DNA of 64,000 nucleotides from contig CALMQX010000041.1 of the NCBI GenBank assembly GCA_937873315.1, forward strand, positions 94,072-158,071, in the 5' to 3' direction. The notes beneath the pieces are model-generated. The model searched no databases and had not been told where the DNA came from. It saw only the letters and a list, made by a program, of their open reading frames with translations. Position numbers and translations under genes: made by a program. Origin of the DNA: an uncultured Nostocoides sp. (GTDB lineage: Bacteria > Actinomycetota > Actinomycetes > Actinomycetales > Dermatophilaceae). This document shows positions 1 to 64,000 of this stretch, piece by piece. Each line of letters begins with the position of its first letter. Positions within the stretch are counted from its first letter, which is position 1.

Positions 1-43
1 GGTGACGGCCACCCGCTCGGCGCACCATTAACTTTCGGCCAGT

Positions 44-922
44 TCAGTACGTGGCGGCCGCTCGGAGCCCGAAGAACTGCTCAAGCGTGTGGAAGCCACC
101 CTGGTGGTAGAGCGCCGCAAGGTCCTTGCCGATGTACCGGAAGTGCCAGGGCTCATAGTTGTAGCCCGTGATCGGGGTCTTGCCCTTCTCGTAGCGCAGG
201 ATGAAACCGAAGCGCCAGGAGTTCTTGGCCAGCCACTTGCCCTGGGAGACCTCCCCAATGCACTGATGCCGACCGCACGCCGGATTCCCGATCGGGATCA
301 GGTCCGCAGCGAGCCCGGTCTGGTGCTCCGAGTGACCTGGCTTGGCGTACCACTTCAGCGCCTCGGTCGGTGAGGTCTTTGCGACGCCGTTCTGGAAGAC
401 CGCCACCTGCGTTGAGTAGGACCGGTAGGCGCTCGAGATGCCGATCGTCCCGGCCCCCTCCTTGGCCGCCGCCGTGATCATGGCGGCCATCGCGCTCGCG
501 GCGTCCTTGCGCATCACCTGACCGCCGGGGTTCTTCACGGCAGGGGTGACCAAGGGCTTCGGCACATAGGTCTTAGGCGAGAGCGGCCGCTTCTTGTTGA
601 CGACCACGTAAATGCTGTCCCCCGTACCGATCTGGGCGCACGCCTGGGCCATCACCCCCGTGCCTGGACAGCGGGCCGTCGAATTGGGCGACGGAGTGGC
701 AGACGGGCTCTGTGACGTACTCGGCGAACTGCTCGGTCGGGCCCCAGTCGTGGACGCGGACACAGATGATCGAGCGGTGCTTCCGCTCGGCGCGGCTTGA
801 GACCCACCTTGGCCAGCCAGCGTTGCCCCCGCGCCCACCACGACGGCGAGCCCAAGCGTGCCGAGGAGGACGGTCGAAAGCCGTCCACCGGATCCGCGGG
901 CATGGCGCGCTGAGGGAGTCAC
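44..922 (-). CDS. VanY-type D-alanyl-D-alanine carboxypeptidase family protein (M15B), secreted
   Basis: 292 residues from a GTG start. The N-terminus has a positively charged stretch, then a hydrophobic segment (about residues 17-37) that fits a signal peptide or membrane anchor. A Ser/Thr/Pro-rich linker follows (about 40-85). The C-terminal ~180 residues carry the VanY zinc-peptidase signatures GHSEHQTGLAADL (His and Asp ligands) and EPWHFRYIG (the second His). Family knowledge: these enzymes trim the terminal D-Ala of peptidoglycan stem peptides outside the membrane. The gene is divergent from the oxidoreductase at 941, with 18 bp between the two start codons. Substrate is inferred from family only. 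Confidence 0.88.
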   Translation of the reverse strand: MTPSARHARGSGGRLSTVLLGTLGLAVVVGAGATLAGQGGSQAAPSGSTARSSVSASTTGARPSSSPSTSQSPSATPSPNSTARCPGTGVMAQACAQIGTGDSIYVVVNKKRPLSPKTYVPKPLVTPAVKNPGGQVMRKDAASAMAAMITAAAKEGAGTIGISSAYRSYSTQVAVFQNGVAKTSPTEALKWYAKPGHSEHQTGLAADLIPIGNPACGRHQCIGEVSQGKWLAKNSWRFGFILRYEKGKTPITGYNYEPWHFRYIGKDLAALYHQGGFHTLEQFFGLRAAATY

Positions 923-940
923 GTCCCCCAGTCTGCCCGT

Positions 941-1972
941 ATGGTGCTGGGCATGTTCGCATCACACCGCGTGTCCGACCCGATGACCGCGCCTGCGTTG
1001 CGCTGGGGCATCCTCGGCGCGGGCGGCATCGCTGGTCATTTCGCCGCCGCCGTTCATGAGGCAACTGCAAGCACGGTGGTCGCGGTCGGTTCACGCGACC
1101 AGGGCCGAGCGGATGCGTTCGCCCAAGCACACGGCATACCGGCCGCACACGGGAGCTATGCGGCGCTCGTGGCCGACCCCAGCGTGCAGGCGGTGTACGT
1201 CGCGTCACCGCACTCCGAGCACCGAGAACACGCGCTGCTCGCGTTGGCAGCCGGCAAGCCTGTCCTGGTCGAGAAGGCCTTCACCCGCAGCCGCGCCGAG
1301 GCTATCGAGGTGTTCGCCGCCGCCCGAGCCGCCAGCCTGCTGGCGGCGGAAGCCATGTGGAGCCGCTACCTGCCGCACTACGACGCGATCGCGCGCACGA
1401 TCACCGCCGGCACTCTGGGCGAGGTGGTCCACGTCCATGCCGACCACAGCCAGCTGCTCTGGCCCAATGGGCCGCAGCGGCTCTGGGATCCGGCGCTGGC
1501 CGGTGGCTCCCTGCTGGACCTCGGCGTCTACCCCGTCGCTTTCGCTGACCTCATCCTCGGCGGCCTCACCGACGTCCGGGCCACCGGGACGCTCACGCCC
1601 GAGGGGGTCGACGCCACGGCCGTCATCAGCGCGCGAGGTGCCACAGGGGGCCAGGCCGTCCTCACCAGTTCGATGGCTGGCGCCGCCGCCTGCACCGCGA
1701 CCGTTGTGGGCACCCAAGCCCGGATCGAGCTGGATGGGCGCTTCTACCAACCCACCACGATGCGACTCATCGCCACCAACGGCGAGCTCTTGGACACCTT
1801 CACTCCCGAGCACCAGTTCCACGGATTCCGTTACGAGATAGCCGAATTCGCGCGAACCCTCGCCACTGGTGCGATCGAGACCGAGCGTATGCCGCACGCG
1901 ACGACGCTTGCGGTCATGGACGTCCTGGACCAGGCGCGAGCACAGCTGGGCGTGCGCTACCCCGGGGAGTGA
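941..1972 (+). CDS. Gfo/Idh/MocA family NAD(P)-dependent oxidoreductase
   Basis: Up to 343 residues. An N-terminal Rossmann nucleotide-binding motif (WGILGAGGIAGHF) is followed by the family EKAF segment (VLVEKAFTRSRAEA), containing the conserved Lys, and the C-terminal alpha/beta domain (GGSLLDLGVYPV). Such enzymes oxidise or reduce sugars, cyclitols or trans-dihydrodiols; the substrate cannot be told here. A -10-like CAGTCT ends 6 nt before the ATG at 941, which would make a leaderless message. The ATG at 983 (MTAPALRWG) is closer to the conserved fold and remains an alternative start. It stands alone, convergent with the lyase gene at 1979. Confidence 0.88.
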   Translation: MVLGMFASHRVSDPMTAPALRWGILGAGGIAGHFAAAVHEATASTVVAVGSRDQGRADAFAQAHGIPAAHGSYAALVADPSVQAVYVASPHSEHREHALLALAAGKPVLVEKAFTRSRAEAIEVFAAARAASLLAAEAMWSRYLPHYDAIARTITAGTLGEVVHVHADHSQLLWPNGPQRLWDPALAGGSLLDLGVYPVAFADLILGGLTDVRATGTLTPEGVDATAVISARGATGGQAVLTSSMAGAAACTATVVGTQARIELDGRFYQPTTMRLIATNGELLDTFTPEHQFHGFRYEIAEFARTLATGAIETERMPHATTLAVMDVLDQARAQLGVRYPGE

Positions 1973-1978
1973 CCAGCG

Positions 1979-2851
1979 TCAGGACGCGGCGATGATCGCC
2001 TCGTGCGTCGCCAACACGCGCTCGGCAATGTCGACATGCAAGCGCTCGATCATCTTCCCGTTGTAGGTGACCACGCCGGTGCCAGCACCCTGCGACCACG
2101 CGGCAACGATGCCTTCGGCCTCCTGGACCGCATCGGCAGAGGGCGCGAATACGTCATTGCACGGACCCACCTGGCCCGGGTGGATCAGGGTCTTGCCGTC
2201 GAAGCCGAAGTCCCGACCCTGCTCGCATTCGGCAAGGAAGCCCTCTGCGTCCGCAACGTTGTTGTAGACCCCGTCGAGGATGGCAATTCCCGAGCGGCGC
2301 GCCGCCAGAACGGCCCAGGAGAGCGCCGTCAGCAGCGGCGCACGCCCAGGGACGTGCTGTGCTTGGAGCTCCTTGACCAAGTCGTTGGTGCCGATGACCA
2401 ATGCGGCCAGACGGTCCGATGCGGCCGCGATCTTGCGGACCAGGTGAATCGCCTCCGGGGTTTCGATCATCGCCCACAACCGGGTGTGCGCCGGGGCCCC
2501 ATGGGACTGCATGGCCGCGACCAGCTGGCGCACCTCCTTGGGCGAGTTCACCTTGGGGACGACGATCCCATCCGGACCTGCGGCACAGGCGGCGGCCAGG
2601 TCGGCGTCATGCCATTGGGTGCCGATGCCATTGATCCGGATCGTCACCTCACGGCGACCATACTCACCGGATTTGGCTGCCGCGCAAGCATTCTCGCGCG
2701 CGGCGTCCTTGAAGTCCGGGCCGACAGCATCCTCCAGGTCGAGGATCAGTCCGTCGACCGGAAGTGTCTTGGCCTTCTCGAGCGCACGTTCATTCGAACT
2801 CGGCATGTACAACACAGACCGTCGGGGGCGGTAGGCTGCGCTGGCACCCAT
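1979..2851 (-). CDS. HpcH/HpaI aldolase / CitE-like CoA-ester lyase
   Basis: 290 residues. It opens with RRSVLYMPSSNERALEKA, typical of CitE-like proteins, and has the acidic metal-binding motif LILDLEDAVGP followed by the second ligand region (LWAMIETPEAI). Family members cleave citryl-CoA, malyl-CoA or beta-methylmalyl-CoA, or act as malyl-CoA thioesterases, using Mg2+. No citrate lyase alpha or acyl-carrier gene is nearby, so a malyl-CoA-type activity is more likely than citrate lyase. It starts 3 bp after the stop of the paralogue upstream (2855-3934, same strand), so the two are probably cotranscribed and may act sequentially or as a complex. Confidence 0.85.
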   Translation of the reverse strand: MGASAAYRPRRSVLYMPSSNERALEKAKTLPVDGLILDLEDAVGPDFKDAARENACAAAKSGEYGRREVTIRINGIGTQWHDADLAAACAAGPDGIVVPKVNSPKEVRQLVAAMQSHGAPAHTRLWAMIETPEAIHLVRKIAAASDRLAALVIGTNDLVKELQAQHVPGRAPLLTALSWAVLAARRSGIAILDGVYNNVADAEGFLAECEQGRDFGFDGKTLIHPGQVGPCNDVFAPSADAVQEAEGIVAAWSQGAGTGVVTYNGKMIERLHVDIAERVLATHEAIIAAS

Positions 2852-2854
2852 CGC

Positions 2855-3934
2855 TCAGACCTCCCCATCCAACGCACCGGCATCCGCGGCATAGAGCGCA
2901 GCCAGCTCGGGGTCATTGGCCGAGAGCCGCTCGGCAAGCTCGAGGATGACCAGGCACTGCTTGAGCGAGGCATCGTCCTCCATCTTGCCGTCGAGCATGA
3001 CCGCACCGGTGCCATCGCCCATGGCCTCCTTGACCCGGCGCGCATGGGCGACATCGGCCGCGGACGGCGAGAAGACCTTCTTGGCGATGGCGATCTGCAC
3101 CGGGTGCAGCGACCAGGTGCCGACGCAGCCGAGGAGGAAGGCATTGCGGAACTGGTCCTCGCAGGCCACGACGTCCTTGATGTCCCCGAACGGACCGTAG
3201 TACGGGAAGATCCCGTGCATCGCGCAGGCATCGACCATCCGCGCGATCGTGTAGTGCCACAGGTCCTGCTGGAAGATCGCGCGCGGGCCCTCGATGTCGC
3301 CATCCACCGGGTCCTGGCGAACCAGATACCCGGGGTGCCCGCCGCCCACCCGGGTGGTCTTCATCCGACGGTCGGCCGCGAGATCGGCCGGTCCCAACGA
3401 GATGCCTTGCATCCGCGGCGAGGCGCCACAGATCGCCTCGACATTGGCCACCCCGCGCGCGGTCTCCAGGATCGCGTGGACCAGGATCGGCCGGGTCAGG
3501 CCAGCGCGGGCCTCCAGCTGGGCGAGCAACCGGTCGATGTAGTGGATGTCCTCCGGGCCCTGCACCTTGGGCACCATGATGACGTCGAGCTTGTCGCCGA
3601 TCTGCGTGACCAGGGTGACCAGGTCGTCGAGCACCCACGGGCTGTCCAGCGCATTGATCCGCGTCCAGAGTTGGGTGTGCTCACCGAAGTCGGTGGCCTT
3701 GGCGATCGCCACGAGCCCCTCGCGCGCGGCCTCCTTGCGGTCCGCCTTGACCGCGTCCTCGAGGTTCCCCAGCAGGATGTCGACATTGCCCACCAGGTCG
3801 GGGACCTTGGCAGCCATCTTTTCGTTGCTCGGGTCGAAGAAGTGAATCATCCGGCTCGGGCGGGCCGGCACCTCATGGATGGGGGTCGGCGCGCCCACCG
3901 CGAGGGGGGCGAAGAAGGCCTTGGCGCTGCGCAT
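2855..3934 (-). CDS. HpcH/HpaI aldolase family, malyl-CoA lyase-like
   Basis: 359 residues from the ATG at 3934. A longer frame to 4075 exists, but it overlaps the likely divergent gene and its extra residues look unlike the family. Motifs: [14 protein letters not shown] (acidic metal-site region), VPKVQGPED, and [18 protein letters not shown] with the conserved Glu. The longer size and the [18 protein letters not shown] opening resemble L-malyl-CoA / beta-methylmalyl-CoA lyases more than CitE. First gene of a two-gene operon with the CitE-like gene at 1979-2851 (3 bp gap). The pair may handle C4/C5 hydroxyacyl-CoA cleavage; the exact substrate is not determinable from sequence alone. Confidence 0.85.
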
Positions 3935-3977
3935 GCTGGCGACGCTATCAGCGGCACACTGTGGGACGCTGGTGCCC

Positions 3978-4547
3978 GTGAGCGAGCCCACCCTGAGCCC
4001 GGAGAGCGCTGCCGCGAGCGCCCCGGCAGCAGGCGCCAGCGTCAACGTCGGCCGGCTGGTGCAGGAGGCTGCCAACGCCTCGTCGGTGCTCTGGATTGAG
4101 CTCCCGGATGGTGCCAGTCACCCCGCGTGGTTCGTGTGGGATCCCGCTGGAGATCCGCTCGGCACCGGGCCTGCGGCATATGTCGTCTCGGGCCCCGGTG
4201 AGCAGCAGTTGCCGGACCTGCCCACCCAGGTGACCCTGATCCTGCGCAGCAAGGACTCGGGGGGACGGCTCTTGCGGATCGGCGCGGACGTGGCCCGGGC
4301 GACCCCGAGTTCCCCGGAGTGGGATGCCCTCGTTGGCCACCTCGCTCCCGCCCGCCTCAACGCCCCCGCCGAAGTCACCCAGACGTGGCGCGAGGGGTGC
4401 ACGATCTGGATCCTCTCCCCGCACGGCCGACCCATTGAGGCGCCCGGCTCGTATGCCGCCGACGCCCATCTGGTGGAGGTCCTTCCGGCACCCGCGGCGA
4501 CCGTTCGTTGGCGGCCCTGGCACCTGCGTGGTCGTCAGCGTCGATGA
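3978..4547 (+). CDS. Conserved hypothetical protein, possibly split-barrel fold
   Basis: 189 residues from the GTG at 3978; a GTG at 3972 and an ATG at 3933 are in the same frame, but the latter abuts the divergent lyase start. The first 25 residues are Ala/Ser/Pro-rich. The central part ([50 protein letters not shown]) alternates hydrophobic strands and loosely recalls a pyridoxamine-phosphate-oxidase-like split barrel, but I do not see a diagnostic flavin motif. The C-terminus is basic (HLRGRQRR). It lies 51 bp before the MgtE-like gene on the same strand. Function unknown. Confidence 0.7.
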
Positions 4548-4585
4548 GGGTGGTATCCCGGGCGCTGTTGCTCGGCATACCCCGC

Positions 4586-4591
4586 TAGCCT
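4586..4591 (+). promoter_or_regulatory. -10 element (TAGCCT) of a leaderless promoter
   Basis: TAGCCT fits the TAnnnT actinobacterial -10 and ends 7 nt before the GTG at 4599, so transcription would begin at or next to the start codon. A GTATGCCG-type octamer (CGGCATAC) lies just upstream at 4573-4580. Confidence 0.55.
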
Positions 4592-4598
4592 TGGGCCC

Positions 4599-5891
4599 GT
4601 GAGCACCGCCACCCGCGCCTTCGTCGGCCGCCTCTCGGAGCTGAGCGTTTATGACCCGCTCGGCGACAAGGTCGGTCGAGTGCGCGATGTCGTTGTGGTG
4701 TTCAGCGCGACGCGATCCCGCCCAAGGGTCATTGGGCTCGTGGTCGAGGTTGCCGGTCGCAAGCGGATCTTCGTGCCGATGACCCGCGTGACCAGCGTTG
4801 AGGGTGGTCAGGTGATCACCACCGGCCTGGTCAACATGCGCCGTTTTGAGCAGCGCGCCAATGAGACCCTGGTGGTGGCCGAGCTCTTTGACCGGCCAGT
4901 CAACGTCACAGTGGATGGCGACCAGGTGACGGGCACCATCGAAGATGTCGGCATCGAGCAGAGCTACGCCCGGGATTGGCAGGTCTCGCGGGCATTCATC
5001 CGCAAGACCAGCCCGCGCTCGGCCCTCGCGCCGTTCGGGCGCCGCCGGGGCGAGACCTTCATCGTGCCCATCGAGGAGATCTCCGGACTCGCCACACCGG
5101 CCGCCGAGCAGAGCGCCGCCCGGCTCATCGAGACCTACGAGGACCTCAAACCGGCTGACCTGGCCGAGGTCATCCATGAGCTCTCCCCCAAGCGTCGAGC
5201 CGAGGTCGCGGCCGCCCTGGACGATGAGCGGCTGGCCGACGTCATCGAGGAACTCCCCGAGGATGACCAGGTCGAGATTCTGGCGTCACTGGAGACCGAT
5301 CGCGCCGCCGACATCCTCGAGGCCATGGAGCCTGACGACGCGGCCGACCTGCTCTCCGAATTGCCCAGCGAGCAGGCCGAGGCGCTGCTGCAGTTGATGG
5401 AGCCCGACGAGGCGGCCGACCTGCGCCGACTGCTGGCCTACGACGAGAACACTGCCGGTGGTCTGATGACCACTGAGCCGGTGATCCTGGGTCCGGAGGC
5501 CTCTATCGCCGAGGCCCTCGCGGTGGTCCGCAAGGAAGAGCTCTCGGCCGCGCTCGCGACCACGGTCTTCGTGTGCCGCGCCCCGCTCGAGACGCCCACC
5601 GGCAAGTACCTGGGCATGGTGCACATCCAGCGCCTCCTGCGCGAGCCGCCGCATAACCCGATCGGGGCCATCCTGGACAAGGACGTCGAGCCGCTCTCGC
5701 CCGAGGACACCCTCGCGGCGGTTGCTCGCCAACTCGCGACGTACGACCTGGTCGCACTCCCGGTCGTGGACGAGAACTCGCTGCTCTTGGGGGCGGTCAC
5801 CGTCGACGACGTGCTCGACCACATCCTGCCCGAGGACTGGCGCGAGGACCGCCACGATGACCTGACCTCCGAGGCGGTGGGCCATGGCTGA
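4599..5891 (+). CDS. PRC-barrel / MgtE N-terminal / CBS-pair protein without a membrane channel
   Basis: 430 residues from a GTG start. Domain order: an N-terminal beta-rich PRC-barrel-like region (about 8-165), a helical MgtE_N superhelix (about 175-285, repeats such as RLADVIEELPEDDQVEIL and ADILEAMEPDDAADLLSEL), then two CBS motifs (about 295-425; TAGGLMTTEPVIL and LLGAVTVDDVLDHIL). It lacks the transmembrane Mg2+ channel domain of true MgtE, so it is better seen as a soluble Mg2+/nucleotide sensor-like protein. It overlaps the DUF1003 gene by 8 bp; the two adjoin likewise in mycobacteria (Rv1232c/Rv1231c, from memory), suggesting joint function. Confidence 0.85.
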   Translation: MSTATRAFVGRLSELSVYDPLGDKVGRVRDVVVVFSATRSRPRVIGLVVEVAGRKRIFVPMTRVTSVEGGQVITTGLVNMRRFEQRANETLVVAELFDRPVNVTVDGDQVTGTIEDVGIEQSYARDWQVSRAFIRKTSPRSALAPFGRRRGETFIVPIEEISGLATPAAEQSAARLIETYEDLKPADLAEVIHELSPKRRAEVAAALDDERLADVIEELPEDDQVEILASLETDRAADILEAMEPDDAADLLSELPSEQAEALLQLMEPDEAADLRRLLAYDENTAGGLMTTEPVILGPEASIAEALAVVRKEELSAALATTVFVCRAPLETPTGKYLGMVHIQRLLREPPHNPIGAILDKDVEPLSPEDTLAAVARQLATYDLVALPVVDENSLLLGAVTVDDVLDHILPEDWREDRHDDLTSEAVGHG

Positions 5892-6402
5892 GCGCCGCCC
5901 CCGGATCGACCAGCCCCGCGAGACCCCCCGCCGCTGGAAGATCAGTGCGCCCGCGGGCTTCACCGAGGAGTACTTCGGTGTGCTCTCGGAGCGGATCGCG
6001 CGCTTCCTCGGCACGCCCTATTTCATCGCGGGGATGACGGCCTTCATTGCAGGGTGGATCCTCTGGAACACCTTCGCTCCCGCGGCGCTGCGCTGGGATG
6101 AGTACCCCTTCCAGTTCCTTAACGTCATGCTCAGCCTGCAGGCTTCGTATGCCGCACCGCTGATCCTGCTCGCGCAGAACCGTCAGGCGGATCGGGACCG
6201 CTTGGCCTTCGAGCAGGACCGATCCCGCGACGAGCGGAATCTCGCGGACACTGAGTTCCTCACCCGCGAGGTGGCCTCATTGCGTCTCGCGCTGCGCGAG
6301 ACCGCGACCCGTGACTTCGTGCGCTCCGAGTTGCGCGATCTGCTCGACGAGATGGAGGAGCGCGGCCTCACGGTCACCAAGTCCTCCTCAGGGGACGCCT
6401 AA
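5884..6402 (+). CDS. DUF1003 family membrane protein
   Basis: 172 residues. A cytoplasmic basic N-terminus is followed by two closely spaced transmembrane helices (about residues 47-66 and 80-99; FIAGMTAFIAGWILWNTF and the LNVMLSLQASYAAPLILLAQ hairpin). The C-terminal tail (105-172) is highly charged and helical, probably a coiled coil. This is the standard DUF1003 layout; its role is unknown. The start codon overlaps the end of the MgtE_N/CBS gene by 8 bp, so the two are translationally coupled. A strong inverted repeat follows the stop at 6411-6469. Confidence 0.85.
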   Translation: MAERRPRIDQPRETPRRWKISAPAGFTEEYFGVLSERIARFLGTPYFIAGMTAFIAGWILWNTFAPAALRWDEYPFQFLNVMLSLQASYAAPLILLAQNRQADRDRLAFEQDRSRDERNLADTEFLTREVASLRLALRETATRDFVRSELRDLLDEMEERGLTVTKSSSGDA

Positions 6403-6410
6403 CCCGGCCA

Positions 6411-6469
6411 TCGAGTGTCGGGTTGTGGCTGCTGAGAGCCTCGCAGAGGAACCACTACCCGACACTCGA
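6411..6469. promoter_or_regulatory. 13-bp perfect inverted repeat between DUF1003 gene and mrp
   Basis: TCGAGTGTCGGGT at 6411-6423 is the exact complement of 6457-6469. Four more pairs follow inward (6425-6428 with 6452-6455), and a small CCTC/GAGG hairpin sits in the loop. The left arm begins 8 bp after the DUF1003 stop; the right arm ends 2 bp before the mrp -10 (6472). It could be a terminator without a T-tract, or an operator overlapping the mrp promoter. Confidence 0.6.
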
Positions 6470-6471
6470 CT

Positions 6472-6477
6472 TAGACT
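6472..6477 (+). promoter_or_regulatory. -10 element (TAGACT) of leaderless mrp promoter
   Basis: TAGACT ends 6 nt before the ATG at 6484, with no room for a ribosome-binding site. This supports a leaderless mRNA and the chosen start. Confidence 0.55.
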
Positions 6478-6483
6478 TGCCCC

Positions 6484-7617
6484 ATGCCCCAGGTCACCCA
6501 GGATGCTCTTCGCGCTGCCCTTGATACGGTTCTCGACCCCGAGATCCGCAAGCCCATCACCGAGCTCGGGATGGTCGAGTCAGCCACCTGTGACGATCAG
6601 GGCCTCGTCAGGGTCACCGTGCTGCTCACCGTGGCGGCTTGCCCCCTCAAGGACACCCTCACCCGCGATGTCACGAACGCCGTCTCAGCGGTCGCCGGGG
6701 TCAGCGCGGTCGAGGTCACGCTCGGGGTGATGAATGACGAGCAACGCACCGCTCTGCGGACCCAGTTGCGTGGGGGCAACGCTGAGCGTGAGATCCCCTT
6801 CGCCAAGCCTGGCTCGCTCACCCGGGTGTATGCCGTGGCCTCCGGCAAGGGCGGGGTCGGCAAGTCCTCGGTGACGGCCAATCTGGCGGCCGCGCTGGCC
6901 GAGCAGGGCCTGAAAGTCGGGGTCGTGGACGCCGACATCTACGGTTTCTCGATCCCCCGCATGCTGGGCGTCGCCGGCAGCCCCACTCAGGTGGACGACA
7001 TGATCCTGCCGCCGATCGCCCACGACGTGAAGGTGATCTCGATCGGGATGTTCGTCCCCGGCAACCAGCCTGTGGTCTGGCGTGGCCCGATGCTGCACCG
7101 CGCGCTGCAACAGTTCTTGGCCGATGTGTTCTGGGGCGACCTCGATGTCCTGCTGATGGACCTTCCCCCGGGCACCGGTGACGTGGCGATCTCGATCGCT
7201 CAACTCGTGCCGAATGCCGAGATCCTCGTCGTCACGACCCCCCAGACCGCGGCCGCCGAGGTGGCCGAGCGCGCCGGCTCGATTGCCGTGCAGACTCACC
7301 AGCGGATCGCCGGCGTCATCGAGAATATGTCTTGGCTGGAGTTGCCCGATGGCAGCCGCCAGGAGATCTTCGGCAGCGGCGGCGGTCAGGCGGTCGCCGA
7401 CTCGCTCTCCACGGTGATCGGGGCGCCGGTCCCGCTGCTCGGTCAGATTCCGCTGGACACCACGCTTCGGGTGGGCGCGGACGAGGGCACCCCCGTGGTC
7501 CTCGGTTCACCGACTTCACCGGCAGCGGTGGTCTTGCGTGGGATCGCCCGCGGCCTGGCCAACCGAGCCCGCGGCCTGGCCGGTCGCTCTCTGGGACTGA
7601 CCCCGACCGGCCGATAG
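6484..7617 (+). CDS. mrp: Mrp/NBP35 family P-loop ATPase (iron-sulfur cluster carrier type)
   Basis: 377 residues. An N-terminal MIP18/DUF59 domain (about 1-95, VLDPEIRKPITELGMV) precedes a ParA-like P-loop domain with the deviant Walker A SGKGGVGKSSV (about 121), switch VVDADIYGFSIPRML and Walker B LLMDLPPGTGD. Family members bind and transfer Fe-S clusters or act as ATPases in cofactor delivery. I see no CxxC pair in the C-terminal region where Mrp cluster ligands usually sit (around MSWLELPDGSRQEIFGSG). Convergent with tatB (14 bp gap); the same gene set surrounds sigE in mycobacteria. Confidence 0.92.
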   Translation: MPQVTQDALRAALDTVLDPEIRKPITELGMVESATCDDQGLVRVTVLLTVAACPLKDTLTRDVTNAVSAVAGVSAVEVTLGVMNDEQRTALRTQLRGGNAEREIPFAKPGSLTRVYAVASGKGGVGKSSVTANLAAALAEQGLKVGVVDADIYGFSIPRMLGVAGSPTQVDDMILPPIAHDVKVISIGMFVPGNQPVVWRGPMLHRALQQFLADVFWGDLDVLLMDLPPGTGDVAISIAQLVPNAEILVVTTPQTAAAEVAERAGSIAVQTHQRIAGVIENMSWLELPDGSRQEIFGSGGGQAVADSLSTVIGAPVPLLGQIPLDTTLRVGADEGTPVVLGSPTSPAAVVLRGIARGLANRARGLAGRSLGLTPTGR

Positions 7618-7631
7618 GCCGCAGCCAGGGC

Positions 7632-8024
7632 CTAGGTCGCGTCCGGGTCGTAGGGCGTGGCCCGAGCGGGATCCCACGCGCGCGCCTGAACGGCGGCCAC
7701 CTGGGTATCCGCAGCGGCGTCCGCCACCGGTGGGGTATAGCCCGGACGCAACGGAGCGACCGCATCGTCGATGGGATCGAGCAGAGCCTCACGCACAATC
7801 TTGCGCGGGTCGTACTGCCGCGGGTCGTACTGGCGCCAATTGACGTCCTGGTACTCGGGTCCTAGCTGCTCTTTGAGTTGGCCCTTGGCGCCCTCGGCCA
7901 TGACCCGCAACTGCCGGATCCACTGCGCCAACTTGGCGGCATACTCCGGCAACCGCTCGGGACCCAGGATGAAAAAGGCAAGGAGCGCGACGAGCAGGAT
8001 CTCCCCGAGGGTGAAGTCCGGCAC
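7632..8024 (-). CDS. tatB: Sec-independent (Tat) translocase TatA/TatB-family protein
   Basis: 130 residues from a GTG start. It has the expected short N-terminal membrane helix (LGEILLVALLAFFILGPERLP, written here as TatB-type with the FxxGPERLP hinge), an amphipathic helix (YAAKLAQWIRQLRVMAEGAK) and a polar C-terminal tail. TatB binds twin-arginine signal peptides with TatC at the cytoplasmic membrane. The tail contains a tandem RQYDP duplication (DNA repeat of period 15 at about 7805-7832). It lies 24 bp downstream of the HtrA gene on the same strand, as in the mycobacterial sigE locus, so cotranscription is likely. Confidence 0.88.
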   Translation of the reverse strand: MPDFTLGEILLVALLAFFILGPERLPEYAAKLAQWIRQLRVMAEGAKGQLKEQLGPEYQDVNWRQYDPRQYDPRKIVREALLDPIDDAVAPLRPGYTPPVADAAADTQVAAVQARAWDPARATPYDPDAT

Positions 8025-8048
8025 GCGCGCTCCTAACCGATGGACGTA

Positions 8049-9437
8049 CTACTGGGTGTCTGCCTTGAGCACCATAGTCACTTGTTGCTTCTGACCGCCA
8101 CGCTCGATACCCAACTCCACCGAATCACCGACGGCCTTGGAGCGGATGGCCACCACGAGGGCGTCGGGGCTGGTCATCGGGCGGCCGTCGAAGGTCAAGA
8201 TGACATCGCCGGCCTTCAGGCCAGCCTTGTCTGCCGGACCACCGGGAACGATGGCCGTGCGGCCCGGCTCGTCGGCGGCAATCCGAACGCCCTCACCGGT
8301 GTACTCGCGATCCAGGAAGACCCCAATGACCGGGTGGACCGCCTTGCCGGTGGCGATGAGCTGGTCAGCCGTGGTCTTGACCTGGTCACTCGGGATGGCA
8401 AAGCCCACCCCGATCGACCCGGACTGGCTGCCCGAGGAGTCGCCCGAGACCCGGGCAATCGCCGAGTTGACCCCGATGACCCGCCCCTGCATATCCAACA
8501 GCGGGCCACCGGAGTTCCCGGGGTTGATCGCGGCATCCGTCTGCAGGGCGTTGATGAACGAGCGGTCTGCGTCATCGCCCGGAGTCACCGGGCGGTTGAG
8601 GGCGCTGATGATGCCCGTGGTCACGGTGGACTCAAGCCCGAGAGGCGCCCCCACGGCGATGACAGGGTCGCCGACCAGGACGTCCGCGGACACACCGACC
8701 GGCAAGGGCGTCAAGCCTTGTGGATCCACCTTGAGCACCGCGAGGTCATAGGAGACATCGCGGCCGACAATGGTTGCCTTGCGCTGCGAACCGTCGGTCA
8801 GGATGACGGTGATCTCTCCACTGTTGGCGGCGCTGGCCACCACGTGGTTGTTGGTGACGATATGTCCCTTGTCGTCGTAGACCCAGCCAGAGCCCGTCCC
8901 GGAGCCATCCGCGCCAGCGACCCGAATGGTCACGACGCTGGGGGTGGCCTTCGCCGCAATGCTCGCGACGGACCCCTCGGGGCGGGCGGTGGCGCCCGGT
9001 CCCGCTGTCGGTCCCGTGCTCGAACCCACCTGGCCAACGTTGCTATTGCCGGGTCGGGCCGCGCTCGGACCATCGTCCAGGCGCGCGCCAATCACACCGC
9101 CACCGATGCCACCGGCCACGGCGGCCGCCGTCGCGACGACCACGAGCGAACCCCAGCCGGGTCCGGAGCGACGAGGCGGAGTCGACGGGGGCAGCATCGC
9201 CGGGGCCGAAGCTGGGGGCGTGCTGGGTGGTGCAGGAGGGAAGGCCGCGGTCGGCACGGGCGGAGCCGGGGTCGCCGTATGCACGTGCGCGGCCCAGGCC
9301 GGCTCAGGCGTGGGCTGCGAAGGCGGCGCGGGGGCCGCCGGTGCCGGTGTCGGGCTCTGCGCGTGCGGGGCGATCCACGGGATCTCCTCGGTGCGCTCCA
9401 CAGGGACCGGAGCGGTGGGGTCCGTCATGGAAGTCAT
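8049..9437 (-). CDS. htrA: HtrA/DegP-type trypsin-like serine protease with PDZ domain, membrane-anchored
   Basis: 462 residues; GGAGGAG sits 8 nt before the ATG. The first ~95 residues are Pro/Ala-rich and cytoplasmic, then one transmembrane helix (about 98-118), a Gly/Ser linker, the trypsin-like domain and a C-terminal PDZ domain (about 370-455). Catalytic triad: His in TNNHVVAS, Asp in SYDLAVLKVD, Ser in NPGNSGGPLLDM. The protease domain would face outside, degrading or refolding damaged exported proteins. It lies between the sigE-like gene (34 bp upstream) and tatB, matching the mycobacterial envelope-stress locus except that no anti-sigma gene intervenes. Confidence 0.93.
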   Translation of the reverse strand: MTSMTDPTAPVPVERTEEIPWIAPHAQSPTPAPAAPAPPSQPTPEPAWAAHVHTATPAPPVPTAAFPPAPPSTPPASAPAMLPPSTPPRRSGPGWGSLVVVATAAAVAGGIGGGVIGARLDDGPSAARPGNSNVGQVGSSTGPTAGPGATARPEGSVASIAAKATPSVVTIRVAGADGSGTGSGWVYDDKGHIVTNNHVVASAANSGEITVILTDGSQRKATIVGRDVSYDLAVLKVDPQGLTPLPVGVSADVLVGDPVIAVGAPLGLESTVTTGIISALNRPVTPGDDADRSFINALQTDAAINPGNSGGPLLDMQGRVIGVNSAIARVSGDSSGSQSGSIGVGFAIPSDQVKTTADQLIATGKAVHPVIGVFLDREYTGEGVRIAADEPGRTAIVPGGPADKAGLKAGDVILTFDGRPMTSPDALVVAIRSKAVGDSVELGIERGGQKQQVTMVLKADTQ

Positions 9438-9471
9438 TGTGGTACTCCTCCAGCGAAAGTCGATGCCAAGG

Positions 9472-10086
9472 TCACAGCGTGCCGGCAGCCGGACGCCGGA
9501 TGACGGGGCGGGGAATCGATGCCGTCAGGCGACGCGGAGCCGGGGCTCGGTGCGCCAATGCCGCGCGCAACTGCGCGCGACCACGGTGGATGCGAGAGCG
9601 CACGGTGCCCAACTTGATGCCGAGAGTTTCGGCGACCTCTTCATAGGTCAGCCCCTCGATATCGCAGAGCACGACCGCGGCGCGGAAGTCCGGCGAGAGC
9701 GCGGCGAGCGCCTTCTGGATGTCGTCATCGAAGTGCGTGTCGGCATACAACTGGTCCGGGCTCACACTGCGGCTGGGGATACGAGCAGCGGCTTCCTCGG
9801 ACAGAGCGTCGATGCGAATGCGCTGGCGACGGCGCATCTTGTCCAGGAAGACGTTCGTGGTGATCCGGTGCAGCCAGCCCTCGAAGGTGCCGGGCCGGTA
9901 GGTGTGGAGCGAGCGGAAGACCCGGACGAAGACATCCTGGGTGAGGTCCTCGGCGTCGTGCACATTCCCCGTGAGTCGGTAGGCCAGCCGATAGACCCGG
10001 GCGGAGTGCTCGGTCACGACCTCCTCCCAGGTGGGCGGGGTCCAGTCGTCGGTGGCCGTGGTGGCGGTGAGGACATCGGTGCTCAT
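9472..10086 (-). CDS. sigE: ECF RNA polymerase sigma factor, SigE-like
   Basis: 204 residues from the ATG at 10086; a GTG at 10143 would add 19 residues but no conserved sequence. Region 2 is clear ([29 protein letters not shown], described by its [10 protein letters not shown] core), and region 4 has the helix-turn-helix [25 protein letters not shown]. Synteny with an O-methyltransferase upstream and divergent, and with htrA and tatB downstream, matches the mycobacterial sigE locus, where SigE controls envelope stress. The zinc anti-sigma gene rseA usually found between sigE and htrA is absent; only 34 bp separate them. Confidence 0.9.
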
Positions 10087-10192
10087 GACACAGATGTCTA
10101 CGCTGCTCGTCCGGGAAAACCGATGGTGTTTCCTGGACGTCACCTGTGAATCCTCGTCGGTATGCCGCCAGTCGCCTGCTGCGCGAGCGAGT

Positions 10193-10198
10193 TACCCT
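10193..10198 (+). promoter_or_regulatory. -10 element (TACCCT) of leaderless O-methyltransferase promoter
   Basis: TACCCT ends 6 nt before the ATG at 10205, leaving no space for a ribosome-binding site. A GTATGCCG octamer lies upstream at 10160-10167. Confidence 0.5.
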
Positions 10199-10204
10199 GA
10201 CCGC

Positions 10205-10840
10205 ATGAGCGCACTCAGCCACGCCAGCTGGACCTACACCGAGGACTTCGTCGCCGAGCCCGAGGTTGTCGAAGAAGCTCGGCGGCGGGGCCTGGAGACC
10301 GGCATCGCCATCCCCGTGGGAACCGGCGCCGGGGCGGCCTTGCGGGTCCTGGCCGCTGCATCGGGTGCCAAACATGTGGTCGAGGTGGGCACCGGCTGCG
10401 GGACCAGCGGGCTGTGGCTGCTCCAAGGGATGCCCGACGATGGGGTCCTGACGACCATCGACTCCTCCGCCGATCATCAGAAGGTTGCCAAGGCGGCCTA
10501 CGCGCGCGCGGGCTACGCCCACCAGCGCACGCGGATCATCAATGGCGAGGCGTCCCAGGTGCTCTCCCGGATGACAGACGGCGCCTATGACCTGGTGCTC
10601 ATCGACGCCGACAAGGCGGGTTACCCGGCATACGTCGAGCACGCCCTGCGACTGCTGCGCCCCGGCGGTCTGATGGTGATCGACAACATGCTCTGGGACA
10701 ACCAGGTCGCCGATCCGGCGGTTCGCGACACCACGACAACGACGCTGCGCGACCTCGGCAAGGAACTACGCGATCGGGACGACGTGATCGCGGCGCTCTT
10801 GCCGGTCAGTGACGGCCTCCTGGTGGCCGTGCGCCGCTGA
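10205..10840 (+). CDS. O-methyltransferase family 3 (SAM-dependent)
   Basis: 211 residues. Class I methyltransferase fold: VEVGTGCGTSGLWLL (motif I, SAM loop, about residue 61), LTTIDSS (motif II acidic residue), YDLVLIDADKAGYPAYVEHAL (shown by its VLIDADK core with metal-binding Asp) and GGLMVIDNMLWDNQV, typical of catechol O-methyltransferase-like enzymes. Small-molecule substrate unknown. Divergent from the sigE-like gene, the same arrangement as Rv1220c beside sigE in Mycobacterium tuberculosis. The upstream -10 supports the ATG at 10205 rather than the longer frame from 10031. Confidence 0.92.
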   Translation: MSALSHASWTYTEDFVAEPEVVEEARRRGLETGIAIPVGTGAGAALRVLAAASGAKHVVEVGTGCGTSGLWLLQGMPDDGVLTTIDSSADHQKVAKAAYARAGYAHQRTRIINGEASQVLSRMTDGAYDLVLIDADKAGYPAYVEHALRLLRPGGLMVIDNMLWDNQVADPAVRDTTTTTLRDLGKELRDRDDVIAALLPVSDGLLVAVRR

Positions 10841-10847
10841 CATCAGC

Positions 10848-11231
10848 TCAGGCGGTTCCGGGACCTGCGCCCCGACGGAATCCCGCAGGGCCTTCAGCGA
10901 TCGCGACCACTTCGTACTCCTCGATGGCAATCGGGGCGGAGCCAATGATGACGCTGCCTGGAGCCTGCGCGGCGCCCGGCTCGAAGGACTCCCGGAAGGC
11001 CTGACGCTCATGCGGTGAGTCGAAGACATAGGTGCCCTCGAACCACTCACCAGCCCGCATCCGCCACACCTTGAAGGCCAGGCCGTCGAGGAACATGAAG
11101 CGGGCCATCGACGTGCCGACGACGTACTCCCGCAGCGTCTCCGCCGCCCCCGCCGGAGCCTGCGCCAGCGACCAGCGCACGCTGAGGCCGTAGCCCGCGC
11201 TAGGCCCGTTGTTCATCCCGCCACCGTTCAT
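10848..11231 (-). CDS. Small conserved protein, possibly YdhR-like dimeric alpha/beta barrel
   Basis: 127 residues. The pattern VRWSLAQ, LREYVVGTSMARFMFLDGLAFKVW (in part), GEWFEGTYVFDSPHERQAFRESF suggests a ferredoxin-like alpha/beta barrel resembling putative monooxygenases of the YdhR type; this is by eye and weak. The ATG overlaps the last four bases of the aminopeptidase gene (11228-12613), so it is translationally coupled to it. In-frame ATGs at 11231 and 11216 are alternatives. No membrane segment or signal peptide. Function not assigned. Confidence 0.7.
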   Translation of the reverse strand: MNGGGMNNGPSAGYGLSVRWSLAQAPAGAAETLREYVVGTSMARFMFLDGLAFKVWRMRAGEWFEGTYVFDSPHERQAFRESFEPGAAQAPGSVIIGSAPIAIEEYEVVAIAEGPAGFRRGAGPGTA

Positions 11232-12613
11232 GACATTCCTTCGAGATAGCGCAGCAACAGCCGCGTGCCGAAGCCGGTCGCCCCCTTGGCGAAGATGCCG
11301 GCGTCGTCATCCGAGCGACCCGGACCAGCAATATCGAGGTGGGCCCAGGGCACCTCCCCCACGAACTCGCGCAGGAAGAGAGCCGCATAGACCGCACCGG
11401 CAACTCCACCGGGGACGACATGCGCGAGGTCGGCAACCTCGGACGACAGGTCAGCACGGTATGCCGTGGGCAGCGGCATACGCCACAGCGTCTCACCGGT
11501 CGTCTCACCGGCCGCGATCAGAGCATCGACCAGCGGGTCACTGGTGCCAAAGACGGGCGCTACCGAGCGCGAAAGCGCGATCCGGGCGGCACCGGTCAGC
11601 GTGGCGATGTCGATGATCGCTCGGGGCGCCAGACGAGTGGCGGCATACGCCAGTGCGTCGGCGAGCACGATCCGACCCTCGGCATCGGTATTGCCGATCT
11701 CGACCGTCGTCCCCCCGTATTGCGTGATCACATCGCTCGGGCGGTAGGCCGCACCACTGATCGCGTTCTCCGCGAGCGGGAGCAGTCCGGTCACCGGGAA
11801 GGGCACCGCCAACTCCTGACAGGCGGTGAGCACGGCCAGGACGATGGCCGCCCCGGACATATCGGTCTTCATGGCCAGCATGCCGTCAGCGGTCTTGAGG
11901 TCCAGGCCCCCGGTGTCGAAGGTGATGCCCTTGCCGACCAGGACGACCGGCTCGGCCCCCCGCTTGGGAGTGCCAACAGGCCGCCAGTCCAGTTGGACCA
12001 GCCTGGGGCCGGTGGCTGAGCCACCGCCGACCGCCAGCAGTCCCCCGAAGCCCTCGGTGGCCAATGAGCGTTCCGTCCAGACGGTGCTGGTGAGCCCGGC
12101 GCTGCGCGCCATCGTGACAGCCTGGCGGGCCAGCCAGGCAGGGTTCTTGATGTTTGACGGCGTGGTGGCCAAGGTGCGGGCAAGGAGCGCAGACCGGGTC
12201 CGCACGACTGCTCGATCCAGATCGATCGGTGCGCTACCCACCAGCACATGGGTGGACCGCCGCAGCTCGGTGGTCGGTCCTTGGGCATCCCAGCGCGGCG
12301 AACGCCAGCGGGCGAGGGTCACGGCCTCAACGTATGCAGTGAGATCGGCCTCCGGCCCATGAGCGCCGGCCAGGTGAGTCACCAGTGGGTCATGCCTGGT
12401 GCGGGCACCCACGGCAGCCCCAGCCTTGGTGAGGTCCGCCTGCGAGCCATCTCCCGTACCCACCGCTAGGGCCGCGGCGCTGGCGGTCTGCTCGATGGAC
12501 CCCGCATCAAATCCCGGTACCAAGGTGATCACGGTGCCAGCCGTGTCGGGGGCCTCCTGGACGTGCTGCCACGTCGGGACTGGCGGGCTGAGCAGGTCCA
12601 ATCGTCTGGTCAC
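11228..12613 (-). CDS. pepA: Leucyl aminopeptidase, M17 family
   Basis: 461 residues from a GTG start. An N-terminal macro-like domain is followed by the catalytic domain with its di-metal signatures: LVGKGITFDTGGLDLK (Lys and Asp), MKTDMSGAA (Asp) and the family signature NTDAEGRIVLADAL (Asp, Glu, catalytic Arg). M17 enzymes are hexameric di-zinc/manganese exopeptidases that release N-terminal residues from peptides in the cytoplasm. A -10 (TAAGTT, minus strand, 12620-12625) ends 6 nt before the start, consistent with leaderless transcription. The small gene at 10848 is coupled downstream. Confidence 0.93.
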   Translation of the reverse strand: MTRRLDLLSPPVPTWQHVQEAPDTAGTVITLVPGFDAGSIEQTASAAALAVGTGDGSQADLTKAGAAVGARTRHDPLVTHLAGAHGPEADLTAYVEAVTLARWRSPRWDAQGPTTELRRSTHVLVGSAPIDLDRAVVRTRSALLARTLATTPSNIKNPAWLARQAVTMARSAGLTSTVWTERSLATEGFGGLLAVGGGSATGPRLVQLDWRPVGTPKRGAEPVVLVGKGITFDTGGLDLKTADGMLAMKTDMSGAAIVLAVLTACQELAVPFPVTGLLPLAENAISGAAYRPSDVITQYGGTTVEIGNTDAEGRIVLADALAYAATRLAPRAIIDIATLTGAARIALSRSVAPVFGTSDPLVDALIAAGETTGETLWRMPLPTAYRADLSSEVADLAHVVPGGVAGAVYAALFLREFVGEVPWAHLDIAGPGRSDDDAGIFAKGATGFGTRLLLRYLEGMS

Positions 12614-12619
12614 GACCCC

Positions 12620-12625
12620 AACTTA
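12620..12625 (-). promoter_or_regulatory. -10 element (TAAGTT) of leaderless aminopeptidase promoter
   Basis: On the minus strand TAAGTT ends 6 nt before the GTG at 12613. It supports the GTG as the true start. Confidence 0.5.
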
Positions 12626-12659
12626 TGCCGTGGGCGCGGTCCTCGGTGGGCTGACATGA

Positions 12660-12696
12660 GAGAACCCCGCCGGCCCAGGTGGCCAGCGGGGTTCTC
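12660..12696. terminator. Strong hairpin terminator downstream of DUF3117 gene
   Basis: Perfect 11-bp arms GAGAACCCCGC (12660-12670) and GCGGGGTTCTC (12686-12696) around a 15-nt loop that itself contains GGCC/GGCC. It lies between the DUF3117 stop (12715) and the aminopeptidase promoter, so it insulates the two minus-strand units. No clear T-run follows. Confidence 0.8.
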
Positions 12697-12714
12697 ACGT
12701 CAGGTGAGGGGACC

Positions 12715-12888
12715 TCAGGCGAGTGCTTCGCAGTTGTCGATCGCATCCCCGAGGGCACGGATCTCGTCGGCCGTCATTTCGACCACGAGCCGCCCACCAC
12801 CCTCGAGCGGCATCTTCAGCACGATGCTGCGCCCTTCCTTCACGACCTCGAGGGGGCCGTCGCCGGTCCTCGGCTTCATTGCCGCCAT
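12715..12888 (-). CDS. DUF3117 family microprotein
   Basis: 57 residues, read by eye on the minus strand: it begins MAAMKPRTGDGPLEVVKEGR, contains GGRLVVEMTADEIRALGDA and ends NCEALA. This matches the very conserved actinobacterial DUF3117 family (about 55 residues; the M. tuberculosis member is Rv1211, from memory). Function is unknown. A good ribosome-binding site (AGAAGGGAA) precedes the ATG at 12888. A -10-like GATAAT lies at 12978-12983 and a strong terminator follows, so it is probably monocistronic. Confidence 0.93.
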   Translation of the reverse strand: MAAMKPRTGDGPLEVVKEGRSIVLKMPLEGGGRLVVEMTADEIRALGDAIDNCEALA

Positions 12889-12977
12889 GGGCATTTCCCT
12901 TCTGTTCCGCGTACCCGCGCCCTTGTCACGGTGCCCGCGTCGTGCACTCGGCCCTCGGCAGCCGAGCGATCGGCCCC

Positions 12978-12983
12978 ATTATC
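12978..12983 (-). promoter_or_regulatory. Probable -10 element (GATAAT) for DUF3117 gene
   Basis: GATAAT on the minus strand, 5/6 match to TATAAT, about 90 nt before the start at 12888, in an otherwise GC-rich 154-bp gap that holds no gene. No convincing -35 was seen. Confidence 0.4.
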
Positions 12984-13042
12984 CCCCGATCAGGCTACCC
13001 ACGCGAAATCCCGCCACCTGTGACAAGGCCGACACGAGCGGC

Positions 13043-15163
13043 TCAGTCGCCCACTGGCGAGGAATCCGGGTCGAGGTCCCAGAGCACGACTCCGCCGGTC
13101 TCGATTCCCGGCCCCAACACCATTTCCACGGCCTCTCGCAGGATCTCCTCCTCGGGGCGGGGAGGAAGCACGACGAGGTCGACGCGGGCGCCTTCGAGCT
13201 CGTGCCGATACTCGGTGAGCTCGTGGGCCGTCGGCTGTTGGACCTCCCCCCGTTCGGCCACGGTGGAGAGCCAGGTCGCGAATGGAGTCGGAGGGGGGCC
13301 ATAGATGCCGCCACGATCAGGATTACCATTGGGGCCTACGAAGTAGCCACCCACCAAGGGGAAGTCCATGCCCGCCGCTGCCTGCCACTCCAGCGCTCGG
13401 CAGTCGCCGATCCAGGGCGCTGGCACAGCCAGCACGGAGCCGGTCGTCACATAGTCACGCCACAGGCCATCGGTGAAGAGTTCCGGGACGGCAGGCCGCT
13501 CGTGCACGCTCATGGGGGTCGGCACGATCTGGGCCAGGGCCAGACCGAGCGCGCCCAGGGCCGCGAGCCGGCCGGCAGCGGCATACCCGCCCCGGGAGGC
13601 GAGCCGGACGATGGCGTCCATGGCGAGCGCGACCACGGCCGCCATGGCGGGCACGGTGATCAGGGTGAACCGCGTGGGCAGGACGTTCTCCACGACCGGT
13701 AGGTGCTCGACCAGGGCCCACAGCGAGGGGATGCCTGCGACATTGCCCTTCCAGGCAATCTCCGAACCCAAGGAGAGCCACACCGTCACAAAGATCAGGA
13801 CCCCGAGCGCACGCACGATCGGTCGCCGACGCAGCGCCACGAGCCCGGCCAGGACGATCACCCACAACCCAATCCCGAAGAAGGCGTTCTCCTCGGTCCG
13901 GTTCAGGGCCAGCTCACCCGCAGTCGTGACATCGCTCCCCCAGGACAGCGTGGCCATACTCCACAGGGAGGCCAGGTCATTGCCTGCCGGCGGATGCCAG
14001 ATCTCGGTGTAGCTCTGTGGGCCGCGGAATTGCCACCACAGTGGGCCCGCGGTGATCAGCAGCGTGACCGCTGCCCCGATGGCCACGCCCGGGAGCATCG
14101 GTACCACGCGAAGTCGCCGCTGCACGGCCATGACAAGGCCAGCCACCGCCATACCGATGGCCGCCAACAGCAGGACTTCCTCGCCGATGAAGATCTGCCA
14201 AGCCACCAGCAGACCCAGCACAAGCCCGCCGCGGATCGCCGCACGCCGACCGTGAGCCTCCTGGAGCGCCAGGGTTCGATCGATGATCACGGGGACGAGG
14301 AATTGGGCCACGAAGTTCGGATGGCCGTTGGCGTGGGACATCATGGCCGGCGAGAAGCCCACGATCAGGCCGCCAGCGGCTGCCGCTCCCTGCGATACCC
14401 CCAGCCGACGCGCGAAGAGCCAGTACCAGCCGCTGGCCGTGAGCGCCAGGCCCAGCCACTCGATGAGCGCAAAGGTCCACGGAGCGCCGATGAGCTCGGT
14501 GATCGGGAGCATCGGCAGGCTGAGGCCCAGCATGGAGGCCTGCCCCATCAGGTTCACGCCGGCCGGATAGTTTTGGCGGTCCGAGAAGAGCAGATTGTCG
14601 AGATTTTCGACATTGTGCGCGGTCGTGCCGTAGAGCCACTCGAAGGCCTGCTGGTCCTGGACACCAAGCCACAGGTAGTGCGTGGCTGCCTGGGAGAGCA
14701 GCGGCCAAGCGAGGTAGGTCGCGAGCGCCAGGTATGCCGCGACGACCAGGAGGTCGATGCGGCGGTAGCGTCGCCGTGGCTGGGCTGGAGCAGCGGGCGC
14801 CTCGGGAGTAGGGGACGCGTCGGCAGCAGCGGGCGTGTCGGGCAGAGGCGCCGCGTCGGGGGCGGCGGGCGCCGCGTCCAGCTGACTGGTCGGTGGCGGG
14901 GACGGTTCGAGGAGGGCAGGGGGATCCACCAGCGGCACCTCGCCGCGCAGCGCTGCGAGCTCGTCATCATTGGCGCGAACTTGAGCGTGCAGCCGGTCCA
15001 GGACTTCATCGACCTGGTCCATCCGGTAGCCCCGATAGGACATCGCGAAGGCGCCATGCGACTCTGTGCTGATCTCCTCGCCCTGGTCGCGCCTGAGCAC
15101 GAACCAGACCACGAGGCCCACGACGAGGAGCACCACGCCGATGAGCAGCAGGGGGACCATCAC
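13043..15163 (-). CDS. Large polytopic membrane protein with an N-terminal DivIVA-like segment
   Basis: 706 residues. An N-terminal transmembrane helix (4-24) is followed by YRGYRMDQVDEVLDRLHAQV (about 43-62), which resembles the GYxxxQVDxxLDxL core of DivIVA-type proteins. Then comes a Pro/Ala-rich linker (about 75-130), and from about 135 to 550 around ten or more membrane helices with short loops, as in GT-C glycosyltransferases or related DUF families; no confident GT-C signature was found. A C-terminal soluble domain (about 550-706) follows. Its ATG overlaps the SRPBCC stop. It probably acts at the cell envelope; placement near the septum or pole is only an inference from the DivIVA-like segment. 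Confidence 0.75.
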   Translation of the reverse strand: MMVPLLLIGVVLLVVGLVVWFVLRRDQGEEISTESHGAFAMSYRGYRMDQVDEVLDRLHAQVRANDDELAALRGEVPLVDPPALLEPSPPPTSQLDAAPAAPDAAPLPDTPAAADASPTPEAPAAPAQPRRRYRRIDLLVVAAYLALATYLAWPLLSQAATHYLWLGVQDQQAFEWLYGTTAHNVENLDNLLFSDRQNYPAGVNLMGQASMLGLSLPMLPITELIGAPWTFALIEWLGLALTASGWYWLFARRLGVSQGAAAAGGLIVGFSPAMMSHANGHPNFVAQFLVPVIIDRTLALQEAHGRRAAIRGGLVLGLLVAWQIFIGEEVLLLAAIGMAVAGLVMAVQRRLRVVPMLPGVAIGAAVTLLITAGPLWWQFRGPQSYTEIWHPPAGNDLASLWSMATLSWGSDVTTAGELALNRTEENAFFGIGLWVIVLAGLVALRRRPIVRALGVLIFVTVWLSLGSEIAWKGNVAGIPSLWALVEHLPVVENVLPTRFTLITVPAMAAVVALAMDAIVRLASRGGYAAAGRLAALGALGLALAQIVPTPMSVHERPAVPELFTDGLWRDYVTTGSVLAVPAPWIGDCRALEWQAAAGMDFPLVGGYFVGPNGNPDRGGIYGPPPTPFATWLSTVAERGEVQQPTAHELTEYRHELEGARVDLVVLPPRPEEEILREAVEMVLGPGIETGGVVLWDLDPDSSPVGD

Positions 15164-15579
15164 GCGAGGTCCTCGAGCAGACCGTCCAGCACCGAACCGA
15201 AGAGCCGCTGCCCGGCGGCATCAGCGAGCCGTCGGGTCAGCCGGGGCGCGCCGCGCAGCCAGAGCTCCTCGGTCCAGGTGACCCGTGAGCCCGACTCTCG
15301 GGGAGCGACGGTGATCTCGGCCCAGCCTGCGAGCAGACGTCCGGTCTTGACGATCCGCATGCGCTGCGGCGGCTCCCAGGCCGTGACCAGCATGGAGTCA
15401 TCGAATCCCACCGGGCCAATGGCCGTGCGCGCGACATGCTCGGCCCCCAAGCGATCACCGAGCGGGTCTGGCACGACGGTCGTGAGGGGTACGTGCGCGG
15501 TATGCCGTGAGATATCGCTGACCGCCGCCCACACCCGTTCGGGCGTTGCCAGCACATCTCGGGTCACGGTGAACGCCAT
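15160..15579 (-). CDS. SRPBCC superfamily protein (polyketide cyclase/dehydrase type)
   Basis: 139 residues. The N-terminus (FTVTRDVLATPERVWAAVSD) and the following strands (GPVGFDDSMLVTAWEPPQRM, GSRVTWTEELWL) fit the SRPBCC/START-like helix-grip fold, which binds hydrophobic ligands. No enzyme activity can be assigned. Its start lies inside the end of the DivIVA-like gene (16-bp overlap) and its stop overlaps the next start by 4 bp, so it is the third gene of a tightly coupled four-gene operon. Confidence 0.85.
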   Translation of the reverse strand: MAFTVTRDVLATPERVWAAVSDISRHTAHVPLTTVVPDPLGDRLGAEHVARTAIGPVGFDDSMLVTAWEPPQRMRIVKTGRLLAGWAEITVAPRESGSRVTWTEELWLRGAPRLTRRLADAAGQRLFGSVLDGLLEDLA

Positions 15580-15842
15580 GCTCGCAGTTCCTCTTCCTGC
15601 TCCCGCAGGCGAGCCTCCAGGGCATCGAGGGTGTCGTCAACCTGCTCAGCGTGGTAGCCCACGGGCGCCGTCTCCAACGTCAAGGACGCCACGTCGGCGC
15701 CTGTCGGCCGCTGCGGGAGCCCATGGGCCGCGGCGCTCGAGAGCGCCGGTGGTAGTTGATCGAATCGAACCCGCCCGGAGACAATCCCTCGGATCACGAC
15801 GATCACGAGGACTGCCACGAGGGTGAGGACGATCCAGATCAC
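15564..15842 (-). CDS. Small membrane-anchored protein with DivIVA-like motif
   Basis: 92 residues from the GTG at 15842, which overlaps the LOG stop codon as GTGA. A longer frame to 15974 only reads antisense-like basic sequence and is rejected. One N-terminal transmembrane helix (2-20, IWIVLTLVAVLVIVVI) is followed by a cytoplasmic part with VGYHAEQVDDTLDALEARLR, a match to the GYxxxQVDxxLDxL pattern of DivIVA/Wag31 N-terminal domains, and a charged coiled-coil tail. DivIVA proteins sense membrane curvature and organise polar growth. Here the motif is attached to a membrane anchor, and it recurs in the downstream gene at 13043. Confidence 0.8.
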   Translation of the reverse strand: MIWIVLTLVAVLVIVVIRGIVSGRVRFDQLPPALSSAAAHGLPQRPTGADVASLTLETAPVGYHAEQVDDTLDALEARLREQEEELRAWRSP

Positions 15843-16615
15843 GGCCGGCGATCCTGCGTGCCATTCGCGGCGACGATGGCCTGGACGGCCTCCTGGACGC
15901 TGTCGGTGAGGATGAAGAGGTCGAGGTCTTTGGGGCTGATCGTGCCGTGCTCGACGCAGGTATCCCGCAGCCACGCCAGCAGAGGGCCCCAGTAGGCCGT
16001 GCCCAGCAAGACGATCGGGAATGAGGTCACTTTGCCGGTCTGGACCAGGGTGACCGCCTCAAAGAGCTCATCCAGCGTGCCCAACCCGCCGGGCAACACG
16101 ATGAACCCCGTGGCGTACTTGATGAACATCGTCTTGCGCGCGAAGAAGTAGCGGAAATTGACCCCGAGGTCGACGTACTCGTTGAGCCCGGCCTCGAAGG
16201 GCAGCTCGATCCCCAGGCCGACACTGGTCCCACCGGCGTGCAGAGCACCCTTGTTCGCGGCCTCCATCGCGCCTGGCCCGCCACCGGTGATCACGGCATA
16301 GCCTGCCTCGACCACAGCCCGTCCCACCTCGACGCCCAGGGCGTACACCGGGTCATCGGGCTTGGTGCGCGCGGAGCCAAAGACGCTGACGGCCGGGCCG
16401 AGTTCGGCAAGCGCGCCGAAACCCTCCACGAACTCACTGGTGATCCGCATGACCCGCCAGGGGTCGGTGTGCACCCAGTCGCTGGATTGACGCCGGTCGA
16501 GCAGTCGCTGGTCCGCGGTCTCGGTGGGCACCCGTGAGCGCCGCATGATCACCGGGCCCTTGTGATAGTCCCGGTCCCGGTTCCAGCCATACGAGCTGTC
16601 AGTCACGCCAGTCAC
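15839..16615 (-). CDS. LOG family protein (TIGR00730, Rossmann-fold nucleotide hydrolase type)
   Basis: 258 residues from a GTG start. The LOG core is present: VSVFGSARTKPDDP, AVITGGGPGAMEAANKGA (the GGGPGxMEA signature) and FIVLPGGLGTLDELFEAVTL (PGGxGTxxE). Family members are cytokinin riboside 5'-monophosphate phosphoribohydrolases or related nucleotide hydrolases; the physiological role in bacteria is often unknown. First gene of a four-gene minus-strand operon (LOG, DivIVA-like, SRPBCC, membrane protein), all overlapping. The dapE gene lies upstream on the same strand with a 27-bp gap, as in mycobacteria. Confidence 0.92.
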   Translation of the reverse strand: MTGVTDSSYGWNRDRDYHKGPVIMRRSRVPTETADQRLLDRRQSSDWVHTDPWRVMRITSEFVEGFGALAELGPAVSVFGSARTKPDDPVYALGVEVGRAVVEAGYAVITGGGPGAMEAANKGALHAGGTSVGLGIELPFEAGLNEYVDLGVNFRYFFARKTMFIKYATGFIVLPGGLGTLDELFEAVTLVQTGKVTSFPIVLLGTAYWGPLLAWLRDTCVEHGTISPKDLDLFILTDSVQEAVQAIVAANGTQDRRP

Positions 16616-16642
16616 CCTACGATGCCTAGCGCCTGCGTGGGG

Positions 16643-17728
16643 TCAGCTCAACCAGCGCAGCAGCGCTGCTTCGCAGGCGGCATACTGCGCCACCGGACAC
16701 TGCTCGTCGTCCATGTGCGCCAGATTGGGGTCACCCGGGCCGAAGTTGACGGCCGGGACGCCCATCGCCGAGAACCGCGCGACGTCGGTCCACCCCTGCT
16801 TGGCCGTGACCTCGACGCCGAGGGCCTCCACGAATGCCTGGGCGGCCGGCAGGTGCAGCCCGGGCCGGGCGCCGCCCGCGTTATCGACCACGGCCACGTC
16901 GAAGCCCTCGAAGACCTCGCGCACGTGGGCCTCCGCGTCGGCCTCACTCAGCGATGGGGCGTAGCGGTAGTTCACCGTGACCACGCAACGGTCGGGGATG
17001 ACATTGCCGGCGATCCCGCCGGAGATGAGCACCGCGTTCAGGGCTTCACGGAACTCCAGCCCGTCGACCTCGAGGGTCTGGGCTTGGTATGCCGTGAGCC
17101 GCCGGAGGATCTCGCCGGCATCGTGAATCGCGTTGTGCCCCTTCCACGGTCGCGCGGAGTGGGCAGCGATGCCCTTGGTGGTGACCTCGGCGCGCAGGGT
17201 GCCCTTGCAGCCGCCCTCGACCTGGGCGTCGGTCGGCTCCAGGAGCACAGCGAAGTCGGCATCGGCGATCAGCTCCGGCGCCTGTTGCTGCACATGCAGC
17301 AGCCCGTTGTACTCGCTGTCGATCTCCTCACCTTCATAGAAGACGAAGGTGATATCCCGGTTGGGCTCGCGCACGAGATGAGCGATCCGCAACTGAACGG
17401 CGACTCCGCCCTTCATGTCCACCGTGCCGCGGCCCCAGAGCACCTCACCAGCGCCCTCACCGACCCGCTTGGTGGGCAGGTTCGCCGGCTCGGCCGTGAG
17501 CGGGACGGTGTCGATGTGCCCGGCCAGCACGACGCGTTCGGCGCGGCCGAGGGAGGTCCGGGCGACCAACGTGTGCCCGATCCGCGTGACGGTGAGCTGC
17601 GGCAGGGCTCGGAGCACCTGCTCGAGCGCATCGGCCAGGGCGCCCTCGTCTTGGCTTACCGATGGAATGTCACAGATCGCGGCGGTTAGCGCGGCAGCGT
17701 CCAGGCTGAGATCGAGGGCAGGCGGCAT
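16643..17728 (-). CDS. dapE: Succinyl-diaminopimelate desuccinylase
   Basis: 361 residues. M20 metallopeptidase fold with VLAGHIDTVPL (zinc His and catalytic Asp), GRGTVDMKGGVAV (bridging Asp) and FYEGEEIDSEYNG (catalytic Glu pair). DapE removes succinate from N-succinyl-LL-diaminopimelate in lysine and peptidoglycan precursor synthesis. The window also has dapD and dapC, so the succinylase branch is nearly complete here. The ATG lies inside a GTATGCCG octamer, and a -10 (TACAGT) ends 7 nt upstream, indicating leaderless transcription. Confidence 0.94.
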   Translation of the reverse strand: MPPALDLSLDAAALTAAICDIPSVSQDEGALADALEQVLRALPQLTVTRIGHTLVARTSLGRAERVVLAGHIDTVPLTAEPANLPTKRVGEGAGEVLWGRGTVDMKGGVAVQLRIAHLVREPNRDITFVFYEGEEIDSEYNGLLHVQQQAPELIADADFAVLLEPTDAQVEGGCKGTLRAEVTTKGIAAHSARPWKGHNAIHDAGEILRRLTAYQAQTLEVDGLEFREALNAVLISGGIAGNVIPDRCVVTVNYRYAPSLSEADAEAHVREVFEGFDVAVVDNAGGARPGLHLPAAQAFVEALGVEVTAKQGWTDVARFSAMGVPAVNFGPGDPNLAHMDDEQCPVAQYAACEAALLRWLS

Positions 17729-17735
17729 ACGCCCG

Positions 17736-17741
17736 ACTGTA
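17736..17741 (-). promoter_or_regulatory. -10 element (TACAGT) of leaderless dapE promoter
   Basis: On the minus strand TACAGT ends 7 nt before the ATG at 17728, within the 20-bp gap between dapE and the upstream gene's stop. Confidence 0.5.
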
Positions 17742-17748
17742 GTTGCTG

Positions 17749-18642
17749 CTAGCCGCCGGCCAGGGTGATCACCACGGTGTTCGGCGCGATCGACGCTCCG
17801 GCCTCGCCCCAGGTATACGCCCGCTCACTCAATGCTCGGGTCCACACCTGGTCACGCACCTGCACCCGGACGGCACCGGTTTCCTTGGCTCGAGCGACCG
17901 CCCATTGACCCACCGACCATGCCCGGTCCTTATCCGGCGCGACGACGGTGACGGTGCGACCCGAGCTGGTCGCTGGCAACCCGTGATCGGCCTTGAGCAA
18001 AGTGGTCAGCAGCGACCCATCCGGGGTGCCCTTGACATCGGCCAGGGCACAGCCAAAAGCCGCCGGGGTCTGACCCGAGAGCGCCGAGGCGGTGGCCCGG
18101 GCCATGGCTTCGTGCTGGGCATAGGCGCTGCCGTCGGCGCTCCGTTGCACGGCCTGGGCAGCGACCGCAATCTCCATGTCCCGGTAGCCGTCAACCTTTT
18201 CTAGGGCGTCATAGAACTTGTTGGTGGAGTATTCGGGATTCATGATCTGCTCGACCGTGCCCCAGCCCTGGCTCGGCCGTTGTTGGAAGAGCCCTACGGA
18301 GTCGCGGTCTCCGTAGCGGATATTGCGCACCTTGGACTCCTGCATGGCGGTGGCGATCGCGATGGATGCTGCCCGCGGCGGCAGGCCCCGTTCGACACCG
18401 ATGGCCGTGATGACCGCAGCATTGCTCGCCTGATCGGTAGCCCACTCAAAGGTCTGACTGTTGACCGTGACCTGGCAACCCTCGCTCACCGTCCCCTGGG
18501 AGAGATGCTGGTATGCCGTCCACCCGCCGATGGCGACCGTCCCAGCCAATCCGAGCAGGACCAATCGCCCGGCCAGAGTTCGGCCGCGAGTACGCGGCCG
18601 CTCCTCGGCCAGGGTGATCCCACCGCGGGGGGTCTGCGGCAT
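17749..18642 (-). CDS. Membrane-anchored lytic-transglycosylase-like protein of unknown role
   Basis: 297 residues. A cytoplasmic basic N-terminus, one transmembrane helix (about 26-46), then an extracytoplasmic domain. The stretch PPRAASIAIATAMQESKVRN with the Glu of AMQES, then DSVGLFQQRPSQGWG, resembles the catalytic region of goose-lysozyme/SLT-like folds (compare ALAxQESxxxxxxxSxxGLFQ). This is a common actinobacterial family often labelled hypothetical. The ATG lies within a GTATGCCG octamer, and AGGAGCCC upstream is a good ribosome-binding site. Between dapD and dapE; a cell-wall function fits but is not proven. Confidence 0.75.
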   Translation of the reverse strand: MPQTPRGGITLAEERPRTRGRTLAGRLVLLGLAGTVAIGGWTAYQHLSQGTVSEGCQVTVNSQTFEWATDQASNAAVITAIGVERGLPPRAASIAIATAMQESKVRNIRYGDRDSVGLFQQRPSQGWGTVEQIMNPEYSTNKFYDALEKVDGYRDMEIAVAAQAVQRSADGSAYAQHEAMARATASALSGQTPAAFGCALADVKGTPDGSLLTTLLKADHGLPATSSGRTVTVVAPDKDRAWSVGQWAVARAKETGAVRVQVRDQVWTRALSERAYTWGEAGASIAPNTVVITLAGG

Positions 18643-18663
18643 ACGCGCTGGGCTCCTGTCGGG

Positions 18664-19626
18664 TCAGTCGTTGGCGTGCAAGGCGGAGTTGAGGACGATG
18701 CCGTGACCGTCGCGCGGACGCGCCTCCACGGTGCCGGTGACCGAATTGCGGATGAAGAGCAGGTTGCTCTGACCGGACAACTCGCGGGCCTTGGCGACCG
18801 TTCCGTCGGGCAAGGTCACCTTGGTGCCAGCCGTGAGGTACAGCCCCGCCTCGACGACACAGTCGTCACCCAGCGCGATGCCCAAACCCGACTCGGCGCC
18901 CAACAGGCAGCGCTCGCCGATCCGCACGCGCTCGGTGCCACCTCCGGAGAGGGTGCCCATCGTGGACGCACCGCCGCCGATATCGGAGCCGTCGCCGACG
19001 ATGACGCCTTGGCTGATCCGGCCCTCGACCATCGACGCGCCGAGGGTTCCCGCGTTGAAGTTCACGAACCCCTCATGCATCACCGTGGTCCCGCTGGCCA
19101 AGTGGGCGCCGAGGCGCACGCGGTCGGCGTCGGCGATCCGCACTCCGGCGGGCAGGACGTAGTCGACCATCCGGGGGAACTTGTCCACGCCCATCACGGT
19201 CACCGGGCCACGCTGCTGCAGCCTGGCGCGGGTGAGCTCAAAGCCCTCGACCGCGCACGGCCCATGGTTGGTCCACACGACATTGGGTAGCGCGCCAAAG
19301 ATGCCGTCGAGGTTGATCGTGTTGGGCAGCGCGAGGCGGTGAGAGAGCAGGTGGAGGCGCAGATAGGCATCCGGGGTGCTCGCCGGGGCGGCGTCCAGGT
19401 CGATCGAGACCCGTTGGACCACTCGGCGCACGCCACGGGCGTCATCGGCGCCCTCGATCGCGTGCAGCGACTCCGTCAGCGAGTCGTCCCCAGCGTCCTC
19501 ACCCAGGGCGGGCGCGGGGAACCACGCGTCCAGCACGGTGTCATCGGCGGTCAGCGTAAGCAGACCGACGCCCCAGGCGCGACGAATCGAGGCTGCGGCG
19601 GGATCAGGCGAGGTCATGGGCGGCAT
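18664..19626 (-). CDS. dapD: 2,3,4,5-tetrahydropyridine-2,6-dicarboxylate N-succinyltransferase (actinobacterial type)
   Basis: 320 residues. The central and C-terminal parts show hexapeptide-repeat left-handed beta-helix sequence ([20 protein letters not shown] in part, [40 protein letters not shown]), as in DapD acyltransferases. The length of about 317 residues and the N-terminal domain match the M. tuberculosis-type enzyme rather than the shorter E. coli form. It uses succinyl-CoA in lysine/DAP synthesis. A -10 (TAGGGT) ends 6 nt before the ATG, suggesting a leaderless message. Confidence 0.94.
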
Positions 19627-19632
19627 ATGCCA

Positions 19633-19638
19633 ACCCTA
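19633..19638 (-). promoter_or_regulatory. -10 element (TAGGGT) of leaderless dapD promoter
   Basis: On the minus strand TAGGGT ends 6 nt before the ATG at 19626; the 20-bp gap to the gltA stop contains nothing else. Confidence 0.5.
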
Positions 19639-19646
19639 GGCGACGC

Positions 19647-20939
19647 TCAGCGCTGGGCGAGCGGCACGTAGTCGCGCTCGGTCGCACCGATGTAGACCTG
19701 CCGCGGGCGGCCGATCTTGGTGGTCGGGTCCTCGATCATCTCGCGCCACTGGGCAATCCAGCCCGGAAGGCGTCCCAGGGCAAAGAGCACCGTGAACATA
19801 CGCGTCGGGAAGCCCATCGCCTTGTAGATCAAGCCGGTGTAGAAGTCGACATTGGGGTAGAGCTTGCGCTCGACGAAGTAGTCGTCCGCGAGGGCGATCT
19901 CCTCCAGTCGCATCGCGATGTCGAGGAGTTCGTCATTGCCACCCATCTTTTCCAAGATGGTGTGCGCGGTCTTCTTGATGATCGCGGCGCGCGGGTCGTA
20001 GTTCTTGTAGACCCGGTGGCCGAAGCCCATGAGCCGGACGCCGTCCTCCTTGGCCTTGACCTTGCGCATGAACTCGTCGGTGGAGTACTCGGCCTTCTGA
20101 ATGCGCTCGAGCATCTCCAGCACGGCCTGGTTGGCACCACCGTGCAGCGGCCCAAAGAGCGCATTGATGCCGGCAGATACCGAGGCGAAGAGATTGGCGT
20201 GGCTGGAGCCGACCAGGCGAACCGTCGAGGTCGAGCAGTTCTGCTCGTGGTCCGCGTGCAGCAGAAGCAGCAGATCGAGCGCCTTGACCATCTCTGGGTC
20301 GATCTCGTACTCGGTGGCCGGCACCCCGAAGGTCATCCGCAGGAAGTTCTCGGTGAGCGAAAGGTGGTTGTCCGGGTAGAGGAAGGGCTGGCCAATGGAC
20401 TTCTTGTAGGCATATGCCGCGATCGTCGGCAGTTTGGCCAGCAGCCGGATCGTGGAGATCTCGACCTGCTTGGCGTCAAAGGGATCCAGGCTGTCCTGGT
20501 AGAAGGTCGACAGCGCCGAGACCGCCGAGGAGAGCACCGGCATCGGGTGCGCGTCCCGCGGGAAGCCAGCGAAGAAGTTCTTGAGGTCCTCATGCAGCAT
20601 CGTGTGCTGCTGGACGTTGCTGGTGAATGCCGCCAACTCGGCCGGCGTCGGTAGCGCGCCATAGATCAGGAGGTAGGACACCTCGATGAAGTTGGACTTC
20701 TCTGCGAGCTGCTCGATCGGGTAGCCGCGGTAGCGCAGGATGCCCGCGTCGCCATCGATATACGTGATGGAGCTCGTGCAACTGGCGGTATTGGTGAATC
20801 CCCCGTCGAGCGTGACATTGCCGGTCTCTTTGAGCAGGGCGGAGATGTCGTACCCGTGGTTGCCCTCGGTCGCCGCGATGACCTTGAGGTCAAGGGACTT
20901 CTCCCCCGCCGTGAGCGTCGCACCGGAGTCGTTGGTCAT
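19647..20939 (-). CDS. gltA: Citrate synthase
   Basis: 430 residues from the ATG at 20939, preceded by AAGGACG. The longer frame to 21005 adds only leader-like residues. Catalytic landmarks: LLLHADHEQNCSTSTVRLVG (His), FGPLHGGANQAVLEML (His of the family signature) and RLMGFGHRVYKNYDPRA (His and Arg). An N-terminal lid domain (KVIAATEGNHGYDISALL) marks it as type II, hexameric. It condenses acetyl-CoA and oxaloacetate in the TCA cycle. sucCD also lies in this window at 59.9-62 kb. Confidence 0.95.
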   Translation of the reverse strand: MTNDSGATLTAGEKSLDLKVIAATEGNHGYDISALLKETGNVTLDGGFTNTASCTSSITYIDGDAGILRYRGYPIEQLAEKSNFIEVSYLLIYGALPTPAELAAFTSNVQQHTMLHEDLKNFFAGFPRDAHPMPVLSSAVSALSTFYQDSLDPFDAKQVEISTIRLLAKLPTIAAYAYKKSIGQPFLYPDNHLSLTENFLRMTFGVPATEYEIDPEMVKALDLLLLLHADHEQNCSTSTVRLVGSSHANLFASVSAGINALFGPLHGGANQAVLEMLERIQKAEYSTDEFMRKVKAKEDGVRLMGFGHRVYKNYDPRAAIIKKTAHTILEKMGGNDELLDIAMRLEEIALADDYFVERKLYPNVDFYTGLIYKAMGFPTRMFTVLFALGRLPGWIAQWREMIEDPTTKIGRPRQVYIGATERDYVPLAQR

Positions 20940-21031
20940 GACGGCATCGTCCTTCGCGTTCGGCCTGCAGATCTGACCCGACCTTAGTCCGTGCCGAGCC
21001 GCCACCCCAACCCGGCAGCCCCGGGCTGGCC

Positions 21032-21069
21032 CCCGAGCGGTTCAACACCCGGGCCGAACGGTCCTCGGG
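21032..21069. terminator. Possible interrupted stem-loop downstream of TetR gene
   Basis: CCCGAG (21032-21037) pairs with CTCGGG (21064-21069), with an inner GTTC (21040-21043) / GAAC (21056-21059) helix. It lies just past the minus-strand TetR stop at 21075 and before gltA. The stem is imperfect and there is no T-run. Confidence 0.4.
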
Positions 21070-21074
21070 CCAAC

Positions 21075-21767
21075 TCAGGAGCCCAGGACCAGGCCATCTG
21101 CGAGCGTCACGATGGCCGAGAAGTGGGCCTCGGGATCGCTGACAAAGCCCGGCCCGTATTGCCCGAAGATCTCCGCAGTGATGGCACCGAGAACGAGATT
21201 CCAGGCAGCCAGACCGCGCGAGAGCAGGGCAGGCGGAATGTCGTATGCCGCCACGGCCGGGTCCGCGAGCAAGGTCTCGAGGGCGCGCCCAGCGGCCGTG
21301 TGCTCGGACGCGGGGAACTCCGGCCCGTCAGGACGCGCCGCAAGGTCAGCCAAGTCTTCAAGGAGCCGCATGACGACGCGGGTGCCCGGTTCGATGGTGC
21401 GTTCCCCCGGGGCTTTGTACCCAGGCACGGGGGATCCATAGATCAGCGCGTACAGGTGTGGATGCGCCAGAGCCCATCCGCGGACCGTAACGGCAATGAC
21501 GGTGAAGCGTTCCATCGGGTCGTGGGATTCGGCCAACGCGGCGTCGACGGCGTCACCGAGCGCAGTGAAGGCGTCGATGATCAGGCGGGTGAGCAATTCA
21601 TCGCGGCTGTCGACATAGCGATAGACCGCTGAGGATGCGACGCCGAGATCGCGCGCTACGGCCCGCAGCGAGAGCGCCGCCGCGCCATCGCGAGCCAGGT
21701 GCACGCGGCCCATCTCCAGTATCGACGCCTCCATCGCTGCCCGGTGCCGTGCTCTGCTTCCGATCAT
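21075..21767 (-). CDS. TetR family transcriptional regulator
   Basis: 230 residues from the ATG at 21767; the frame runs on to 21830, but that would cover the operators. The N-terminal DNA-binding domain is typical (RVHLARDGAAALSLRAVARD, LGVASSAVYRYVDSRDELLTR by parts: GVASSAVYRYV is the recognition helix). The C-terminal ~130 residues resemble the WHG/TetR_C_33 ligand domain (RGWALAHPHLYALIYGSPVPGY). Divergent from the oxidoreductase gene at 21878, with two matching palindromes between them, so it very likely represses that gene and itself. Confidence 0.9.
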   Translation of the reverse strand: MIGSRARHRAAMEASILEMGRVHLARDGAAALSLRAVARDLGVASSAVYRYVDSRDELLTRLIIDAFTALGDAVDAALAESHDPMERFTVIAVTVRGWALAHPHLYALIYGSPVPGYKAPGERTIEPGTRVVMRLLEDLADLAARPDGPEFPASEHTAAGRALETLLADPAVAAYDIPPALLSRGLAAWNLVLGAITAEIFGQYGPGFVSDPEAHFSAIVTLADGLVLGS

Positions 21768-21788
21768 GCCCTCAGTGTGGCAGAAAAC

Positions 21789-21852
21789 GAGAGCACTGCT
21801 CTTGCATTTCCTTCGCCACGGGTGTTTCAATAGAAATGAGAGCAGTGCTCTC
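21789..21852. promoter_or_regulatory. Two matching TetR-type palindromic operators
   Basis: AGAGCACTGCTCT (21790-21802) and GAGAGCAGTGCTCTC (21838-21852) share the palindromic half-site AGAGCA around a single central base, with centres 49 bp apart. Outer bases (GAAA ... TTTC) extend the second site. Both lie between the divergent TetR gene and the oxidoreductase, the second just upstream of its AAGGAGA ribosome-binding site, as expected for autoregulated TetR repression. Confidence 0.8.
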
Positions 21853-21877
21853 GTTTCTACGACAAGGAGATTCCACC

Positions 21878-22816
21878 ATGGGACACCACCTCATCCTCGG
21901 CGCCGGTGGCATCGGCCTCGAGACCGCCATCGCCCTGACCCGACGCGGCGAGCAGGTGACCATCGGCAGCCGATCCGGCACCGACCCGGGCCTCCCCGGC
22001 GTCACGGCGACCGTCGTCGACGCCACCGACGCCGACGCCCTCACCACGGCGAGCGCGGGCGTCGACACCATCATCAACGCCATGAATCCCAAGAGCTATG
22101 TCCACTGGGATCGCGACTGGCCGCCGGTGGCTCATGCCGTCCTCTCCGCCGCGCAGCGGTCCGAGGTTGGCCTGGTCACTGTGTCCAATCTGTATGGCTA
22201 TGGCCGGGTCGATGCGCCCATGACTGAAGAGACGCCGATGCGACCCAACGGCACAAAGGGCGCCGTGCGGGCCGCCATGTGGGCCGATGCGCTGGCCGCC
22301 CACGACGCCGGGCGGGTCAGAGCCACCGAGTTGCGGGCCTCGGATTACCTCGGCGAGCGCGCCTCAAAGCAGATGAGCTTCCTCACCGAGTTCGTGCTCT
22401 CCCCCGCCTTCCGCGGCCGCACCTCACGCATCCCGATGGGGCGACCGGATGTCCAGCATTCCTGGACCTACCTCGCCGACATCGGCGAACTCGCCGCCAC
22501 CCTGGCGACCGATGACCGATCCTGGGGACACGCCTGGCTGGTGCCCACCGACGCGCCACGCACCATGAATCAGGCGGCAGCCGACGCGGCCGAACTCGGC
22601 GGTCAGGCGGGGTCCCGGGTCACGCCGTGGCCGAGATGGCTGCAGCAGGCCGCTCGAGTGAGCGCCCTCATCCGCAGCCTGGATGAGACCCGTCACCAGT
22701 TCGAGCAGCCGTTTGTCATGGATTCCCGCCACACCGAGCAGACCTTTGGGCTGGCCCCGACCCCATGGGCGACCGCGTTGGAGCGGACGCTGCGCGGCGC
22801 AGGCGCCGGGAATTAG
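21878..22816 (+). CDS. NAD(P)-binding atypical SDR / NAD-dependent epimerase-like protein
   Basis: 312 residues from the ATG at 21878, preceded by AAGGAGA; a longer frame to 21635 is rejected because it crosses the operators. The N-terminal Rossmann motif is HHLILGAGGIGLETAIAL (GAGGIG type). Later motifs VGLVTVSNLYGYGRV and LRASDYLGE resemble extended SDR/epimerase proteins that act on small substrates. Divergent from a TetR gene with twin operators, so inducible by an unknown ligand, perhaps its substrate. Its stop overlaps that of convergent dapC by 4 bp. Confidence 0.85.
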   Translation: MGHHLILGAGGIGLETAIALTRRGEQVTIGSRSGTDPGLPGVTATVVDATDADALTTASAGVDTIINAMNPKSYVHWDRDWPPVAHAVLSAAQRSEVGLVTVSNLYGYGRVDAPMTEETPMRPNGTKGAVRAAMWADALAAHDAGRVRATELRASDYLGERASKQMSFLTEFVLSPAFRGRTSRIPMGRPDVQHSWTYLADIGELAATLATDDRSWGHAWLVPTDAPRTMNQAAADAAELGGQAGSRVTPWPRWLQQAARVSALIRSLDETRHQFEQPFVMDSRHTEQTFGLAPTPWATALERTLRGAGAGN

Positions 22817-23922
22817 GACAGGCGCGCGACGGCAGCGGCGATCCGCTCGTCGCTGCCGGTCAGCGCGATCCGCACATGACGCTCACCGGCAGGTCCATAG
22901 AACGCGCCCGGTGCGGCCAGGATCCCGCGATCGGCGAGCCTGCCCACGGTGGTCCAACAGTCCTCGTCGGCGCTCGCCCAGAGGTATAGCCCAGCCTCTG
23001 AGTCATCCACCCGAAGCCCGAAATGCGCCACTGCCGGCAGCAGGGCCGCCCGGCGAGCGGCATACACCGCCTTCTGGGCCTCGACGTGAGTGTGGTCGCT
23101 CAGCGCGGCCAGCATGGCCCGCTGGACCGGCCACGGCATGATCATGCCGGAGTGCTTGCGGATCTCCAGCAACTGGCCGACCAGGGTTGGGTCCCCGGCC
23201 ACAAAAGCCGCGCGATAGCCCGCCAGATTCGACTGCTTGGAGAGCGAGTAGACGCACAGCAGGCCCTCATGGGAGCCGCCGGTGACCCGCGGGTCGAGGA
23301 TCGACGGAGTGGTGGGTATGCCGCGTTCCCGCACCCCGTCAGGTCGCCAATCGAGCTCGGCATAGCACTCGTCGGAGGCGACGATGACCCCGCGATCACG
23401 AGCCCAGTCCACGACCTTGCGGAGGTGCTCCACCCCCAGGACTTTGCCGGTGGGGTTGCCAGGCGTGTTGAGCCACAACAGTTTTGGCGAATCCGGCCCG
23501 AATGCCGTCGTGGCATCCGCCGCCATGGGAATAGCTCGCGCGAGCCGCGCCCCGACGTCATAGGTCGGGTAAGCCACCCGCGGGAAGCCCACGACTTCCC
23601 CTGGCCCCAGGCCGAGCAAGAGCGGCAACCAGGCGACGAGCTCCTTGGAGCCAATCGTCGGCAGCACCCCGGCAGGGTCGACATCGGGCACGCCGCGACG
23701 CGCGGCGAACCAGGTCGCGACCGCCTCGCGCAGGTCGGCGGTACCCCAGGTCTGGGGATAACCGGGGGCGTCCGCAGCCTCCCGTAGCGCGGCCTGCACC
23801 GCGGCCGGAGTGGGATCAACCGGTGTACCGACCGAGAGGTCCACCAAGCCGCCGGCGACGGCACTGGCCCGCTCCTTGTAGGGAACCAGCGAGTCCCAGG
23901 GAAAGTCGGGAAGGGTGAGCAC
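22813..23922 (-). CDS. dapC: N-succinyldiaminopimelate aminotransferase
   Basis: 369 residues. Fold-type I PLP aminotransferase: LSVGTPVDPTP (N-terminal GxP), LLWLNTPGNPTGKVLG (Asn-Pro motif), VIVASDECYAELDW (PLP-binding Asp/Tyr) and VYSLSKQSNLAGYRAAF (Schiff-base Lys). The N-terminal PDFPWDSL and the position next to the ferredoxin gene match actinobacterial DapC, which transfers the amino group in the succinylase branch of lysine synthesis. It starts 27 bp after the ferredoxin stop on the same strand, so the two form an operon. Confidence 0.93.
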   Translation of the reverse strand: MLTLPDFPWDSLVPYKERASAVAGGLVDLSVGTPVDPTPAAVQAALREAADAPGYPQTWGTADLREAVATWFAARRGVPDVDPAGVLPTIGSKELVAWLPLLLGLGPGEVVGFPRVAYPTYDVGARLARAIPMAADATTAFGPDSPKLLWLNTPGNPTGKVLGVEHLRKVVDWARDRGVIVASDECYAELDWRPDGVRERGIPTTPSILDPRVTGGSHEGLLCVYSLSKQSNLAGYRAAFVAGDPTLVGQLLEIRKHSGMIMPWPVQRAMLAALSDHTHVEAQKAVYAARRAALLPAVAHFGLRVDDSEAGLYLWASADEDCWTTVGRLADRGILAAPGAFYGPAGERHVRIALTGSDERIAAAVARLS

Positions 23923-23949
23923 GCGGCTACCCGATCACATCCGCGACGA

Positions 23950-24276
23950 TCAGTGCTCGTGCTGCTGGGGCGGCAATGCCGCGATGATGGGGTGGTCCTT
24001 GGCGATCACGCCCATCTTGGCCGCGCCACCTGGGCTTCCGAGGTCGTCGAAGAACTCGACATTGGCCTTGTAGTAGTCCGCCCACTGCTCGGGGACGTCG
24101 TCCTCGTAGTAGATCGCCTCCACCGGGCACACCGGCTCGCAGGCGCCGCAGTCCACGCACTCGTCAGGGTGGATGTAGAGGCTGCGCTCGCCCTCGTAGA
24201 TGCAGTCAACGGGACACTCTTCGATGCACGCCTTGTCCTTGAGGTCGACACAGGGCAGCGCGATCACGTACGTCAT
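23950..24276 (-). CDS. fdxA: Seven-iron (3Fe-4S/4Fe-4S) ferredoxin
   Basis: 108 residues from the ATG at 24276. Two cluster-binding regions: [17 protein letters not shown] and [16 protein letters not shown], the pattern of mycobacterial/streptomycete FdxA- or FdxC-type ferredoxins, with a long C-terminal tail ([14 protein letters not shown]). A small soluble electron carrier. It is the first gene of an operon with dapC, a pairing conserved in Actinobacteria. The upstream frame to 24408 is not conserved-looking and overlaps the divergent promoter. Confidence 0.93.
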
Positions 24277-24284
24277 GGCGCCCA

Positions 24285-24290
24285 TACTAT
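24285..24290 (+). promoter_or_regulatory. -10 element (TACTAT) of leaderless acetyltransferase promoter
   Basis: TACTAT, 4/6 match to TATAAT with the key TAnnnT bases, ends 7 nt before the GTG at 24298, in the 21-bp gap between the divergent fdxA and acetyltransferase starts. Confidence 0.55.
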
Positions 24291-24297
24291 GCGGGGT

Positions 24298-25065
24298 GTG
24301 AGGCCTCGCATGCACCTCTCCCCCGGCGCGCTGCAACGTCTCATGACCGACGCGTGGCCGCCAGTGGAGCGGGCACAGCTGGGGGAATGGGAGTTGCGCG
24401 CGGGTCATGGCTTCACCGGCCGGGCGAACTCGGCACTTGCCGTGGGCTCCCCTGGCCTGCCGTTACCTGAGGCCCTGACCGCAGTGCAGCACTGGTATAC
24501 CGCCCGCGACTTGCCCGCATCGCTGGTGGTCGCGGGTCCGCTCGGCTTCGACCCGGCGATGGACCCGGCGGGTGCGGCTGCCTTGGCCCTGGGGTGGCGC
24601 AGCCGGGTCCTCACTCTCACGCTGACCGCAGCCGTGGACGATGTACGGCGCCACCAGGACCGGCCACCTTCCGGGGTCGAATTGCGGGTCGACCCGGTGA
24701 TGTCCGAGGGCTGGTTCCAGGCTCTGACGCGATATCGCGCGGCCGACCGCACGGCCGTCGCCGCCGTGGTTCATGGCTCCCCCGCGCAACGCTTCGTCAC
24801 AGCAGTGGAGGATGACGTGGTGATCGGCATAGGCCGCCTCGGCGTGAGCGGCGCCTGGGCGGGGGTGGGCGCGATGTGGGTCGATGCGGCTCATCGGCAA
24901 CGCGGCCTCGCACGCACGATGGTGAATCACCTTGCACACGAGGCCAATTCGCTGGGTGCGAGCTGGATACACCTGCAAACCGATAGCGACAATCGGGCCG
25001 CTCTCGCGCTGTATCGAAGCATGGGCTTCACCGACCATCACGCGTACGTGTACCTCGCTGCGTAG
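24298..25065 (+). CDS. GNAT family N-acetyltransferase with N-terminal extension
   Basis: 255 residues from the GTG at 24298 (ATG at 24310 is an alternative). The C-terminal ~110 residues carry the GNAT core: [20 protein letters not shown] (acetyl-CoA pyrophosphate loop, RxxGLA) and [19 protein letters not shown]. The N-terminal half (about 1-140) is an additional, possibly degenerate GNAT-like domain ([20 protein letters not shown]). Acceptor substrate unknown. Divergent from fdxA-dapC. The gene ends where the -10 of the next gene begins. Confidence 0.87.
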
Positions 25066-25068
25066 TCT
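25063..25068 (+). promoter_or_regulatory. -10 element (TAGTCT) of leaderless hydrolase promoter
   Basis: TAGTCT begins at the stop codon of the upstream acetyltransferase and ends 7 nt before the ATG at 25076. Confidence 0.5.
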
Positions 25069-25075
25069 GTGCGAC

Positions 25076-25858
25076 ATGAGCAGGGGGAAATTGGTGGCAG
25101 CGGCGGCCTTCGCTGCGGTGGTTCTGATTGTTGCGGCCGGGCTGTGGATACGGGCCCGCGGCGGGGATTCGGCCAAGAATGACGCTGACGTGGGTCGCTC
25201 GGTGGCGCCTGGGGCGCCCTTAGCGCAGCAGTGTCCGACGTATTCGGGATCCGCCGAGCGCATCTCTTTCCTGGGCGAGGGCGGCACCACCATCTATGGC
25301 TCGCTGACCGGTCCGAAGACCGCGAAGACCGCAGTGGTCATCCGCAATGGCGCCTCCTCGACGATTTGCCAATGGCTGCCCTGGGCTGACCGGATCAGCG
25401 CCGAGAGCGGTGCGCGCGTTCTCCTCTTCGACCGGCGAGGGACCGGCGGGACCGGAGGTGCCGCGAACACCGGATCCGAGGCGGCAGATGCCGCGGCCGC
25501 GGCGGCATACCTCACCGAGGGTCAGCAGGTGCGGATTGCCCTTGTCGGGGCCTCGCTGGGCTCCACCGCGGTGCAGGACACCGTCTCACTCCTGCCCAGC
25601 CCTCCCTGCGCCACGGTGCTGGTCTCACCGGTTGTCCCGGCCCTGAAGGCACTGCCCGTCAACACGTGGATCACCTGGGAAACACAAGGTGAGAACGTCA
25701 ATGCGGTAGCGACGTCGTTGACTCAGCGAGCACCGGCGGGCTCGCCAGCCCACACCTTGCCGGTCGCTACCCGGCACCACAGTGGCCAACTCGTCAGAGA
25801 GCATCCCGAGGTCTTGCCCTTCATCACGGACGCTGTGAAGAGCTGCACCACCGGCTAA
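25076..25858 (+). CDS. Secreted or membrane-anchored alpha/beta-hydrolase-like protein
   Basis: 260 residues. A single N-terminal hydrophobic segment (about 5-25, AAAAFAAVVLIVAAGLW) acts as signal or anchor. The exported part shows alpha/beta hydrolase features: VLLFDRRGTGGTGG (strand and oxyanion region) and VRIALVGASLGSTAVQ with the GxSxG nucleophile elbow (GASLG). The C-terminal His is probably within ATRHHSG. Substrate unknown. Convergent with the VanW gene; an inverted repeat spans both stop codons. Confidence 0.82.
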   Translation: MSRGKLVAAAAFAAVVLIVAAGLWIRARGGDSAKNDADVGRSVAPGAPLAQQCPTYSGSAERISFLGEGGTTIYGSLTGPKTAKTAVVIRNGASSTICQWLPWADRISAESGARVLLFDRRGTGGTGGAANTGSEAADAAAAAAYLTEGQQVRIALVGASLGSTAVQDTVSLLPSPPCATVLVSPVVPALKALPVNTWITWETQGENVNAVATSLTQRAPAGSPAHTLPVATRHHSGQLVREHPEVLPFITDAVKSCTTG

Positions 25859-25879
25859 TCGAATGGCCTACTTAGCCGG
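25851..25879. terminator. Bidirectional stem-loop spanning two convergent stop codons
   Basis: CCGGCTAA (25851-25858) is the exact complement of TTAGCCGG (25872-25879). Each arm includes the stop codon of one of the convergent genes, an economical shared terminator. The stem is only 8 bp and has no T-run. Confidence 0.5.
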
Positions 25880-27533
25880 CCTTCTTCGTGCAGACAACCT
25901 GGTTCGTCGCGTCGTACTTGGTGGTGATCGACTGACGGTCGACTTCCTTGCCCTTTTGCAGGAAGACCCGCGTGTTCACCACCGTGAATCCGGGGCTCGG
26001 GTCCTGCGGGATGCACTCCGGGTCGCTGACCTCGACTCGACCGGGAGCCACCACATTGAAGCGGGGCCCCTTGAAGGTCGTGATATCCCACTTCTTCACC
26101 CCCTTGAAACTCACCGTCACCGAGGTATCCGTGGTGCTCGCGAGGATGAGGATGCCGGCGTCCGTGGTGTTGGTGAAGACGTTGTCGATAGTCCACCAGT
26201 CCAAGGTCGCCTCGCGCCCCTCGGGGTAGCGAGTGATGTACAGCGAGTGCGCCCGCCAGTCAACGAGTTTCACCCCCGAGAACCAGGACGCGTTGAAGAG
26301 CGTGGTCGACAACTGGGAAATGCCGCCGCCATAGGTCAGCTCGATCCGACCATTGTTGATCCCCGGCGCCTTGACATACCCACGCTCCGGCGTCCGCTGA
26401 CCCAGCCACTTGTTGAGGCTGAAGGTCCCACCGGGTGGCACGTACGCGCCATTGAGCCGAGCTGCCCCGCGCTGGATGTTGGTGACCCGAGGCTGCCCAG
26501 GCTTGAAGTTCGTGGTGAACGAAGAAATGATCTCGCGGGGCAGGGTCTTCTTGGCGATCTCGGTGGTGAAGGTCGCCTTGGCCACCTTCGTGGTCACCTG
26601 GGCCGTGCGGTCATTGGAGCCGATGGCCTGCCACACCTTCGTGGAGATCGACTCGGGGTCCAGTTCGGTGCCATCGACGGACGGGGTGATCTTCGGAGTG
26701 CTCCCGGAGAAGGTCACCACGGCATCCTTGGGCTTGGCCCCGACGCCAGCCTTCTCGGCGTCAGCCTGGACCAGGGCAACCAACTTCGCGGTGTCCGCGG
26801 AGGGCACGAGTTTGCCGCCTTCAGCCTTGACAGTGATGACCGAGGTGAACTCCTTAACGGCGACCGGGAAGGACTTCGAACCAGCGGTCACGGTCACCGG
26901 ACCGGATACGGCGACATCACCAAAGTCCTTGCGGAAGCGGGTGAATTCGTCGGCCGTGACCGCGGGTTGAATCGGTCGAATGGCGGCAGTCACCGTCGAT
27001 GAGGCCGGCCAGGTCTCGCGAATGGCCTCCAGGGTTGCATCCGGGTCGAGTTCGCCACCCTCGACGGGCATGGTGACGGTCAACTTGCCATCGGCGAAGG
27101 CGACCTTGCCTTCCTTGGCTGGAGTCCGCAGGGACGCGCCAGCGGTCGTGACGGCCGAGCGATAGGCGGCCTCGTTGACCGACACCGTGGCGCTCGTGGT
27201 CACCGAGCCGGTCAACTTCTCCCAGACCGTGCGCGGGTTCAGCGAAAAGCCCACGAGCCCGTCCACCGTGGCCGGGATGTCAACGCTCAGGCCGGCCGCA
27301 CTTGGAGCCAGGGAAGCCTTGGCCGCACCACCCGAGAGGGCGATCGGGCCAGCCGTGTGATCGGCCAACCCAGCGGTCAGGGCCGAGGTGGCTGCATCAC
27401 GGTCCAACCCGCCGATGCTGACCCCCGAGACGATCGCCTCCTTGGGCGTCTTGCCACCCAACCACCAGGCCAGGCCGGCATACGCCCCCACAAGGACGAG
27501 GAGTCCAAGGGCGAGTCCTCGGACAACTCTCAT
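25872..27533 (-). CDS. VanW family protein with peptidoglycan-binding-like repeats
   Basis: 553 residues. One N-terminal transmembrane helix (about 7-27) is followed by two repeats of the PG_binding_4/YoaR-like domain (about 60-330) and then the VanW domain (about 340-480; GGTFSLNKWLGQRTPERGYV, GGGISQLSTTLFNASWFSG). A short beta-rich C-terminal domain follows. VanW proteins occur in glycopeptide-resistance loci and in many envelope clusters; their biochemical role is not established. The ATG overlaps the stop of the MshB fusion gene upstream (ATGA), so they are cotranscribed. Confidence 0.9.
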   Translation of the reverse strand: MRVVRGLALGLLVLVGAYAGLAWWLGGKTPKEAIVSGVSIGGLDRDAATSALTAGLADHTAGPIALSGGAAKASLAPSAAGLSVDIPATVDGLVGFSLNPRTVWEKLTGSVTTSATVSVNEAAYRSAVTTAGASLRTPAKEGKVAFADGKLTVTMPVEGGELDPDATLEAIRETWPASSTVTAAIRPIQPAVTADEFTRFRKDFGDVAVSGPVTVTAGSKSFPVAVKEFTSVITVKAEGGKLVPSADTAKLVALVQADAEKAGVGAKPKDAVVTFSGSTPKITPSVDGTELDPESISTKVWQAIGSNDRTAQVTTKVAKATFTTEIAKKTLPREIISSFTTNFKPGQPRVTNIQRGAARLNGAYVPPGGTFSLNKWLGQRTPERGYVKAPGINNGRIELTYGGGISQLSTTLFNASWFSGVKLVDWRAHSLYITRYPEGREATLDWWTIDNVFTNTTDAGILILASTTDTSVTVSFKGVKKWDITTFKGPRFNVVAPGRVEVSDPECIPQDPSPGFTVVNTRVFLQKGKEVDRQSITTKYDATNQVVCTKKAG

Positions 27534-28849
27534 GTCACACTCCCATAACTACCGCGGTGATGCACCAGGGCCGGGCGATCCGGCCCAGCGAGTCCGATGG
27601 ACTCGACCTGCGCAATGACAATCGTATGATCACCGGCCTCAACGGTGGTGGAGGTGGTGCACTCGAGGTGCGCCAGCGCTCCGTCCAACAGGGCTGCGCC
27701 GGTGTGGTTACCCCGATGATGAGGCGCCTTCGCGAGCTGCTCGGCCAAGGGTCGGCCCCGGGTGGCGAACCACACCGAGAGTTCTTCTTGGTCGGCGGCG
27801 AGCACACTGACGGCGAAAGAACCGGAAGCCAGGACGGCCTCACGGAACCGCGCACCCCGCTGCACACAGACCAGAATCAGTAACGGATCCAGAGAAACCG
27901 ACGTCAGCGTGTCCGCGGTCATCGCGTGGTCCGAGCCATCGGAAAGCGTGGTCAGCACGCACACCCCGGTGGGAAAGCGGCCCATCGCGGCGCGGAAGTT
28001 CGCCGCGTCCACGACCGGCTCCTGATCGGACTCGCCCAGCGCGACGAAGCTCTCCCGGTCATCGAGCCGGTAGACCACCCGATCGCTGAGGGCATACCAC
28101 CCGGAGCCGACGTAGACCTGGGTGGCGTGCGCCCGCAGTGCGAGGTCGCGCGCCGACGCTGCCCGCTGATCGACCACCTCGTGGGTGACCCGGTCATCGG
28201 CGACCACCGATGAGGCGTATGCCGTGTGCTCGCCCGGGATGATCCAGTCGCCGTCAGGACGATGGGCCGTCACCCAGTCCCGGTTCGCCTGCGCACGGGT
28301 TTGCGGAGTGACGATGGCGTACAGCGCCGGACCAGGACGCTGGGTGGTCGCTAGCTTGACCGCGTCGTGGACCCGCACGTGATCGGGATGGCCGTAGCCC
28401 CCGGTGGCGTCATAGGTCACCACAATGTCCGGCTCGATCTCGTCAATGACCCGGCCCACCGCAGCGGCCACGTCCGCCAGCGGAGCACCCGCCAACGCGC
28501 GAGGATGCGTCGAGGCCGGCGAGCCGGCCATCCCGGAGTCGCGATAGGCGCCATCCCCCAGCAGATGGCCGATCGCCCCGAGCGAGGTCAACGCCCCAGC
28601 CAACTCCCCGCGTCGGTAATCCCCGAGCGGGTCCCCGTCCGCCCCTTCAAGGTGAGCCAACTCGGCCGGGATGACTTCGCCCTCCTCGCCGAGGGTGCAG
28701 GTCAGCACGTGAACCTCGTCGCCCGCCTGGACGTGGTGTGCGATCGTGATCCCGGTCCAGAGGGACTCATCGTCCGGATGCGCGTGGACGAAGAGGAGGC
28801 GCAGCGGTCGATCCGGCTGGCCATCCCGCAGATCAGGCAGCGAACTCAT
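27530..28849 (-). CDS. mshB: MshB-type deacetylase fused to a flavin reductase-like domain
   Basis: 439 residues. The N-terminal ~285 residues are a PIG-L/LmbE deacetylase with LLFVHAHPDDESLWTG (zinc His-Asp-Asp) and GGYGHPDHVRVH (zinc His), closest in style to MshB, which deacetylates GlcNAc-inositol in mycothiol synthesis. From about residue 285 the protein continues without a break into a flavin-reductase-like split barrel (FRAAMGRFPTGVCVLTTL, MTADTLTSVSLDPLLILVCV, LAHLECTTSTTVEAGDHTIV). Typical MshB is about 300 residues, so the extra ~155 form a second domain. Coupled by overlapping codons to genes on both sides. Confidence 0.88.
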   Translation of the reverse strand: MSSLPDLRDGQPDRPLRLLFVHAHPDDESLWTGITIAHHVQAGDEVHVLTCTLGEEGEVIPAELAHLEGADGDPLGDYRRGELAGALTSLGAIGHLLGDGAYRDSGMAGSPASTHPRALAGAPLADVAAAVGRVIDEIEPDIVVTYDATGGYGHPDHVRVHDAVKLATTQRPGPALYAIVTPQTRAQANRDWVTAHRPDGDWIIPGEHTAYASSVVADDRVTHEVVDQRAASARDLALRAHATQVYVGSGWYALSDRVVYRLDDRESFVALGESDQEPVVDAANFRAAMGRFPTGVCVLTTLSDGSDHAMTADTLTSVSLDPLLILVCVQRGARFREAVLASGSFAVSVLAADQEELSVWFATRGRPLAEQLAKAPHHRGNHTGAALLDGALAHLECTTSTTVEAGDHTIVIAQVESIGLAGPDRPALVHHRGSYGSVT

Positions 28850-30606
28850 GGCGCAACCGCGATATCGGCCAATTCGACGACACCACCGAGGACTTCATTG
28901 CCGGCCAGGTTGCGGACCCCGGAGCCGGCCACATACAGCCCGCGACGCTCGCTAAGGCCGATGTAGATCCCCTGCTGGAGAAGCGCGATGTCGACGGCGC
29001 TCCAGGCCTGCTCCCGCTCGGCGCGATCAGCGATCCGCGAGATTTTGGACATCCGCGAATTCATCAAGTCATCGGCATACCAGCCGTAGTCGCGCCCCGG
29101 CCCCGCCGCGGTGAGGTTGATGGAGGAGTCGAAGAGCGGCGGCAACACGGTCGAGGCCGAGGCCCAAGCCGCGCTCCAGTTCGACCAGAAGACGTCGACC
29201 TGGCTCTTGAGGGCTGGGTCGCTGATGGCCGTGAAGTAGTTGTCCGCGATGGGCCGCAGGGTGGGTGCGAAACCGGCCTCACGCCAGCCGGCGACCAAGC
29301 CCGCCATCGCTTTGGTCGCGGCCTCGCTGCTGCGATAGGCGACCGTGATCTTGACCGGGAGGCTGACCTTGGCCTTGGTCAGGATGGCGCGGGCAGCGAC
29401 CGGGTCTCCGCGCAGGCCAGCACCGACCGGGTCGTCGGTATGCGCGGCGGGCAGCGCCGAGGCCAGAACCGAGAAGGTCGGGTCGCCCGTGGAAGGCCCG
29501 CCCAAGGCCGTCACATAGGCAAGCCGGTTGGTGGCCGTGGCAAGGGCGACTCGAACGTGCTCGTTCTTCATTGGTGCGCGGCTGACATTCGGGACGAGGT
29601 AGTCCACCACTCCGGTCGCGGGGTTGAGGGTTCTGTCCTTGAGGGCCAGGATCCCGGTGAGTTCCTGGTGCAGGCTCGGTGGGGCCGAGGTCAGCGCGAC
29701 CGAGGTGGCCCCAGAATCGCGGTCCTCGATGACGGACTGCGCCACACTCTGCGGCTGCACCCCCTCACGGAAGTCGATCCGGTCCGGGTATGCGGAACGG
29801 ACCGGATCACTCTTGGCCTCCCAATGCGGGTTGCGCACCCAGGTCCCGCCGTGGGCCGGCTTCCAGTCACCCTCCAAGGTGTATGGCCCGGCGGAGAAGA
29901 CCGCATAGGTCCCGTCCTTACCCTTGTCCTTGGCCTTCTTGATCGGGCTGAACGCCGGCAAGGTGAGCATCTCGTTGAAGTCGGCGGTCGGCGCGCTGAG
30001 GTGGAAGGTGATCGTCGAGCCGGTGCAGGAGACCGCCTTGGAGAACGCCTGTTGCCCGGCGGCATTGGCCTTCGAGGTGTCATAGGGGCCGCGGTAGGTG
30101 CTGCTGCCATCCAGCCCCCGCGGCACGTCGAGCACCGCCAAGGCATCGGTCGAGCCGCCGGAGATCACGGCGGTCGCGAAGGTGCGGGAGATGCCATAAG
30201 CGAGATCCGCACAGGTCACCGACGTGCCGTCTTGCCACTTCGCGCCCTCCCGCAGGGTGAAGCGCCACTGGGTGAAGTCATCATTCGGTGTGCCGGTGTC
30301 GGTCGCCAGGTCGCCGACCAAACGGGACTGCTCATCGGCGCTGGTGCCAGGCGCGTATGCCGTGAGCGTGCGGGCAAAGATCCGCACCGCGAACGCCATG
30401 TCATCGCGAGTCGCAATGCGTTGCGGGTCCCAGGTGAGCACCGGCCCGAGCGAGAGCGTGGTCAGCGTGCCGCCAGCTCTAGTGCTCCGCTCGCCGGCAG
30501 TGGTCTTGGGGGCGGCGTCATCGTCACCGGAGCATCCGGCCAGCGCAGCCGCCGCCACCGTCACCCCGGCCAGGGTGACGGCCAACCGGCGACGCAGCGC
30601 GGTCAT
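28846..30606 (-). CDS. ABC transporter substrate-binding lipoprotein, peptide (SBP family 5) type
   Basis: 586 residues from the ATG at 30606; a longer frame to 30780 lies within typA and is rejected. A lipoprotein signal is clear: basic start, hydrophobic core and lipobox ALAGCSG. The mature part matches family 5 binding proteins (GAKWQDGTSVTCADLAYGIS, the DGxPVTAxDV-like signature; SAGPYTLEGDWKPAHGG). It would bind peptides or similar ligands outside the membrane. No permease or ATPase gene is adjacent, so it may serve a distant transporter. The stop overlaps the start of the MshB fusion. Confidence 0.88.
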   Translation of the reverse strand: MTALRRRLAVTLAGVTVAAAALAGCSGDDDAAPKTTAGERSTRAGGTLTTLSLGPVLTWDPQRIATRDDMAFAVRIFARTLTAYAPGTSADEQSRLVGDLATDTGTPNDDFTQWRFTLREGAKWQDGTSVTCADLAYGISRTFATAVISGGSTDALAVLDVPRGLDGSSTYRGPYDTSKANAAGQQAFSKAVSCTGSTITFHLSAPTADFNEMLTLPAFSPIKKAKDKGKDGTYAVFSAGPYTLEGDWKPAHGGTWVRNPHWEAKSDPVRSAYPDRIDFREGVQPQSVAQSVIEDRDSGATSVALTSAPPSLHQELTGILALKDRTLNPATGVVDYLVPNVSRAPMKNEHVRVALATATNRLAYVTALGGPSTGDPTFSVLASALPAAHTDDPVGAGLRGDPVAARAILTKAKVSLPVKITVAYRSSEAATKAMAGLVAGWREAGFAPTLRPIADNYFTAISDPALKSQVDVFWSNWSAAWASASTVLPPLFDSSINLTAAGPGRDYGWYADDLMNSRMSKISRIADRAEREQAWSAVDIALLQQGIYIGLSERRGLYVAGSGVRNLAGNEVLGGVVELADIAVAP

Positions 30607-30616
30607 CGGCGCCCGG

Positions 30617-32521
30617 TCAGGACTTCCGCGCCCGTGCCGCCGAGCGGGCCCGCAGGACCTGATCGAGCTCGACCTTGCGAATGCGGATGGCGTCGGGGGT
30701 GACCTCGACACACTCGTCCTCGCGGCAGAACTCCAGGGACTGCTCCAGCGACATCTTGCGGGCCGGGACGACCTTCTCAAAGTTGTCAGCGCTGGAGGCG
30801 CGCACGTTGGTGAGCTTCTTTTCCTTGGTGATGTTGACGTCCATGTCGTCGGCGCGGGAGTTCTCGCCGACGATCATGCCCTCGTAGACCTCGGTGGTCG
30901 GCTCGACGAACAGGATGCCGCGCTCCTGCAGGTTGACCATGGCGTATGCCGTGACCGGCCCGGAGCGGTCGGCCACCAGCGAGCCACTGATCCGGGTGAC
31001 GATCTCGCCGTACCAGGGCTCGTAATCCTCAAAGACGTGGTGGGCGATGCCGGTGCCGCGGGTCTCGGTGAGGAACTCGGTCCGGAAACCGATCAAGCCA
31101 CGTGAGGGGACGAGGAACTCCATCCGCACCCAGCCGGTGCCGTGGTTGGTCATCTGCTCCATGCGGCCCTTGCGGGCAGCCATGATCTGGGTGATCGCAC
31201 CGAGGTACTCCTCGGGGGTGTCGATGGTGAGGCGCTCAACGGGCTCGTGGACCTTGCCGCCGACCTGCTTGGTCACCACCTGGGGCTTGCCCACGGTGAG
31301 TTCGTAGCCTTCACGACGCATCTGCTCGACGAGGATGGCCAGGGCGAGCTCGCCTCGGCCTTGCACCTCCCAGGCGTCAGGGCGCTCGGTCGGGAGAATC
31401 CGGAGCGAGACGTTGCCGATGAGCTCGCGGTCCAAGCGGTCCTTGACCAGGCGAGCGGTCACCTTGGCACCCTTGACCCGGCCAGCCATCGGCGAGGTGT
31501 TGGTCCCGATGGTCATCGAGATCGCCGGCTCGTCGACCGTGATCAGCGGCAGCGGGCGCGGGTCGTCCACATCGGCAAGCGTCTCGCCGATGGTGATATC
31601 CGAGATGCCAGCGACGGCGATGATGTCGCCCGGGCCGGCGTGACTGTCGGCGTCCAGCGGCTTGCGCTCCAGGGCCTGGGTCATCAGCAGTTCGGTGATC
31701 TTGACCTTCTCGATCGTGCCGTCGTGCTTGCACCACGCGACCTGCTGGCCCTTGCGGATGGTGCCATTGTGGACGCGCAGCAGAGCCAGGCGGCCGAGGA
31801 AGTTGCTGGCATCCAGATTGGTCACGTGCGCCTGCAGGGGCGCCTCCGGGTCGTACGACGGCGCCGGGATGGTCTCGATGATCGTCTTGAACAGCGGCTC
31901 CAGGCCATCACCCTCCGGCAGGCCCCCGTCGGCCGGACGAGTCAGGCTGGCGATACCCGCCTTGGCGCTGGCGTACACGATGGGGAACTCAAGCTGGTCC
32001 TGGTGGTGCTCGGCGTCCTCGAGCAGATCCATGAAGAGCTCGTAGACCTCGTCCACAACCTCCTGGATGCGCGCGTCGGGGCGGTCCACCTTGTTAATAC
32101 AGAGCACGACCGGCATCTGCGCGGCCAGGGCCTTGCGCAAGACGAAGCGGGTCTGCGGCAGCGGGCCCTCACTCGCGTCCACCAGCAGGACCACGCCGTC
32201 AACCATGGACAAGCCGCGCTCGACCTCACCACCGAAGTCGGCGTGACCCGGAGTGTCGATGATGTTGATCGTCATGCCCTCGGGGCAGCCCGCCTCAGCA
32301 GCCGCGGGACCGGCATACCGGACCGCGGTGTTCTTGGCGAGGATGGTGATGCCCTTCTCACGCTCCAGATCACCGGAGTCCATCGCGCGCTCGGCGATGT
32401 GGTCGTGCTCGCCGAAGGCTCCGGACTGCCAGAGCATCTTGTCAACGAGAGTGGTCTTGCCGTGGTCGACGTGGGCGACGATCGCGACATTGCGCAGGTC
32501 CGCGCGGCGGGAAAGGGACAT
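30617..32521 (-). CDS. typA: Ribosome-associated translational GTPase TypA/BipA
   Basis: 634 residues, full family length. G-domain motifs at the N-terminus: [17 protein letters not shown] (P-loop), ERERGIT-like [23 protein letters not shown] (G3) and [11 protein letters not shown] (G4 NKxD). Then the EF-Tu-like domain 2, EF-G-like domains III and V, and the BipA-specific C-terminal domain ([21 protein letters not shown] by parts). It acts on the ribosome, particularly in stress and low temperature. 10 bp upstream of the binding-protein gene on the same strand. Confidence 0.96.
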
Positions 32522-32663
32522 AAGGAGAAGTCTCTCAGTCGCGCTCGGTGTTCACCCAATCGCCCCCGTATGGCGCCGCTCACCACCCAGGCGTTGTTCG
32601 CTCCCCCGCTGGCAGGCTTAATGTACGGGGCGCATACATGTGCGTGCGGCGAGAGGACACCAG

Positions 32664-33122
32664 ATGAGGCGGGCGGCCGCGTGCTGGGGCTATGCACTCC
32701 TGACCAGCGTGCTGATCGTCGGGTGCGCCGAGGAGGACCTTCAGGCCGCAGCCGATGCGGCCGCGCTGGCCAGCGCGAACGACGCCATCGACGAGGTGGC
32801 GGCATACGGCCAGACCTCGCCGGCGGGGTGGCCCGACTCCGAGCCGATCCGCTCCGGCCTCGCCGCCGAGGGCCGCCGGGTCATGGTGATCGACGAGACC
32901 AGCGATCACGGCGACGTCAGGCTCGACATGGCCTTCGGCGAGCAGATCACCAGAGGTGGCGGGCTGTTCTACTCGTCGGCGAGCTCTGTCACCTGCGTGC
33001 GACTTCACGTCACGGCCGCCACCGTGTCGGCCGTGGGCATCGCCTGCCCCGTGGTGGTCCAACAGGAGTGGGGCACGGGGCACGAGTTCCCCTTCACGCG
33101 GCATTCAGCCTCCCCGTCATAG
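32664..33122 (+). CDS. Putative lipoprotein of unknown function
   Basis: 152 residues from the ATG at 32664, preceded by GAGAGGA. The N-terminus MRRAAACWGYALLTSVLIVG leads directly to Cys-Ala-Glu-Glu, which looks like a lipobox (LIVGC). The mature part is small, acidic and mostly beta-like (GRRVMVIDETSDHGDVRLDM; two Cys near CVRLHV and IACPVV that may pair). No recognised domain. Divergent from typA across 142 bp of promoter-like sequence. Function unknown. Confidence 0.72.
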   Translation: MRRAAACWGYALLTSVLIVGCAEEDLQAAADAAALASANDAIDEVAAYGQTSPAGWPDSEPIRSGLAAEGRRVMVIDETSDHGDVRLDMAFGEQITRGGGLFYSSASSVTCVRLHVTAATVSAVGIACPVVVQQEWGTGHEFPFTRHSASPS

Positions 33123-33160
33123 CTCGCTGCGGGCAGCCCAATAGACGCCTGCGGGCGAAA

Positions 33161-33178
33161 GTCACGATTCGGTCACGA
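33161..33178. promoter_or_regulatory. GTCACGA direct repeat upstream of ABC importer operon
   Basis: GTCACGA occurs at 33161-33167 and again at 33172-33178, 11 bp (one helical turn) apart, in the 198-bp gap before the importer. The rest of the gap holds no gene. It may be a regulator site for the operon; no match to a known consensus. Confidence 0.3.
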
Positions 33179-33320
33179 GGGCGAGGCCATTGGTGACGAA
33201 CCGGCAGCCAAGGACAACACTCACCACGTAAAGCATCGGCTGTGCCATGGACTTCGTGCGCGGCAGACTCCACCATTGAAGTCGATGCGAACCGACAGCC
33301 CTGGAGGAGGACTCTCGCCC

Positions 33321-34307
33321 GTGAGCGCGCCGACGGCCATAGAGCCCACCTCGCCGACACCCGCAGCGGCGAGTGCCGAGGCCGCAATCGAGGGACGTTC
33401 CCTAGGGCAAATCGCGTGGCGACGACTTCGCCGAGACAAGGTCGCCATGGGTGGCGCCATCGTCCTCATCCTCCTGATCCTCGTAGCCATCTTTGCCCCG
33501 TTGATCGTCGGGCTGCTGGGCACTCCGCCCAATGAGCCGCACCGCACGCTGATCGACCGCAAGTTCGGGACGATGCTGCCGGTTGGCCCGTACGGCGGGA
33601 TGAGCTGGGATCACCTCATGGGCGTCGAGCCCGGCAATGGCCGTGACATCTTCAGCCGGATCGTCTACGGCTCGCGGATCTCGCTACTCATCGCCTTTTT
33701 TGCCACCCTGCTCTCGGTGACCATCGGCTCGGCCATGGGGATCATCGCCGGATATGTCGGCGGCTGGGTGGACGCGTTCATCTCCCGCTTGATGGATGTC
33801 TTCCTGGCCTTCCCGCTGCTGGTCTTTGCGATCGCGCTGGCCGGTGTCATGCCGGATGCGGCCTTCGGGCTCAAGGGCGACACCCTGCGCATCGTCATGC
33901 TGATCTTCATCATCGGCTTCTTCAACTGGCCCTATATCGGTCGAATCGTGCGCGGTCAGACGCTCTCGATCCGAGAGCGTGAGTTCGTGGACGCCTCGGT
34001 GAGCCTCGGCGCCCGCGCACCGCGCATCCTGGTCAAGGAGATCCTCCCCAACCTGGTCGCCCCGATCCTGGTGTACTCCACGCTGCTCATCCCGACCAAC
34101 ATCCTCTTCGAGGCGGCGCTGTCCTACCTCGGCGTGGGCATCCAGCCGCCTACGGCGACCTGGGGCGGCATGCTCTCCGATGCCTCGCAGTACACCTCGC
34201 ATTTGTGGTTCATGCTCTGGCCTGGCCTGGCCATTTTCATCACCGTCCTTGCCTTCAACCTTTTTGGTGATGGCCTCCGGGACGCCCTCGACCCCCGAGC
34301 GCGCTGA
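33321..34307 (+). CDS. Peptide-type ABC transporter permease (OppC/DppC family)
   Basis: 328 residues from the GTG at 33321, with GGAGGAGG 10 nt upstream; an ATG at 33276 is in frame but has no such site. OppC_N segment (RRLRRDKVAMGGAIVLILLI), then the permease domain with about six transmembrane helices and the EAA loop (EFVDASVSLGARAPRILVKEILPNL by parts: EFVDASVSLGA). C-terminal signature NLFGDGLRDALDPR. First gene of the operon permease-C, binding protein, permease-B, ATPase-D, ATPase-F, which is an unusual order. Confidence 0.92.
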   Translation: MSAPTAIEPTSPTPAAASAEAAIEGRSLGQIAWRRLRRDKVAMGGAIVLILLILVAIFAPLIVGLLGTPPNEPHRTLIDRKFGTMLPVGPYGGMSWDHLMGVEPGNGRDIFSRIVYGSRISLLIAFFATLLSVTIGSAMGIIAGYVGGWVDAFISRLMDVFLAFPLLVFAIALAGVMPDAAFGLKGDTLRIVMLIFIIGFFNWPYIGRIVRGQTLSIREREFVDASVSLGARAPRILVKEILPNLVAPILVYSTLLIPTNILFEAALSYLGVGIQPPTATWGGMLSDASQYTSHLWFMLWPGLAIFITVLAFNLFGDGLRDALDPRAR

Positions 34308-34352
34308 TCGCGTCCGGGTGCAGCCCCGTCAACAAGAAGGGTTAGTAACCAG

Positions 34353-36128
34353 ATGACACCTCTCCGCATGCGCAGTGCCCTTGGGGTACTCGCGGTCACG
34401 GCGCTCGGGCTCACCGCCTGCTCCTCGGGCACCACGACCCCCAGCTCCTCGGGATCCAGCGGATCCTCCGGCGCCGGCACCGCCACCGCCGCCTTCGACG
34501 CCGCCAACGGGAAGATCTTCAACCCGTCGGACAAGAAGGGCGGCATCATCACCATGGCAGACGAGGGCGAGCCCGACTCCACCGACCCCGGCGATAGCTA
34601 CTACGGCTACACCTGGGACCTGATGCGCCTGTACGGCCGCGGCTTGGTGATGTTCGATATCGCTCCCGGCGACGCGAGCAACAAGCTCTCGGGCGACCTG
34701 GCCACCGGCCTGGGCGAGCCCAGCGACAACGCCAAGACCTTCAAGTACACCCTGAAAGACGGCCTGAAGTTCGAGGACGGCACTCCGATCACGTCCAAGG
34801 ACATCAAGTACGGGATCACCCGGACCCTGGACAAGGACATCTTCCCGGACTCCCCCACCTATTTCGATGACCTGCTGGCCTGGCCGGAGGGCTACAAGGG
34901 TGCCTACAAGTCCAAGGACGTCAACGTCGACTCGGCCATCGAGACCCCGGATGACAAGACGATCATCTTCCACTTGAAGAACAGCTTCTCGGGCTTCGAC
35001 TACCTGTTGACCACCACGCAGTCCTACCCGGTCCCCCAGGCCAAGGACACCGGTGCGAAGTACAAGGAGCACCCGATCAGCTCGGGCCCGTACATGTTCG
35101 ACACCTACGAGGCGGGAAAGAAGTTCACCCTCAAGCGGAACCCGAACTGGGATCCCGCAACGGACCCGCAGCGCAAGGCTCTGCCGGATGGCTTCGAGTA
35201 CTCGATGAACGTCAACCAGGACGACATCGACAAGCGCATCATCTCCGGTGACCTCGACATTCACGTCACCGGCACCGGTGTCACCCCGGCCACCCAGGCG
35301 CAGATCCTCCAGGACGAGAAGCTCAAGGCGCAGGCGGACAACCCGACCATCGCGCGCCTCTGGTACACCTCGATCCCGACCACGGTTCCGCCGCTGGACA
35401 ACAAGGACTGCCGCCTGGCGATCATGTACGCCATGGACCGCACGGCCTACCAGGACGCCTACGGTGGCGAGTTCGCCGGTGGCGCGGTCGCGACCTCACT
35501 GATGCCGCCGCTCATCCCGGGCGCCATCACCGAGGACCTCTACCCGCGCACCGACAATGGCGCGGATCTCACCAAGGCCAAGGAGCACCTCACCAAGTGC
35601 GGCAAGCCGGACGGCTTCGAGATCAACATGGCCTTCCGCAACGAGCGCCCGAAGGAGAAGGCCGTCGCTGAGGCCTTCCAGGCCGAGCTGGCCAAGGTCG
35701 GCATCAAGGTCACGCCCAAGGGCTTCCCGAAGTCCGACTACTTCTCCACGTATGCCGGTAACCCGCCGTACGTGAAGAAGAACAACCTCGGCCTCATCGC
35801 CAACGGTTGGGGCGCGGACTGGAACGACGGCTACGGCTTCCTCGCGCAGATCACCGACAGCCGGGTCATCCGCGAGACCGGTGGCTCCTCGAACGCCTCC
35901 GTGCGGATCCCCGAGGTCGACAAGATGCTCGACGAGGCGGCGGTCGAGACCGACACCGCCAAGCGCGAGGCGCTTTATGGCCAGATCGACAAGAAGGTCA
36001 TGGAAGAGGCCGTGATCTTCCCGGGCCTGTGGGCCAAGTCGCTGCTCATCCGTGGCTCGAAGTTGACCAATGTCTTCGTCAACCAGGCCTACGGCATGTA
36101 CGACTACACCTCACTCGGCAAGATGTGA
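34353..36128 (+). CDS. ABC transporter substrate-binding lipoprotein, peptide (SBP family 5) type
   Basis: 591 residues; AGAAGGG precedes the ATG. Lipoprotein signal with LGLTACSSG lipobox, then a Ser/Gly/Thr-rich linker (30-50). The family 5 signature is present (LKDGLKFEDGTPITSKDIKY; SSGPYMFDTYEAGKKFTLKR). It delivers a peptide-like or cyclic ligand to the adjoining permeases. Codon use is very biased to C/G-ending codons, as expected for a highly expressed binding protein. A perfect 15-bp hairpin follows its stop, which probably raises its level above the downstream genes. Confidence 0.92.
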   Translation: MTPLRMRSALGVLAVTALGLTACSSGTTTPSSSGSSGSSGAGTATAAFDAANGKIFNPSDKKGGIITMADEGEPDSTDPGDSYYGYTWDLMRLYGRGLVMFDIAPGDASNKLSGDLATGLGEPSDNAKTFKYTLKDGLKFEDGTPITSKDIKYGITRTLDKDIFPDSPTYFDDLLAWPEGYKGAYKSKDVNVDSAIETPDDKTIIFHLKNSFSGFDYLLTTTQSYPVPQAKDTGAKYKEHPISSGPYMFDTYEAGKKFTLKRNPNWDPATDPQRKALPDGFEYSMNVNQDDIDKRIISGDLDIHVTGTGVTPATQAQILQDEKLKAQADNPTIARLWYTSIPTTVPPLDNKDCRLAIMYAMDRTAYQDAYGGEFAGGAVATSLMPPLIPGAITEDLYPRTDNGADLTKAKEHLTKCGKPDGFEINMAFRNERPKEKAVAEAFQAELAKVGIKVTPKGFPKSDYFSTYAGNPPYVKKNNLGLIANGWGADWNDGYGFLAQITDSRVIRETGGSSNASVRIPEVDKMLDEAAVETDTAKREALYGQIDKKVMEEAVIFPGLWAKSLLIRGSKLTNVFVNQAYGMYDYTSLGKM

Positions 36129-36133
36129 GCACC

Positions 36134-36172
36134 GCTGTGGGCGGCCGATGCACCGCGTCGGCCGCCCACAGC
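36134..36172 (+). terminator. 15-bp perfect stem-loop after the binding-protein gene
   Basis: GCTGTGGGCGGCCGA (36134-36148) pairs exactly with 36158-36172 around a 9-nt loop. No T-run follows. In importer operons such structures stabilise the binding-protein mRNA or partially terminate, giving more binding protein than permease; that is the likely role here. Confidence 0.75.
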
Positions 36173-36235
36173 AGCCCCGCCCCACGGCATACCCATCCCT
36201 GACACACCTCACCGCGAAAGGCAGGCGAGCGCCAC

Positions 36236-37249
36236 GTGCTGACCTACATCGTCAGGCGCCTCATCGCCTCTATCGGCTTGCTCATCGTGGTGAGCATGGT
36301 CGTCTTCGCGATCTTCTACATCTTTCCCAGGCTGGCTGGGGCGACGCCTGAGACCATGGCAACCCGGTACGTCGGGCGCACCGCGACCCCTGAGACGGTC
36401 CGGATCATGGCCGAGCGACTCGGCTTCTACGACCCGATCCACACGCAGTACTGGAACTGGTTCAAGACCATCTTCACCGGCGGCTCGATCGACATGGGGA
36501 CCTCGGTCGAGCAGTGCCCGGCGCCCTGCTTTGGCTACTCGTACCGAACCCGCACCGCGGTGTGGCCCGACCTGCTCGATCGGGCGCCCGTGACCTTCTC
36601 GCTGGCCATCGGTGCGGCCATGATCTGGCTCATCGGTGGCGTCGCCACGGGCATCGTGTCCGCGCTGCGCCGAGGCTCCTTCTTTGACCGGGCCGCCATG
36701 TCGCTGGCCCTGGCTGGCGTCTCGCTGCCGATCTACTTCACCGGCCTGATCGCCCTCTCGATCTTCTCGTACACCCTGCACTGGACCGCTCCGGGCGGGT
36801 CCTATACCCCGTTCATGCAAAACCCCGCGCAGTGGGCGTACGCGCTGCTGCTGCCCTGGATCACCTTGGCCTTCCTGTTCTCTGCCCAATACGCCCGGCT
36901 CACCCGATCAGGGATGCTGGAAACCATGGGTGAGGACTACATCCGCACCGCGCGGGCCAAGGGTTTGGATGAGCGCACCGTGACCCTTAAGCACGGTCTG
37001 CGCGGCGCGCTGACCCCGATCCTCACCATCTTCGGACTCGATGTGGGCCTGCTGCTCGGTGGTGCGGTCCTCACGGAGAAGACCTTCTCGCTCAACGGCC
37101 TGGGCAAGTACACCGTGGACGCGATCCAGAACCAGGACCTCCCCCGCATCCTCGGGGTCACCATGCTCGCGGCCTTCTTCATCGTGCTCTCGAACCTCCT
37201 GGTGGACCTGATGTATGCCGTTGTCGACCCGAGGGTGAGGGCCAAGTGA
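36236..37249 (+). CDS. Peptide-type ABC transporter permease (OppB/DppB family)
   Basis: 337 residues from a GTG start. OppB_N sequence (LTYIVRRLIASIGLLIVVSM), a periplasmic-side loop with several Cys (VEQCPAPCFGYSYRT), then the permease domain with the EAA motif region DYIRTARAKGLDERTVTLKH and the C-terminal [14 protein letters not shown]. About six membrane helices. It pairs with the OppC-type permease encoded at 33321. Its stop overlaps the GTG of the ATPase gene that follows. Confidence 0.92.
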   Translation: MLTYIVRRLIASIGLLIVVSMVVFAIFYIFPRLAGATPETMATRYVGRTATPETVRIMAERLGFYDPIHTQYWNWFKTIFTGGSIDMGTSVEQCPAPCFGYSYRTRTAVWPDLLDRAPVTFSLAIGAAMIWLIGGVATGIVSALRRGSFFDRAAMSLALAGVSLPIYFTGLIALSIFSYTLHWTAPGGSYTPFMQNPAQWAYALLLPWITLAFLFSAQYARLTRSGMLETMGEDYIRTARAKGLDERTVTLKHGLRGALTPILTIFGLDVGLLLGGAVLTEKTFSLNGLGKYTVDAIQNQDLPRILGVTMLAAFFIVLSNLLVDLMYAVVDPRVRAK

Positions 37250-38343
37250 CCGCCTCCGCTGCCTCCGCTGCCTCCGCTGCCGCTGATTCGCCGGTTGGCC
37301 TGGGTGGCCTGGGCGCCCCCGCTCCCGACGCCTTCCTCTCTGTGCGCGACCTCCAGGTCCACTTCCCCACCGACGACGGGGTGGTGAAGTCGGTCGACGG
37401 GCTGTCCTTTGACCTGGCTCGCGGCCGCACCTTGGGCATCGTCGGTGAGTCCGGCTCAGGCAAGTCCGTGACCTCGATGGCCATCATGGGTCTGCACCGG
37501 CCCGACACGGTCCGGATGAACGGCTCGATTGACCTCGGCGGGACCGAGCTGGTTGGGGCCGCACCGGAACTGGTTCGCAGCCTGCGTGGCAAGCGGATGG
37601 CCATGATCTTCCAGGACCCGCTCTCGGCGATGCACCCCTTCTATACGGTCGGCGCACAGATCATCGAGGCCTATCAGGTCCACAATGACGTGCCCAAAAA
37701 GGTCGCCCGCGCGCACGCGATCGACATGCTGGGCCGGGTCGGCATTCCGCAGCCGGCCAAGCGCGTCGATGACTACCCGCACCAGTTCTCCGGCGGCATG
37801 CGGCAGCGCGCGATGATCGCCATGGCCCTGTCCTGCGACCCTGATCTGCTCATCGCCGATGAGCCCACCACCGCGCTGGATGTCACGGTCCAGGCGCAGA
37901 TCCTTGACCTCATCCGGGACCTGCAGCGTGACTTCAATGCGGCCGTTATCGTCATCACCCACGACCTGGGCGTCGTCGCCGAACTCGCCGACGACATTCT
38001 GGTGATGTATGCCGGCCGGTCGGTGGAGTACTCCAGCGCCGATGAGATCTTCCGACGGCCGCAGCATCCCTACACCTGGGGACTGCTCGGCAGTATGCCG
38101 CGGCTGGACCGCGAGCCCACTGACCGCCTCATGCCGATCAAGGGCACGCCGCCCTCGCTGATCCAGGTCCCCAAGGGCTGCCCGTTCAACCCGCGCTGCA
38201 ACTACCGCGAGCTCGTGGGCGAGGCGTGCACCACGCAGCGGCCGCCGTTCCGATCGGTCGGGGACTTCCATCACCTCGCCTGCCACCTAGAGTCCGCCGA
38301 CCGCCAGAAGGTCTGGGCGACAGAGATCGAGCCGACGCTGTGA
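37246..38343 (+). CDS. Peptide-type ABC transporter ATP-binding protein (OppD/DppD family)
   Basis: 365 residues from a GTG that overlaps the permease stop (GTGA). Walker [12 protein letters not shown], signature [15 protein letters not shown], Walker [17 protein letters not shown], and the OppD C-terminal region with Cys ([17 protein letters not shown]), where some family members bind a 4Fe-4S cluster. The N-terminal ~30 residues are Ala/Ser-rich, encoded by a 9-bp tandem repeat, and precede the conserved domain ([12 protein letters not shown]). Energises the importer together with the OppF-type protein. Confidence 0.92.
37252..37278 (+). repeat. Three perfect 9-bp tandem repeats (GCCTCCGCT)
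   Basis: GCCTCCGCT is repeated three times in a row, followed by a partial GCCGCTG, at the 5' end of the OppD-type gene. Each unit encodes Ala-Ser-Ala, so copy-number change would keep the frame and only vary the N-terminal tail. Confidence 0.85.
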
Positions 38344-39395
38344 ACACCGATGCCCTGCTGTCCGTGAGCGGACTGACCAAGCACTTCCCCATCCGCAAGG
38401 GACTCCTGCAGCGCCAGGTGGGCGCCGTCCAGGCGGTCGATGATGTGACCTTCGAGGTGGCCCGCGGCGAGACCCTGTCGATCGTGGGCGAATCTGGCTG
38501 CGGCAAGACGACCACAGGCCGGATGATCACCCGGCTCATCGAGCCCACCGCCGGCTCGATCATCTTCGATGGCCGCGACATCACCCACGTGTCGGTCTCA
38601 GAGATGCGTCCGCTGCGCCGCGACATCCAGATGATCTTTCAGGACCCGTACAACTCACTGAACCCACGGCATACGGTCGGCACCATCGTGGGTGCGCCGT
38701 ACCGCATTCAGGGCATCGAGACCGAGCACGGGATCAAGCGGGCCGTCCAGGACACCCTGGAGTTGGTGGGGCTTAACCCCGAGCACTACAACCGATACCC
38801 GCACGAGTTCTCCGGCGGCCAGCGCCAGCGCATTGGCATCGCTCGCTCGCTCGCCCTCAAGCCCAAGCTGATCGTGGCCGACGAGCCAGTGTCAGCGCTG
38901 GATGTGTCGATCCAGGCGCAGGTGATCAACCTGCTCGAGGATCTGCAGGACGAGTTGGGCCTGACCTACGTCGTCATCGCGCATGACTTGTCGGTGGTGC
39001 GGCATATGTCCGACCGGGTGGCGGTGATGTACCTGGGCAACTTGGTGGAGATTGCCGACCGGATGTCGCTGTACACGACGCCCCGGCATCCCTACACCAA
39101 GGCGTTGCTCTCGGCGGTGCCCATCCCCGACACCTCCCGGCGGCAGAACCGTGAGCGGATTCGGCTCGAGGGCGATGTCCCCTCCCCGATCGACCCGCCG
39201 CCGGGCTGCCGGTTCAACACCCGGTGCTGGAAGGCGACGGACATCTGTCGGACACAGGTTCCGGTGTTGACGGTGTTCGCGCCGGGGCACCAGGCCGCGT
39301 GTCACCACCCGGAGGAGCCAACCGTGGCGACGCCGGCGACTCCCGCGGCTGCGGTGACCCAGGCCGCAGAGACCTCCGCCGAGGGAGACGCTTAG
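38340..39395 (+). CDS. Peptide-type ABC transporter ATP-binding protein (OppF/DppF family)
   Basis: 351 residues from the GTG overlapping the OppD stop. OppF features: [20 protein letters not shown] at the N-terminus, Walker [14 protein letters not shown], signature [17 protein letters not shown], Walker [17 protein letters not shown], and the oligopeptide C-terminal domain with Cys residues ([14 protein letters not shown]). It ends with a low-complexity Ala/Thr tail. Last gene of the importer operon; its stop overlaps that of the convergent mycothiol-linked gene by 4 bp. Confidence 0.92.
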
Positions 39396-39970
39396 GCGCT
39401 CGCGCCCGGAGGCGCCCAGTTCGGGTCGCGCCCCATCAACGCCATCAACCGCTCACCCGCGGGTGCGTCATCGGCAACCGGCTGTGGCGTGCCGAACTGC
39501 CCGGATTCGTGGAGCGAGGGCCCCATGGCTGCCATCCCGGCCCGGGCCTGCTCGGCATAGTCCTCGTCCAGGGCGGCATCCTGGCCGCTGGAGCGCGCCA
39601 GATCCCAGCCGTGCGCGAAGACGTCGAAGGTGTAGAAATTGTTGATCACCCACGACAAGGGGCGCGAACCGAACCAGGAGGTCTCGAGCACGCGGTCCGC
39701 TTCGGGGCTCTCCAAGAGCGCCTGAACGGCCGCGGTTTGTGCTCGCAGGCGCGCCACCGGGTCCTGCGTGAGCGCTGGCACGTCCAGGTGGACGCCCATG
39801 CCACCGAGCATCCCGGGCAGCCAGCCGAGGTGCTCAACAACATCCTTGGCGACCCATTCCTTGACGGGAGTGGGAGCGTTCCAGTCGTTCACCCCATTCG
39901 AGAGCTCGAGGAATCGGGCGGCCACGATGGCGTGGCGCTCGGCGGGCGAGGCATCAGTGAGTGTGGACAC
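39392..39970 (-). CDS. TIGR03086/MDMPI-N family metal-binding protein (DinB-like, possibly mycothiol-dependent)
   Basis: 192 residues from the GTG at 39970. The early stretch [40 protein letters not shown] with its His, and the later [20 protein letters not shown] fit the four-helix DinB-like fold of TIGR03086 / maleylpyruvate-isomerase N-terminal proteins, where three His-like residues bind metal. Some relatives use mycothiol as cofactor. The window also holds mshB- and mca-like genes. Substrate unknown. It lies between the importer and hyuA but on the opposite strand, so it is not part of either operon. Confidence 0.82.
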
Positions 39971-40028
39971 CGCCGCAGTCTCGCACGTGCAGCGAGGTGT
40001 GACGGCATACGGCTGATCCTCTGGCAAG

Positions 40029-40066
40029 GATTGACAAGGCGTGCGGGCCACCGTTGTCGGTTGAAT
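40029..40066 (+). promoter_or_regulatory. hyuA promoter region with TTGACAA box and TTGAAT -10
   Basis: TTGAAT (40061-40066) ends 7 nt before the ATG at 40074, a leaderless arrangement. TTGACAA (40031-40037) lies 23 nt before it, too far for an ordinary -35 spacing, and GTTGTC (40053-40058) forms an inverted partner to GACAA. A TGAC also lies exactly 32 bp upstream of the TGAC in this box. Compare the related repeats before the CoA-transferase and carbamate kinase genes. Confidence 0.45.
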
Positions 40067-40073
40067 CGAGGCC

Positions 40074-42167
40074 ATGGCGCAGCGACGGATCCGCGTGGGC
40101 ATCGACACCGGCGGCACGTTTACCGATGTCGTCGCTTTCGACGAGGACTCGGGTGTTCTGAGCACCACGAAGACCCCCTCGACGCCGGGGAATCCGGCCG
40201 ACGGGTTCATCGCCGGGATCGAGAAGATCCTGGCCATCATCGGCGCGAGCGGTGAGGACATCACTGCGGTCTCGCACGGCACGACGGTCGCCACCAACAA
40301 GTTGCTCGAGGGCAAGGTCGAACGGCTGGGCTTCGTCACCACCGAGGGCTATGAATTCATGCTCGAGATCGCCCGCCAATCGGTGCCGGACGGCTATGGC
40401 AACTCGTATTTCTGGGTCAAGCCGGATCGGATCGTGCCGGCTGATCGGGTGCGGACGGTGGCCGGTCGAATGGACTTTGAGGGCCACGAGATCCGTCCCT
40501 TTGACGACGAGGGCGCAGCTGCGGTGGCATGCTGGTTCCGGGATCAGGGAATCACCACGCTGGCGGTCTGCTTCCTGCACGCGTACGCCAATGACGCGCA
40601 CGAGTTGGCCATGCGTGAGGTGCTGCGGCGCGAGCACCCCGAGGCCGTAGTGTCGATCAGTTCCGAGGTGCTGCGGGAGTACCGCGAGTACGAGCGCTCG
40701 ATGACCACGCTGGTGGACGCGGCGGTCAAGCCCAATGTGTCGCGTTATGTCGCCAATATCCACGAGCGCCTCGACGGGTTCACCGGTGGTCGGCCGATTC
40801 CGTTCTATGTCATGAAGTCCAACGGCGGGGTGCTCTCGGCGGACGAAGTGGTCCATCAGCCGATCACGACCGTGCTGTCGGGGCCGGCGGCCGGGGCCTT
40901 GGGCGCGGCGCTGATCGCCCGGGTTGCGGGCTTCCCCAAGGTGCTCACGTGTGACGGTGGCGGCACGTCCACCGACGTCTCGGTGGTGCTTGATGGGGAG
41001 CCGACGCTGACCACCGAGGGCACGGTGGGGGCGTATCCCAGCAAGATCCCGATGATCGATGTCGTCACCGTGGGGGCCGGCGGTGGGTCGATCGCCTGGC
41101 TGACACCCGAGGGCACCTTGAAAGTCGGGCCGCAGTCGGCGGGCGCCGATCCCGGACCGCTGTGTTACGCCAAGGGCGGCACGCAGCCCACAATCACCGA
41201 TGCCCATGTCGTCCTCGGGCGCATCCCACCGCACCTGCTGGGCGGGGAGATCCCGTTGGACGTCGGTGCGGCACGCCGCGGCATACAGTCGCTGGCGGAC
41301 ACGCTGGGGATGGACTTCGAGCGTTGTGCCACAGGGATTCTCGAGATTTCGGCGTGGAATCAGGCCAATGCCTTGCGTCAGGTGTCGGTTAAGCGGGGCC
41401 TGGATGTCCGGGACTTCATGCTGACCACCTTCGGCGGCTCCGGGTCCTTGCTGGCGTGCCGACTCGTGGACATCCTTGACCTCGCGGGGGTCGTGGTCCC
41501 GCCGAACCCAGGCAATGTCAGCGCATTCGGACTGCTGACTGTGGATGTCAAGAATGACTATGTGCAAACCCATGTGGTCAAGCAGAAGGCGTTGCAGTAC
41601 AGCGAGATTCAGGCGATCTTGGACGGGCTCACGGTCAAGGCGCGGGCGGCCTTGGACAAGGAGGGCTTCCCGTCGCACGCACACCGCTTCGTCCGGACGA
41701 TCGATGTGCGCTATGCGGGGCAGGCTTTCGAGGTACGGGTGCCGGCGCCTGAGGGCGTCGTGGATGCGGACTTCGCCGCCACCGTGGCGGACCGCTTCCA
41801 CGCCGAACACCGGCAGCTCTATGGCTACGACTTCCGCGCCGACCCCACCCAGCAGGTCGAGTGGGTCAACCTGCGGGTGACCGGCATCGGTCCCATCACC
41901 CGGCCGGAGATTCCGCGGTTGACGCCGGTGGGCTGGTGGGCGTTGGCCGATCCACCCCACCGTGCGGTCTGCTTCGACGCCGATGCGGGCTACCGGCCGA
42001 CACCCATCGTGCAGCGCTCCGAGCTCGGCGCCGGAGTGAGACTGAACGGCCCGGTCATCATCGAGGAGTTCGGATCGACCGTGCCCGTGCACCCCGGCTT
42101 CACCGTCGTCGTGGACGACTTCGGCAATCTCGTGATCACCAAAGAGGACCAGGAGCAGGGCCGATGA
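40074..42167 (+). CDS. hyuA: Hydantoinase/oxoprolinase subunit A (HyuA family)
   Basis: 697 residues. N-terminal actin-like ATPase domain (GIDTGGTFTDVVAFDE phosphate loop; SHGTTVATNKLLEGKV), central hydantoinase A domain with the second phosphate motif (LTCDGGGTSTDVSVV), and a C-terminal domain (EWVNLRVTGIGP). HyuA partners HyuB in ATP-dependent opening of cyclic amides: 5-oxoproline, N-methylhydantoin, caprolactam; relatives include acetone and acetophenone carboxylases. Substrate unknown. Lies downstream of a peptide-type importer and overlaps hyuB by 4 bp. Confidence 0.93.
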   Translation: MAQRRIRVGIDTGGTFTDVVAFDEDSGVLSTTKTPSTPGNPADGFIAGIEKILAIIGASGEDITAVSHGTTVATNKLLEGKVERLGFVTTEGYEFMLEIARQSVPDGYGNSYFWVKPDRIVPADRVRTVAGRMDFEGHEIRPFDDEGAAAVACWFRDQGITTLAVCFLHAYANDAHELAMREVLRREHPEAVVSISSEVLREYREYERSMTTLVDAAVKPNVSRYVANIHERLDGFTGGRPIPFYVMKSNGGVLSADEVVHQPITTVLSGPAAGALGAALIARVAGFPKVLTCDGGGTSTDVSVVLDGEPTLTTEGTVGAYPSKIPMIDVVTVGAGGGSIAWLTPEGTLKVGPQSAGADPGPLCYAKGGTQPTITDAHVVLGRIPPHLLGGEIPLDVGAARRGIQSLADTLGMDFERCATGILEISAWNQANALRQVSVKRGLDVRDFMLTTFGGSGSLLACRLVDILDLAGVVVPPNPGNVSAFGLLTVDVKNDYVQTHVVKQKALQYSEIQAILDGLTVKARAALDKEGFPSHAHRFVRTIDVRYAGQAFEVRVPAPEGVVDADFAATVADRFHAEHRQLYGYDFRADPTQQVEWVNLRVTGIGPITRPEIPRLTPVGWWALADPPHRAVCFDADAGYRPTPIVQRSELGAGVRLNGPVIIEEFGSTVPVHPGFTVVVDDFGNLVITKEDQEQGR

Positions 42168-44113
42168 CCACCACGATCGAGCCGGCATACGTCAACGCCG
42201 AACCAGTCAACCCGGCCGGCCTGCCCACGGCATACGAGCACGGCGGTCGGCTGACCCCCGAGGGCACCACGATCGACCCGATCCTCATCGAGATCGTGCA
42301 GGGCACCCTGGCCAGCGTCGAGATGGAGGTCGAGACGGCCATCGGGCGGACCAGCCGCAGCCCGATGATCCGCGATGCCCACGACTTCCGCGCCGGGATC
42401 CACGACCGCCAGCTCCGCAAGCTCACTGGCCGGTCGTATTCCGCGCTCGTCCACCCCGTGGCGCGGGACTTCCCGATTAGCGAGATGAGTGAGGGTGACG
42501 TCTTCTTCCACAACGACGTCTACGAGTCCGAAGGCGGCATCGGCCATCTCCCCGACCTGTGTGTGACCGTCCCGGTGTTCCACGAGGGCGAGGTCGTCGC
42601 CTTCGTTCAGGCATTCGGCCATCATGACGACATCGGCGGCGGCTGCCCAGGAAGTATGCCGTCCGGCGCCACCTCCGTATTTGAGGAGGGCCTCTCCGTC
42701 CCGCCAATTAAGTTGTGGGACAAGGGCGTTCCGAACAAGGCGGCCCTGCGCATCATGACTCGAAACTCGCGGATGCCCGAATCCCTGGCCGCCGATCTCG
42801 ACGCCGAATGCTCCGCGTGCCTGATGGGCGCGCGCCGGCTCGCCGAACTCTTTGCCCGCTATGGACGCGACCAGGTCGAAGCGGCCTTCGACGCGATCCT
42901 GGACGCCACCACGCAGACCTACCGCCGCGAGATTCTCTCCAAGATCCCCGACGGCACCTACGTCTGGGAGGACTACGCGGAGCACGACGGCGTGGACGAG
43001 CCGATGTTGCACACCCAGCGGATCACCCTGACCAAGGTCTCCGAGGACGGCGGTCGGCTGATCATCGACTTCACGGGGACCGCGCCGCAGGCCAAGGGGC
43101 CGATCAACCACTGTGGCGACTACGTGGGTGGCAACTTCCTCAAGAAGTGGCTTGCACCGATCCTGCGCAATCTGGCGGACACCCCCGAGCGCATGGCCGA
43201 ACTCGATGTCAACGAGGGCATCGTGCCGCTGATCGAGATGCGCTTCCCCGAGAAGGGCACGTTGCTCACCCCGATCTATCCCGCGCCGACCAACGCTCGG
43301 ACCTTCGTCATCCTGCGGCTCCTCGGCGTCCTGGCCGGAGTGGTGGCCAAGGCGGTCGAGGGCCGTATGCCGGCCGACCAGGAGACCATTCGGTACACCG
43401 GTGTCTACGGGCACGACCGCGAGGGCAATGACTACCTCATGCGCGAGGTCCTCGGTGGCGGCTCGGGCGGGCGCTATTACGCCGACGGCGAGGACACCAT
43501 CCATGTCGTCCCCGACAGCCGGAATCTGCCCACCGAGTTCACTGAGTCCCGCTTCCCGTTCATCGTCGAGCGACTGGGGCTCGCCGTCGATTCCGGCGGC
43601 GCTGGCCGGTTTCGCGGCGGCCTGGGATACGAGAAGCACATTCGGATGCTCAAGGACGCGCATTTCATGTCCATCGCGGACCGATCCATCCTGGCCTGCT
43701 GGGGGGTCAAGGGCGGCAAGGCCGGGATGCCTTTCCAGGTGACCATCGACGTCGGCGGTCCCGACGAGCGCGATGTCGACGCCCTGGCCGATGCAGAGCC
43801 GGTCCGGGCCGGGCAGGTCATCCGGATCCGGACCACCGGCGGCGGCGGCTGGGGCGATCCCCTGGAGCGACCGTATGCCGAGGTCGAGCGCGATCTGCGC
43901 TGGGGCAAGGTCTCCTTCGACGGGGCGCGGACGGCATACGGCGTGATCGCCAGCGGCACCCGGGACGAACCCAGCATCGATGAGCGGGCCAGCGATGAGC
44001 TGCGCGCCGAACTGCGGGCGGCGCGCTCCGACCGGGAGCCCTTCTTTGACCGGGGGCCAGGGTATGCCGCCCTCTCCGGTGGCGCGGCCGCCGCGGAGTG
44101 CGATTGGCTCTAG
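42164..44113 (+). CDS. hyuB: Hydantoinase/oxoprolinase subunit B (HyuB family)
   Basis: 649 residues, ATG overlapping the hyuA stop. HyuB hallmarks: IEIVQGTLASVEMEVETAIG with SRSPMIRDAHDFRAGI, FFHNDVYESEGGIGHLPDLC (metal-binding Asp/His region), AFGHHDDIGGGCPGSMPSGA and GGGSGGRYYADGEDT near the C-terminus. With HyuA it forms the ATP-dependent cyclic amidase or carboxylase complex. The N-terminus carries about 35 extra residues rich in Pro and Ala before the conserved fold. No gamma subunit of the acetone-carboxylase type is next door. Confidence 0.92.
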   Translation: MTTTIEPAYVNAEPVNPAGLPTAYEHGGRLTPEGTTIDPILIEIVQGTLASVEMEVETAIGRTSRSPMIRDAHDFRAGIHDRQLRKLTGRSYSALVHPVARDFPISEMSEGDVFFHNDVYESEGGIGHLPDLCVTVPVFHEGEVVAFVQAFGHHDDIGGGCPGSMPSGATSVFEEGLSVPPIKLWDKGVPNKAALRIMTRNSRMPESLAADLDAECSACLMGARRLAELFARYGRDQVEAAFDAILDATTQTYRREILSKIPDGTYVWEDYAEHDGVDEPMLHTQRITLTKVSEDGGRLIIDFTGTAPQAKGPINHCGDYVGGNFLKKWLAPILRNLADTPERMAELDVNEGIVPLIEMRFPEKGTLLTPIYPAPTNARTFVILRLLGVLAGVVAKAVEGRMPADQETIRYTGVYGHDREGNDYLMREVLGGGSGGRYYADGEDTIHVVPDSRNLPTEFTESRFPFIVERLGLAVDSGGAGRFRGGLGYEKHIRMLKDAHFMSIADRSILACWGVKGGKAGMPFQVTIDVGGPDERDVDALADAEPVRAGQVIRIRTTGGGGWGDPLERPYAEVERDLRWGKVSFDGARTAYGVIASGTRDEPSIDERASDELRAELRAARSDREPFFDRGPGYAALSGGAAAAECDWL

Positions 44114-44934
44114 CCGACGGTAACGCTGGCGTCCTGACCGAAGGGCCATCCCGGGCGCATCGGCTCCGATGAGCCCGGCTCGATGTAGTGCTCGGTCGCA
44201 AAGAATGCCGTGAATGCCTCCGGGGGCATCGAGAGCATCATCCCCACGTCGGTGACCTGGCTTCGGTGGGCTTCCAGGGATGCCCGACGCTGCGCCACAT
44301 ACGCCGACACATCGACCTGCCAGGAGATCTCGGCCTGCGGCGTGCCCAGGGGATTCCCATCGTCCATTGGCCCATCGGGGTCGAAGAGTTCATCCTCGCC
44401 CATGCCCGCCGCCTTCATCGCGTCCCGGAACCCGCGCATGACATCGCGATTCATCGTGGACTCCAGCAGTCGCGGACGACGCGCAGCGAGCTCGGCCGCC
44501 TGGCGGACAGTGCGATGCACCGCAATGTGGTCGGGGTGCCCGTAGCCACCATGCCAGTCGTAGCCGACAACGATGTCCGCGTCTTCCTCGTCGAGGATCG
44601 CCGCCAGGCGCGCGCCGGCCTCATCGACGGGCGCTGCCGTGAAGGCCCCGTCGTGCTCGTTCTGCTCCCAGCCGGTCATCCCCGAGTCGACATAACCCAG
44701 CCACTCCAGGCGAGCGACTCCGAGGACTGCTGCGGACTGCTCGGCCTCGCTGCGCCGCCGATCCTTGAGCGTCTCGCCGGGTGCCAAGTCCTCGGGAGAC
44801 TCACCATGCTCGCCGCCGGTGGCAATCACGAGCACGACCCGAGAACCCTCGGCGGCGGCCCGCGCCATCGCGCCAGAGGTCTGCGAAGCCTCATCGTCAG
44901 GGTGGGCATGAACGAACACAATGGTCTGCGGCAT
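44110..44934 (-). CDS. mca: PIG-L deacetylase family, mycothiol S-conjugate amidase-like
   Basis: 274 residues from the ATG at 44934 (GTG at 44949 is an alternative; a -10-like CATGAT ends 6 nt before the ATG). Zinc motifs: VFVHAHPDDEASQTSG and GGYGHPDHIAVHRTV. The long C-terminal region with SQVTDVGMMLSMPPEAFTAF and ATEHYIEPGSS fits Mca, which cleaves mycothiol-toxin conjugates, more than MshB, though the two families are similar. Convergent with hyuB (4-bp overlap). Detoxification linked to the nearby MMPL exporter is possible but unproven. Confidence 0.82.
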   Translation of the reverse strand: MPQTIVFVHAHPDDEASQTSGAMARAAAEGSRVVLVIATGGEHGESPEDLAPGETLKDRRRSEAEQSAAVLGVARLEWLGYVDSGMTGWEQNEHDGAFTAAPVDEAGARLAAILDEEDADIVVGYDWHGGYGHPDHIAVHRTVRQAAELAARRPRLLESTMNRDVMRGFRDAMKAAGMGEDELFDPDGPMDDGNPLGTPQAEISWQVDVSAYVAQRRASLEAHRSQVTDVGMMLSMPPEAFTAFFATEHYIEPGSSEPMRPGWPFGQDASVTVG

Positions 44935-44955
44935 CGGACCATCATGCACTGCCGA

Positions 44956-45531
44956 TCAGCCTTCCTGTGCCCATTGATGGACAACCTCGACCAGACGCCT
45001 GACCAGGCCAAGGACATCCACGTCCGGCGCCGGTGCCAACACGAGCTGGCTAGCTATCCCGTGCAACGCACCGAGCAGCGCCGCGACCTCGATCCCCGAG
45101 GCCGCCTCCGCCCCTTCGACCGCGCGGAGACGATCGCCCACGAGCAACCACGCACTCCATTGCGCGGCCTGCCAGTGCGGCAGGAGCGCCGGGTGCTTCC
45201 GCGCCAATGCCGCCACCTCGCGGACCACCCCGAGGACGCCCGAGGCGACCTGATGAGCCACCAGGCTTGGCACGAGCTCAACCACGTTGTCCCCGACCGA
45301 TGGTGGCACCCAGGTCTCCAGGCCCATGCGCGCCCGCTCGGTGATCACCGCAACGACCGCTTCTTCCTTCGAGGTGAAGTAGTTGGAGAAGGTCCTGCGG
45401 GACACCGGGAGAGTCGCCACGATGTCGTCAACCGTCACGGCAGTCAGCCCGCGTTCACGGACCAGCTCGAAGGCGGCCTGGGCCAGCGCCGCGCGCGTCT
45501 GCGCCCGCTTGCTCTCCCGCAGCCCGGTCAT
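44956..45531 (-). CDS. TetR family transcriptional regulator
   Basis: 191 residues from the ATG at 45531. DNA-binding N-terminus: LRESKRAQTRAALAQAAFEL, GLTAVTVDDIVATLPVSRRT, FSNYFTSKEEAVVAV. The C-terminal helical ligand domain is generic (MftR-like type). It follows the MMPL transporter gene by 18 bp on the same strand. A palindrome at 47909-47923 in the transporter promoter is the likely operator, so this regulator probably represses its own operon until a transported compound binds. Confidence 0.9.
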   Translation of the reverse strand: MTGLRESKRAQTRAALAQAAFELVRERGLTAVTVDDIVATLPVSRRTFSNYFTSKEEAVVAVITERARMGLETWVPPSVGDNVVELVPSLVAHQVASGVLGVVREVAALARKHPALLPHWQAAQWSAWLLVGDRLRAVEGAEAASGIEVAALLGALHGIASQLVLAPAPDVDVLGLVRRLVEVVHQWAQEG

Positions 45532-45549
45532 GGACACAGCATCGCAGGC

Positions 45550-47871
45550 TCAGACCTCGAGTTCAGGCAGCCGCGAAGCCAACCATCGCGGCAGCCACCA
45601 TGCATGCTCACCAAGGCGATGCAGCAGCGCCGGCATCAGGGTCATCCGGATCACGAAGGCGTCCAGCAGGATGCCCAACGAGAGGGCCACCCCCAGTTGC
45701 ACGATCGTGGGATCGGACGAGAGCACGAAGCCGCCGAAGACCGAGACCATGATGGTCGCCGCTGCGACCACGACTCGGCTTGCGTGCTTGAACCCCGTCA
45801 CCACGGACAGCCGGGCATCCCGGCCCTCGGCGCGCTCCTCGCGGACGGAGGCGACCAGGAAGACCTGGTAGTCCATCGCCAAGCCATACAAGATGCCGGT
45901 CGCCATCAATGGGAGGAAGCTCAGCACCGGCCCAGCTCGGTCGAGCCCCACCAATCCAGTGAATCGGGTGTCACCGAAGATCAGCGAGGTCAGCCCCATG
46001 GTGGCCGCAATGGTCAACAGGAAGCCGCCGGTCGCCAGGACCGGGATCAGTACCGAGCGGAAAGCCACCAACAGGATGAGCAAGGAGAGGCCGACGACCA
46101 CGAGCACGTAGCGCGGCACCACCGACGCGATGCGGGCTGAGAGATCGATATTCATCGCGGTCGGCCCGGTGACGCTGAGCCGTCCCGAACCGCTGAGCCA
46201 GCGCATCTCTCGCAGATCGTTGACCACAACCTCGGTCGAGGCAGCTGTCGGCCCGCTCTCCGGTGTCACGGCAAAGACCGCGAACATGTGTGCCGCGTCG
46301 ACGCCCGCGAGTTGCACATTGACCACATGGGGGCGGCTACTCAGCTCCGTGGACCACGCCTCGAGAACCCCCAGATCCCGACCCCACCCACCTGGCGAGC
46401 GAACGGTGACCAGGAGGGCGCCATTGGTGCCTTCGCCGAAGCCGGTCGCCGTGGCGTCGTATGCCGTGCGCGCCGAACTCCCGATCGGCGAGGTGGCACC
46501 AGACGGCATACCCAGGCGCATGCTCGCGGCGGGGACCGCCGCAAGGGCCAAAAGGCCGACCACCACGAGGGTCACCAGCCACGGGTGCCGGGTGGTCACC
46601 CTCGCCCAAGCACTTGCCACTCGCGTGCGTTGGGGCTGCTCAGCTCGGGCCCGCGCTCGCCGGGAGACCACGCGATCACCGGCGATGCCGAGCAATGCCG
46701 GAAGCGCAGTGAGGGAGATGGCCACGGCGACGGCCACCGTCCCAGCGGCCGTGAGCGCCATGGTGGACACGAACGGTATCCGGACCAGCAGCAGGCCCAA
46801 GAGAGCGATCACCACCGTGCTCCCCGCAAAGAGCACCGCCGAGCCCGCGGAGGCCATGGCTTCGGCGACCGCGTCCTGCGCACTGCGGCCTTCCCGAAGG
46901 ATCAGCACGCGTTGGCGATACAGGATGAAGAGTGCGTAGTCGATGCCGACGGCCAAGCCGATCATCAGCCCCAGGGCAGGGGTCGAGGTGGTCATCGTGT
47001 AGTGGCTGGACAGGGCGAAGGCGGTCCCCACCCCGATGAACACGCCCATGAGGGCGGTTAACACGGGCAGACCAGCAGCCACCACACTCCCCAAGGTCAC
47101 CAGCAGAACGAGAAGGGCAATCCCGACCCCGATGGCTTCCTTGCCACCAATCGGCGCTTCCTGAACGCGCAAGGACGCGGAGGCATCCGCGCGCAGCCCA
47201 ACGGGGTCCAGCGTGGCAGTGGCGGCGTCGATGACCTTCTCGAGGGTGCCGCTGGGCAGTTCCGCGACCTGACCGGTCAGGGCCACCGGCACCAGGGCCA
47301 CCCGACCATCGGCGCTGACGAGGACACCGGGGACCTCTCGACCGCCGACCTTGAGGGCACTCCCGGCCGGATGGGCGCCCGCACGCAGCGCATCGAGCCG
47401 ACCGGTCGTCTCGGACACCATCTCGGCGCCCTTGGTGCTGATCAGGCGCTGGATGGTCGCCTCGTCCGTGCCGACCGGCACCCGGCGACGCAACTCCTGC
47501 TCCACGCTGGCCGACAACTCCGCGCGCTGGGCGACGAGCCGGGCTTCACGATCCACGACGACACCCGTCTGCACGAGCGCGGCATTCACCCCGGCCAGGG
47601 CCGCACCCCGCTCCCCACTGTCCACGCGACCACCATCTGCGGCAGTCACGACGAGCATCCCCTGGGTTCCGGCAAGGTCGGGAAGCGCTGCCCGTAGGTC
47701 GTCCAGGGCAACCTGCGAGGGCGTGTCGGCGATCGACAGGCCCGTGGCGATGACCTTGGGCTGGGTAGCGAGCAGGGCAGCAACGGCCGCAAGCACCAAG
47801 GCCCAGATGGCGAGCACGCGCAGGGGGTGTCGGTAAGCGAACCGGCCCAGGCGGGCCAGGGATGAGCGCAT
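45550..47871 (-). CDS. MMPL family (RND superfamily) membrane transporter
   Basis: 773 residues; AAGGAGACC precedes the ATG. Twelve predicted membrane helices in two halves: one helix near residue 20, an extracytoplasmic domain (about 40-200), five helices (about 205-370), a cytoplasmic loop, one helix, a second outer domain (about 430-570), then five helices to about 760. Typical MMPL/SSD motifs include GLMIGLAVGIDYALFILYRQ and ILYGLAMDYQVFLVASVRE. Such proteins export lipids, siderophores or drugs using the proton gradient. Cotranscribed with the TetR gene downstream. Confidence 0.93.
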   Translation of the reverse strand: MRSSLARLGRFAYRHPLRVLAIWALVLAAVAALLATQPKVIATGLSIADTPSQVALDDLRAALPDLAGTQGMLVVTAADGGRVDSGERGAALAGVNAALVQTGVVVDREARLVAQRAELSASVEQELRRRVPVGTDEATIQRLISTKGAEMVSETTGRLDALRAGAHPAGSALKVGGREVPGVLVSADGRVALVPVALTGQVAELPSGTLEKVIDAATATLDPVGLRADASASLRVQEAPIGGKEAIGVGIALLVLLVTLGSVVAAGLPVLTALMGVFIGVGTAFALSSHYTMTTSTPALGLMIGLAVGIDYALFILYRQRVLILREGRSAQDAVAEAMASAGSAVLFAGSTVVIALLGLLLVRIPFVSTMALTAAGTVAVAVAISLTALPALLGIAGDRVVSRRARARAEQPQRTRVASAWARVTTRHPWLVTLVVVGLLALAAVPAASMRLGMPSGATSPIGSSARTAYDATATGFGEGTNGALLVTVRSPGGWGRDLGVLEAWSTELSSRPHVVNVQLAGVDAAHMFAVFAVTPESGPTAASTEVVVNDLREMRWLSGSGRLSVTGPTAMNIDLSARIASVVPRYVLVVVGLSLLILLVAFRSVLIPVLATGGFLLTIAATMGLTSLIFGDTRFTGLVGLDRAGPVLSFLPLMATGILYGLAMDYQVFLVASVREERAEGRDARLSVVTGFKHASRVVVAAATIMVSVFGGFVLSSDPTIVQLGVALSLGILLDAFVIRMTLMPALLHRLGEHAWWLPRWLASRLPELEV

Positions 47872-47908
47872 GAGGTCTCCTTTGAACTCCCCTCAGTGTG
47901 AGGCATTA

Positions 47909-47923
47909 TTGCGCATTGCGCAA
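47909..47923. promoter_or_regulatory. TetR-type palindrome in MMPL promoter
   Basis: TTGCGCATTGCGCAA is a perfect palindrome about a single central base (47916). On the minus strand it abuts a CAATAAT -10-like element, so binding would block the MMPL-TetR promoter. A small CCTCA/TGAGG hairpin (47891-47903) lies in the leader before the ribosome-binding site. Confidence 0.75.
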
Positions 47924-47970
47924 AATTGCCCTTTGGGCTCTCAATGGTGAAGGCAGCGCACGTTGGTGAG

Positions 47971-48039
47971 ACCTGCCAACACAGAAACCCCCGAAGGTCA
48001 GCACCTGCCAACGCACGCGGCGAGCGGACGGCATACCCT
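47971..48039 (+). promoter_or_regulatory. CoA-transferase promoter with 32-bp-spaced direct repeats and leaderless -10
   Basis: ACCTGCCAAC occurs at 47971-47980 and at 48003-48012, 32 bp apart (three helical turns). TACCCT (48034-48039) is the -10 and ends 6 nt before the GTG at 48046. The second repeat ends 21 nt before the -10. The carbamate kinase promoter has the same layout with CCTGACAAC. Confidence 0.6.
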
Positions 48040-48045
48040 CGCGGT

Positions 48046-49227
48046 GTGAGTGTTGCGGGGCCACTGGCCGACATCGTCGTCATCGATCTGACCCGCGCCC
48101 TGGCGGGTCCCCACTGCGGGATGATGCTGGGCGACCTCGGGGCGCGGGTCATCAAGGTCGAGGCGCCGGGAGGCGGTGATGAGTCCCGCGGGTGGGGCCC
48201 GCCCTTCGTCGGGCCAGAAGACTCCCCCATCTCGACCTACTACCTGTCCTGCAATCGCAACAAGGAGTCGGTGACCGCGGACTTCAAGTCCCCCGAGGGC
48301 AAGCGCTTCCTCGAGCGCCTCGTCACCCAGGCAGATGTCCTCCTCGAGAACTTCCGCCCCGGCGTCCTTGACCGCCTCGGCTTCTCGGTGGAGCGCCTGC
48401 ACGAGCTCAACCCGCGCCTGGTCATCCTCTCGATCAGCGGATTCGGCCACGACGGCCCCCAAGGCGGACGACCGGGATACGACCAGATCGCCCAAGGCGA
48501 ATCCGGGATCATGTCCCTCACTGGCACCTCGGTCGATGAGCCGATGCGCGTCGGCGTCCCGATCGCCGATCTCCTGGCCGGGATCTATGGCGCGTATGGC
48601 GTGGTGTCCGCACTGCACGAACGCCATCGCACCGGCGTCGGCCGCCATGTGCGCACCAGCCTGCTCGCCAGCATGGTCGGCGTCCACGCCTTCCAGGGCA
48701 CGCGATACACCGTTGCCCACGAGATCCCGACTCCCCAAGGCAACCATCACCCCTCGATCTCCCCCTATGGCCTCTTCCGCTGCCAAGACGGCATCGTCCA
48801 ACTCACCTGCGGCAGCGAAGGCATCTGGCAGCGACTGGCCACGGGCATCGGGATCGACCCCCTGGCCCCTGGCTTCGCCACCAACCGCGAGCGCGTCGAG
48901 AACCGCCCAGCGGTCACGGCGGCCTTGGAGGCAGCCTTCGCAGACATCCCGCTGGCCGATCTGCTCCCGCGGCTCGATGCCCTCGGCGTGCCCGCCGGTG
49001 AAGTCCGCACGCTGGATCGGGTCTACGACTGGGATCAGACTCGTAGCCAAGGCCTGGTCGTGGAGGTCGACCACCCGGTCCTGGGCACCATCGAGATCCC
49101 CGGACCGGTGATCCGCCTGGACGACAACGCCCACGCGGGCAGCCGGACCAGCAACCTGCACCCGCCCATGCTCGGCGAGCATGACCAGTCTGTGCGCGAC
49201 TGGCTGGACGAGGTGGCCCCGCAATGA
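48046..49227 (+). CDS. Class III CoA-transferase (CaiB/BaiF family)
   Basis: 393 residues from the GTG at 48046, supported by the leaderless -10; the frame to 47926 covers the promoter and is rejected. Family III features: VVIDLTRALAGPHCGMMLGD at the N-terminus, RVIKVEAPGGGDESR, NRNKESVTADFKSPEGK, and GRPGYDQIAQGESGIMSLTG with the nucleophilic Asp. It moves CoA between carboxylic acids. The next gene, a fused carboxyltransferase, overlaps by 4 bp, so its acyl-CoA product probably feeds that enzyme. Substrates unknown. Confidence 0.92.
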   Translation: MSVAGPLADIVVIDLTRALAGPHCGMMLGDLGARVIKVEAPGGGDESRGWGPPFVGPEDSPISTYYLSCNRNKESVTADFKSPEGKRFLERLVTQADVLLENFRPGVLDRLGFSVERLHELNPRLVILSISGFGHDGPQGGRPGYDQIAQGESGIMSLTGTSVDEPMRVGVPIADLLAGIYGAYGVVSALHERHRTGVGRHVRTSLLASMVGVHAFQGTRYTVAHEIPTPQGNHHPSISPYGLFRCQDGIVQLTCGSEGIWQRLATGIGIDPLAPGFATNRERVENRPAVTAALEAAFADIPLADLLPRLDALGVPAGEVRTLDRVYDWDQTRSQGLVVEVDHPVLGTIEIPGPVIRLDDNAHAGSRTSNLHPPMLGEHDQSVRDWLDEVAPQ

Positions 49228-50714
49228 CGCGGCCTCGGCGGCCCACCACCGCCGATCTCATCGAGGCGGTCTTCGACGCGGGCACCTATGTCTCTTGGGA
49301 TGGCCCACCGATCCAGGTGGCCGAGCCGGGCAGCACGTATGCCGCCGAGCTGGCCGCAGCAGCCGAGTCCAGTGGGGTGGACGAGGCGATCATCACCGGG
49401 GAGGGCCGCATCGATGGCCAGCGGTGCGCCTTCATCGCCGGCGAGTTCCGCTTCATGGCGGGATCGATCGGTCGCGCCGCCGCAGAGCGGGTGACCTTGG
49501 CCTTTGAACGAGCCACCCGCGAACGCTTGCCGCTGTTTGCAGCGCCATCGTCCGGCGGGACGCGCATGCAGGAGGGCACGCCCGCGTTCGCGACGATGGT
49601 CAAGATCACCGCGGCGGTCGCGGCATACAAGAAGCGGCATTTGCCCTACATCACCTACCTGCGGCATCCCACCACGGGAGGGGTGTTGGCCTCCTGGGGA
49701 TCGCTCGGCCATGTCACCGTCGCTGAGCCGCAGGCCACCATCGGCTTCCTGGGGGCGCGCGTCTATGAGGCGCTCTATGGCCAGCCATTCCCTGAGGAGG
49801 TGCAGACCGCCGAGAACTATCACGAGCACGGACTGGTCGACGCGATCCTCCCGCTGGAGGCGCTCAAGGAGGCCGCATCCCGGCTGCTGCACCTGACCAT
49901 GGTGCCGCGGGACCTGGACCATGTGCCCTCGGTGCCGCGAGTGCCATTGCCCGACGTGCCCGCGTGGGAGTCGATCACCCGCTCGCGGCGCCAAGACCGG
50001 CCCGGTGTGCGCGCGCTGCTGAAGTTAGGGGCCGACGAGGTGCTCTCGCTGCATGGGACGGGGGCTGGCGAGACCGACCGATCGCTGCTGCTCGCACTGG
50101 CCCGATTCGGCGAGACCCGCTGCGTCGTGCTCGGTCAGGACCGGCGCTCGGAGCGGATCGAGGCGCCCCTGTCTCCCTCGGGCTTGCGCGTGGCGCGGCG
50201 CGGCATGCGCCTGGCCCTGGACCTGGACCTCCCCCTGGTCTCGCTCATCGACACCGGTGGCGCGGCCCTGTCCAAGGAGGCTGAGGAGGGCGGACTACCC
50301 GGCGAGATCGCCCGGTCCCTCTTTGAGATGGTGGCCCTGCCGGTGCCCACGGTGTGTGTGCTGCTCGGACAGGGCACAGGTGGCGGCGCGATCGCGCTGA
50401 TGCCGGCCGACCGGGTGATCTCGGCGCAGCATTCGTGGCTCTCCCCGCTGCCACCCGAAGGCGCCTCGGCGATCCTCTACCGCACCAGCGAGCGCGCGCC
50501 CGAGATGGCCGAGCTGCAGCGGGTGCGCGCCCTGGACCTGTTGGCCGACGGGATCATCGACCGGATCGTGCCTGAGTATCCCGATGCGGCAGAGGAGCCC
50601 GCGGCATTCTGTCGGCGGATGGGGCAGGCGATCGCCCACGAGCTCGTCGAGCTCTCGGCGATGACCACCTCGGACCGGCTCGAGGCCCGCCGTGCGCGTT
50701 TCCGCGCACTCTGA
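49224..50714 (+). CDS. Fused AccD-AccA-like carboxyltransferase, possibly an acyl-CoA decarboxylase
   Basis: 496 residues. The N-terminal half matches the AccD/beta fold (PSSGGTRMQEGTPAFATMVK, HPTTGGVLASWGSLGHVTVA, IGFLGARVYEALYGQ); the C-terminal half matches AccA/alpha (MRLALDLDLPLVSLIDTGGA, LGQGTGGGAIALMPADRVIS). The zinc-finger Cys pairs of bacterial AccD are missing. No biotin carboxylase or biotin carrier gene is in the window. Malonate decarboxylase subunits MdcD/MdcE share this fold, so decarboxylation of a CoA ester supplied by the adjacent CoA transferase is a reasonable alternative to carboxylation. Confidence 0.85.
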   Translation: MTRPRRPTTADLIEAVFDAGTYVSWDGPPIQVAEPGSTYAAELAAAAESSGVDEAIITGEGRIDGQRCAFIAGEFRFMAGSIGRAAAERVTLAFERATRERLPLFAAPSSGGTRMQEGTPAFATMVKITAAVAAYKKRHLPYITYLRHPTTGGVLASWGSLGHVTVAEPQATIGFLGARVYEALYGQPFPEEVQTAENYHEHGLVDAILPLEALKEAASRLLHLTMVPRDLDHVPSVPRVPLPDVPAWESITRSRRQDRPGVRALLKLGADEVLSLHGTGAGETDRSLLLALARFGETRCVVLGQDRRSERIEAPLSPSGLRVARRGMRLALDLDLPLVSLIDTGGAALSKEAEEGGLPGEIARSLFEMVALPVPTVCVLLGQGTGGGAIALMPADRVISAQHSWLSPLPPEGASAILYRTSERAPEMAELQRVRALDLLADGIIDRIVPEYPDAAEEPAAFCRRMGQAIAHELVELSAMTTSDRLEARRARFRAL

Positions 50715-50717
50715 GGC

Positions 50718-50743
50718 GCCCGGTCGAACCCTGACAACCGGGC
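50718..50743 (+). terminator. Short hairpin after the carboxyltransferase gene
   Basis: GCCCGGT (50718-50724) pairs with ACCGGGC (50737-50743) around a 12-nt loop, starting 3 bp past the stop. Its right arm overlaps the first repeat of the carbamate kinase promoter, so only one of the two roles may be real. Confidence 0.4.
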
Positions 50744-50798
50744 ACCCGGCATTGGGCAAGTCCTGACAACGCCGGTGCCGCATCGGCCCACCTAGTCT
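50729..50798 (+). promoter_or_regulatory. Carbamate kinase promoter with 32-bp-spaced direct repeats and leaderless -10
   Basis: CCTGACAAC occurs at 50730-50738 and 50762-50770, 32 bp apart. TAGTCT (50793-50798) is the -10 and ends 6 nt before the ATG at 50805. The second repeat ends 22 nt before the -10. Repeat sequence, spacing and position mirror the CoA-transferase promoter. Confidence 0.6.
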
Positions 50799-50804
50799 CG
50801 CTGC

Positions 50805-51737
50805 ATGAGGGTTCTGCTCGCGCTGGGCGGCAACGCCATGACTGCCCCGGATGGCAGCGCGACGCCCGCAGCCCAGATCGAAGCCGTCGGCGTTGCCATG
50901 CAGGCCGCGGCCCGGCTCATCGCGGCCGGCCACGACCTCGTCATCACCCACGGCAATGGCCCCCAGGTTGGCAATCTCCTGGTCAAGAACGAGTTGGCCG
51001 CTCATGTGGTCCCGCCGGTGCCGCTGGACTGGTGCGGTGCGCAGACCCAGGGGACGCTCGGCTTCACCATCCTCAACCAACTCGATGCCGCCCTTTTGGC
51101 CGCTGGCGTGGCCCGGCCCGTTGCCGCCCTGGTGACCCGAGTCCTGGTCAATGGCGACGATCCCGGGTTCACGCACCCGACCAAACCCATCGGCCGATAC
51201 CTCCCGCACGACACGGTGCAAACGCTCATCGACCATGGTCAGACGTGGCAGGACCGCGGCGAGCGCGGCTGGCGGCGCGTGGTTGCCTCCCCGGAGCCTC
51301 TGGAGATCCTGGACGTCGCCGCAATCCGAGCCTTGGTGGACGCCGGGTATGCCGTCTGCGCGGCTGGGGGCGGCGGCATACCGGTCGTGCGCGATCCGGA
51401 CGGGCGCCTGCGCGGGGTCGAGGCGGTTATCGATAAGGACCTCACGGCCGCGCTCCTCGGCCGCGCCATCCACGCCGACGTCCTGGTCATCGCCACCGAT
51501 GTCGACCACGCGGCGATCGATTTCGGCACCCCCGCCCAGCGCGAGCTCACCGCGGTCAGCGTGGACGAACTGCGCGCGTATGCCGCCCAAGGCCAGTTCG
51601 CTTCCGGCTCCATGGGGCCCAAGGTGGATGCCGCCTTGCGCTTCGTCGAGCAGGGCGGGCCGCGCAGTGTCATCACCTCTCTCACCCATATCACCGACGC
51701 GGTCGAGGGCAACTTCGGCACCTGCATCGAGCACTGA
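50805..51737 (+). CDS. arcC: Carbamate kinase
   Basis: 310 residues, normal family length. Amino-acid-kinase fold with LLALGGNAM at the N-terminus, [46 protein letters not shown] and [12 protein letters not shown], and near the C-terminus [18 protein letters not shown]. The enzyme transfers phosphate from carbamoyl phosphate to ADP, giving ATP, or the reverse. No arginine deiminase or transcarbamoylase gene is present; instead the next gene (11 bp away) is an AtzD-family amidohydrolase, so carbamoyl phosphate may come from a ureido compound. Confidence 0.94.
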
Positions 51738-51748
51738 AAGGAATCCCC

Positions 51749-52888
51749 ATGCCTGACGCCATCGAGGTCCGCAAGGTCCCTCTGCACACCGTCTCCGATG
51801 CCAGCGAACTCGGCAAACTCATCGACGACGGCGTCATGGAGGCCGACCGGGTCATCGCCGTCATCGGCAAGACCGAGGGCAATGGTGGGGTCAATGACTA
51901 CACCCGGATCATCGCCGACCGGGCGTTCCGCGAGATCCTCATCGAGAAGGGCGCGGACCCGGCCAAGGTCAAGGAGATCCCGATCGTGTGGTCCGGTGGC
52001 ACGGACGGGGTGATCAGCCCGCACGCCACGGTGTTTGCCACCCTCCCGCCGGAGAAGGTCGAGCACACGGACGAGCCGCGTCTCACCGTCGGGTTCGCGA
52101 TGTCCGATCACTTGCTGCCCGAGGAGATCGGGTACCGGCCGATGATCGAGAAGGTCGCTGCCGCAGTCAAGGTCGCCATGGAGCGTGCGGGCATCACCGA
52201 CCCGGCGGATGTGCATTACGTGCAGACCAAGACGCCGCTGCTGACCATCCACACCATCCGGGACGCGAAATCCCGCGGCAAGAGTGTGTGGACCGAGCAC
52301 ACCCACGAGTCGATGGACCTCTCCAATGGCTGCACCGCGCTCGGCATCGCGGTCGCGCTCGGTGAGATCGAGATGCCCAGCGACGAGGACGTCATGCACA
52401 ACAGGTCGCTGTACTCGTCGGTCTCGTCCTGCTCCTCCGGGGTCGAACTCGACCAGGCGCAGGTCGTGGTCGTGGGCAATGCGCGTGGCGTGGGCGGCCG
52501 GTACCGGATCGGTCACTCGGTGATGCGCAATGCGCTGGACGCGGACGGCATTTGGTCGGCCATGCGGGACGCTGGGATGGACCTGCCCGAGCGGCCGCAT
52601 GTCTCCGACATCCAGGGCCGGTTGGTCAACGTCTTCCTCAAGTGCGAGGCCTCGCTCGACGGCCAGGTCAACGGTCGCCGCAACGCCATGCTGGATGACT
52701 CGGACGTCCACTGGCACCGCCAGATCAAGTCGTGCGTCGGCGGCGTGACGGCCGCAGTCACCGGTGACCCGGCCTGCTTTGTGTCGGTGTCGGCGGCCCA
52801 CCAGGGGCCCGATGGCGGTGGCCCGGTCGCGGCCATTGTCGACCTCGGCGAAGGCGAGCCCACGGGATACCGCCCACCAGCCCTCTGA
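51749..52888 (+). CDS. Ring-opening amidohydrolase, cyanuric acid hydrolase / barbiturase (AtzD) family
   Basis: 379 residues, normal for the family. Matches include [49 protein letters not shown] with the conserved Lys, [20 protein letters not shown] with the catalytic-type Ser, and the C-terminal [15 protein letters not shown]. The three-fold domain layout hydrolyses a cyclic ureide bond: cyanuric acid to carboxybiuret or barbiturate to ureidomalonate. True substrate unknown. It shares an operon with carbamate kinase and follows a CoA transferase and carboxyltransferase. Confidence 0.92.
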
Positions 52889-52890
52889 GT

Positions 52891-52916
52891 TGCGACACTC
52901 CCCGGGCAGTGTCGCA
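52891..52916 (+). terminator. Inverted repeat after the amidohydrolase gene
   Basis: TGCGACACT (52891-52899) pairs exactly with AGTGTCGCA (52908-52916) around the 8-nt loop CCCCGGGC. It starts 2 bp after the stop and ends 26 bp before the MFS -10. It shares the CGACACT core with the repeat before mrp (6457-6469). Confidence 0.6.
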
Positions 52917-52942
52917 GGGCTGCCAATGTCGCCAGGCTGGGT

Positions 52943-52948
52943 AAGAAT
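52943..52948 (+). promoter_or_regulatory. -10-like element (AAGAAT) of leaderless MFS promoter
   Basis: AAGAAT, within TAAGAAT, ends 6 nt before the GTG at 52955. A GCTGCCAAT (52919-52927) upstream faintly resembles the CCTGCCAAC box of the CoA-transferase promoter. Confidence 0.4.
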
Positions 52949-52954
52949 GGCGCT

Positions 52955-54355
52955 GTGGACCCGGTCGAGCCGATGGCGCAGGACACCGGCGCGGCCACTT
53001 CCGATCGACCCTCACGGCTGTCGGGGGGCGCTCGCCAGGTCACCCGCGCCCTGGGCCGCACCGTGCGGGCCACCGCCCGGGCGACAGCCACGGGCGGACG
53101 GCGCTCAAGCGCGGCATTCCAGGCCTTCGCCCGCCGCGATGGGGCCGACGCCTCCGGCCTGACCCGGTTCATCGAGATGCACACGGTGGAGGTCGCTGCC
53201 GACTCTGCGCTAACCGTGAGCCTGGCCGGCACGGTCTTCGCCATGCCCACCGGTCAGGCGCGCGGCGCCGTGGCGCTCTTCTTGCTGCTCACGATGGCAC
53301 CCTTCGTCCTGCTTGCGCCCTTCGTCGGCCCGGTCCTGGACCGTTTCCGCCATGGCCGCCGCTGGGCCATCGGGGCGACTCTCGCGCTCCGGGGCTTCAT
53401 GTGCTGGGTCCTCGCGGGGGCAGTATCGACCGAGTCCGCCTGGGTCTTCCCGCTCGCCCTGGCGTGCTTGGTCGCGAGCCGGGCGTATGCCGTGGCACGC
53501 GCGAGCGCCATCCCGAGGCTGCTGCCCGATGGCATGGACCTGGTCACCGCCAACTCGCGCATCATGATCGCCGGCCTGATCGGCATGGGCCTCGGCGGCG
53601 GCCTGGCTGGCCTCCTCAGCCGCGGTGGCGCCGAGTGGTCCTTGCGGCTCGCGTTCGCGATCTACGTCGTGGCCACCGTGCTCTCAATCCGACTGCCGGC
53701 CCAGGTGGACACCGCAGTGACTGCGGAAACGCCGCGAATCCGCCCGCCGCTGCGCAGCCTTCCCGAGGAGCGGCTACGTCATCTCCCCCACCGCGTGCTG
53801 CACGCGCTGATCATCATGGGCGGAGCCAGATTCCTGGTCGGATTCCTGACGCTCTACCTGATCTTCTTGACCCGGGAGAACCCCATCCCCGGCTGGTCGA
53901 CCCCGGTATTGATCGGCGCCGCAGTGGTCGCGGCCGGGCTGGGCAACATCCTCGGCTCGCTCCTCGGCAATACCAAGGTCGCTCCCCCGCCGACCCCGAC
54001 GCTGGTCCTGCTCGGTATTGCCGGCGTGGTCAGCGCCGTACTCGCCGCATTCTTCTACGCGCTGTGGAGCCTGCTGCTGGTCAGCTTCGTCGGCGGCGTC
54101 TACACCCAGCTCGGCAAGCTGTGCCTGGACTCGATCATTCAGGCAGAGGTGCCGGAGTCACGGCATAGCCGCGTCTTCGCGTGGATCGAGACGACCCTGC
54201 AACTGACCTGGGTGGCTGGTGGCGCACTGGCGATCGTGCTTCCGCTGGAGCCGACGATCGGCTTCGGGGTCACGGCGTTTTGCCTGGTCATCGGCTTTGT
54301 GGGCGCGGTGCGCCTGCGCGCCCAGGGGTCGCGGATCGGCGTCACTTCACCTTAG
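52955..54355 (+). CDS. Major facilitator superfamily transporter
   Basis: 466 residues from a GTG. A long cytoplasmic N-terminus (about 1-85, Arg/Ala-rich) is followed by about 11-12 membrane helices; the loop between helices 2 and 3 has the MFS-type DRFRHGRRWAIGAT. It resembles the conserved actinobacterial MFS protein family of unknown substrate (compare Rv0876c). Whether it belongs functionally to the preceding amidohydrolase operon or is a housekeeping protein is open. It overlaps the convergent DUF1801 gene by 14 bp. Confidence 0.86.
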   Translation: MDPVEPMAQDTGAATSDRPSRLSGGARQVTRALGRTVRATARATATGGRRSSAAFQAFARRDGADASGLTRFIEMHTVEVAADSALTVSLAGTVFAMPTGQARGAVALFLLLTMAPFVLLAPFVGPVLDRFRHGRRWAIGATLALRGFMCWVLAGAVSTESAWVFPLALACLVASRAYAVARASAIPRLLPDGMDLVTANSRIMIAGLIGMGLGGGLAGLLSRGGAEWSLRLAFAIYVVATVLSIRLPAQVDTAVTAETPRIRPPLRSLPEERLRHLPHRVLHALIIMGGARFLVGFLTLYLIFLTRENPIPGWSTPVLIGAAVVAAGLGNILGSLLGNTKVAPPPTPTLVLLGIAGVVSAVLAAFFYALWSLLLVSFVGGVYTQLGKLCLDSIIQAEVPESRHSRVFAWIETTLQLTWVAGGALAIVLPLEPTIGFGVTAFCLVIGFVGAVRLRAQGSRIGVTSP

Positions 54356-54710
54356 GTATGCCGTGGCGCGCCATCACGGCGTCCACGAAATCGCGGATCG
54401 CAGGCTTAGCCTCGACGGCGGCATATTTCACGCTCACCGAACCCTTGCCGCCGAACGAACCGGCGATGGACTCCTTCGCCTCCTGCACCAGGTCGAAGTC
54501 GATGGCATGCGCGGTGAAATGTTTCGCGGCCGCCGTGAACATCACATAGCCCTTGAGGTAGGAGTCCGCGAACTTGTACATCGGCACCTGCCGGAACATC
54601 GTTGGTGCCACGCTCGGGTAGTGGCGATCGACGTACTCCCAGAACTCGATGAGCCATTCACGCCCGGGCGTCGGGGCGCTGTCGAGGTAGTCCTGGGGGC
54701 TCTCGTTCAT
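54342..54710 (-). CDS. DUF1801 family protein (YdhG/iron-chaperone-like)
   Basis: 122 residues. The N-terminal ESPQDYLDSAPTPGREWLIE, the central TMFRQVPMYKFADSYLKGYV and MFTAAAKHFTAHAIDFDLVQ, and VSVKYAAVEAKPAIRDFVDA match the DUF1801 (YdhG_co) fold seen in putative frataxin-like iron chaperones. Small, cytoplasmic and without cysteines. It lies 10 bp downstream of the region of the purH stop on the opposite side: its start (54710) is separated from the purH stop (54721) by 10 bp, so it may be the last gene of the purN-purH operon. Confidence 0.82.
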   Translation of the reverse strand: MNESPQDYLDSAPTPGREWLIEFWEYVDRHYPSVAPTMFRQVPMYKFADSYLKGYVMFTAAAKHFTAHAIDFDLVQEAKESIAGSFGGKGSVSVKYAAVEAKPAIRDFVDAVMARHGIPKVK

Positions 54711-54720
54711 GGCGTCGACT

Positions 54721-56352
54721 TTAGTGTGCGAAGTGACGGGTCCCCGTGAAGTACAGGCTGACCCCGGCCGCTTGCGCAGCGGCGATCACCTCGGCATCGC
54801 GCATCGACCCTCCGGGAGCCACGACCGCTCGCACGCCCGCGTCGAGGAGGATCTGCAAGCCATCGGCGAACGGGAAGAAGGCGTCCGAGGCGGCCACTGC
54901 GCCCTGGGCGCGCTCAGCGCCCGCGCGGGAGACCGCCAGGCCGCAGGAGTCGACCCGGTTGACCTGGCCCATCCCGATCCCGACCGAGCCGCCATCGCGG
55001 GCCAGCAGGATCGCATTGGACTTCACGGCTCGCACGGCCCGCCACGCGAAAGCCAGGTCGGCCATGGTCGCGTCATCAGCGGCCGGGCCCGCGACCAGAG
55101 TCCAGTTGGTCGGGTCATCGCCGCCGGTGGACTCGCCGGTCTCCGGGTTCGACACCACGGCATCGATGGTGTCGCGCTGCTGCATCAGCAGGCCACCGGA
55201 GATCACGCGCACCTCCACCCCACCGAGGCTGGGCGGCGGGCATTGCAGCAACCGAATGTTCTTCTTCTGCGTGAGGATCGCCAGCGCCTCGGGCTCGAAG
55301 GAGGGGGCGATGACCACCTCGGTGAAGATGTCCTTGACCGCGTCGGCTAGCTGCGGGGTGACCGGGCGGTTCACCGCGATGATGCCGCCGAAAGCCGAGA
55401 CCGGATCGCAGGCGTGTGCCTTGAGGTGCGCCTGCGCGATGTCCTCGCCGACCGCGATGCCGCAGGGGTTGGCGTGTTTGATCACTGCGCAGGTCGGCTG
55501 GTCGCCGTGGTCATAGGCCGCTCGCACGGCGGCGTCCGCGTCGATGTAGTTGTTATACGACATCTCCTTGCCGTGCAGGACGACCGCTTGAGCGAGTCCT
55601 GGTTGCGGCTGAAAACCGTTGGTGTAGAGCGCTGCTCGCTGATGAGGGTTCTCGCCGTATCGCAGCACGGCCGCCTTATCCCAGGTCGCACCCAGCCACG
55701 CGGGGAAGCCGGTGCCATCGGAGGTGTCGGCATAGGCATTGCCCATCCAGGACGCCACCTGAGTGTCATAGGTCGCGGTGTGTACGAAGGCCTGCGCCGC
55801 CAGCCGCTTGCGCTGCACGAAGGTGAAGCCGCCGGCGCTTACGGCAGCCAGCACATCGGCATATGTCGCCGGGTCGGTGACCACCGCGACACTCGGGTGA
55901 TTCTTGGCGGCGGCGCGCACCATCGACGGCCCACCGATGTCGATATTCTCGACAATCTGGTCCGCGGCCGCACCGGAGGCGACGGTCTGGGTGAACGGGT
56001 ACAGGTTGACCACGACCAGGTCGAAGGGGGCAACCCCGAGGTCATCGAGTTGGGCGAGGTGATCGGGCTTGCGCGTGTCCGCCAGCAAGCCAGCGTGCAC
56101 CATCGGGTGCAGCGTCTTGACCCGCCCTTCGAGGCACTCGGGGAACCCAGTGAGCTCCTCCACCTGGGTGACCGGAATGCCGAGTGAGCCGATGAGCGCG
56201 GCCGAGCCGCCGGTGGAGACCAGCGCCACACCGGCCTCGTGCAGCCCCCGAACGAGGTCCTCCAGCCCGGTCTTGTCGAACACCGAAATCAGGGCACGGC
56301 GCACCGGACGCACGTCCTGGGTGGGGCCGGGAGGGGAGACGCTGACAGCCAT
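54721..56352 (-). CDS. purH: Bifunctional AICAR transformylase / IMP cyclohydrolase
   Basis: 543 residues from the ATG at 56352, preceded by AAGGAGCCCTT; the open frame continues to 56619, but that part is riboswitch and purN antisense frame. N-terminal IMP cyclohydrolase domain ([52 protein letters not shown]) and C-terminal AICARFT domain ([29 protein letters not shown], with the Lys-His pair). It makes the last two steps to IMP. A ZTP riboswitch lies directly upstream, matching regulation by the folate/AICAR shortage signal. Confidence 0.96.
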
Positions 56353-56367
56353 AAGGGCTCCTTGAAC

Positions 56368-56446
56368 TCGGTGAGCACCCAGGCGGGCGATGCTCACGGC
56401 CAAAGACTCCCTGGTGGTCGCCCACCTGCGCCAGTCGTCAGGTCGA
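56368..56446 (-). promoter_or_regulatory. ZTP (pfl motif) riboswitch upstream of purH
   Basis: On the minus strand the aptamer core matches: GACTGGCG (56429-56436), GGTGGG (56421-56426) pairing with ACCACC (56413-56418), CAGGGAG (56407-56413), then a P3 hairpin GTGAGCA/TGCTCAC (56371-56377 with 56391-56397) whose loop holds CCGCCTGGG (56378-56386). This order is that of ZTP riboswitches, which sense ZMP/ZTP and often control purH. The outer P1 stem looks weak by eye. It sits 4 bp after purN, and about 15 nt before purH translation, so control of translation is plausible. Confidence 0.9.
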
Positions 56447-56449
56447 AGT

Positions 56450-57037
56450 CTACCGGCGTCGAGCCGGTTCTCCGCTCGCGTGCTCGCGGCCGAGGGCGGC
56501 CACGACCTCGACCAGCATGTCGCGCTCAACGACCTTGATGCGCTCATGCAGGCTTTCCTCGGTGTCCCCGGCCTCGATGCGGACGCAGCGCTGATCGATG
56601 ATCGGCCCGGTGTCGACACCGGCGTCCACCCAATGCGCTGTGCAGCCAGTGACCTTCACCCCGTGGGCGAGGGCGTCGCGCACGCCATGGGCGCCCGGGA
56701 AACTCGGCAGCAGGGCCGGGTGAGTGTTGATGATGCGGAACCGGCTCAGCACGGTTGGCCCGAGGATCTTCATGAAGCCAGCACACACGACGAGATCGGG
56801 ATCGTGCGCCGCGATCGCTTCCGCGAGGGCCTCATCCCAGGCCGCCCTCGTGGGGTACTCGGGTGCCCGCACGATGAAGCTTGGTATGCCGTGACGCTGC
56901 GCCCGCGCCAGGCCCTCGATCGAGCCCCGATCGGCGCCAACGGCCGCGATCTCCACGCCATACACGGGGTCACCAGCGGCATCGAGCAGTGCTTGGAGGT
57001 TGGTTCCGGATCCGGAGACGAGGACGACGATGCGCAC
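56450..57037 (-). CDS. purN: Phosphoribosylglycinamide formyltransferase
   Basis: 195 residues from the GTG at 57037. Formyltransferase core: [16 protein letters not shown] (phosphate loop), [40 protein letters not shown] (catalytic Asn and His) and [20 protein letters not shown] (His and catalytic Asp). It uses 10-formyl-tetrahydrofolate in purine synthesis. It starts 4 bp after the stop of the DUF6350 gene and ends just before the ZTP riboswitch, so DUF6350, purN and purH form one operon with an internal riboswitch. Confidence 0.95.
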
Positions 57038-57041
57038 GCGG

Positions 57042-58277
57042 CTATCTTCGCAGCCGCCACGCGTCGATGAGCGCCATGACCACCGCGCCGAGCGCCAACT
57101 CGGCCACCAGCGCGAGGAAGAACCAGCCGGTCGGAGCCCCGAGATTGGCCAGCTTCGTCCGGCCAAGCGCACCGCCACCGAGGAGGTCGAGGACGGCGAG
57201 CGAGGCGGCCGTCACCACGGCGGTCACCAGGGCGACCTCGACCTTGCTCCGCACGGAGGACAGCCGGGCGATCGATCCGACCGCACGGTGGCCGGCATAC
57301 GCGCCCACGGCCACCGGGATCAGGACGGCCAGGGCGGCATACCACGGGAAGTCGCCGGGCTGCGGAAGGGCCGCGAACACCGGGATCAGCGGCATCAACG
57401 CGCCCCGTGAGCCGGACCAGGTCGTGGTCGCGCCATCGGCGACCTGGAACCCGGGGCCAGCAGCAAACGAGAGCGCCCACAGACTGAGGTTGGGAGCGGC
57501 GGTGATTTGCAGGGCGCTCATCGCGATGGCACCGAAGGTCCCAGCGCCGAGTGCAGCGTGCACGCGGCTGACCTCGCCGATGCCGAAGGCCAGGGCGACC
57601 ATGACCAACGCGAACCCAGCGCCCAGCGCGACTCCGGTGGAGCGGATCGCCGGGGCGACTGCTCGGCGCACCACCATCGGTACCCGGTCGAGATCGAGTC
57701 GGGGGCCGACGGCATAGGGCTCATCGCTCACGAGCCGAGCGACCACGATGATGATGGCGACGACGGGAACACCCAGGAGCGGAAGCAGGACGGTCCACCA
57801 CACCAGCCCAAACGGGCCAGCGAGGGCGAGTCCGGCGGCCACCAGTACCACAGCGGCATAACCACCCCACCATGCGCCGATCGAGGCGGCGATCGGGGTA
57901 CGGACCAGGCCGTACCAATGGGGTCCGTCCGCGGCCACCCCGCGCAGCGCCTCACGCAGTCCGAACCAGGCGGCCCCGACCGCGCCCACAGTGAGGAGCA
58001 GCGGGGTGATCGAGACGACGAGGTGCGCGGTCGTGAGCGTGACGCCTTGTCCGAGCAGCCAGAGGGCGGCCCCAGCACCGACCACCGACATCCCCGAGCC
58101 GCTGGAACGCCGGTCCAAGAGCCACGCCAAGAGCGAGATCACCACCGGGAGCGACAACGAGCCGAGGCCGGTGACCACACCGACAACAGCCGCGCGCGCT
58201 GCACCGGGAGGGGCAACCTCCGACTCCTCCTCAGGGGAGGCGTCGGTCTCATCGTGGAGACGGTCCAAGGTGCTCAT
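57042..58277 (-). CDS. DUF6350-type polytopic membrane protein
   Basis: 411 residues. After a cytoplasmic acidic start (about 1-25) there are about nine or ten hydrophobic helices (for example VISLLAWLLDR, LVVSITPLLLTVGAVGAAWF, YAAVVLVAAGLALAGPF). No catalytic motif is recognised. The family is common directly upstream of purN in Actinobacteria; its job is unknown. The gap to purN is 4 bp. It starts 160 bp from the divergent sigma factor gene. Confidence 0.82.
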   Translation of the reverse strand: MSTLDRLHDETDASPEEESEVAPPGAARAAVVGVVTGLGSLSLPVVISLLAWLLDRRSSGSGMSVVGAGAALWLLGQGVTLTTAHLVVSITPLLLTVGAVGAAWFGLREALRGVAADGPHWYGLVRTPIAASIGAWWGGYAAVVLVAAGLALAGPFGLVWWTVLLPLLGVPVVAIIIVVARLVSDEPYAVGPRLDLDRVPMVVRRAVAPAIRSTGVALGAGFALVMVALAFGIGEVSRVHAALGAGTFGAIAMSALQITAAPNLSLWALSFAAGPGFQVADGATTTWSGSRGALMPLIPVFAALPQPGDFPWYAALAVLIPVAVGAYAGHRAVGSIARLSSVRSKVEVALVTAVVTAASLAVLDLLGGGALGRTKLANLGAPTGWFFLALVAELALGAVVMALIDAWRLRR

Positions 58278-58437
58278 TGCTCACCAGTCTGCGAGGGTCT
58301 CTGGTGCTCGTGGCGGAGCACACGCCGCCCACGGCCCGGAAACTTGCTGCGAAACGTAACCTCAGGGGTCGATAGCGCGTCTGTTGGTTTGACGCGGTTG
58401 CAGAAGGCGGCCCGCACACAAGGATGGGAGGTGGGGC

Positions 58438-58965
58438 ATGGCTCTGAATCCGCACGCCGAGGACTTTGACGACTTTTATCGTCGGACGGCCCAAAGTGTG
58501 GTTCACCTGATCTACGCCACGACCGGGGACCTCACGGTGGCTCAGGACTGCACCCAGGAGGCGTATGCCCGTGCCTGGTCTCGCTGGAGTTCTGTGGGTC
58601 GATACGAACAGCCACTGTCGTGGGTGCGGACCGTGGCCCGTCGGCTCGCCACCTCGGCCTGGCGCCATGACCACTCTGGGGTACGCGCCATGCGTCTCGC
58701 CCAGGCATCAGTTGCTCACGCGCCCGCCCCCTCAGAGGATCGCGTCGCCATCCTCACCGCATTGGCCCAACTCTCCCCCGTCCATCGGGAGACCATCGCC
58801 TTGCACTATCTCGCCGACCTCAGCATCGAGCAGATCGCTCTGGAGACCGGCCGCCCGATCGGCACGGTCAAGGCTCACCTGCACCGCGGGCGCGGCCAAC
58901 TCGCCGAGTTGCTGCGTTCCACCCCCGACATCACCAGCGAACCCACGAAGAAGGTGCCGTCATGA
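58438..58965 (+). CDS. ECF RNA polymerase sigma factor, SigE-family type
   Basis: 175 residues; GGGAGG precedes the ATG. Region 2: DDFYRRTAQSVVHLIYATTG, TVAQDCTQEAYARAWSRW; region 4: LSPVHRETIALHYLADLSIE, QIALETGRPIGTVKAHLHRG, the expected helix-turn-helix. Short ECF factor of the kind annotated SigE-family in Streptomyces-like genomes. Its stop overlaps the start of the membrane protein gene at 58962 (ATGA), so the second protein is the natural candidate for its anti-sigma or sensor. Confidence 0.92.
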   Translation: MALNPHAEDFDDFYRRTAQSVVHLIYATTGDLTVAQDCTQEAYARAWSRWSSVGRYEQPLSWVRTVARRLATSAWRHDHSGVRAMRLAQASVAHAPAPSEDRVAILTALAQLSPVHRETIALHYLADLSIEQIALETGRPIGTVKAHLHRGRGQLAELLRSTPDITSEPTKKVPS

Positions 58966-59789
58966 CGCGCGCTCCCGATATCACCCCTTGGTCCCTAGAG
59001 GATGACGAGCTGATTCGTCACAGCCTGCAGCGGCTCGGCCAGGACATCGACCCATTCGAGATGCCTGAGCCAGAGCACATCCGTCAGGCTGGCCAGCAGC
59101 GGCGGCGCGGGCGATTGATGGCGCTCGTCGGCGGTCTGGCCGCGGCAGCAGCTGTCATCACCTTCGTGGTGATGCAGGGGCCGCACCGTACCGCCGCGCC
59201 TCCGGCGAACAGCACCTCCGCATCGACCCCCATCCCGAGCTCGTCTGCTGCAGGGCGCCGGCTCCTCCCGACCCCCACTCCGACGGCGACGCCCCCCGCG
59301 CCCGCTGGCTGCCCGCTGGCGAGCCTCATTAGCCAGGAGTCGTTGTCGCTGAACATCGAGGGTCTGTACACGGACGAAGTCGGCGCGGCGAACGCCGCGC
59401 AGCAGCTCTGGGACGCCCTCGCTCGCTGTGATGCAAAGGCCGTGGTCGCCCTCGCCCAGCGCGATCAGACGAGCGTGGGGGCTAAGAATCAGGGATGGGA
59501 CAGCCAACTCGCGACATCGGCCGGCTTGCCGATCATGGAAGGCATGCTGCGGACGCTTTCGGCGCGCCCGGGTCGGTGGCTTCCCCCCAAGGCGGAGACC
59601 GACACCATCACCTGGCCGCGAGTGAACGCCGAAAGCCAAGATCCCACGGCCTGGGATGAGGCCATCGCCGCGGGAATCATCACCGCCGCAGACCGTGATC
59701 GCATGCAATCCCAGACGGGTTACATCGGCTGGCGCTTGGCCATCACAGCGCAGGGTCGGTGGGAGGCGGTGTTCAACACCGGCGACTAG
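58962..59789 (+). CDS. Single-pass membrane protein paired with ECF sigma factor
   Basis: 275 residues. Cytoplasmic N-terminus (1-50: DDELIRHSLQRLGQDIDPFE), one membrane helix (about 52-72, LMALVGGLAAAAAVITFVVM), a Ser/Thr/Pro-rich linker (75-115), then an extracytoplasmic domain (120-275). No HxxxCxxC zinc anti-sigma motif is visible; the only early Cys residues are in the outer domain (GCPLAS, RCDAK). Start codon overlaps the sigma gene stop. An anti-sigma or signal-sensing role is inferred from position and topology only. A strong terminator follows. Confidence 0.8.
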   Translation: MTRAPDITPWSLEDDELIRHSLQRLGQDIDPFEMPEPEHIRQAGQQRRRGRLMALVGGLAAAAAVITFVVMQGPHRTAAPPANSTSASTPIPSSSAAGRRLLPTPTPTATPPAPAGCPLASLISQESLSLNIEGLYTDEVGAANAAQQLWDALARCDAKAVVALAQRDQTSVGAKNQGWDSQLATSAGLPIMEGMLRTLSARPGRWLPPKAETDTITWPRVNAESQDPTAWDEAIAAGIITAADRDRMQSQTGYIGWRLAITAQGRWEAVFNTGD

Positions 59790-59801
59790 TGCCGGCATCC
59801 G

Positions 59802-59841
59802 CGAACCGGCCCGGTCCCCATAGGGGGGCCGGGCCGGTTCG
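59802..59841. terminator. Strong bidirectional stem-loop between sigma operon and sucCD
   Basis: CGAACCGGCCCGG (59802-59814) pairs exactly with 59829-59841, and inner TCCCC/GGGG bases extend the stem. It lies between the stops of the convergent membrane protein and sucD genes. No T-run, as usual in high-GC actinobacteria. Confidence 0.85.
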
Positions 59842-59859
59842 TTAGCGTTCGGCGCACCG

Positions 59860-60753
59860 TCAGGAGGGCAACCCCGCCATGATCTCGCGCATGAGGGCAG
59901 CGGTCTCGGAGGGCGTCTTGCCGACCTTGACGCCAGCGGCCTCGAGGGCCTCCTTCTTCGCCTGAGCCGTGCCCGAGGAGCCGGAGACGATGGCGCCAGC
60001 GTGGCCCATGGTCTTGCCCTCGGGGGCGGTGAACCCAGCGACATAGCCGACCACCGGCTTGGTCACGTTGTCCTTGATGTATGCCGCGGCCCGCTCCTCG
60101 GCGTCGCCGCCGATCTCGCCGATCATGACGATCGCCACGGTCGCCGGGTCAGCCTCGAAGGCCTCCAGGCAGTCGATGTGCGTGGTGCCGATGATCGGGT
60201 CACCGCCGATACCGACTGCGGTCGAGAATCCGAAGTCACGCAGCTCGAACATCATCTGGTAGGTCAGGGTGCCGGACTTGGATACCAGGCCGATCCGACC
60301 CGGACCCGAGATGTCCGCGGGAATGATCCCGGCGTTGGAGGTGCCGGGGCTGATCAGACCGGGGCAGTTCGGGCCGATCAGGCGCGTGGTGCCCTTGTCC
60401 TTGGCGTAGTTATAGAACTCCGCCGTGTCACGAACGGCAACGCCCTCGGTGATGACCACCGCGAGCGGGATCTGTGCGTCCACCGCCTCGATGACCGCGG
60501 CCTTGGTGAATGCCGCCGGCACGAAGATCACCGAGACATTCGCGCCGGTGGCGTCGATGGCCTCCTGCACCGTGCCGAAGACCGGTACGGTCTCGCCGCC
60601 CGGGAAGTCGACCGAGGTGCCCGCCTTGCGCGGGTTCACGCCACCCACGATCTGGGTGCCGGAGGCGAGCATGCGCGTGGTGTGCTTCATGCCCTCGGAG
60701 CCGGTCATGCCCTGGACGATGACCTTGCTGTTCTCGTCGAGAAAGATTGCCAT
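59860..60753 (-). CDS. sucD: Succinate-CoA ligase, alpha subunit
   Basis: 297 residues. CoA-binding N-terminal domain ([36 protein letters not shown]) and ligase domain with [11 protein letters not shown] and the active-site phospho-His segment [13 protein letters not shown]. It joins SucC to interconvert succinyl-CoA and succinate with nucleotide phosphorylation in the TCA cycle. It starts 34 bp after the sucC stop on the same strand. Confidence 0.96.
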
Positions 60754-60787
60754 TGCTGTCTCTTGCCGTCCTGTCGTCTTCTCGAAG

Positions 60788-61990
60788 TCAGTTCACGCCG
60801 GCGGCGAGCTCGGCGACCCGGCGCGCGGCGCCGTCCATGGTGTCGACCCGCTCCAGCAGAGGGAGTTGGGCCTGGTCGAGGATGGCGCGGCCTTCCTCGG
60901 CGTTATTGCCATCGAGGCGCACGACGAGCGGCTTGGGCGTCTTGCCGTGACCCTGCAGGATCCCGTAGGCCTGCACAATGCCGTCAGCGACCGCGTCACA
61001 CGCGGTGATGCCGCCGAAGACGTTGACGAAGACCGCCTTGACCTGGCCATCTTCGAAGATGACGTCCAGTCCATTGGCCATGACCTCGGCATTCGCGCCA
61101 CCCCCGATGTCGAGGAAGTTCGCGGGTGCCGGGTGCGTGCCATCGGCGCGGGGGAACTCCTGACCGGCATACGCCACCACGTCCAGGGTCGACATGACGA
61201 GGCCGGCGCCATTGCCGATGATGCCGACGTCGCCGTCGAGCTTGACATAGTTGAGGCCGCGCTCGATGGCGAGAATCTCCAGCGGGTCGGTCTTGGAGTG
61301 GTCGACGAACGCCTCATGCTCGGGGTGACGGAACTCGGAGTTGCCGTCAATGGAGACCTTGCCGTCGAGCGCCAGGATGGTGCCGTCCTCGGTCTTGACC
61401 AGTGGGTTCACCTCGACCAGGGTGGCGTCCTCGTCGCGATAGACCTCCCAGAGGCGACTGATGACGTTCTTCAGGGCGGCGTGGTCCTCCGCGGGGAAGC
61501 CGGCCTGCTCCACGATCTCCTGCGCCTTGGCGTCATCGATGCCCACGTTGGGGTCGACCGCGATCATGGCGAGCTTGTCGGGCTGCTCCACGGCGAGGGT
61601 TTCGATGTCCATGCCGCCCTCCTTGGAGCACATGGCCAGGTAGCGCCGGTTCGCGCGGTCGAGCAGGATCGAGAAGTAGTACTCCTCGGCGATCCGGGCG
61701 CCCTGGGCGATCATCACCGTCTTGACCGTGTGGCCCTTGATGTCCATCCCGAGGATGGCCGCGGCATACTCCTGCGCCTCCTGCGGGCTCTTGGCGACCT
61801 TGACGCCACCTGCCTTGCCGCGGCCACCGGTCTTGACCTGGGCCTTGACCACGGTGACGCCGCCGCTCTGGGCACCGATCTCCTCTGCGGCCGCACGGGC
61901 CTGCTCGGGAGTGGTGGCAATGGCGCCGGCAAGCACGGGCACGCCATGCTTCTCGAACACGTCACGTGCTTGGTACTCGAAGAGATCCAC
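60788..61990 (-). CDS. sucC: Succinate-CoA ligase, beta subunit
   Basis: 400 residues from a GTG preceded by GGAAAG. ATP-grasp fold: [60 protein letters not shown] (metal ligands) and [39 protein letters not shown]. First gene of the sucCD operon. Upstream is a 330-bp gap shared with the divergent M23 peptidase gene. Confidence 0.96.
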
Positions 61991-62320
61991 TTCAGGCTTT
62001 CCGTTCTGTTACATCGACGGTGAGCGTGCGGGGAGGGCGTGGCGGAGGCACACCCCTGACACAGTGGGGAGCCTAGCCGCCTGACTGGGCCAGTGGGGTG
62101 GCGGAACTGCTCTTGCGCCGCGGGTGGGTGCAATCTCACGTCCGAGCGGTCGTCCCTGTGCGTTGACCGGTTCGATGATGGATGGACCGGTCCACCAGGA
62201 CGGACGCCGGTCGCCGGCTTGGTGGTCGACGGTGGACGGATTGTTGGTAACAGACGAGTAACGGTATGGTGGAGGGCAGGTGCGCTGCCGCCCCTGATTT
62301 TCCGGTGGCGCCGTCCATTG
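61991..62320. other. 330-bp divergent intergenic region (sucC / M23 peptidase)
   Basis: No convincing gene is present. It holds the sucC promoter on the minus strand side, a perfect 12-bp palindrome TGGACCGGTCCA (62183-62194), a CCACCA/TGGTGG inverted pair (62192-62197 with 62221-62226), the MtrA-like box and -10 at 62248-62271, and a GGCAG/CTGCC hairpin (62276-62290) at the expected start of the peptidase mRNA. Confidence 0.7.
62248..62271 (+). promoter_or_regulatory. Probable MtrA box and -10 of the M23 peptidase gene
   Basis: GTAAC (62248-62252), six bases, then GTAAC (62259-62263) is the direct repeat reported for the actinobacterial response regulator MtrA, which controls cell-wall hydrolase genes. 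TATGGT (62266-62271) directly downstream fits a TAnnnT -10, so the box covers the -35 region, as for an activator. The gene behind it is a cell-wall peptidase, which agrees. Confidence 0.72.
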
Positions 62321-63145
62321 ATGCCCAGCCTTGAGGTTGCCCAGCCCGTGAGTTCCGGCCGTCACACATCGCGGTCTTACCGTGGACGCCATGCCGCACG
62401 CCATGCGGCGCCCTCTCGCGCACCCCGAATCGGTTCGGCTTTGCTCCCGCTCGGAGCAGCCGCGGCCCTGGTGACCACGGCTACCGGTGCCGCACTGGTG
62501 AGCGGCGACGAGGCGTCCAGTGCCTCGATCACGGGCACCGAGGCCATCGCCCTCCAGGTCGAAGCCACTCAGGCCAGCGCTGACGACAGCACCATTGCCG
62601 AGCGTCGCTCCGCCGTGAGCAAGCAGACCTCGGCTCTGGTGGGGCGCGATGAAGCAGCCAAATCAGCCTCCCGAGGCAGTGCTCGCACCGCGATCAAGGC
62701 CGCTGCTCAGCGCGCGATTCTGGAGCGCAATGGCAAGCAATGGGTGGCGCCGATGAAGGGCATGAAGCCCGCAGGCTCGCACTTCGGCATGCGCTTGCAC
62801 CCGGTGCTGGGGTACTACCGGATGCACTACGGCAATGACTACACCGCCGCTCAGGGCACTCCTTTGATGGCGATGTCCAAGGGCAAGGTGACCTTCGCCA
62901 GCTACTTCGGCGGCGCTGGGATCTGTGTGCAGATCGAGTACTGGGATGGCACCGTCTCGTACTACGAGCACATGAGCAAGACCACCGTGAAGGTCGGCCA
63001 GGAAGTTTTGCCCGGCGACGTGGTGGGGCTGAGCGGCAACACCGGCCTCTCCACCGGCCCCCACCTGCACTTGGAGATCCACCCCAAGGGTGGCGCCGCG
63101 GTCGACCCGTCGCCCTGGCTTCAGGCACGCGGTCTCCCCTACTGA
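62321..63145 (+). CDS. Secreted M23 family (LytM-type) peptidoglycan endopeptidase
   Basis: 274 residues from the ATG at 62321; the frame to 62093 covers the promoter and is rejected. A basic N-terminus and hydrophobic segment (about 37-60, SALLPLGAAAALVTTATGAA) act as a signal, then a helical region (about 70-140). The C-terminal LytM domain has the zinc sites: MRLHPVLG (His), HYGNDYTAAQ (Asp) and GPHLHLEIHPKG (HxH). It cuts peptide cross-links of the wall. The MtrA-like box upstream suggests control with cell division and wall turnover. A GGTGG shortly before the start is a weak ribosome-binding site. Confidence 0.9.
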   Translation: MPSLEVAQPVSSGRHTSRSYRGRHAARHAAPSRAPRIGSALLPLGAAAALVTTATGAALVSGDEASSASITGTEAIALQVEATQASADDSTIAERRSAVSKQTSALVGRDEAAKSASRGSARTAIKAAAQRAILERNGKQWVAPMKGMKPAGSHFGMRLHPVLGYYRMHYGNDYTAAQGTPLMAMSKGKVTFASYFGGAGICVQIEYWDGTVSYYEHMSKTTVKVGQEVLPGDVVGLSGNTGLSTGPHLHLEIHPKGGAAVDPSPWLQARGLPY

Positions 63146-63157
63146 CTCCGGCCGACT

Positions 63158-63195
63158 GCGCGGAGCATCAGCCCCTGACAGCGCGGAGCATCAGC
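63158..63195. repeat. 15-bp direct repeat (GCGCGGAGCATCAGC)
   Basis: GCGCGGAGCATCAGC is present at 63158-63172 and 63181-63195, 23 bp apart, in the 67-bp gap between the convergent M23 peptidase and pcrA genes. Each is flanked by CTGAC-like bases. Purpose unknown; possibly a local duplication. Confidence 0.8.
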
Positions 63196-63209
63196 GCGGC
63201 GTGTGCCGC
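63196..63209. terminator. Small GC hairpin between convergent genes
   Basis: GCGGC (63196-63200) pairs with GCCGC (63205-63209) around a 4-nt loop, directly before the pcrA stop. A weak shared terminator is possible. Confidence 0.35.
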
Positions 63210-63212
63210 CGG

Positions 63213-64000
63213 TCAGAGCTTCTCGAGTGGGGCGTAGCGCAGCACGAAGCGCTTGACCCCGGCATCTCCGCCGAAGTCCACTTCCGCCTGCGTGCGCTCC
63301 CCCTCGCCCAGGGTGCGCACGACCGTCCCCAGCCCGTAGGAATCGTGGTTGACCCGGTCGCCCGCGCGCAGCGAAATCACTGGCCGATTGCCCGGAGAAC
63401 GCACTCCAGGCCGGCCACCCAAGGTTGCCACGGCAGGTCGCTGGTCACGCCGTCCGATGGCGGCCGAGCCTGACAGCTCGCGTTCCCACGTGACCAACTC
63501 CGCCGGGATCTCACCGAGGAAGCGCGACGCTGGCGAGAACTGCGGAGCACCCCAGGCCGACCTGACAGCTGCGCGGGAGAGATGCAATCGCTCTCGGGCC
63601 CGGGTGATCCCGACATAGGCCAACCGGCGCTCCTCCTCGAGTTCCTTGGGGTCACCCAGGGAGCGCATGTGCGGGAAGGTGCCGTCCTCAAGTCCGGTGA
63701 GGAAGACGACGGGGAACTCCAGCCCCTTGGCCGTATGCAGCGTCATCAGAGTGATGACGCCACTCTCATCGTCGCCAGCATCGGGGATCTCATCCGCGTC
63801 AGCCACCAATGAGACTTGCTCGAGGAAGTCCTCGAGCGAGATGACCTCCCCGGTCTCACGGCGTGATTCGTCGAATTCCCTTGCGACAGCGACGAGCTCG
63901 GCGAGGTTCTCGATGCGGGTCTCGTCCTGAGGGTCCCTCGACTCCCGCAGCTCCGCGAGGTAGCCCGACTGCTCGAGGATCGCCGATAAGAGATCTGAGA
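63213..64000 (-). CDS. pcrA: ATP-dependent DNA helicase PcrA/UvrD (3' part, cut by window edge)
   Basis: The visible C-terminal ~260 residues continue in frame to the window edge, so the start lies outside. Motifs of superfamily 1A helicases: VITLMTLHTAKGLEFPVVFL (motif V region), FPHMRSLGDPKELEEERRLA then YVGITRARERLHLS (motif VI). Upstream of these, LEDFLEQVSLVADADEIP is the typical PcrA segment. The C-terminal tail (GDRVNHDSYGLGTVVRTLGE, VDFGGDAGVKRFVLRYAPLE) is the Tudor-like domain that binds RNA polymerase. Works in nucleotide excision repair and removal of stalled complexes. Confidence 0.95.
   Translation of the reverse strand, partial: SDLLSAILEQSGYLAELRESRDPQDETRIENLAELVAVAREFDESRRETGEVISLEDFLEQVSLVADADEIPDAGDDESGVITLMTLHTAKGLEFPVVFLTGLEDGTFPHMRSLGDPKELEEERRLAYVGITRARERLHLSRAAVRSAWGAPQFSPASRFLGEIPAELVTWERELSGSAAIGRRDQRPAVATLGGRPGVRSPGNRPVISLRAGDRVNHDSYGLGTVVRTLGEGERTQAEVDFGGDAGVKRFVLRYAPLEKL

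Follow-up and report, generated by a model that had tools for sequence, protein, structure and literature searches.

To our knowledge, uptake sequences have been described in two families, both Gram-negative. Those of Neisseriaceae (DUS) are dense, lie on both strands and occur both in genes and between them; those of Pasteurellaceae (USS) have comparable density and symmetry, and the family has at least two dialects. Among other short genomic words, known Chi sites favour the leading strand, and HIP1 of cyanobacteria is a palindromic octamer that is very abundant in one lineage. The Neisseriaceae dialects are described as sometimes occurring two to a genome, as sharing fixed positions and as congruent with phylogeny (PMC3630211), and the predicted receptor of Pasteurellaceae USS is given as the minor pilin ComN (PMC12616744). 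Transformation of Micrococcus luteus is reported to need Tad (Flp) pilus clusters (PMC4322843); the wording 'uptake sequence' is absent from the main text of that paper. In the open literature that we searched for an actinobacterial uptake sequence, no case was found. A search for the word described here was drowned out by the Illumina P7 adapter, which contains CGGCATAC, and among the matches listed none was by its title a genome-motif paper.

We analysed a 64-kb stretch of DNA (the window) that holds 63 exact copies of the octamer GTATGCCG, 31 on the + strand and 32 on the - strand. It is the most frequent octamer of the window (63 vs 37 for the runner-up). The third-order Markov expectation is 3.4 copies, and 100 dinucleotide-shuffled versions of the window gave a mean of 1.41 and a largest count of 5. 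Because the word differs from its own reverse complement, it is non-palindromic. The original prediction, which had put the count at about 63, assumed a GC content of about 67% and seen an even strand split (32:33 of 65 heptamers), was accurate on each point, GC being 67.5%. It was also right to take the octamer as the unit, since 63 of the 65 GTATGCC heptamers continue to G, and its guess that the host is an actinobacterium was correct. Its counts of about 8 and about 5 for one-base variants were near the mark for the first (CTATGCC, 9) and too low for the second (ATATGCC, 8), and the first copy begins at 1132 rather than 1133. It stood or fell with a genome-wide count well above expectation, and that is what the whole genome (2.98 Mb) contains: 2311 copies against 150 of the reversed control word, an approximately 15-fold excess, at roughly one copy per kb. 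Spacing was even in one contig only, with 2 of 5000 simulations as low, compared with 2889 of 5000 for the other contig. Adapter carry-over is excluded because the P7 context of CGGCATAC has 0 occurrences in the window and the flanks of the copies vary.

Every copy in the window is an exact match. Several + and - copies form inverted pairs within 70 bp: 11459-11466 (+) with 11474-11481 (-), 43873-43880 (+) with 43932-43939 (-), 46459-46466 (+) with 46504-46511 (-), and 51347-51354 (+) with 51374-51381 (-). Intergenic copies lie at 10160-10167 on the + strand and at 4573-4580, 36185-36192, 40003-40010 and 48029-48036 on the - strand. The remaining + copies are at 1887-1894, 4451-4458, 6147-6154, 6828-6835, 14732-14739, 15500-15507, 17087-17094, 18511-18518, 21243-21250, 23316-23323, 28217-28224, 30355-30362, 30944-30951, 35750-35757, 37213-37220, 38007-38014, 38093-38100, 42654-42661, 43365-43372, 44062-44069, 49337-49344, 51578-51585, 53485-53492, 54356-54363, 56884-56891 and 60079-60086. 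The remaining - copies are at 1132-1139, 7937-7944, 9741-9748, 10626-10633, 11641-11648, 13579-13586, 16678-16685, 17723-17730, 18637-18644, 23058-23065, 25503-25510, 27476-27483, 29073-29080, 32311-32318, 32800-32807, 38667-38674, 41279-41286, 42183-42190, 42228-42235, 49621-49628, 57293-57300, 57335-57342, 61165-61172 and 61762-61769.

Could codon or dicodon usage, or the assembly, have produced the word? Its commonest coding frame spells Tyr-Ala as TAT GCC and accounts for 150 of 266 Tyr-Ala pairs, themselves in excess alongside it (266 vs 218). However, synonymous-codon shuffling refutes such an artefact: 30 shuffles left 19 in-gene copies (sd 4.5, highest 28), where 214 are present. The excess therefore does not vanish once dicodon usage is modelled, the outcome on which the original prediction had staked itself. 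Moreover, copies fill all six strand/frame combinations over 270 kb of the genome, where at least three codon frames had been claimed, and the word is intergenic too. Fifty-six of the 63 window copies lie wholly within a called gene and 7 do not, in keeping with the claim of copies between genes, and intergenic copies are modestly enriched (38 counted vs 22 expected). Together with the lack of P7 adapter context and the presence of the same word in cultured, named genera, these observations leave an artefact with practically no chance of being the explanation. The selection at the DNA level that had been proposed agrees with the shuffling, with site conservation between species and with the dialects described below; selection or drive acting on GTATGCCG at that level is supported.

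In the sampled genomes, the word is confined to a single family. In Intrasporangiaceae/Dermatophilaceae, 21 of 36 sampled genera hold 939-4724 copies, whereas the order's other families, represented by 22 genomes, show no strong enrichment (2-167 copies each), and none of 392 genomes of the phylum from outside the family reaches 0.1 copies per kb. The comparison of related genera that had been suggested thus uncovered a shared word and, within the same family, dialects. One-letter variants replace GTATGCCG or stand beside it in other genera (GGATGCCG, GAATGCCG, GTATGACG, GTATGCGG and GTACGCCG), and one dialect differs by three letters (CGATGCGG); all seven dialect words keep A3, G5 and G8. Sister genera carry differing dialects, and 8-10 motif gains or losses are placed on the trees. 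Individual sites are conserved as well: between Knoellia and Janibacter orthologues, a GTATGCCG site is intact in 274 of 366 ordered comparisons (75%) vs 332 of 1371 (24%) for flanking octamers, a count that omits the more distant and less colinear L001. We call genomes motif-less by a threshold of our own, and weak excesses persist in some of them (G009, CGATGCCG 38 vs 15.6; G019, GTACGCCG 16 vs 5.8); G019 also holds 293 copies of GTATGCCG vs 130 of the reversed word.

Which machinery might read such a word? The search for competence and pilus genes that the original prediction had recommended showed that the studied genome encodes comEA, comEC and two Tad (Flp) pilus clusters, tad-1 and tad-2. 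Of 59 family genomes, 2 match the type IVa pilin family PF07963, and the studied genome is not one of them. It therefore lacks a receptor of the ComP type, the one known for DUS, and a type IVa pilin is ruled out as the receptor there. comEC is matched in 56 of the 59 family genomes, and comEA adjoins it at 39 of 40 loci. The three genomes in which a comEC match is missing (G029, G033 and G034) are all fragmented assemblies and all motif-bearing, and every motif-less family genome searched has comEC. As markers of the motif, comEC and comEA are nearly universal and T2SSE, present in 59 of 59 genomes, is uninformative. An FtsK/SpoIIIE gene lies close to tad-1 whether or not a genome bears the motif, so it gains no support as the reader of the word and was set aside.

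That the motif might go with tad-1 is an idea that arose after the T2SSE results were seen. The TadA of this cluster is absent from 8 of 17 motif-less vs 1 of 32 motif-bearing genomes. Across 46 genomes the association has a Fisher p of 0.0002, but it is not significant on the tree, where 3 independent pairs agree with it and 0-1 disagree. Nine of the 17 motif-less genomes keep tad-1 TadA, uninterrupted in eight and split in G028, and every tad-1 gene was found in seven of those eight. G069 bears the motif without tad-1 TadA, and G026 and G020 have strong dialects despite a tad-1 locus broken in tadC. The tadA gene of G064 has an in-frame stop. In favour of an uptake role, two genomes have tad-1 tadA interrupted at its Walker A region by elements with large serine recombinases, and the 11 kb inserted in G007 hold 1 motif copy vs 12.3 expected. 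Competence genes elsewhere are described as likewise split by elements (PMC4774983). A forecast made beforehand, that tad-1-less genomes lack the motif and tad-1-bearing ones mostly carry it, named the tad-1-less G067, G069 and G077 and twelve tad-1-bearing genomes. The outcome covers nine of these, of which six were correct (G067, G077, G064, G065, G070 and G075) and G069, G074 and G080 were wrong.

In its density, symmetry, dialects and conserved sites the word matches DNA uptake sequences, the likeness that the original prediction had drawn, and among the options it raised an uptake-sequence-like one is favoured. We consider it on balance probable that GTATGCCG belongs to a DNA-uptake-sequence-like system. 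The word would then be a tag, predicted to be preferred by the DNA-import machinery of the cell, and free DNA of close kin would be imported and recombined in preference to foreign DNA. Its reader may be ComEA or a component of the tad-1/tad-2 pilus. Biased uptake and recombination could spread and maintain the word by molecular drive, a change in the specificity of the reader would cause it to be rewritten genome-wide as a dialect, and loss of the machinery would let it decay. We propose more tentatively, and hold to be just short of probable, a Gram-positive uptake-sequence system in which Tad (Flp) pili take the place of a type IVa minor pilin as reader. It would be ancestral in Intrasporangiaceae/Dermatophilaceae, with repeated losses and genome-wide rewriting into at least six dialects. 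The uptake reading is weakened by the missing ComP-type receptor and by motif-less genomes that keep comEC and often tad-1. Intergenic enrichment that is modest, even spacing in one of two contigs and strong dialects alongside a broken tad-1 locus also speak against it. It is weakened further because RecC is commoner in motif-less genomes, a pattern that a recombination role might explain better.

The main rival is such a role: a Chi-like signal that the helicase-nuclease AdnAB, or some other enzyme that processes DNA ends, would recognise in break repair. We regard this as unlikely. Octamer length and density fit, and two long PDDEXK_1 proteins encoded side by side, which we took as AdnAB without applying an AdnAB model, occur in 18 of 18 genomes examined; however, 5 of these 18 are motif-less and retain the pair. 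RecC occurs in 8 of 31 motif-bearing genomes and in 10 of the 15 that lack the motif (uncorrected p 0.011), as if RecBCD could substitute for a motif-dependent enzyme, but on the tree this association is not significant, and RecC is found in only 21 of 59 family genomes. It is absent from the studied genome, which rules out a RecBCD-read Chi there. Unlike known Chi sites, GTATGCCG has no strand bias: the strands hold 1164:1147 copies genome-wide and 26:25 in a strongly skewed 54-kb stretch, and + copies are about as dense in the initial 0.64 Mb of G015 and the initial 0.54 Mb of G073 as in the genome on average. The strand-skew analysis that had been proposed gave 488 copies on the G-rich strand vs 507 on the other, with strands assigned by GC skew, and neither replichore nor GC-skew bias was seen in the stretches examined. 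A repair enzyme would also pay a high price for repeated dialect switches unless some drive rewrote its sites. The Chi-like option of the original prediction is thus weakened by the even strands and the lack of RecC here, and survives through the AdnAB-like pair of the studied genome.

The same symmetry bears on a genome-wide binding site for a nucleoid or chromosome-organising protein, in favour of which are the spread across the genome and the strong site conservation. In the stretches read the word has no strand polarity, and KOPS/FtsK-type polarity relative to replication was not seen in those examined, which also counts against a KOPS-like FtsK site. For an essential architectural site it would be unusual to differ in dialect between sister genera and to be gained or lost 8-10 times, and we think this explanation quite improbable. 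Dialects would come about automatically if the word had no function and a mutational or repair drive converted near-miss words into it, as in Vsr-like repair, because an altered enzyme specificity would rewrite the genome. Among aligned Knoellia and Janibacter copies, 23 of 38 single-letter differences fall at position 4, in favour of such a drive, but the other 15 fall at positions 1, 2, 3 and 7. Nor are near-miss words depleted. A third-order model had shown depletion, but the effect vanished under a masked fourth-order model and we therefore do not claim it; in that model most near-miss words are close to expectation, and some exceed it (GAATGCCG, 62 vs 19.6). The Tyr-Ala excess would moreover be an amino-acid cost borne for a useless process. 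A functionless drive is accordingly very improbable.

If the uptake reading is true, self-recognition tags would extend beyond two Gram-negative families to high-GC Gram-positives, and self-DNA recognition would be shown to evolve repeatedly. A Tad-read system would mean that uptake-sequence evolution arose a third time, independently and with other machinery. Tad pili or ComEA would be expected to include a new class of DNA receptor. With members in culture and dialects that differ between sister genera, the family would allow direct tests of receptor-word co-evolution. Experimenters would also learn what donor DNA needs for transforming these bacteria.

How does this word compare with those already described? 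Like HIP1, GTATGCCG is a very abundant octamer in one lineage, but it is not palindromic. It shares with Chi (RecBCD/AddAB) a short, non-palindromic and over-represented sequence, and differs in its lack of strand bias and in a host genome without RecC. The resemblance to Pasteurellaceae USS lies in density, symmetry and more than one dialect per family, although the sequences are unrelated and USS hosts are Gram-negative. As in Neisseriaceae DUS, the word is dense, on both strands, genic and intergenic, with dialects that share fixed positions. It is nevertheless a different word, of 8 bp, whose dialects share A3, G5 and G8 and whose host is a high-GC Gram-positive; the studied genome has Tad (Flp) pili in place of a type IVa pilin or ComP, and the uptake role is putative. 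In its machinery this genome resembles M. luteus as described in PMC4322843 and PMC8467076, with a similar tad-1/tad-2 layout, comEA and comEC, and an FtsK/SpoIIIE gene beside tad-1.

The octamer GTATGCCG ranks first among all octamers of the window, with 63 copies against 37 for the runner-up, and also of the 158 kb contig containing it (143 against 84). The original prediction of about 63 copies in 64 kb, split about equally between strands, holds: 31 copies lie on the + strand and 32 on the − strand, whereas 100 dinucleotide shuffles average 1.41 and a third-order Markov model expects 3.4. The flanking bases are weakly biased, with C or T mildly favoured 3' of the motif (27 and 23 of 63), and so the repeat unit is the octamer, as proposed. 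The count is far above chance genome-wide as well. Across 2.98 Mb in 42 contigs we found 1164 + and 1147 − copies, whereas the same word read backwards occurs 78 and 72 times. Over 270 kb, 254 copies were found where a fourth-order model with the motif masked beforehand expects 9.1. Adapter contamination was excluded as the source. One stretch of the genome also holds a short tandem array of five copies at 13/26 bp spacing (L081 12049-12147, from G000:C2), at the 3' end of a gene that by its look encodes an aminotransferase.

A home-made codon-usage caller placed 252 genes over the 270 kb. Genes contain 214 of the 254 copies; 38 are intergenic (22 expected by length) and 2 lie at gene edges. 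Copies within genes use all six strand and frame combinations, unevenly, and 99 have TAT GCC as sense codons. Occurrence in several frames and between genes is therefore borne out, as is an excess beyond codon and dicodon use: 30 synonymous-codon shuffles leave on average 19 in-gene copies (sd 4.5) in place of 214, which rules out a coding origin of the excess. Moreover, Tyr-Ala (266) and Ala-Tyr (264) pairs exceed the 218 expected of each, while Phe-Ala, His-Ala, and Trp-Ala pairs are under expectation, and thus the octamer seems to bend even protein sequence. Elsewhere in the window, a ZMP/ZTP riboswitch (56370-56446, − strand; 39.9 bits, gathering 39) precedes a purH-type gene (AICARFT/IMPCHase; 54721-56352, − strand) directly downstream, an ordinary arrangement.

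Single sites are conserved. We aligned an orthologous 21 kb region from six Knoellia and one Janibacter. Identity at the octamer's aligned site holds in 75% of ordered comparisons (274 of 366), which are non-independent and involve 104 distinct copies. Background identity at these loci is 32% for all octamers and 37% for octamers of the same GC, and flanking octamers are identical in 332 of 1371 (24%). Per-base identity is 0.93-0.98 inside the octamer, except at position 4 (0.80), and 0.84 and 0.68 just outside it.

The nearest relatives of a protein from the window come from Knoellia, Phycicoccus, Janibacter, Tetrasphaera, and their kin. NCBI places Knoellia in the Intrasporangiaceae, for which we take Dermatophilaceae to be the GTDB name. 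In our sample, enrichment is restricted to this family. We surveyed 58 genomes of the order, 36 from the family (one per genus) and 22 from other families. The octamer is strong in 21 family genomes (939-4724 copies), exceeding its reversed control 2.5-fold in one (G015) and 5- to 26-fold in most others; it is low in 15 (11-293 copies), and the other families have 2-167. Among 396 genomes of the phylum, three of the four family members are strongly enriched, and the remaining 392 reach at most 0.09 copies per kb versus 0.78 in the source genome; the densest of them, G351, has 161 copies in 1.8 Mb (control 30). Named contigs of about 21 kb agree: 13-19 copies in six Knoellia, 19 in Janibacter sp. 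HTCC2649, 23 in Tetrasphaera australiensis, 21 in Phycicoccus elongatus, 16 in Terrabacter sp. Root181, and 0-2 in Nocardioides and Rhodococcus. A 65 kb stretch of one genome (G073:C1:64349-129299) lacks + strand copies, the only strand listed, and is possibly an acquired island.

The word itself varies. For 49 genomes of the family we read 20-310 kb apiece and scored 32 as motif-bearing by our threshold, counting any dialect word; G018, whose 20 kb stretch was too short, was scored on its whole-genome count (1581). The other 17 are motif-less by this threshold, and a few keep weak excesses. A dialect word ranks first or second among all octamers by excess in 30 of the 32. Most use GTATGCCG. 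Three genomes (G003, G004, G027) have GTATGACG alongside GTATGCCG and GTATGGCG, and G012 has GAATGCCG alongside GTATGCCG (23 and 13 against 1.3 and 0.8 expected). GGATGCCG occurs in G016 (30 against 3.3), G026 (74 against 8.2), and weakly in G001, GTATGCGG in G020 (24 against 1.5), and CGATGCGG, three letters from the main word, in G078 (64 against 14.3). The least certain dialect is GTACGCCG (G023, G024, G062, G070, G075), with a 3.6- to 6.7-fold excess and rank 11 in G024. All dialect words share A3, G5, and G8. Contigs of 12-21 kb show GTATGCGG in Nostocoides sp. F2B08 (L010) and an Intrasporangiaceae MAG (L011), and GGATGCCG in a Dermatophilaceae MAG (L006). On a quick ComEC, LeuS, and DegV tree of 40 genomes, the motif-less state takes 8 changes and the full set of states 17; since both main clades hold motif-bearing genera, we infer that the motif was probably ancestral and then lost repeatedly. 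In G069 (L212-L214), GTATGCCC (11 against 1.1) and GTATGCCT (5 against 0.6) are also enriched, as if position 8 were relaxed. In G059 (L137, L161, L162), G runs and a different word, CGAAGGGG (51 against 7.9), are strongly over-represented.

Which machinery might read such a word? Inspection for com and pilus genes, suggested in the original prediction, found ComEC in the source genome with an adjoining ComEA (SLBB and helix-hairpin-helix domains) and two Tad (Flp) pilus clusters; no type IVa pilin was found there. The cluster tad-1 comprises tadA, tadB, tadC, a 76 aa protein, TadE, a second TadE-like protein (by position), and a TadE/G-like protein. tad-2 comprises a tadZ-like gene (by position), tadA, a fused tadBC, a DUF4244 protein taken as the Flp pilin, and a TadE-like protein (by look). 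comEC (56 of 59 family genomes), comEA (39 of 40 loci), and tadA-like ATPases (59 of 59) are nearly universal and so do not explain presence or absence of the motif. tad-1 TadA, in contrast, varies: 8 of 17 motif-less genomes lack it, and so does 1 of 32 motif-bearing ones. For the 46 genomes placed on a tree, the raw association has a Fisher's p of 0.0002, but on that tree it is not significant, with three independent pairs in agreement and 0-1 in disagreement. RecC runs the opposite way (8 of 31 motif-bearing and 10 of 15 motif-less among 46 family genomes; raw p 0.011) and is likewise not significant on the tree.

In several genomes tad-1 is broken. Inserts of 11 kb in G007 (L229 1357-12350) and 34.8 kb in G028 (L230/L231), two genera, interrupt tadA at the Walker A region, with large serine recombinases at one end (of the G028 insert, both ends were read). 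The G028 insert further encodes a D5_N protein and a type I restriction-like protein. The match to tadA in G017 also breaks off at this residue (209), a long way inside its contig; in G021 tadA lies in pieces over two contigs, perhaps through an assembly break. tad-1 of G026 is broken inside tadC and its tadE genes are missing from the 20 kb read; a GmrSD-type restriction gene lies within the interrupting stretch (L201 2020-7660). In G020 tadC lacks its end, and no more tad-1 genes follow in the 3 kb read beyond. Because disruption of competence genes by such elements is known elsewhere (PMC4774983), these interruptions lend circumstantial support to tad-1 as a putative transformation pilus in the family. 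The stretches in G007, G026, and G020 hold 1, 0, and 0 copies (the octamer in G007, dialect words in the others) versus 12.3 (at genome density), 5.2, and 1.3 expected, and thus foreign DNA carries few copies of the tag.

We lean towards reading the octamer as a candidate DNA uptake sequence. A surface or pilus protein would prefer it, and uptake with recombination would spread and maintain it; an altered reader would shift the dialect, and lost machinery would let the octamer decay. Where genomes are full of copies and their dialects are for the most part a single letter apart, some process must rewrite the sites. Biased uptake would provide one; a static binding site offers none. However, a repair drive would rewrite sites genome-wide too, and the octamer could serve recombination; all 18 genomes examined have an AdnAB-like pair. 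The suggested skew check showed no polarity: oriented by GC skew, stretches of 26 genomes hold 488 copies on the G-rich strand and 507 opposite (167:193 at skew above 0.02), and 54 kb of the source genome with skew near −0.03 hold 26:25. By position relative to the assembly rather than the origin, the first 0.64 Mb of G015 and 0.54 Mb of G073 each hold 100 + copies, against 91.7 and 108.7 predicted by genome means. This speaks against a KOPS-like role and a classically biased Chi-like role. Against the uptake reading itself, three genomes without a comEC match, all fragmented assemblies, bear the octamer. Moreover, nine motif-less genomes retain tad-1 TadA, G069 has the octamer without it, and G026 and G020 have strong dialects despite a broken tad-1. 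The link to the tad-1 pilus is therefore not proven.

We found no report of uptake sequences in Actinobacteria/Actinomycetota among the open papers searched, most subscription journals and bioRxiv lying outside this coverage. We do not class the source-genome octamer with the Neisseriaceae DUS family, because the ComP type of receptor, a type IVa minor pilin, is absent here. As a candidate uptake sequence, it would instead work like the DUS and USS of Neisseriaceae and Pasteurellaceae.
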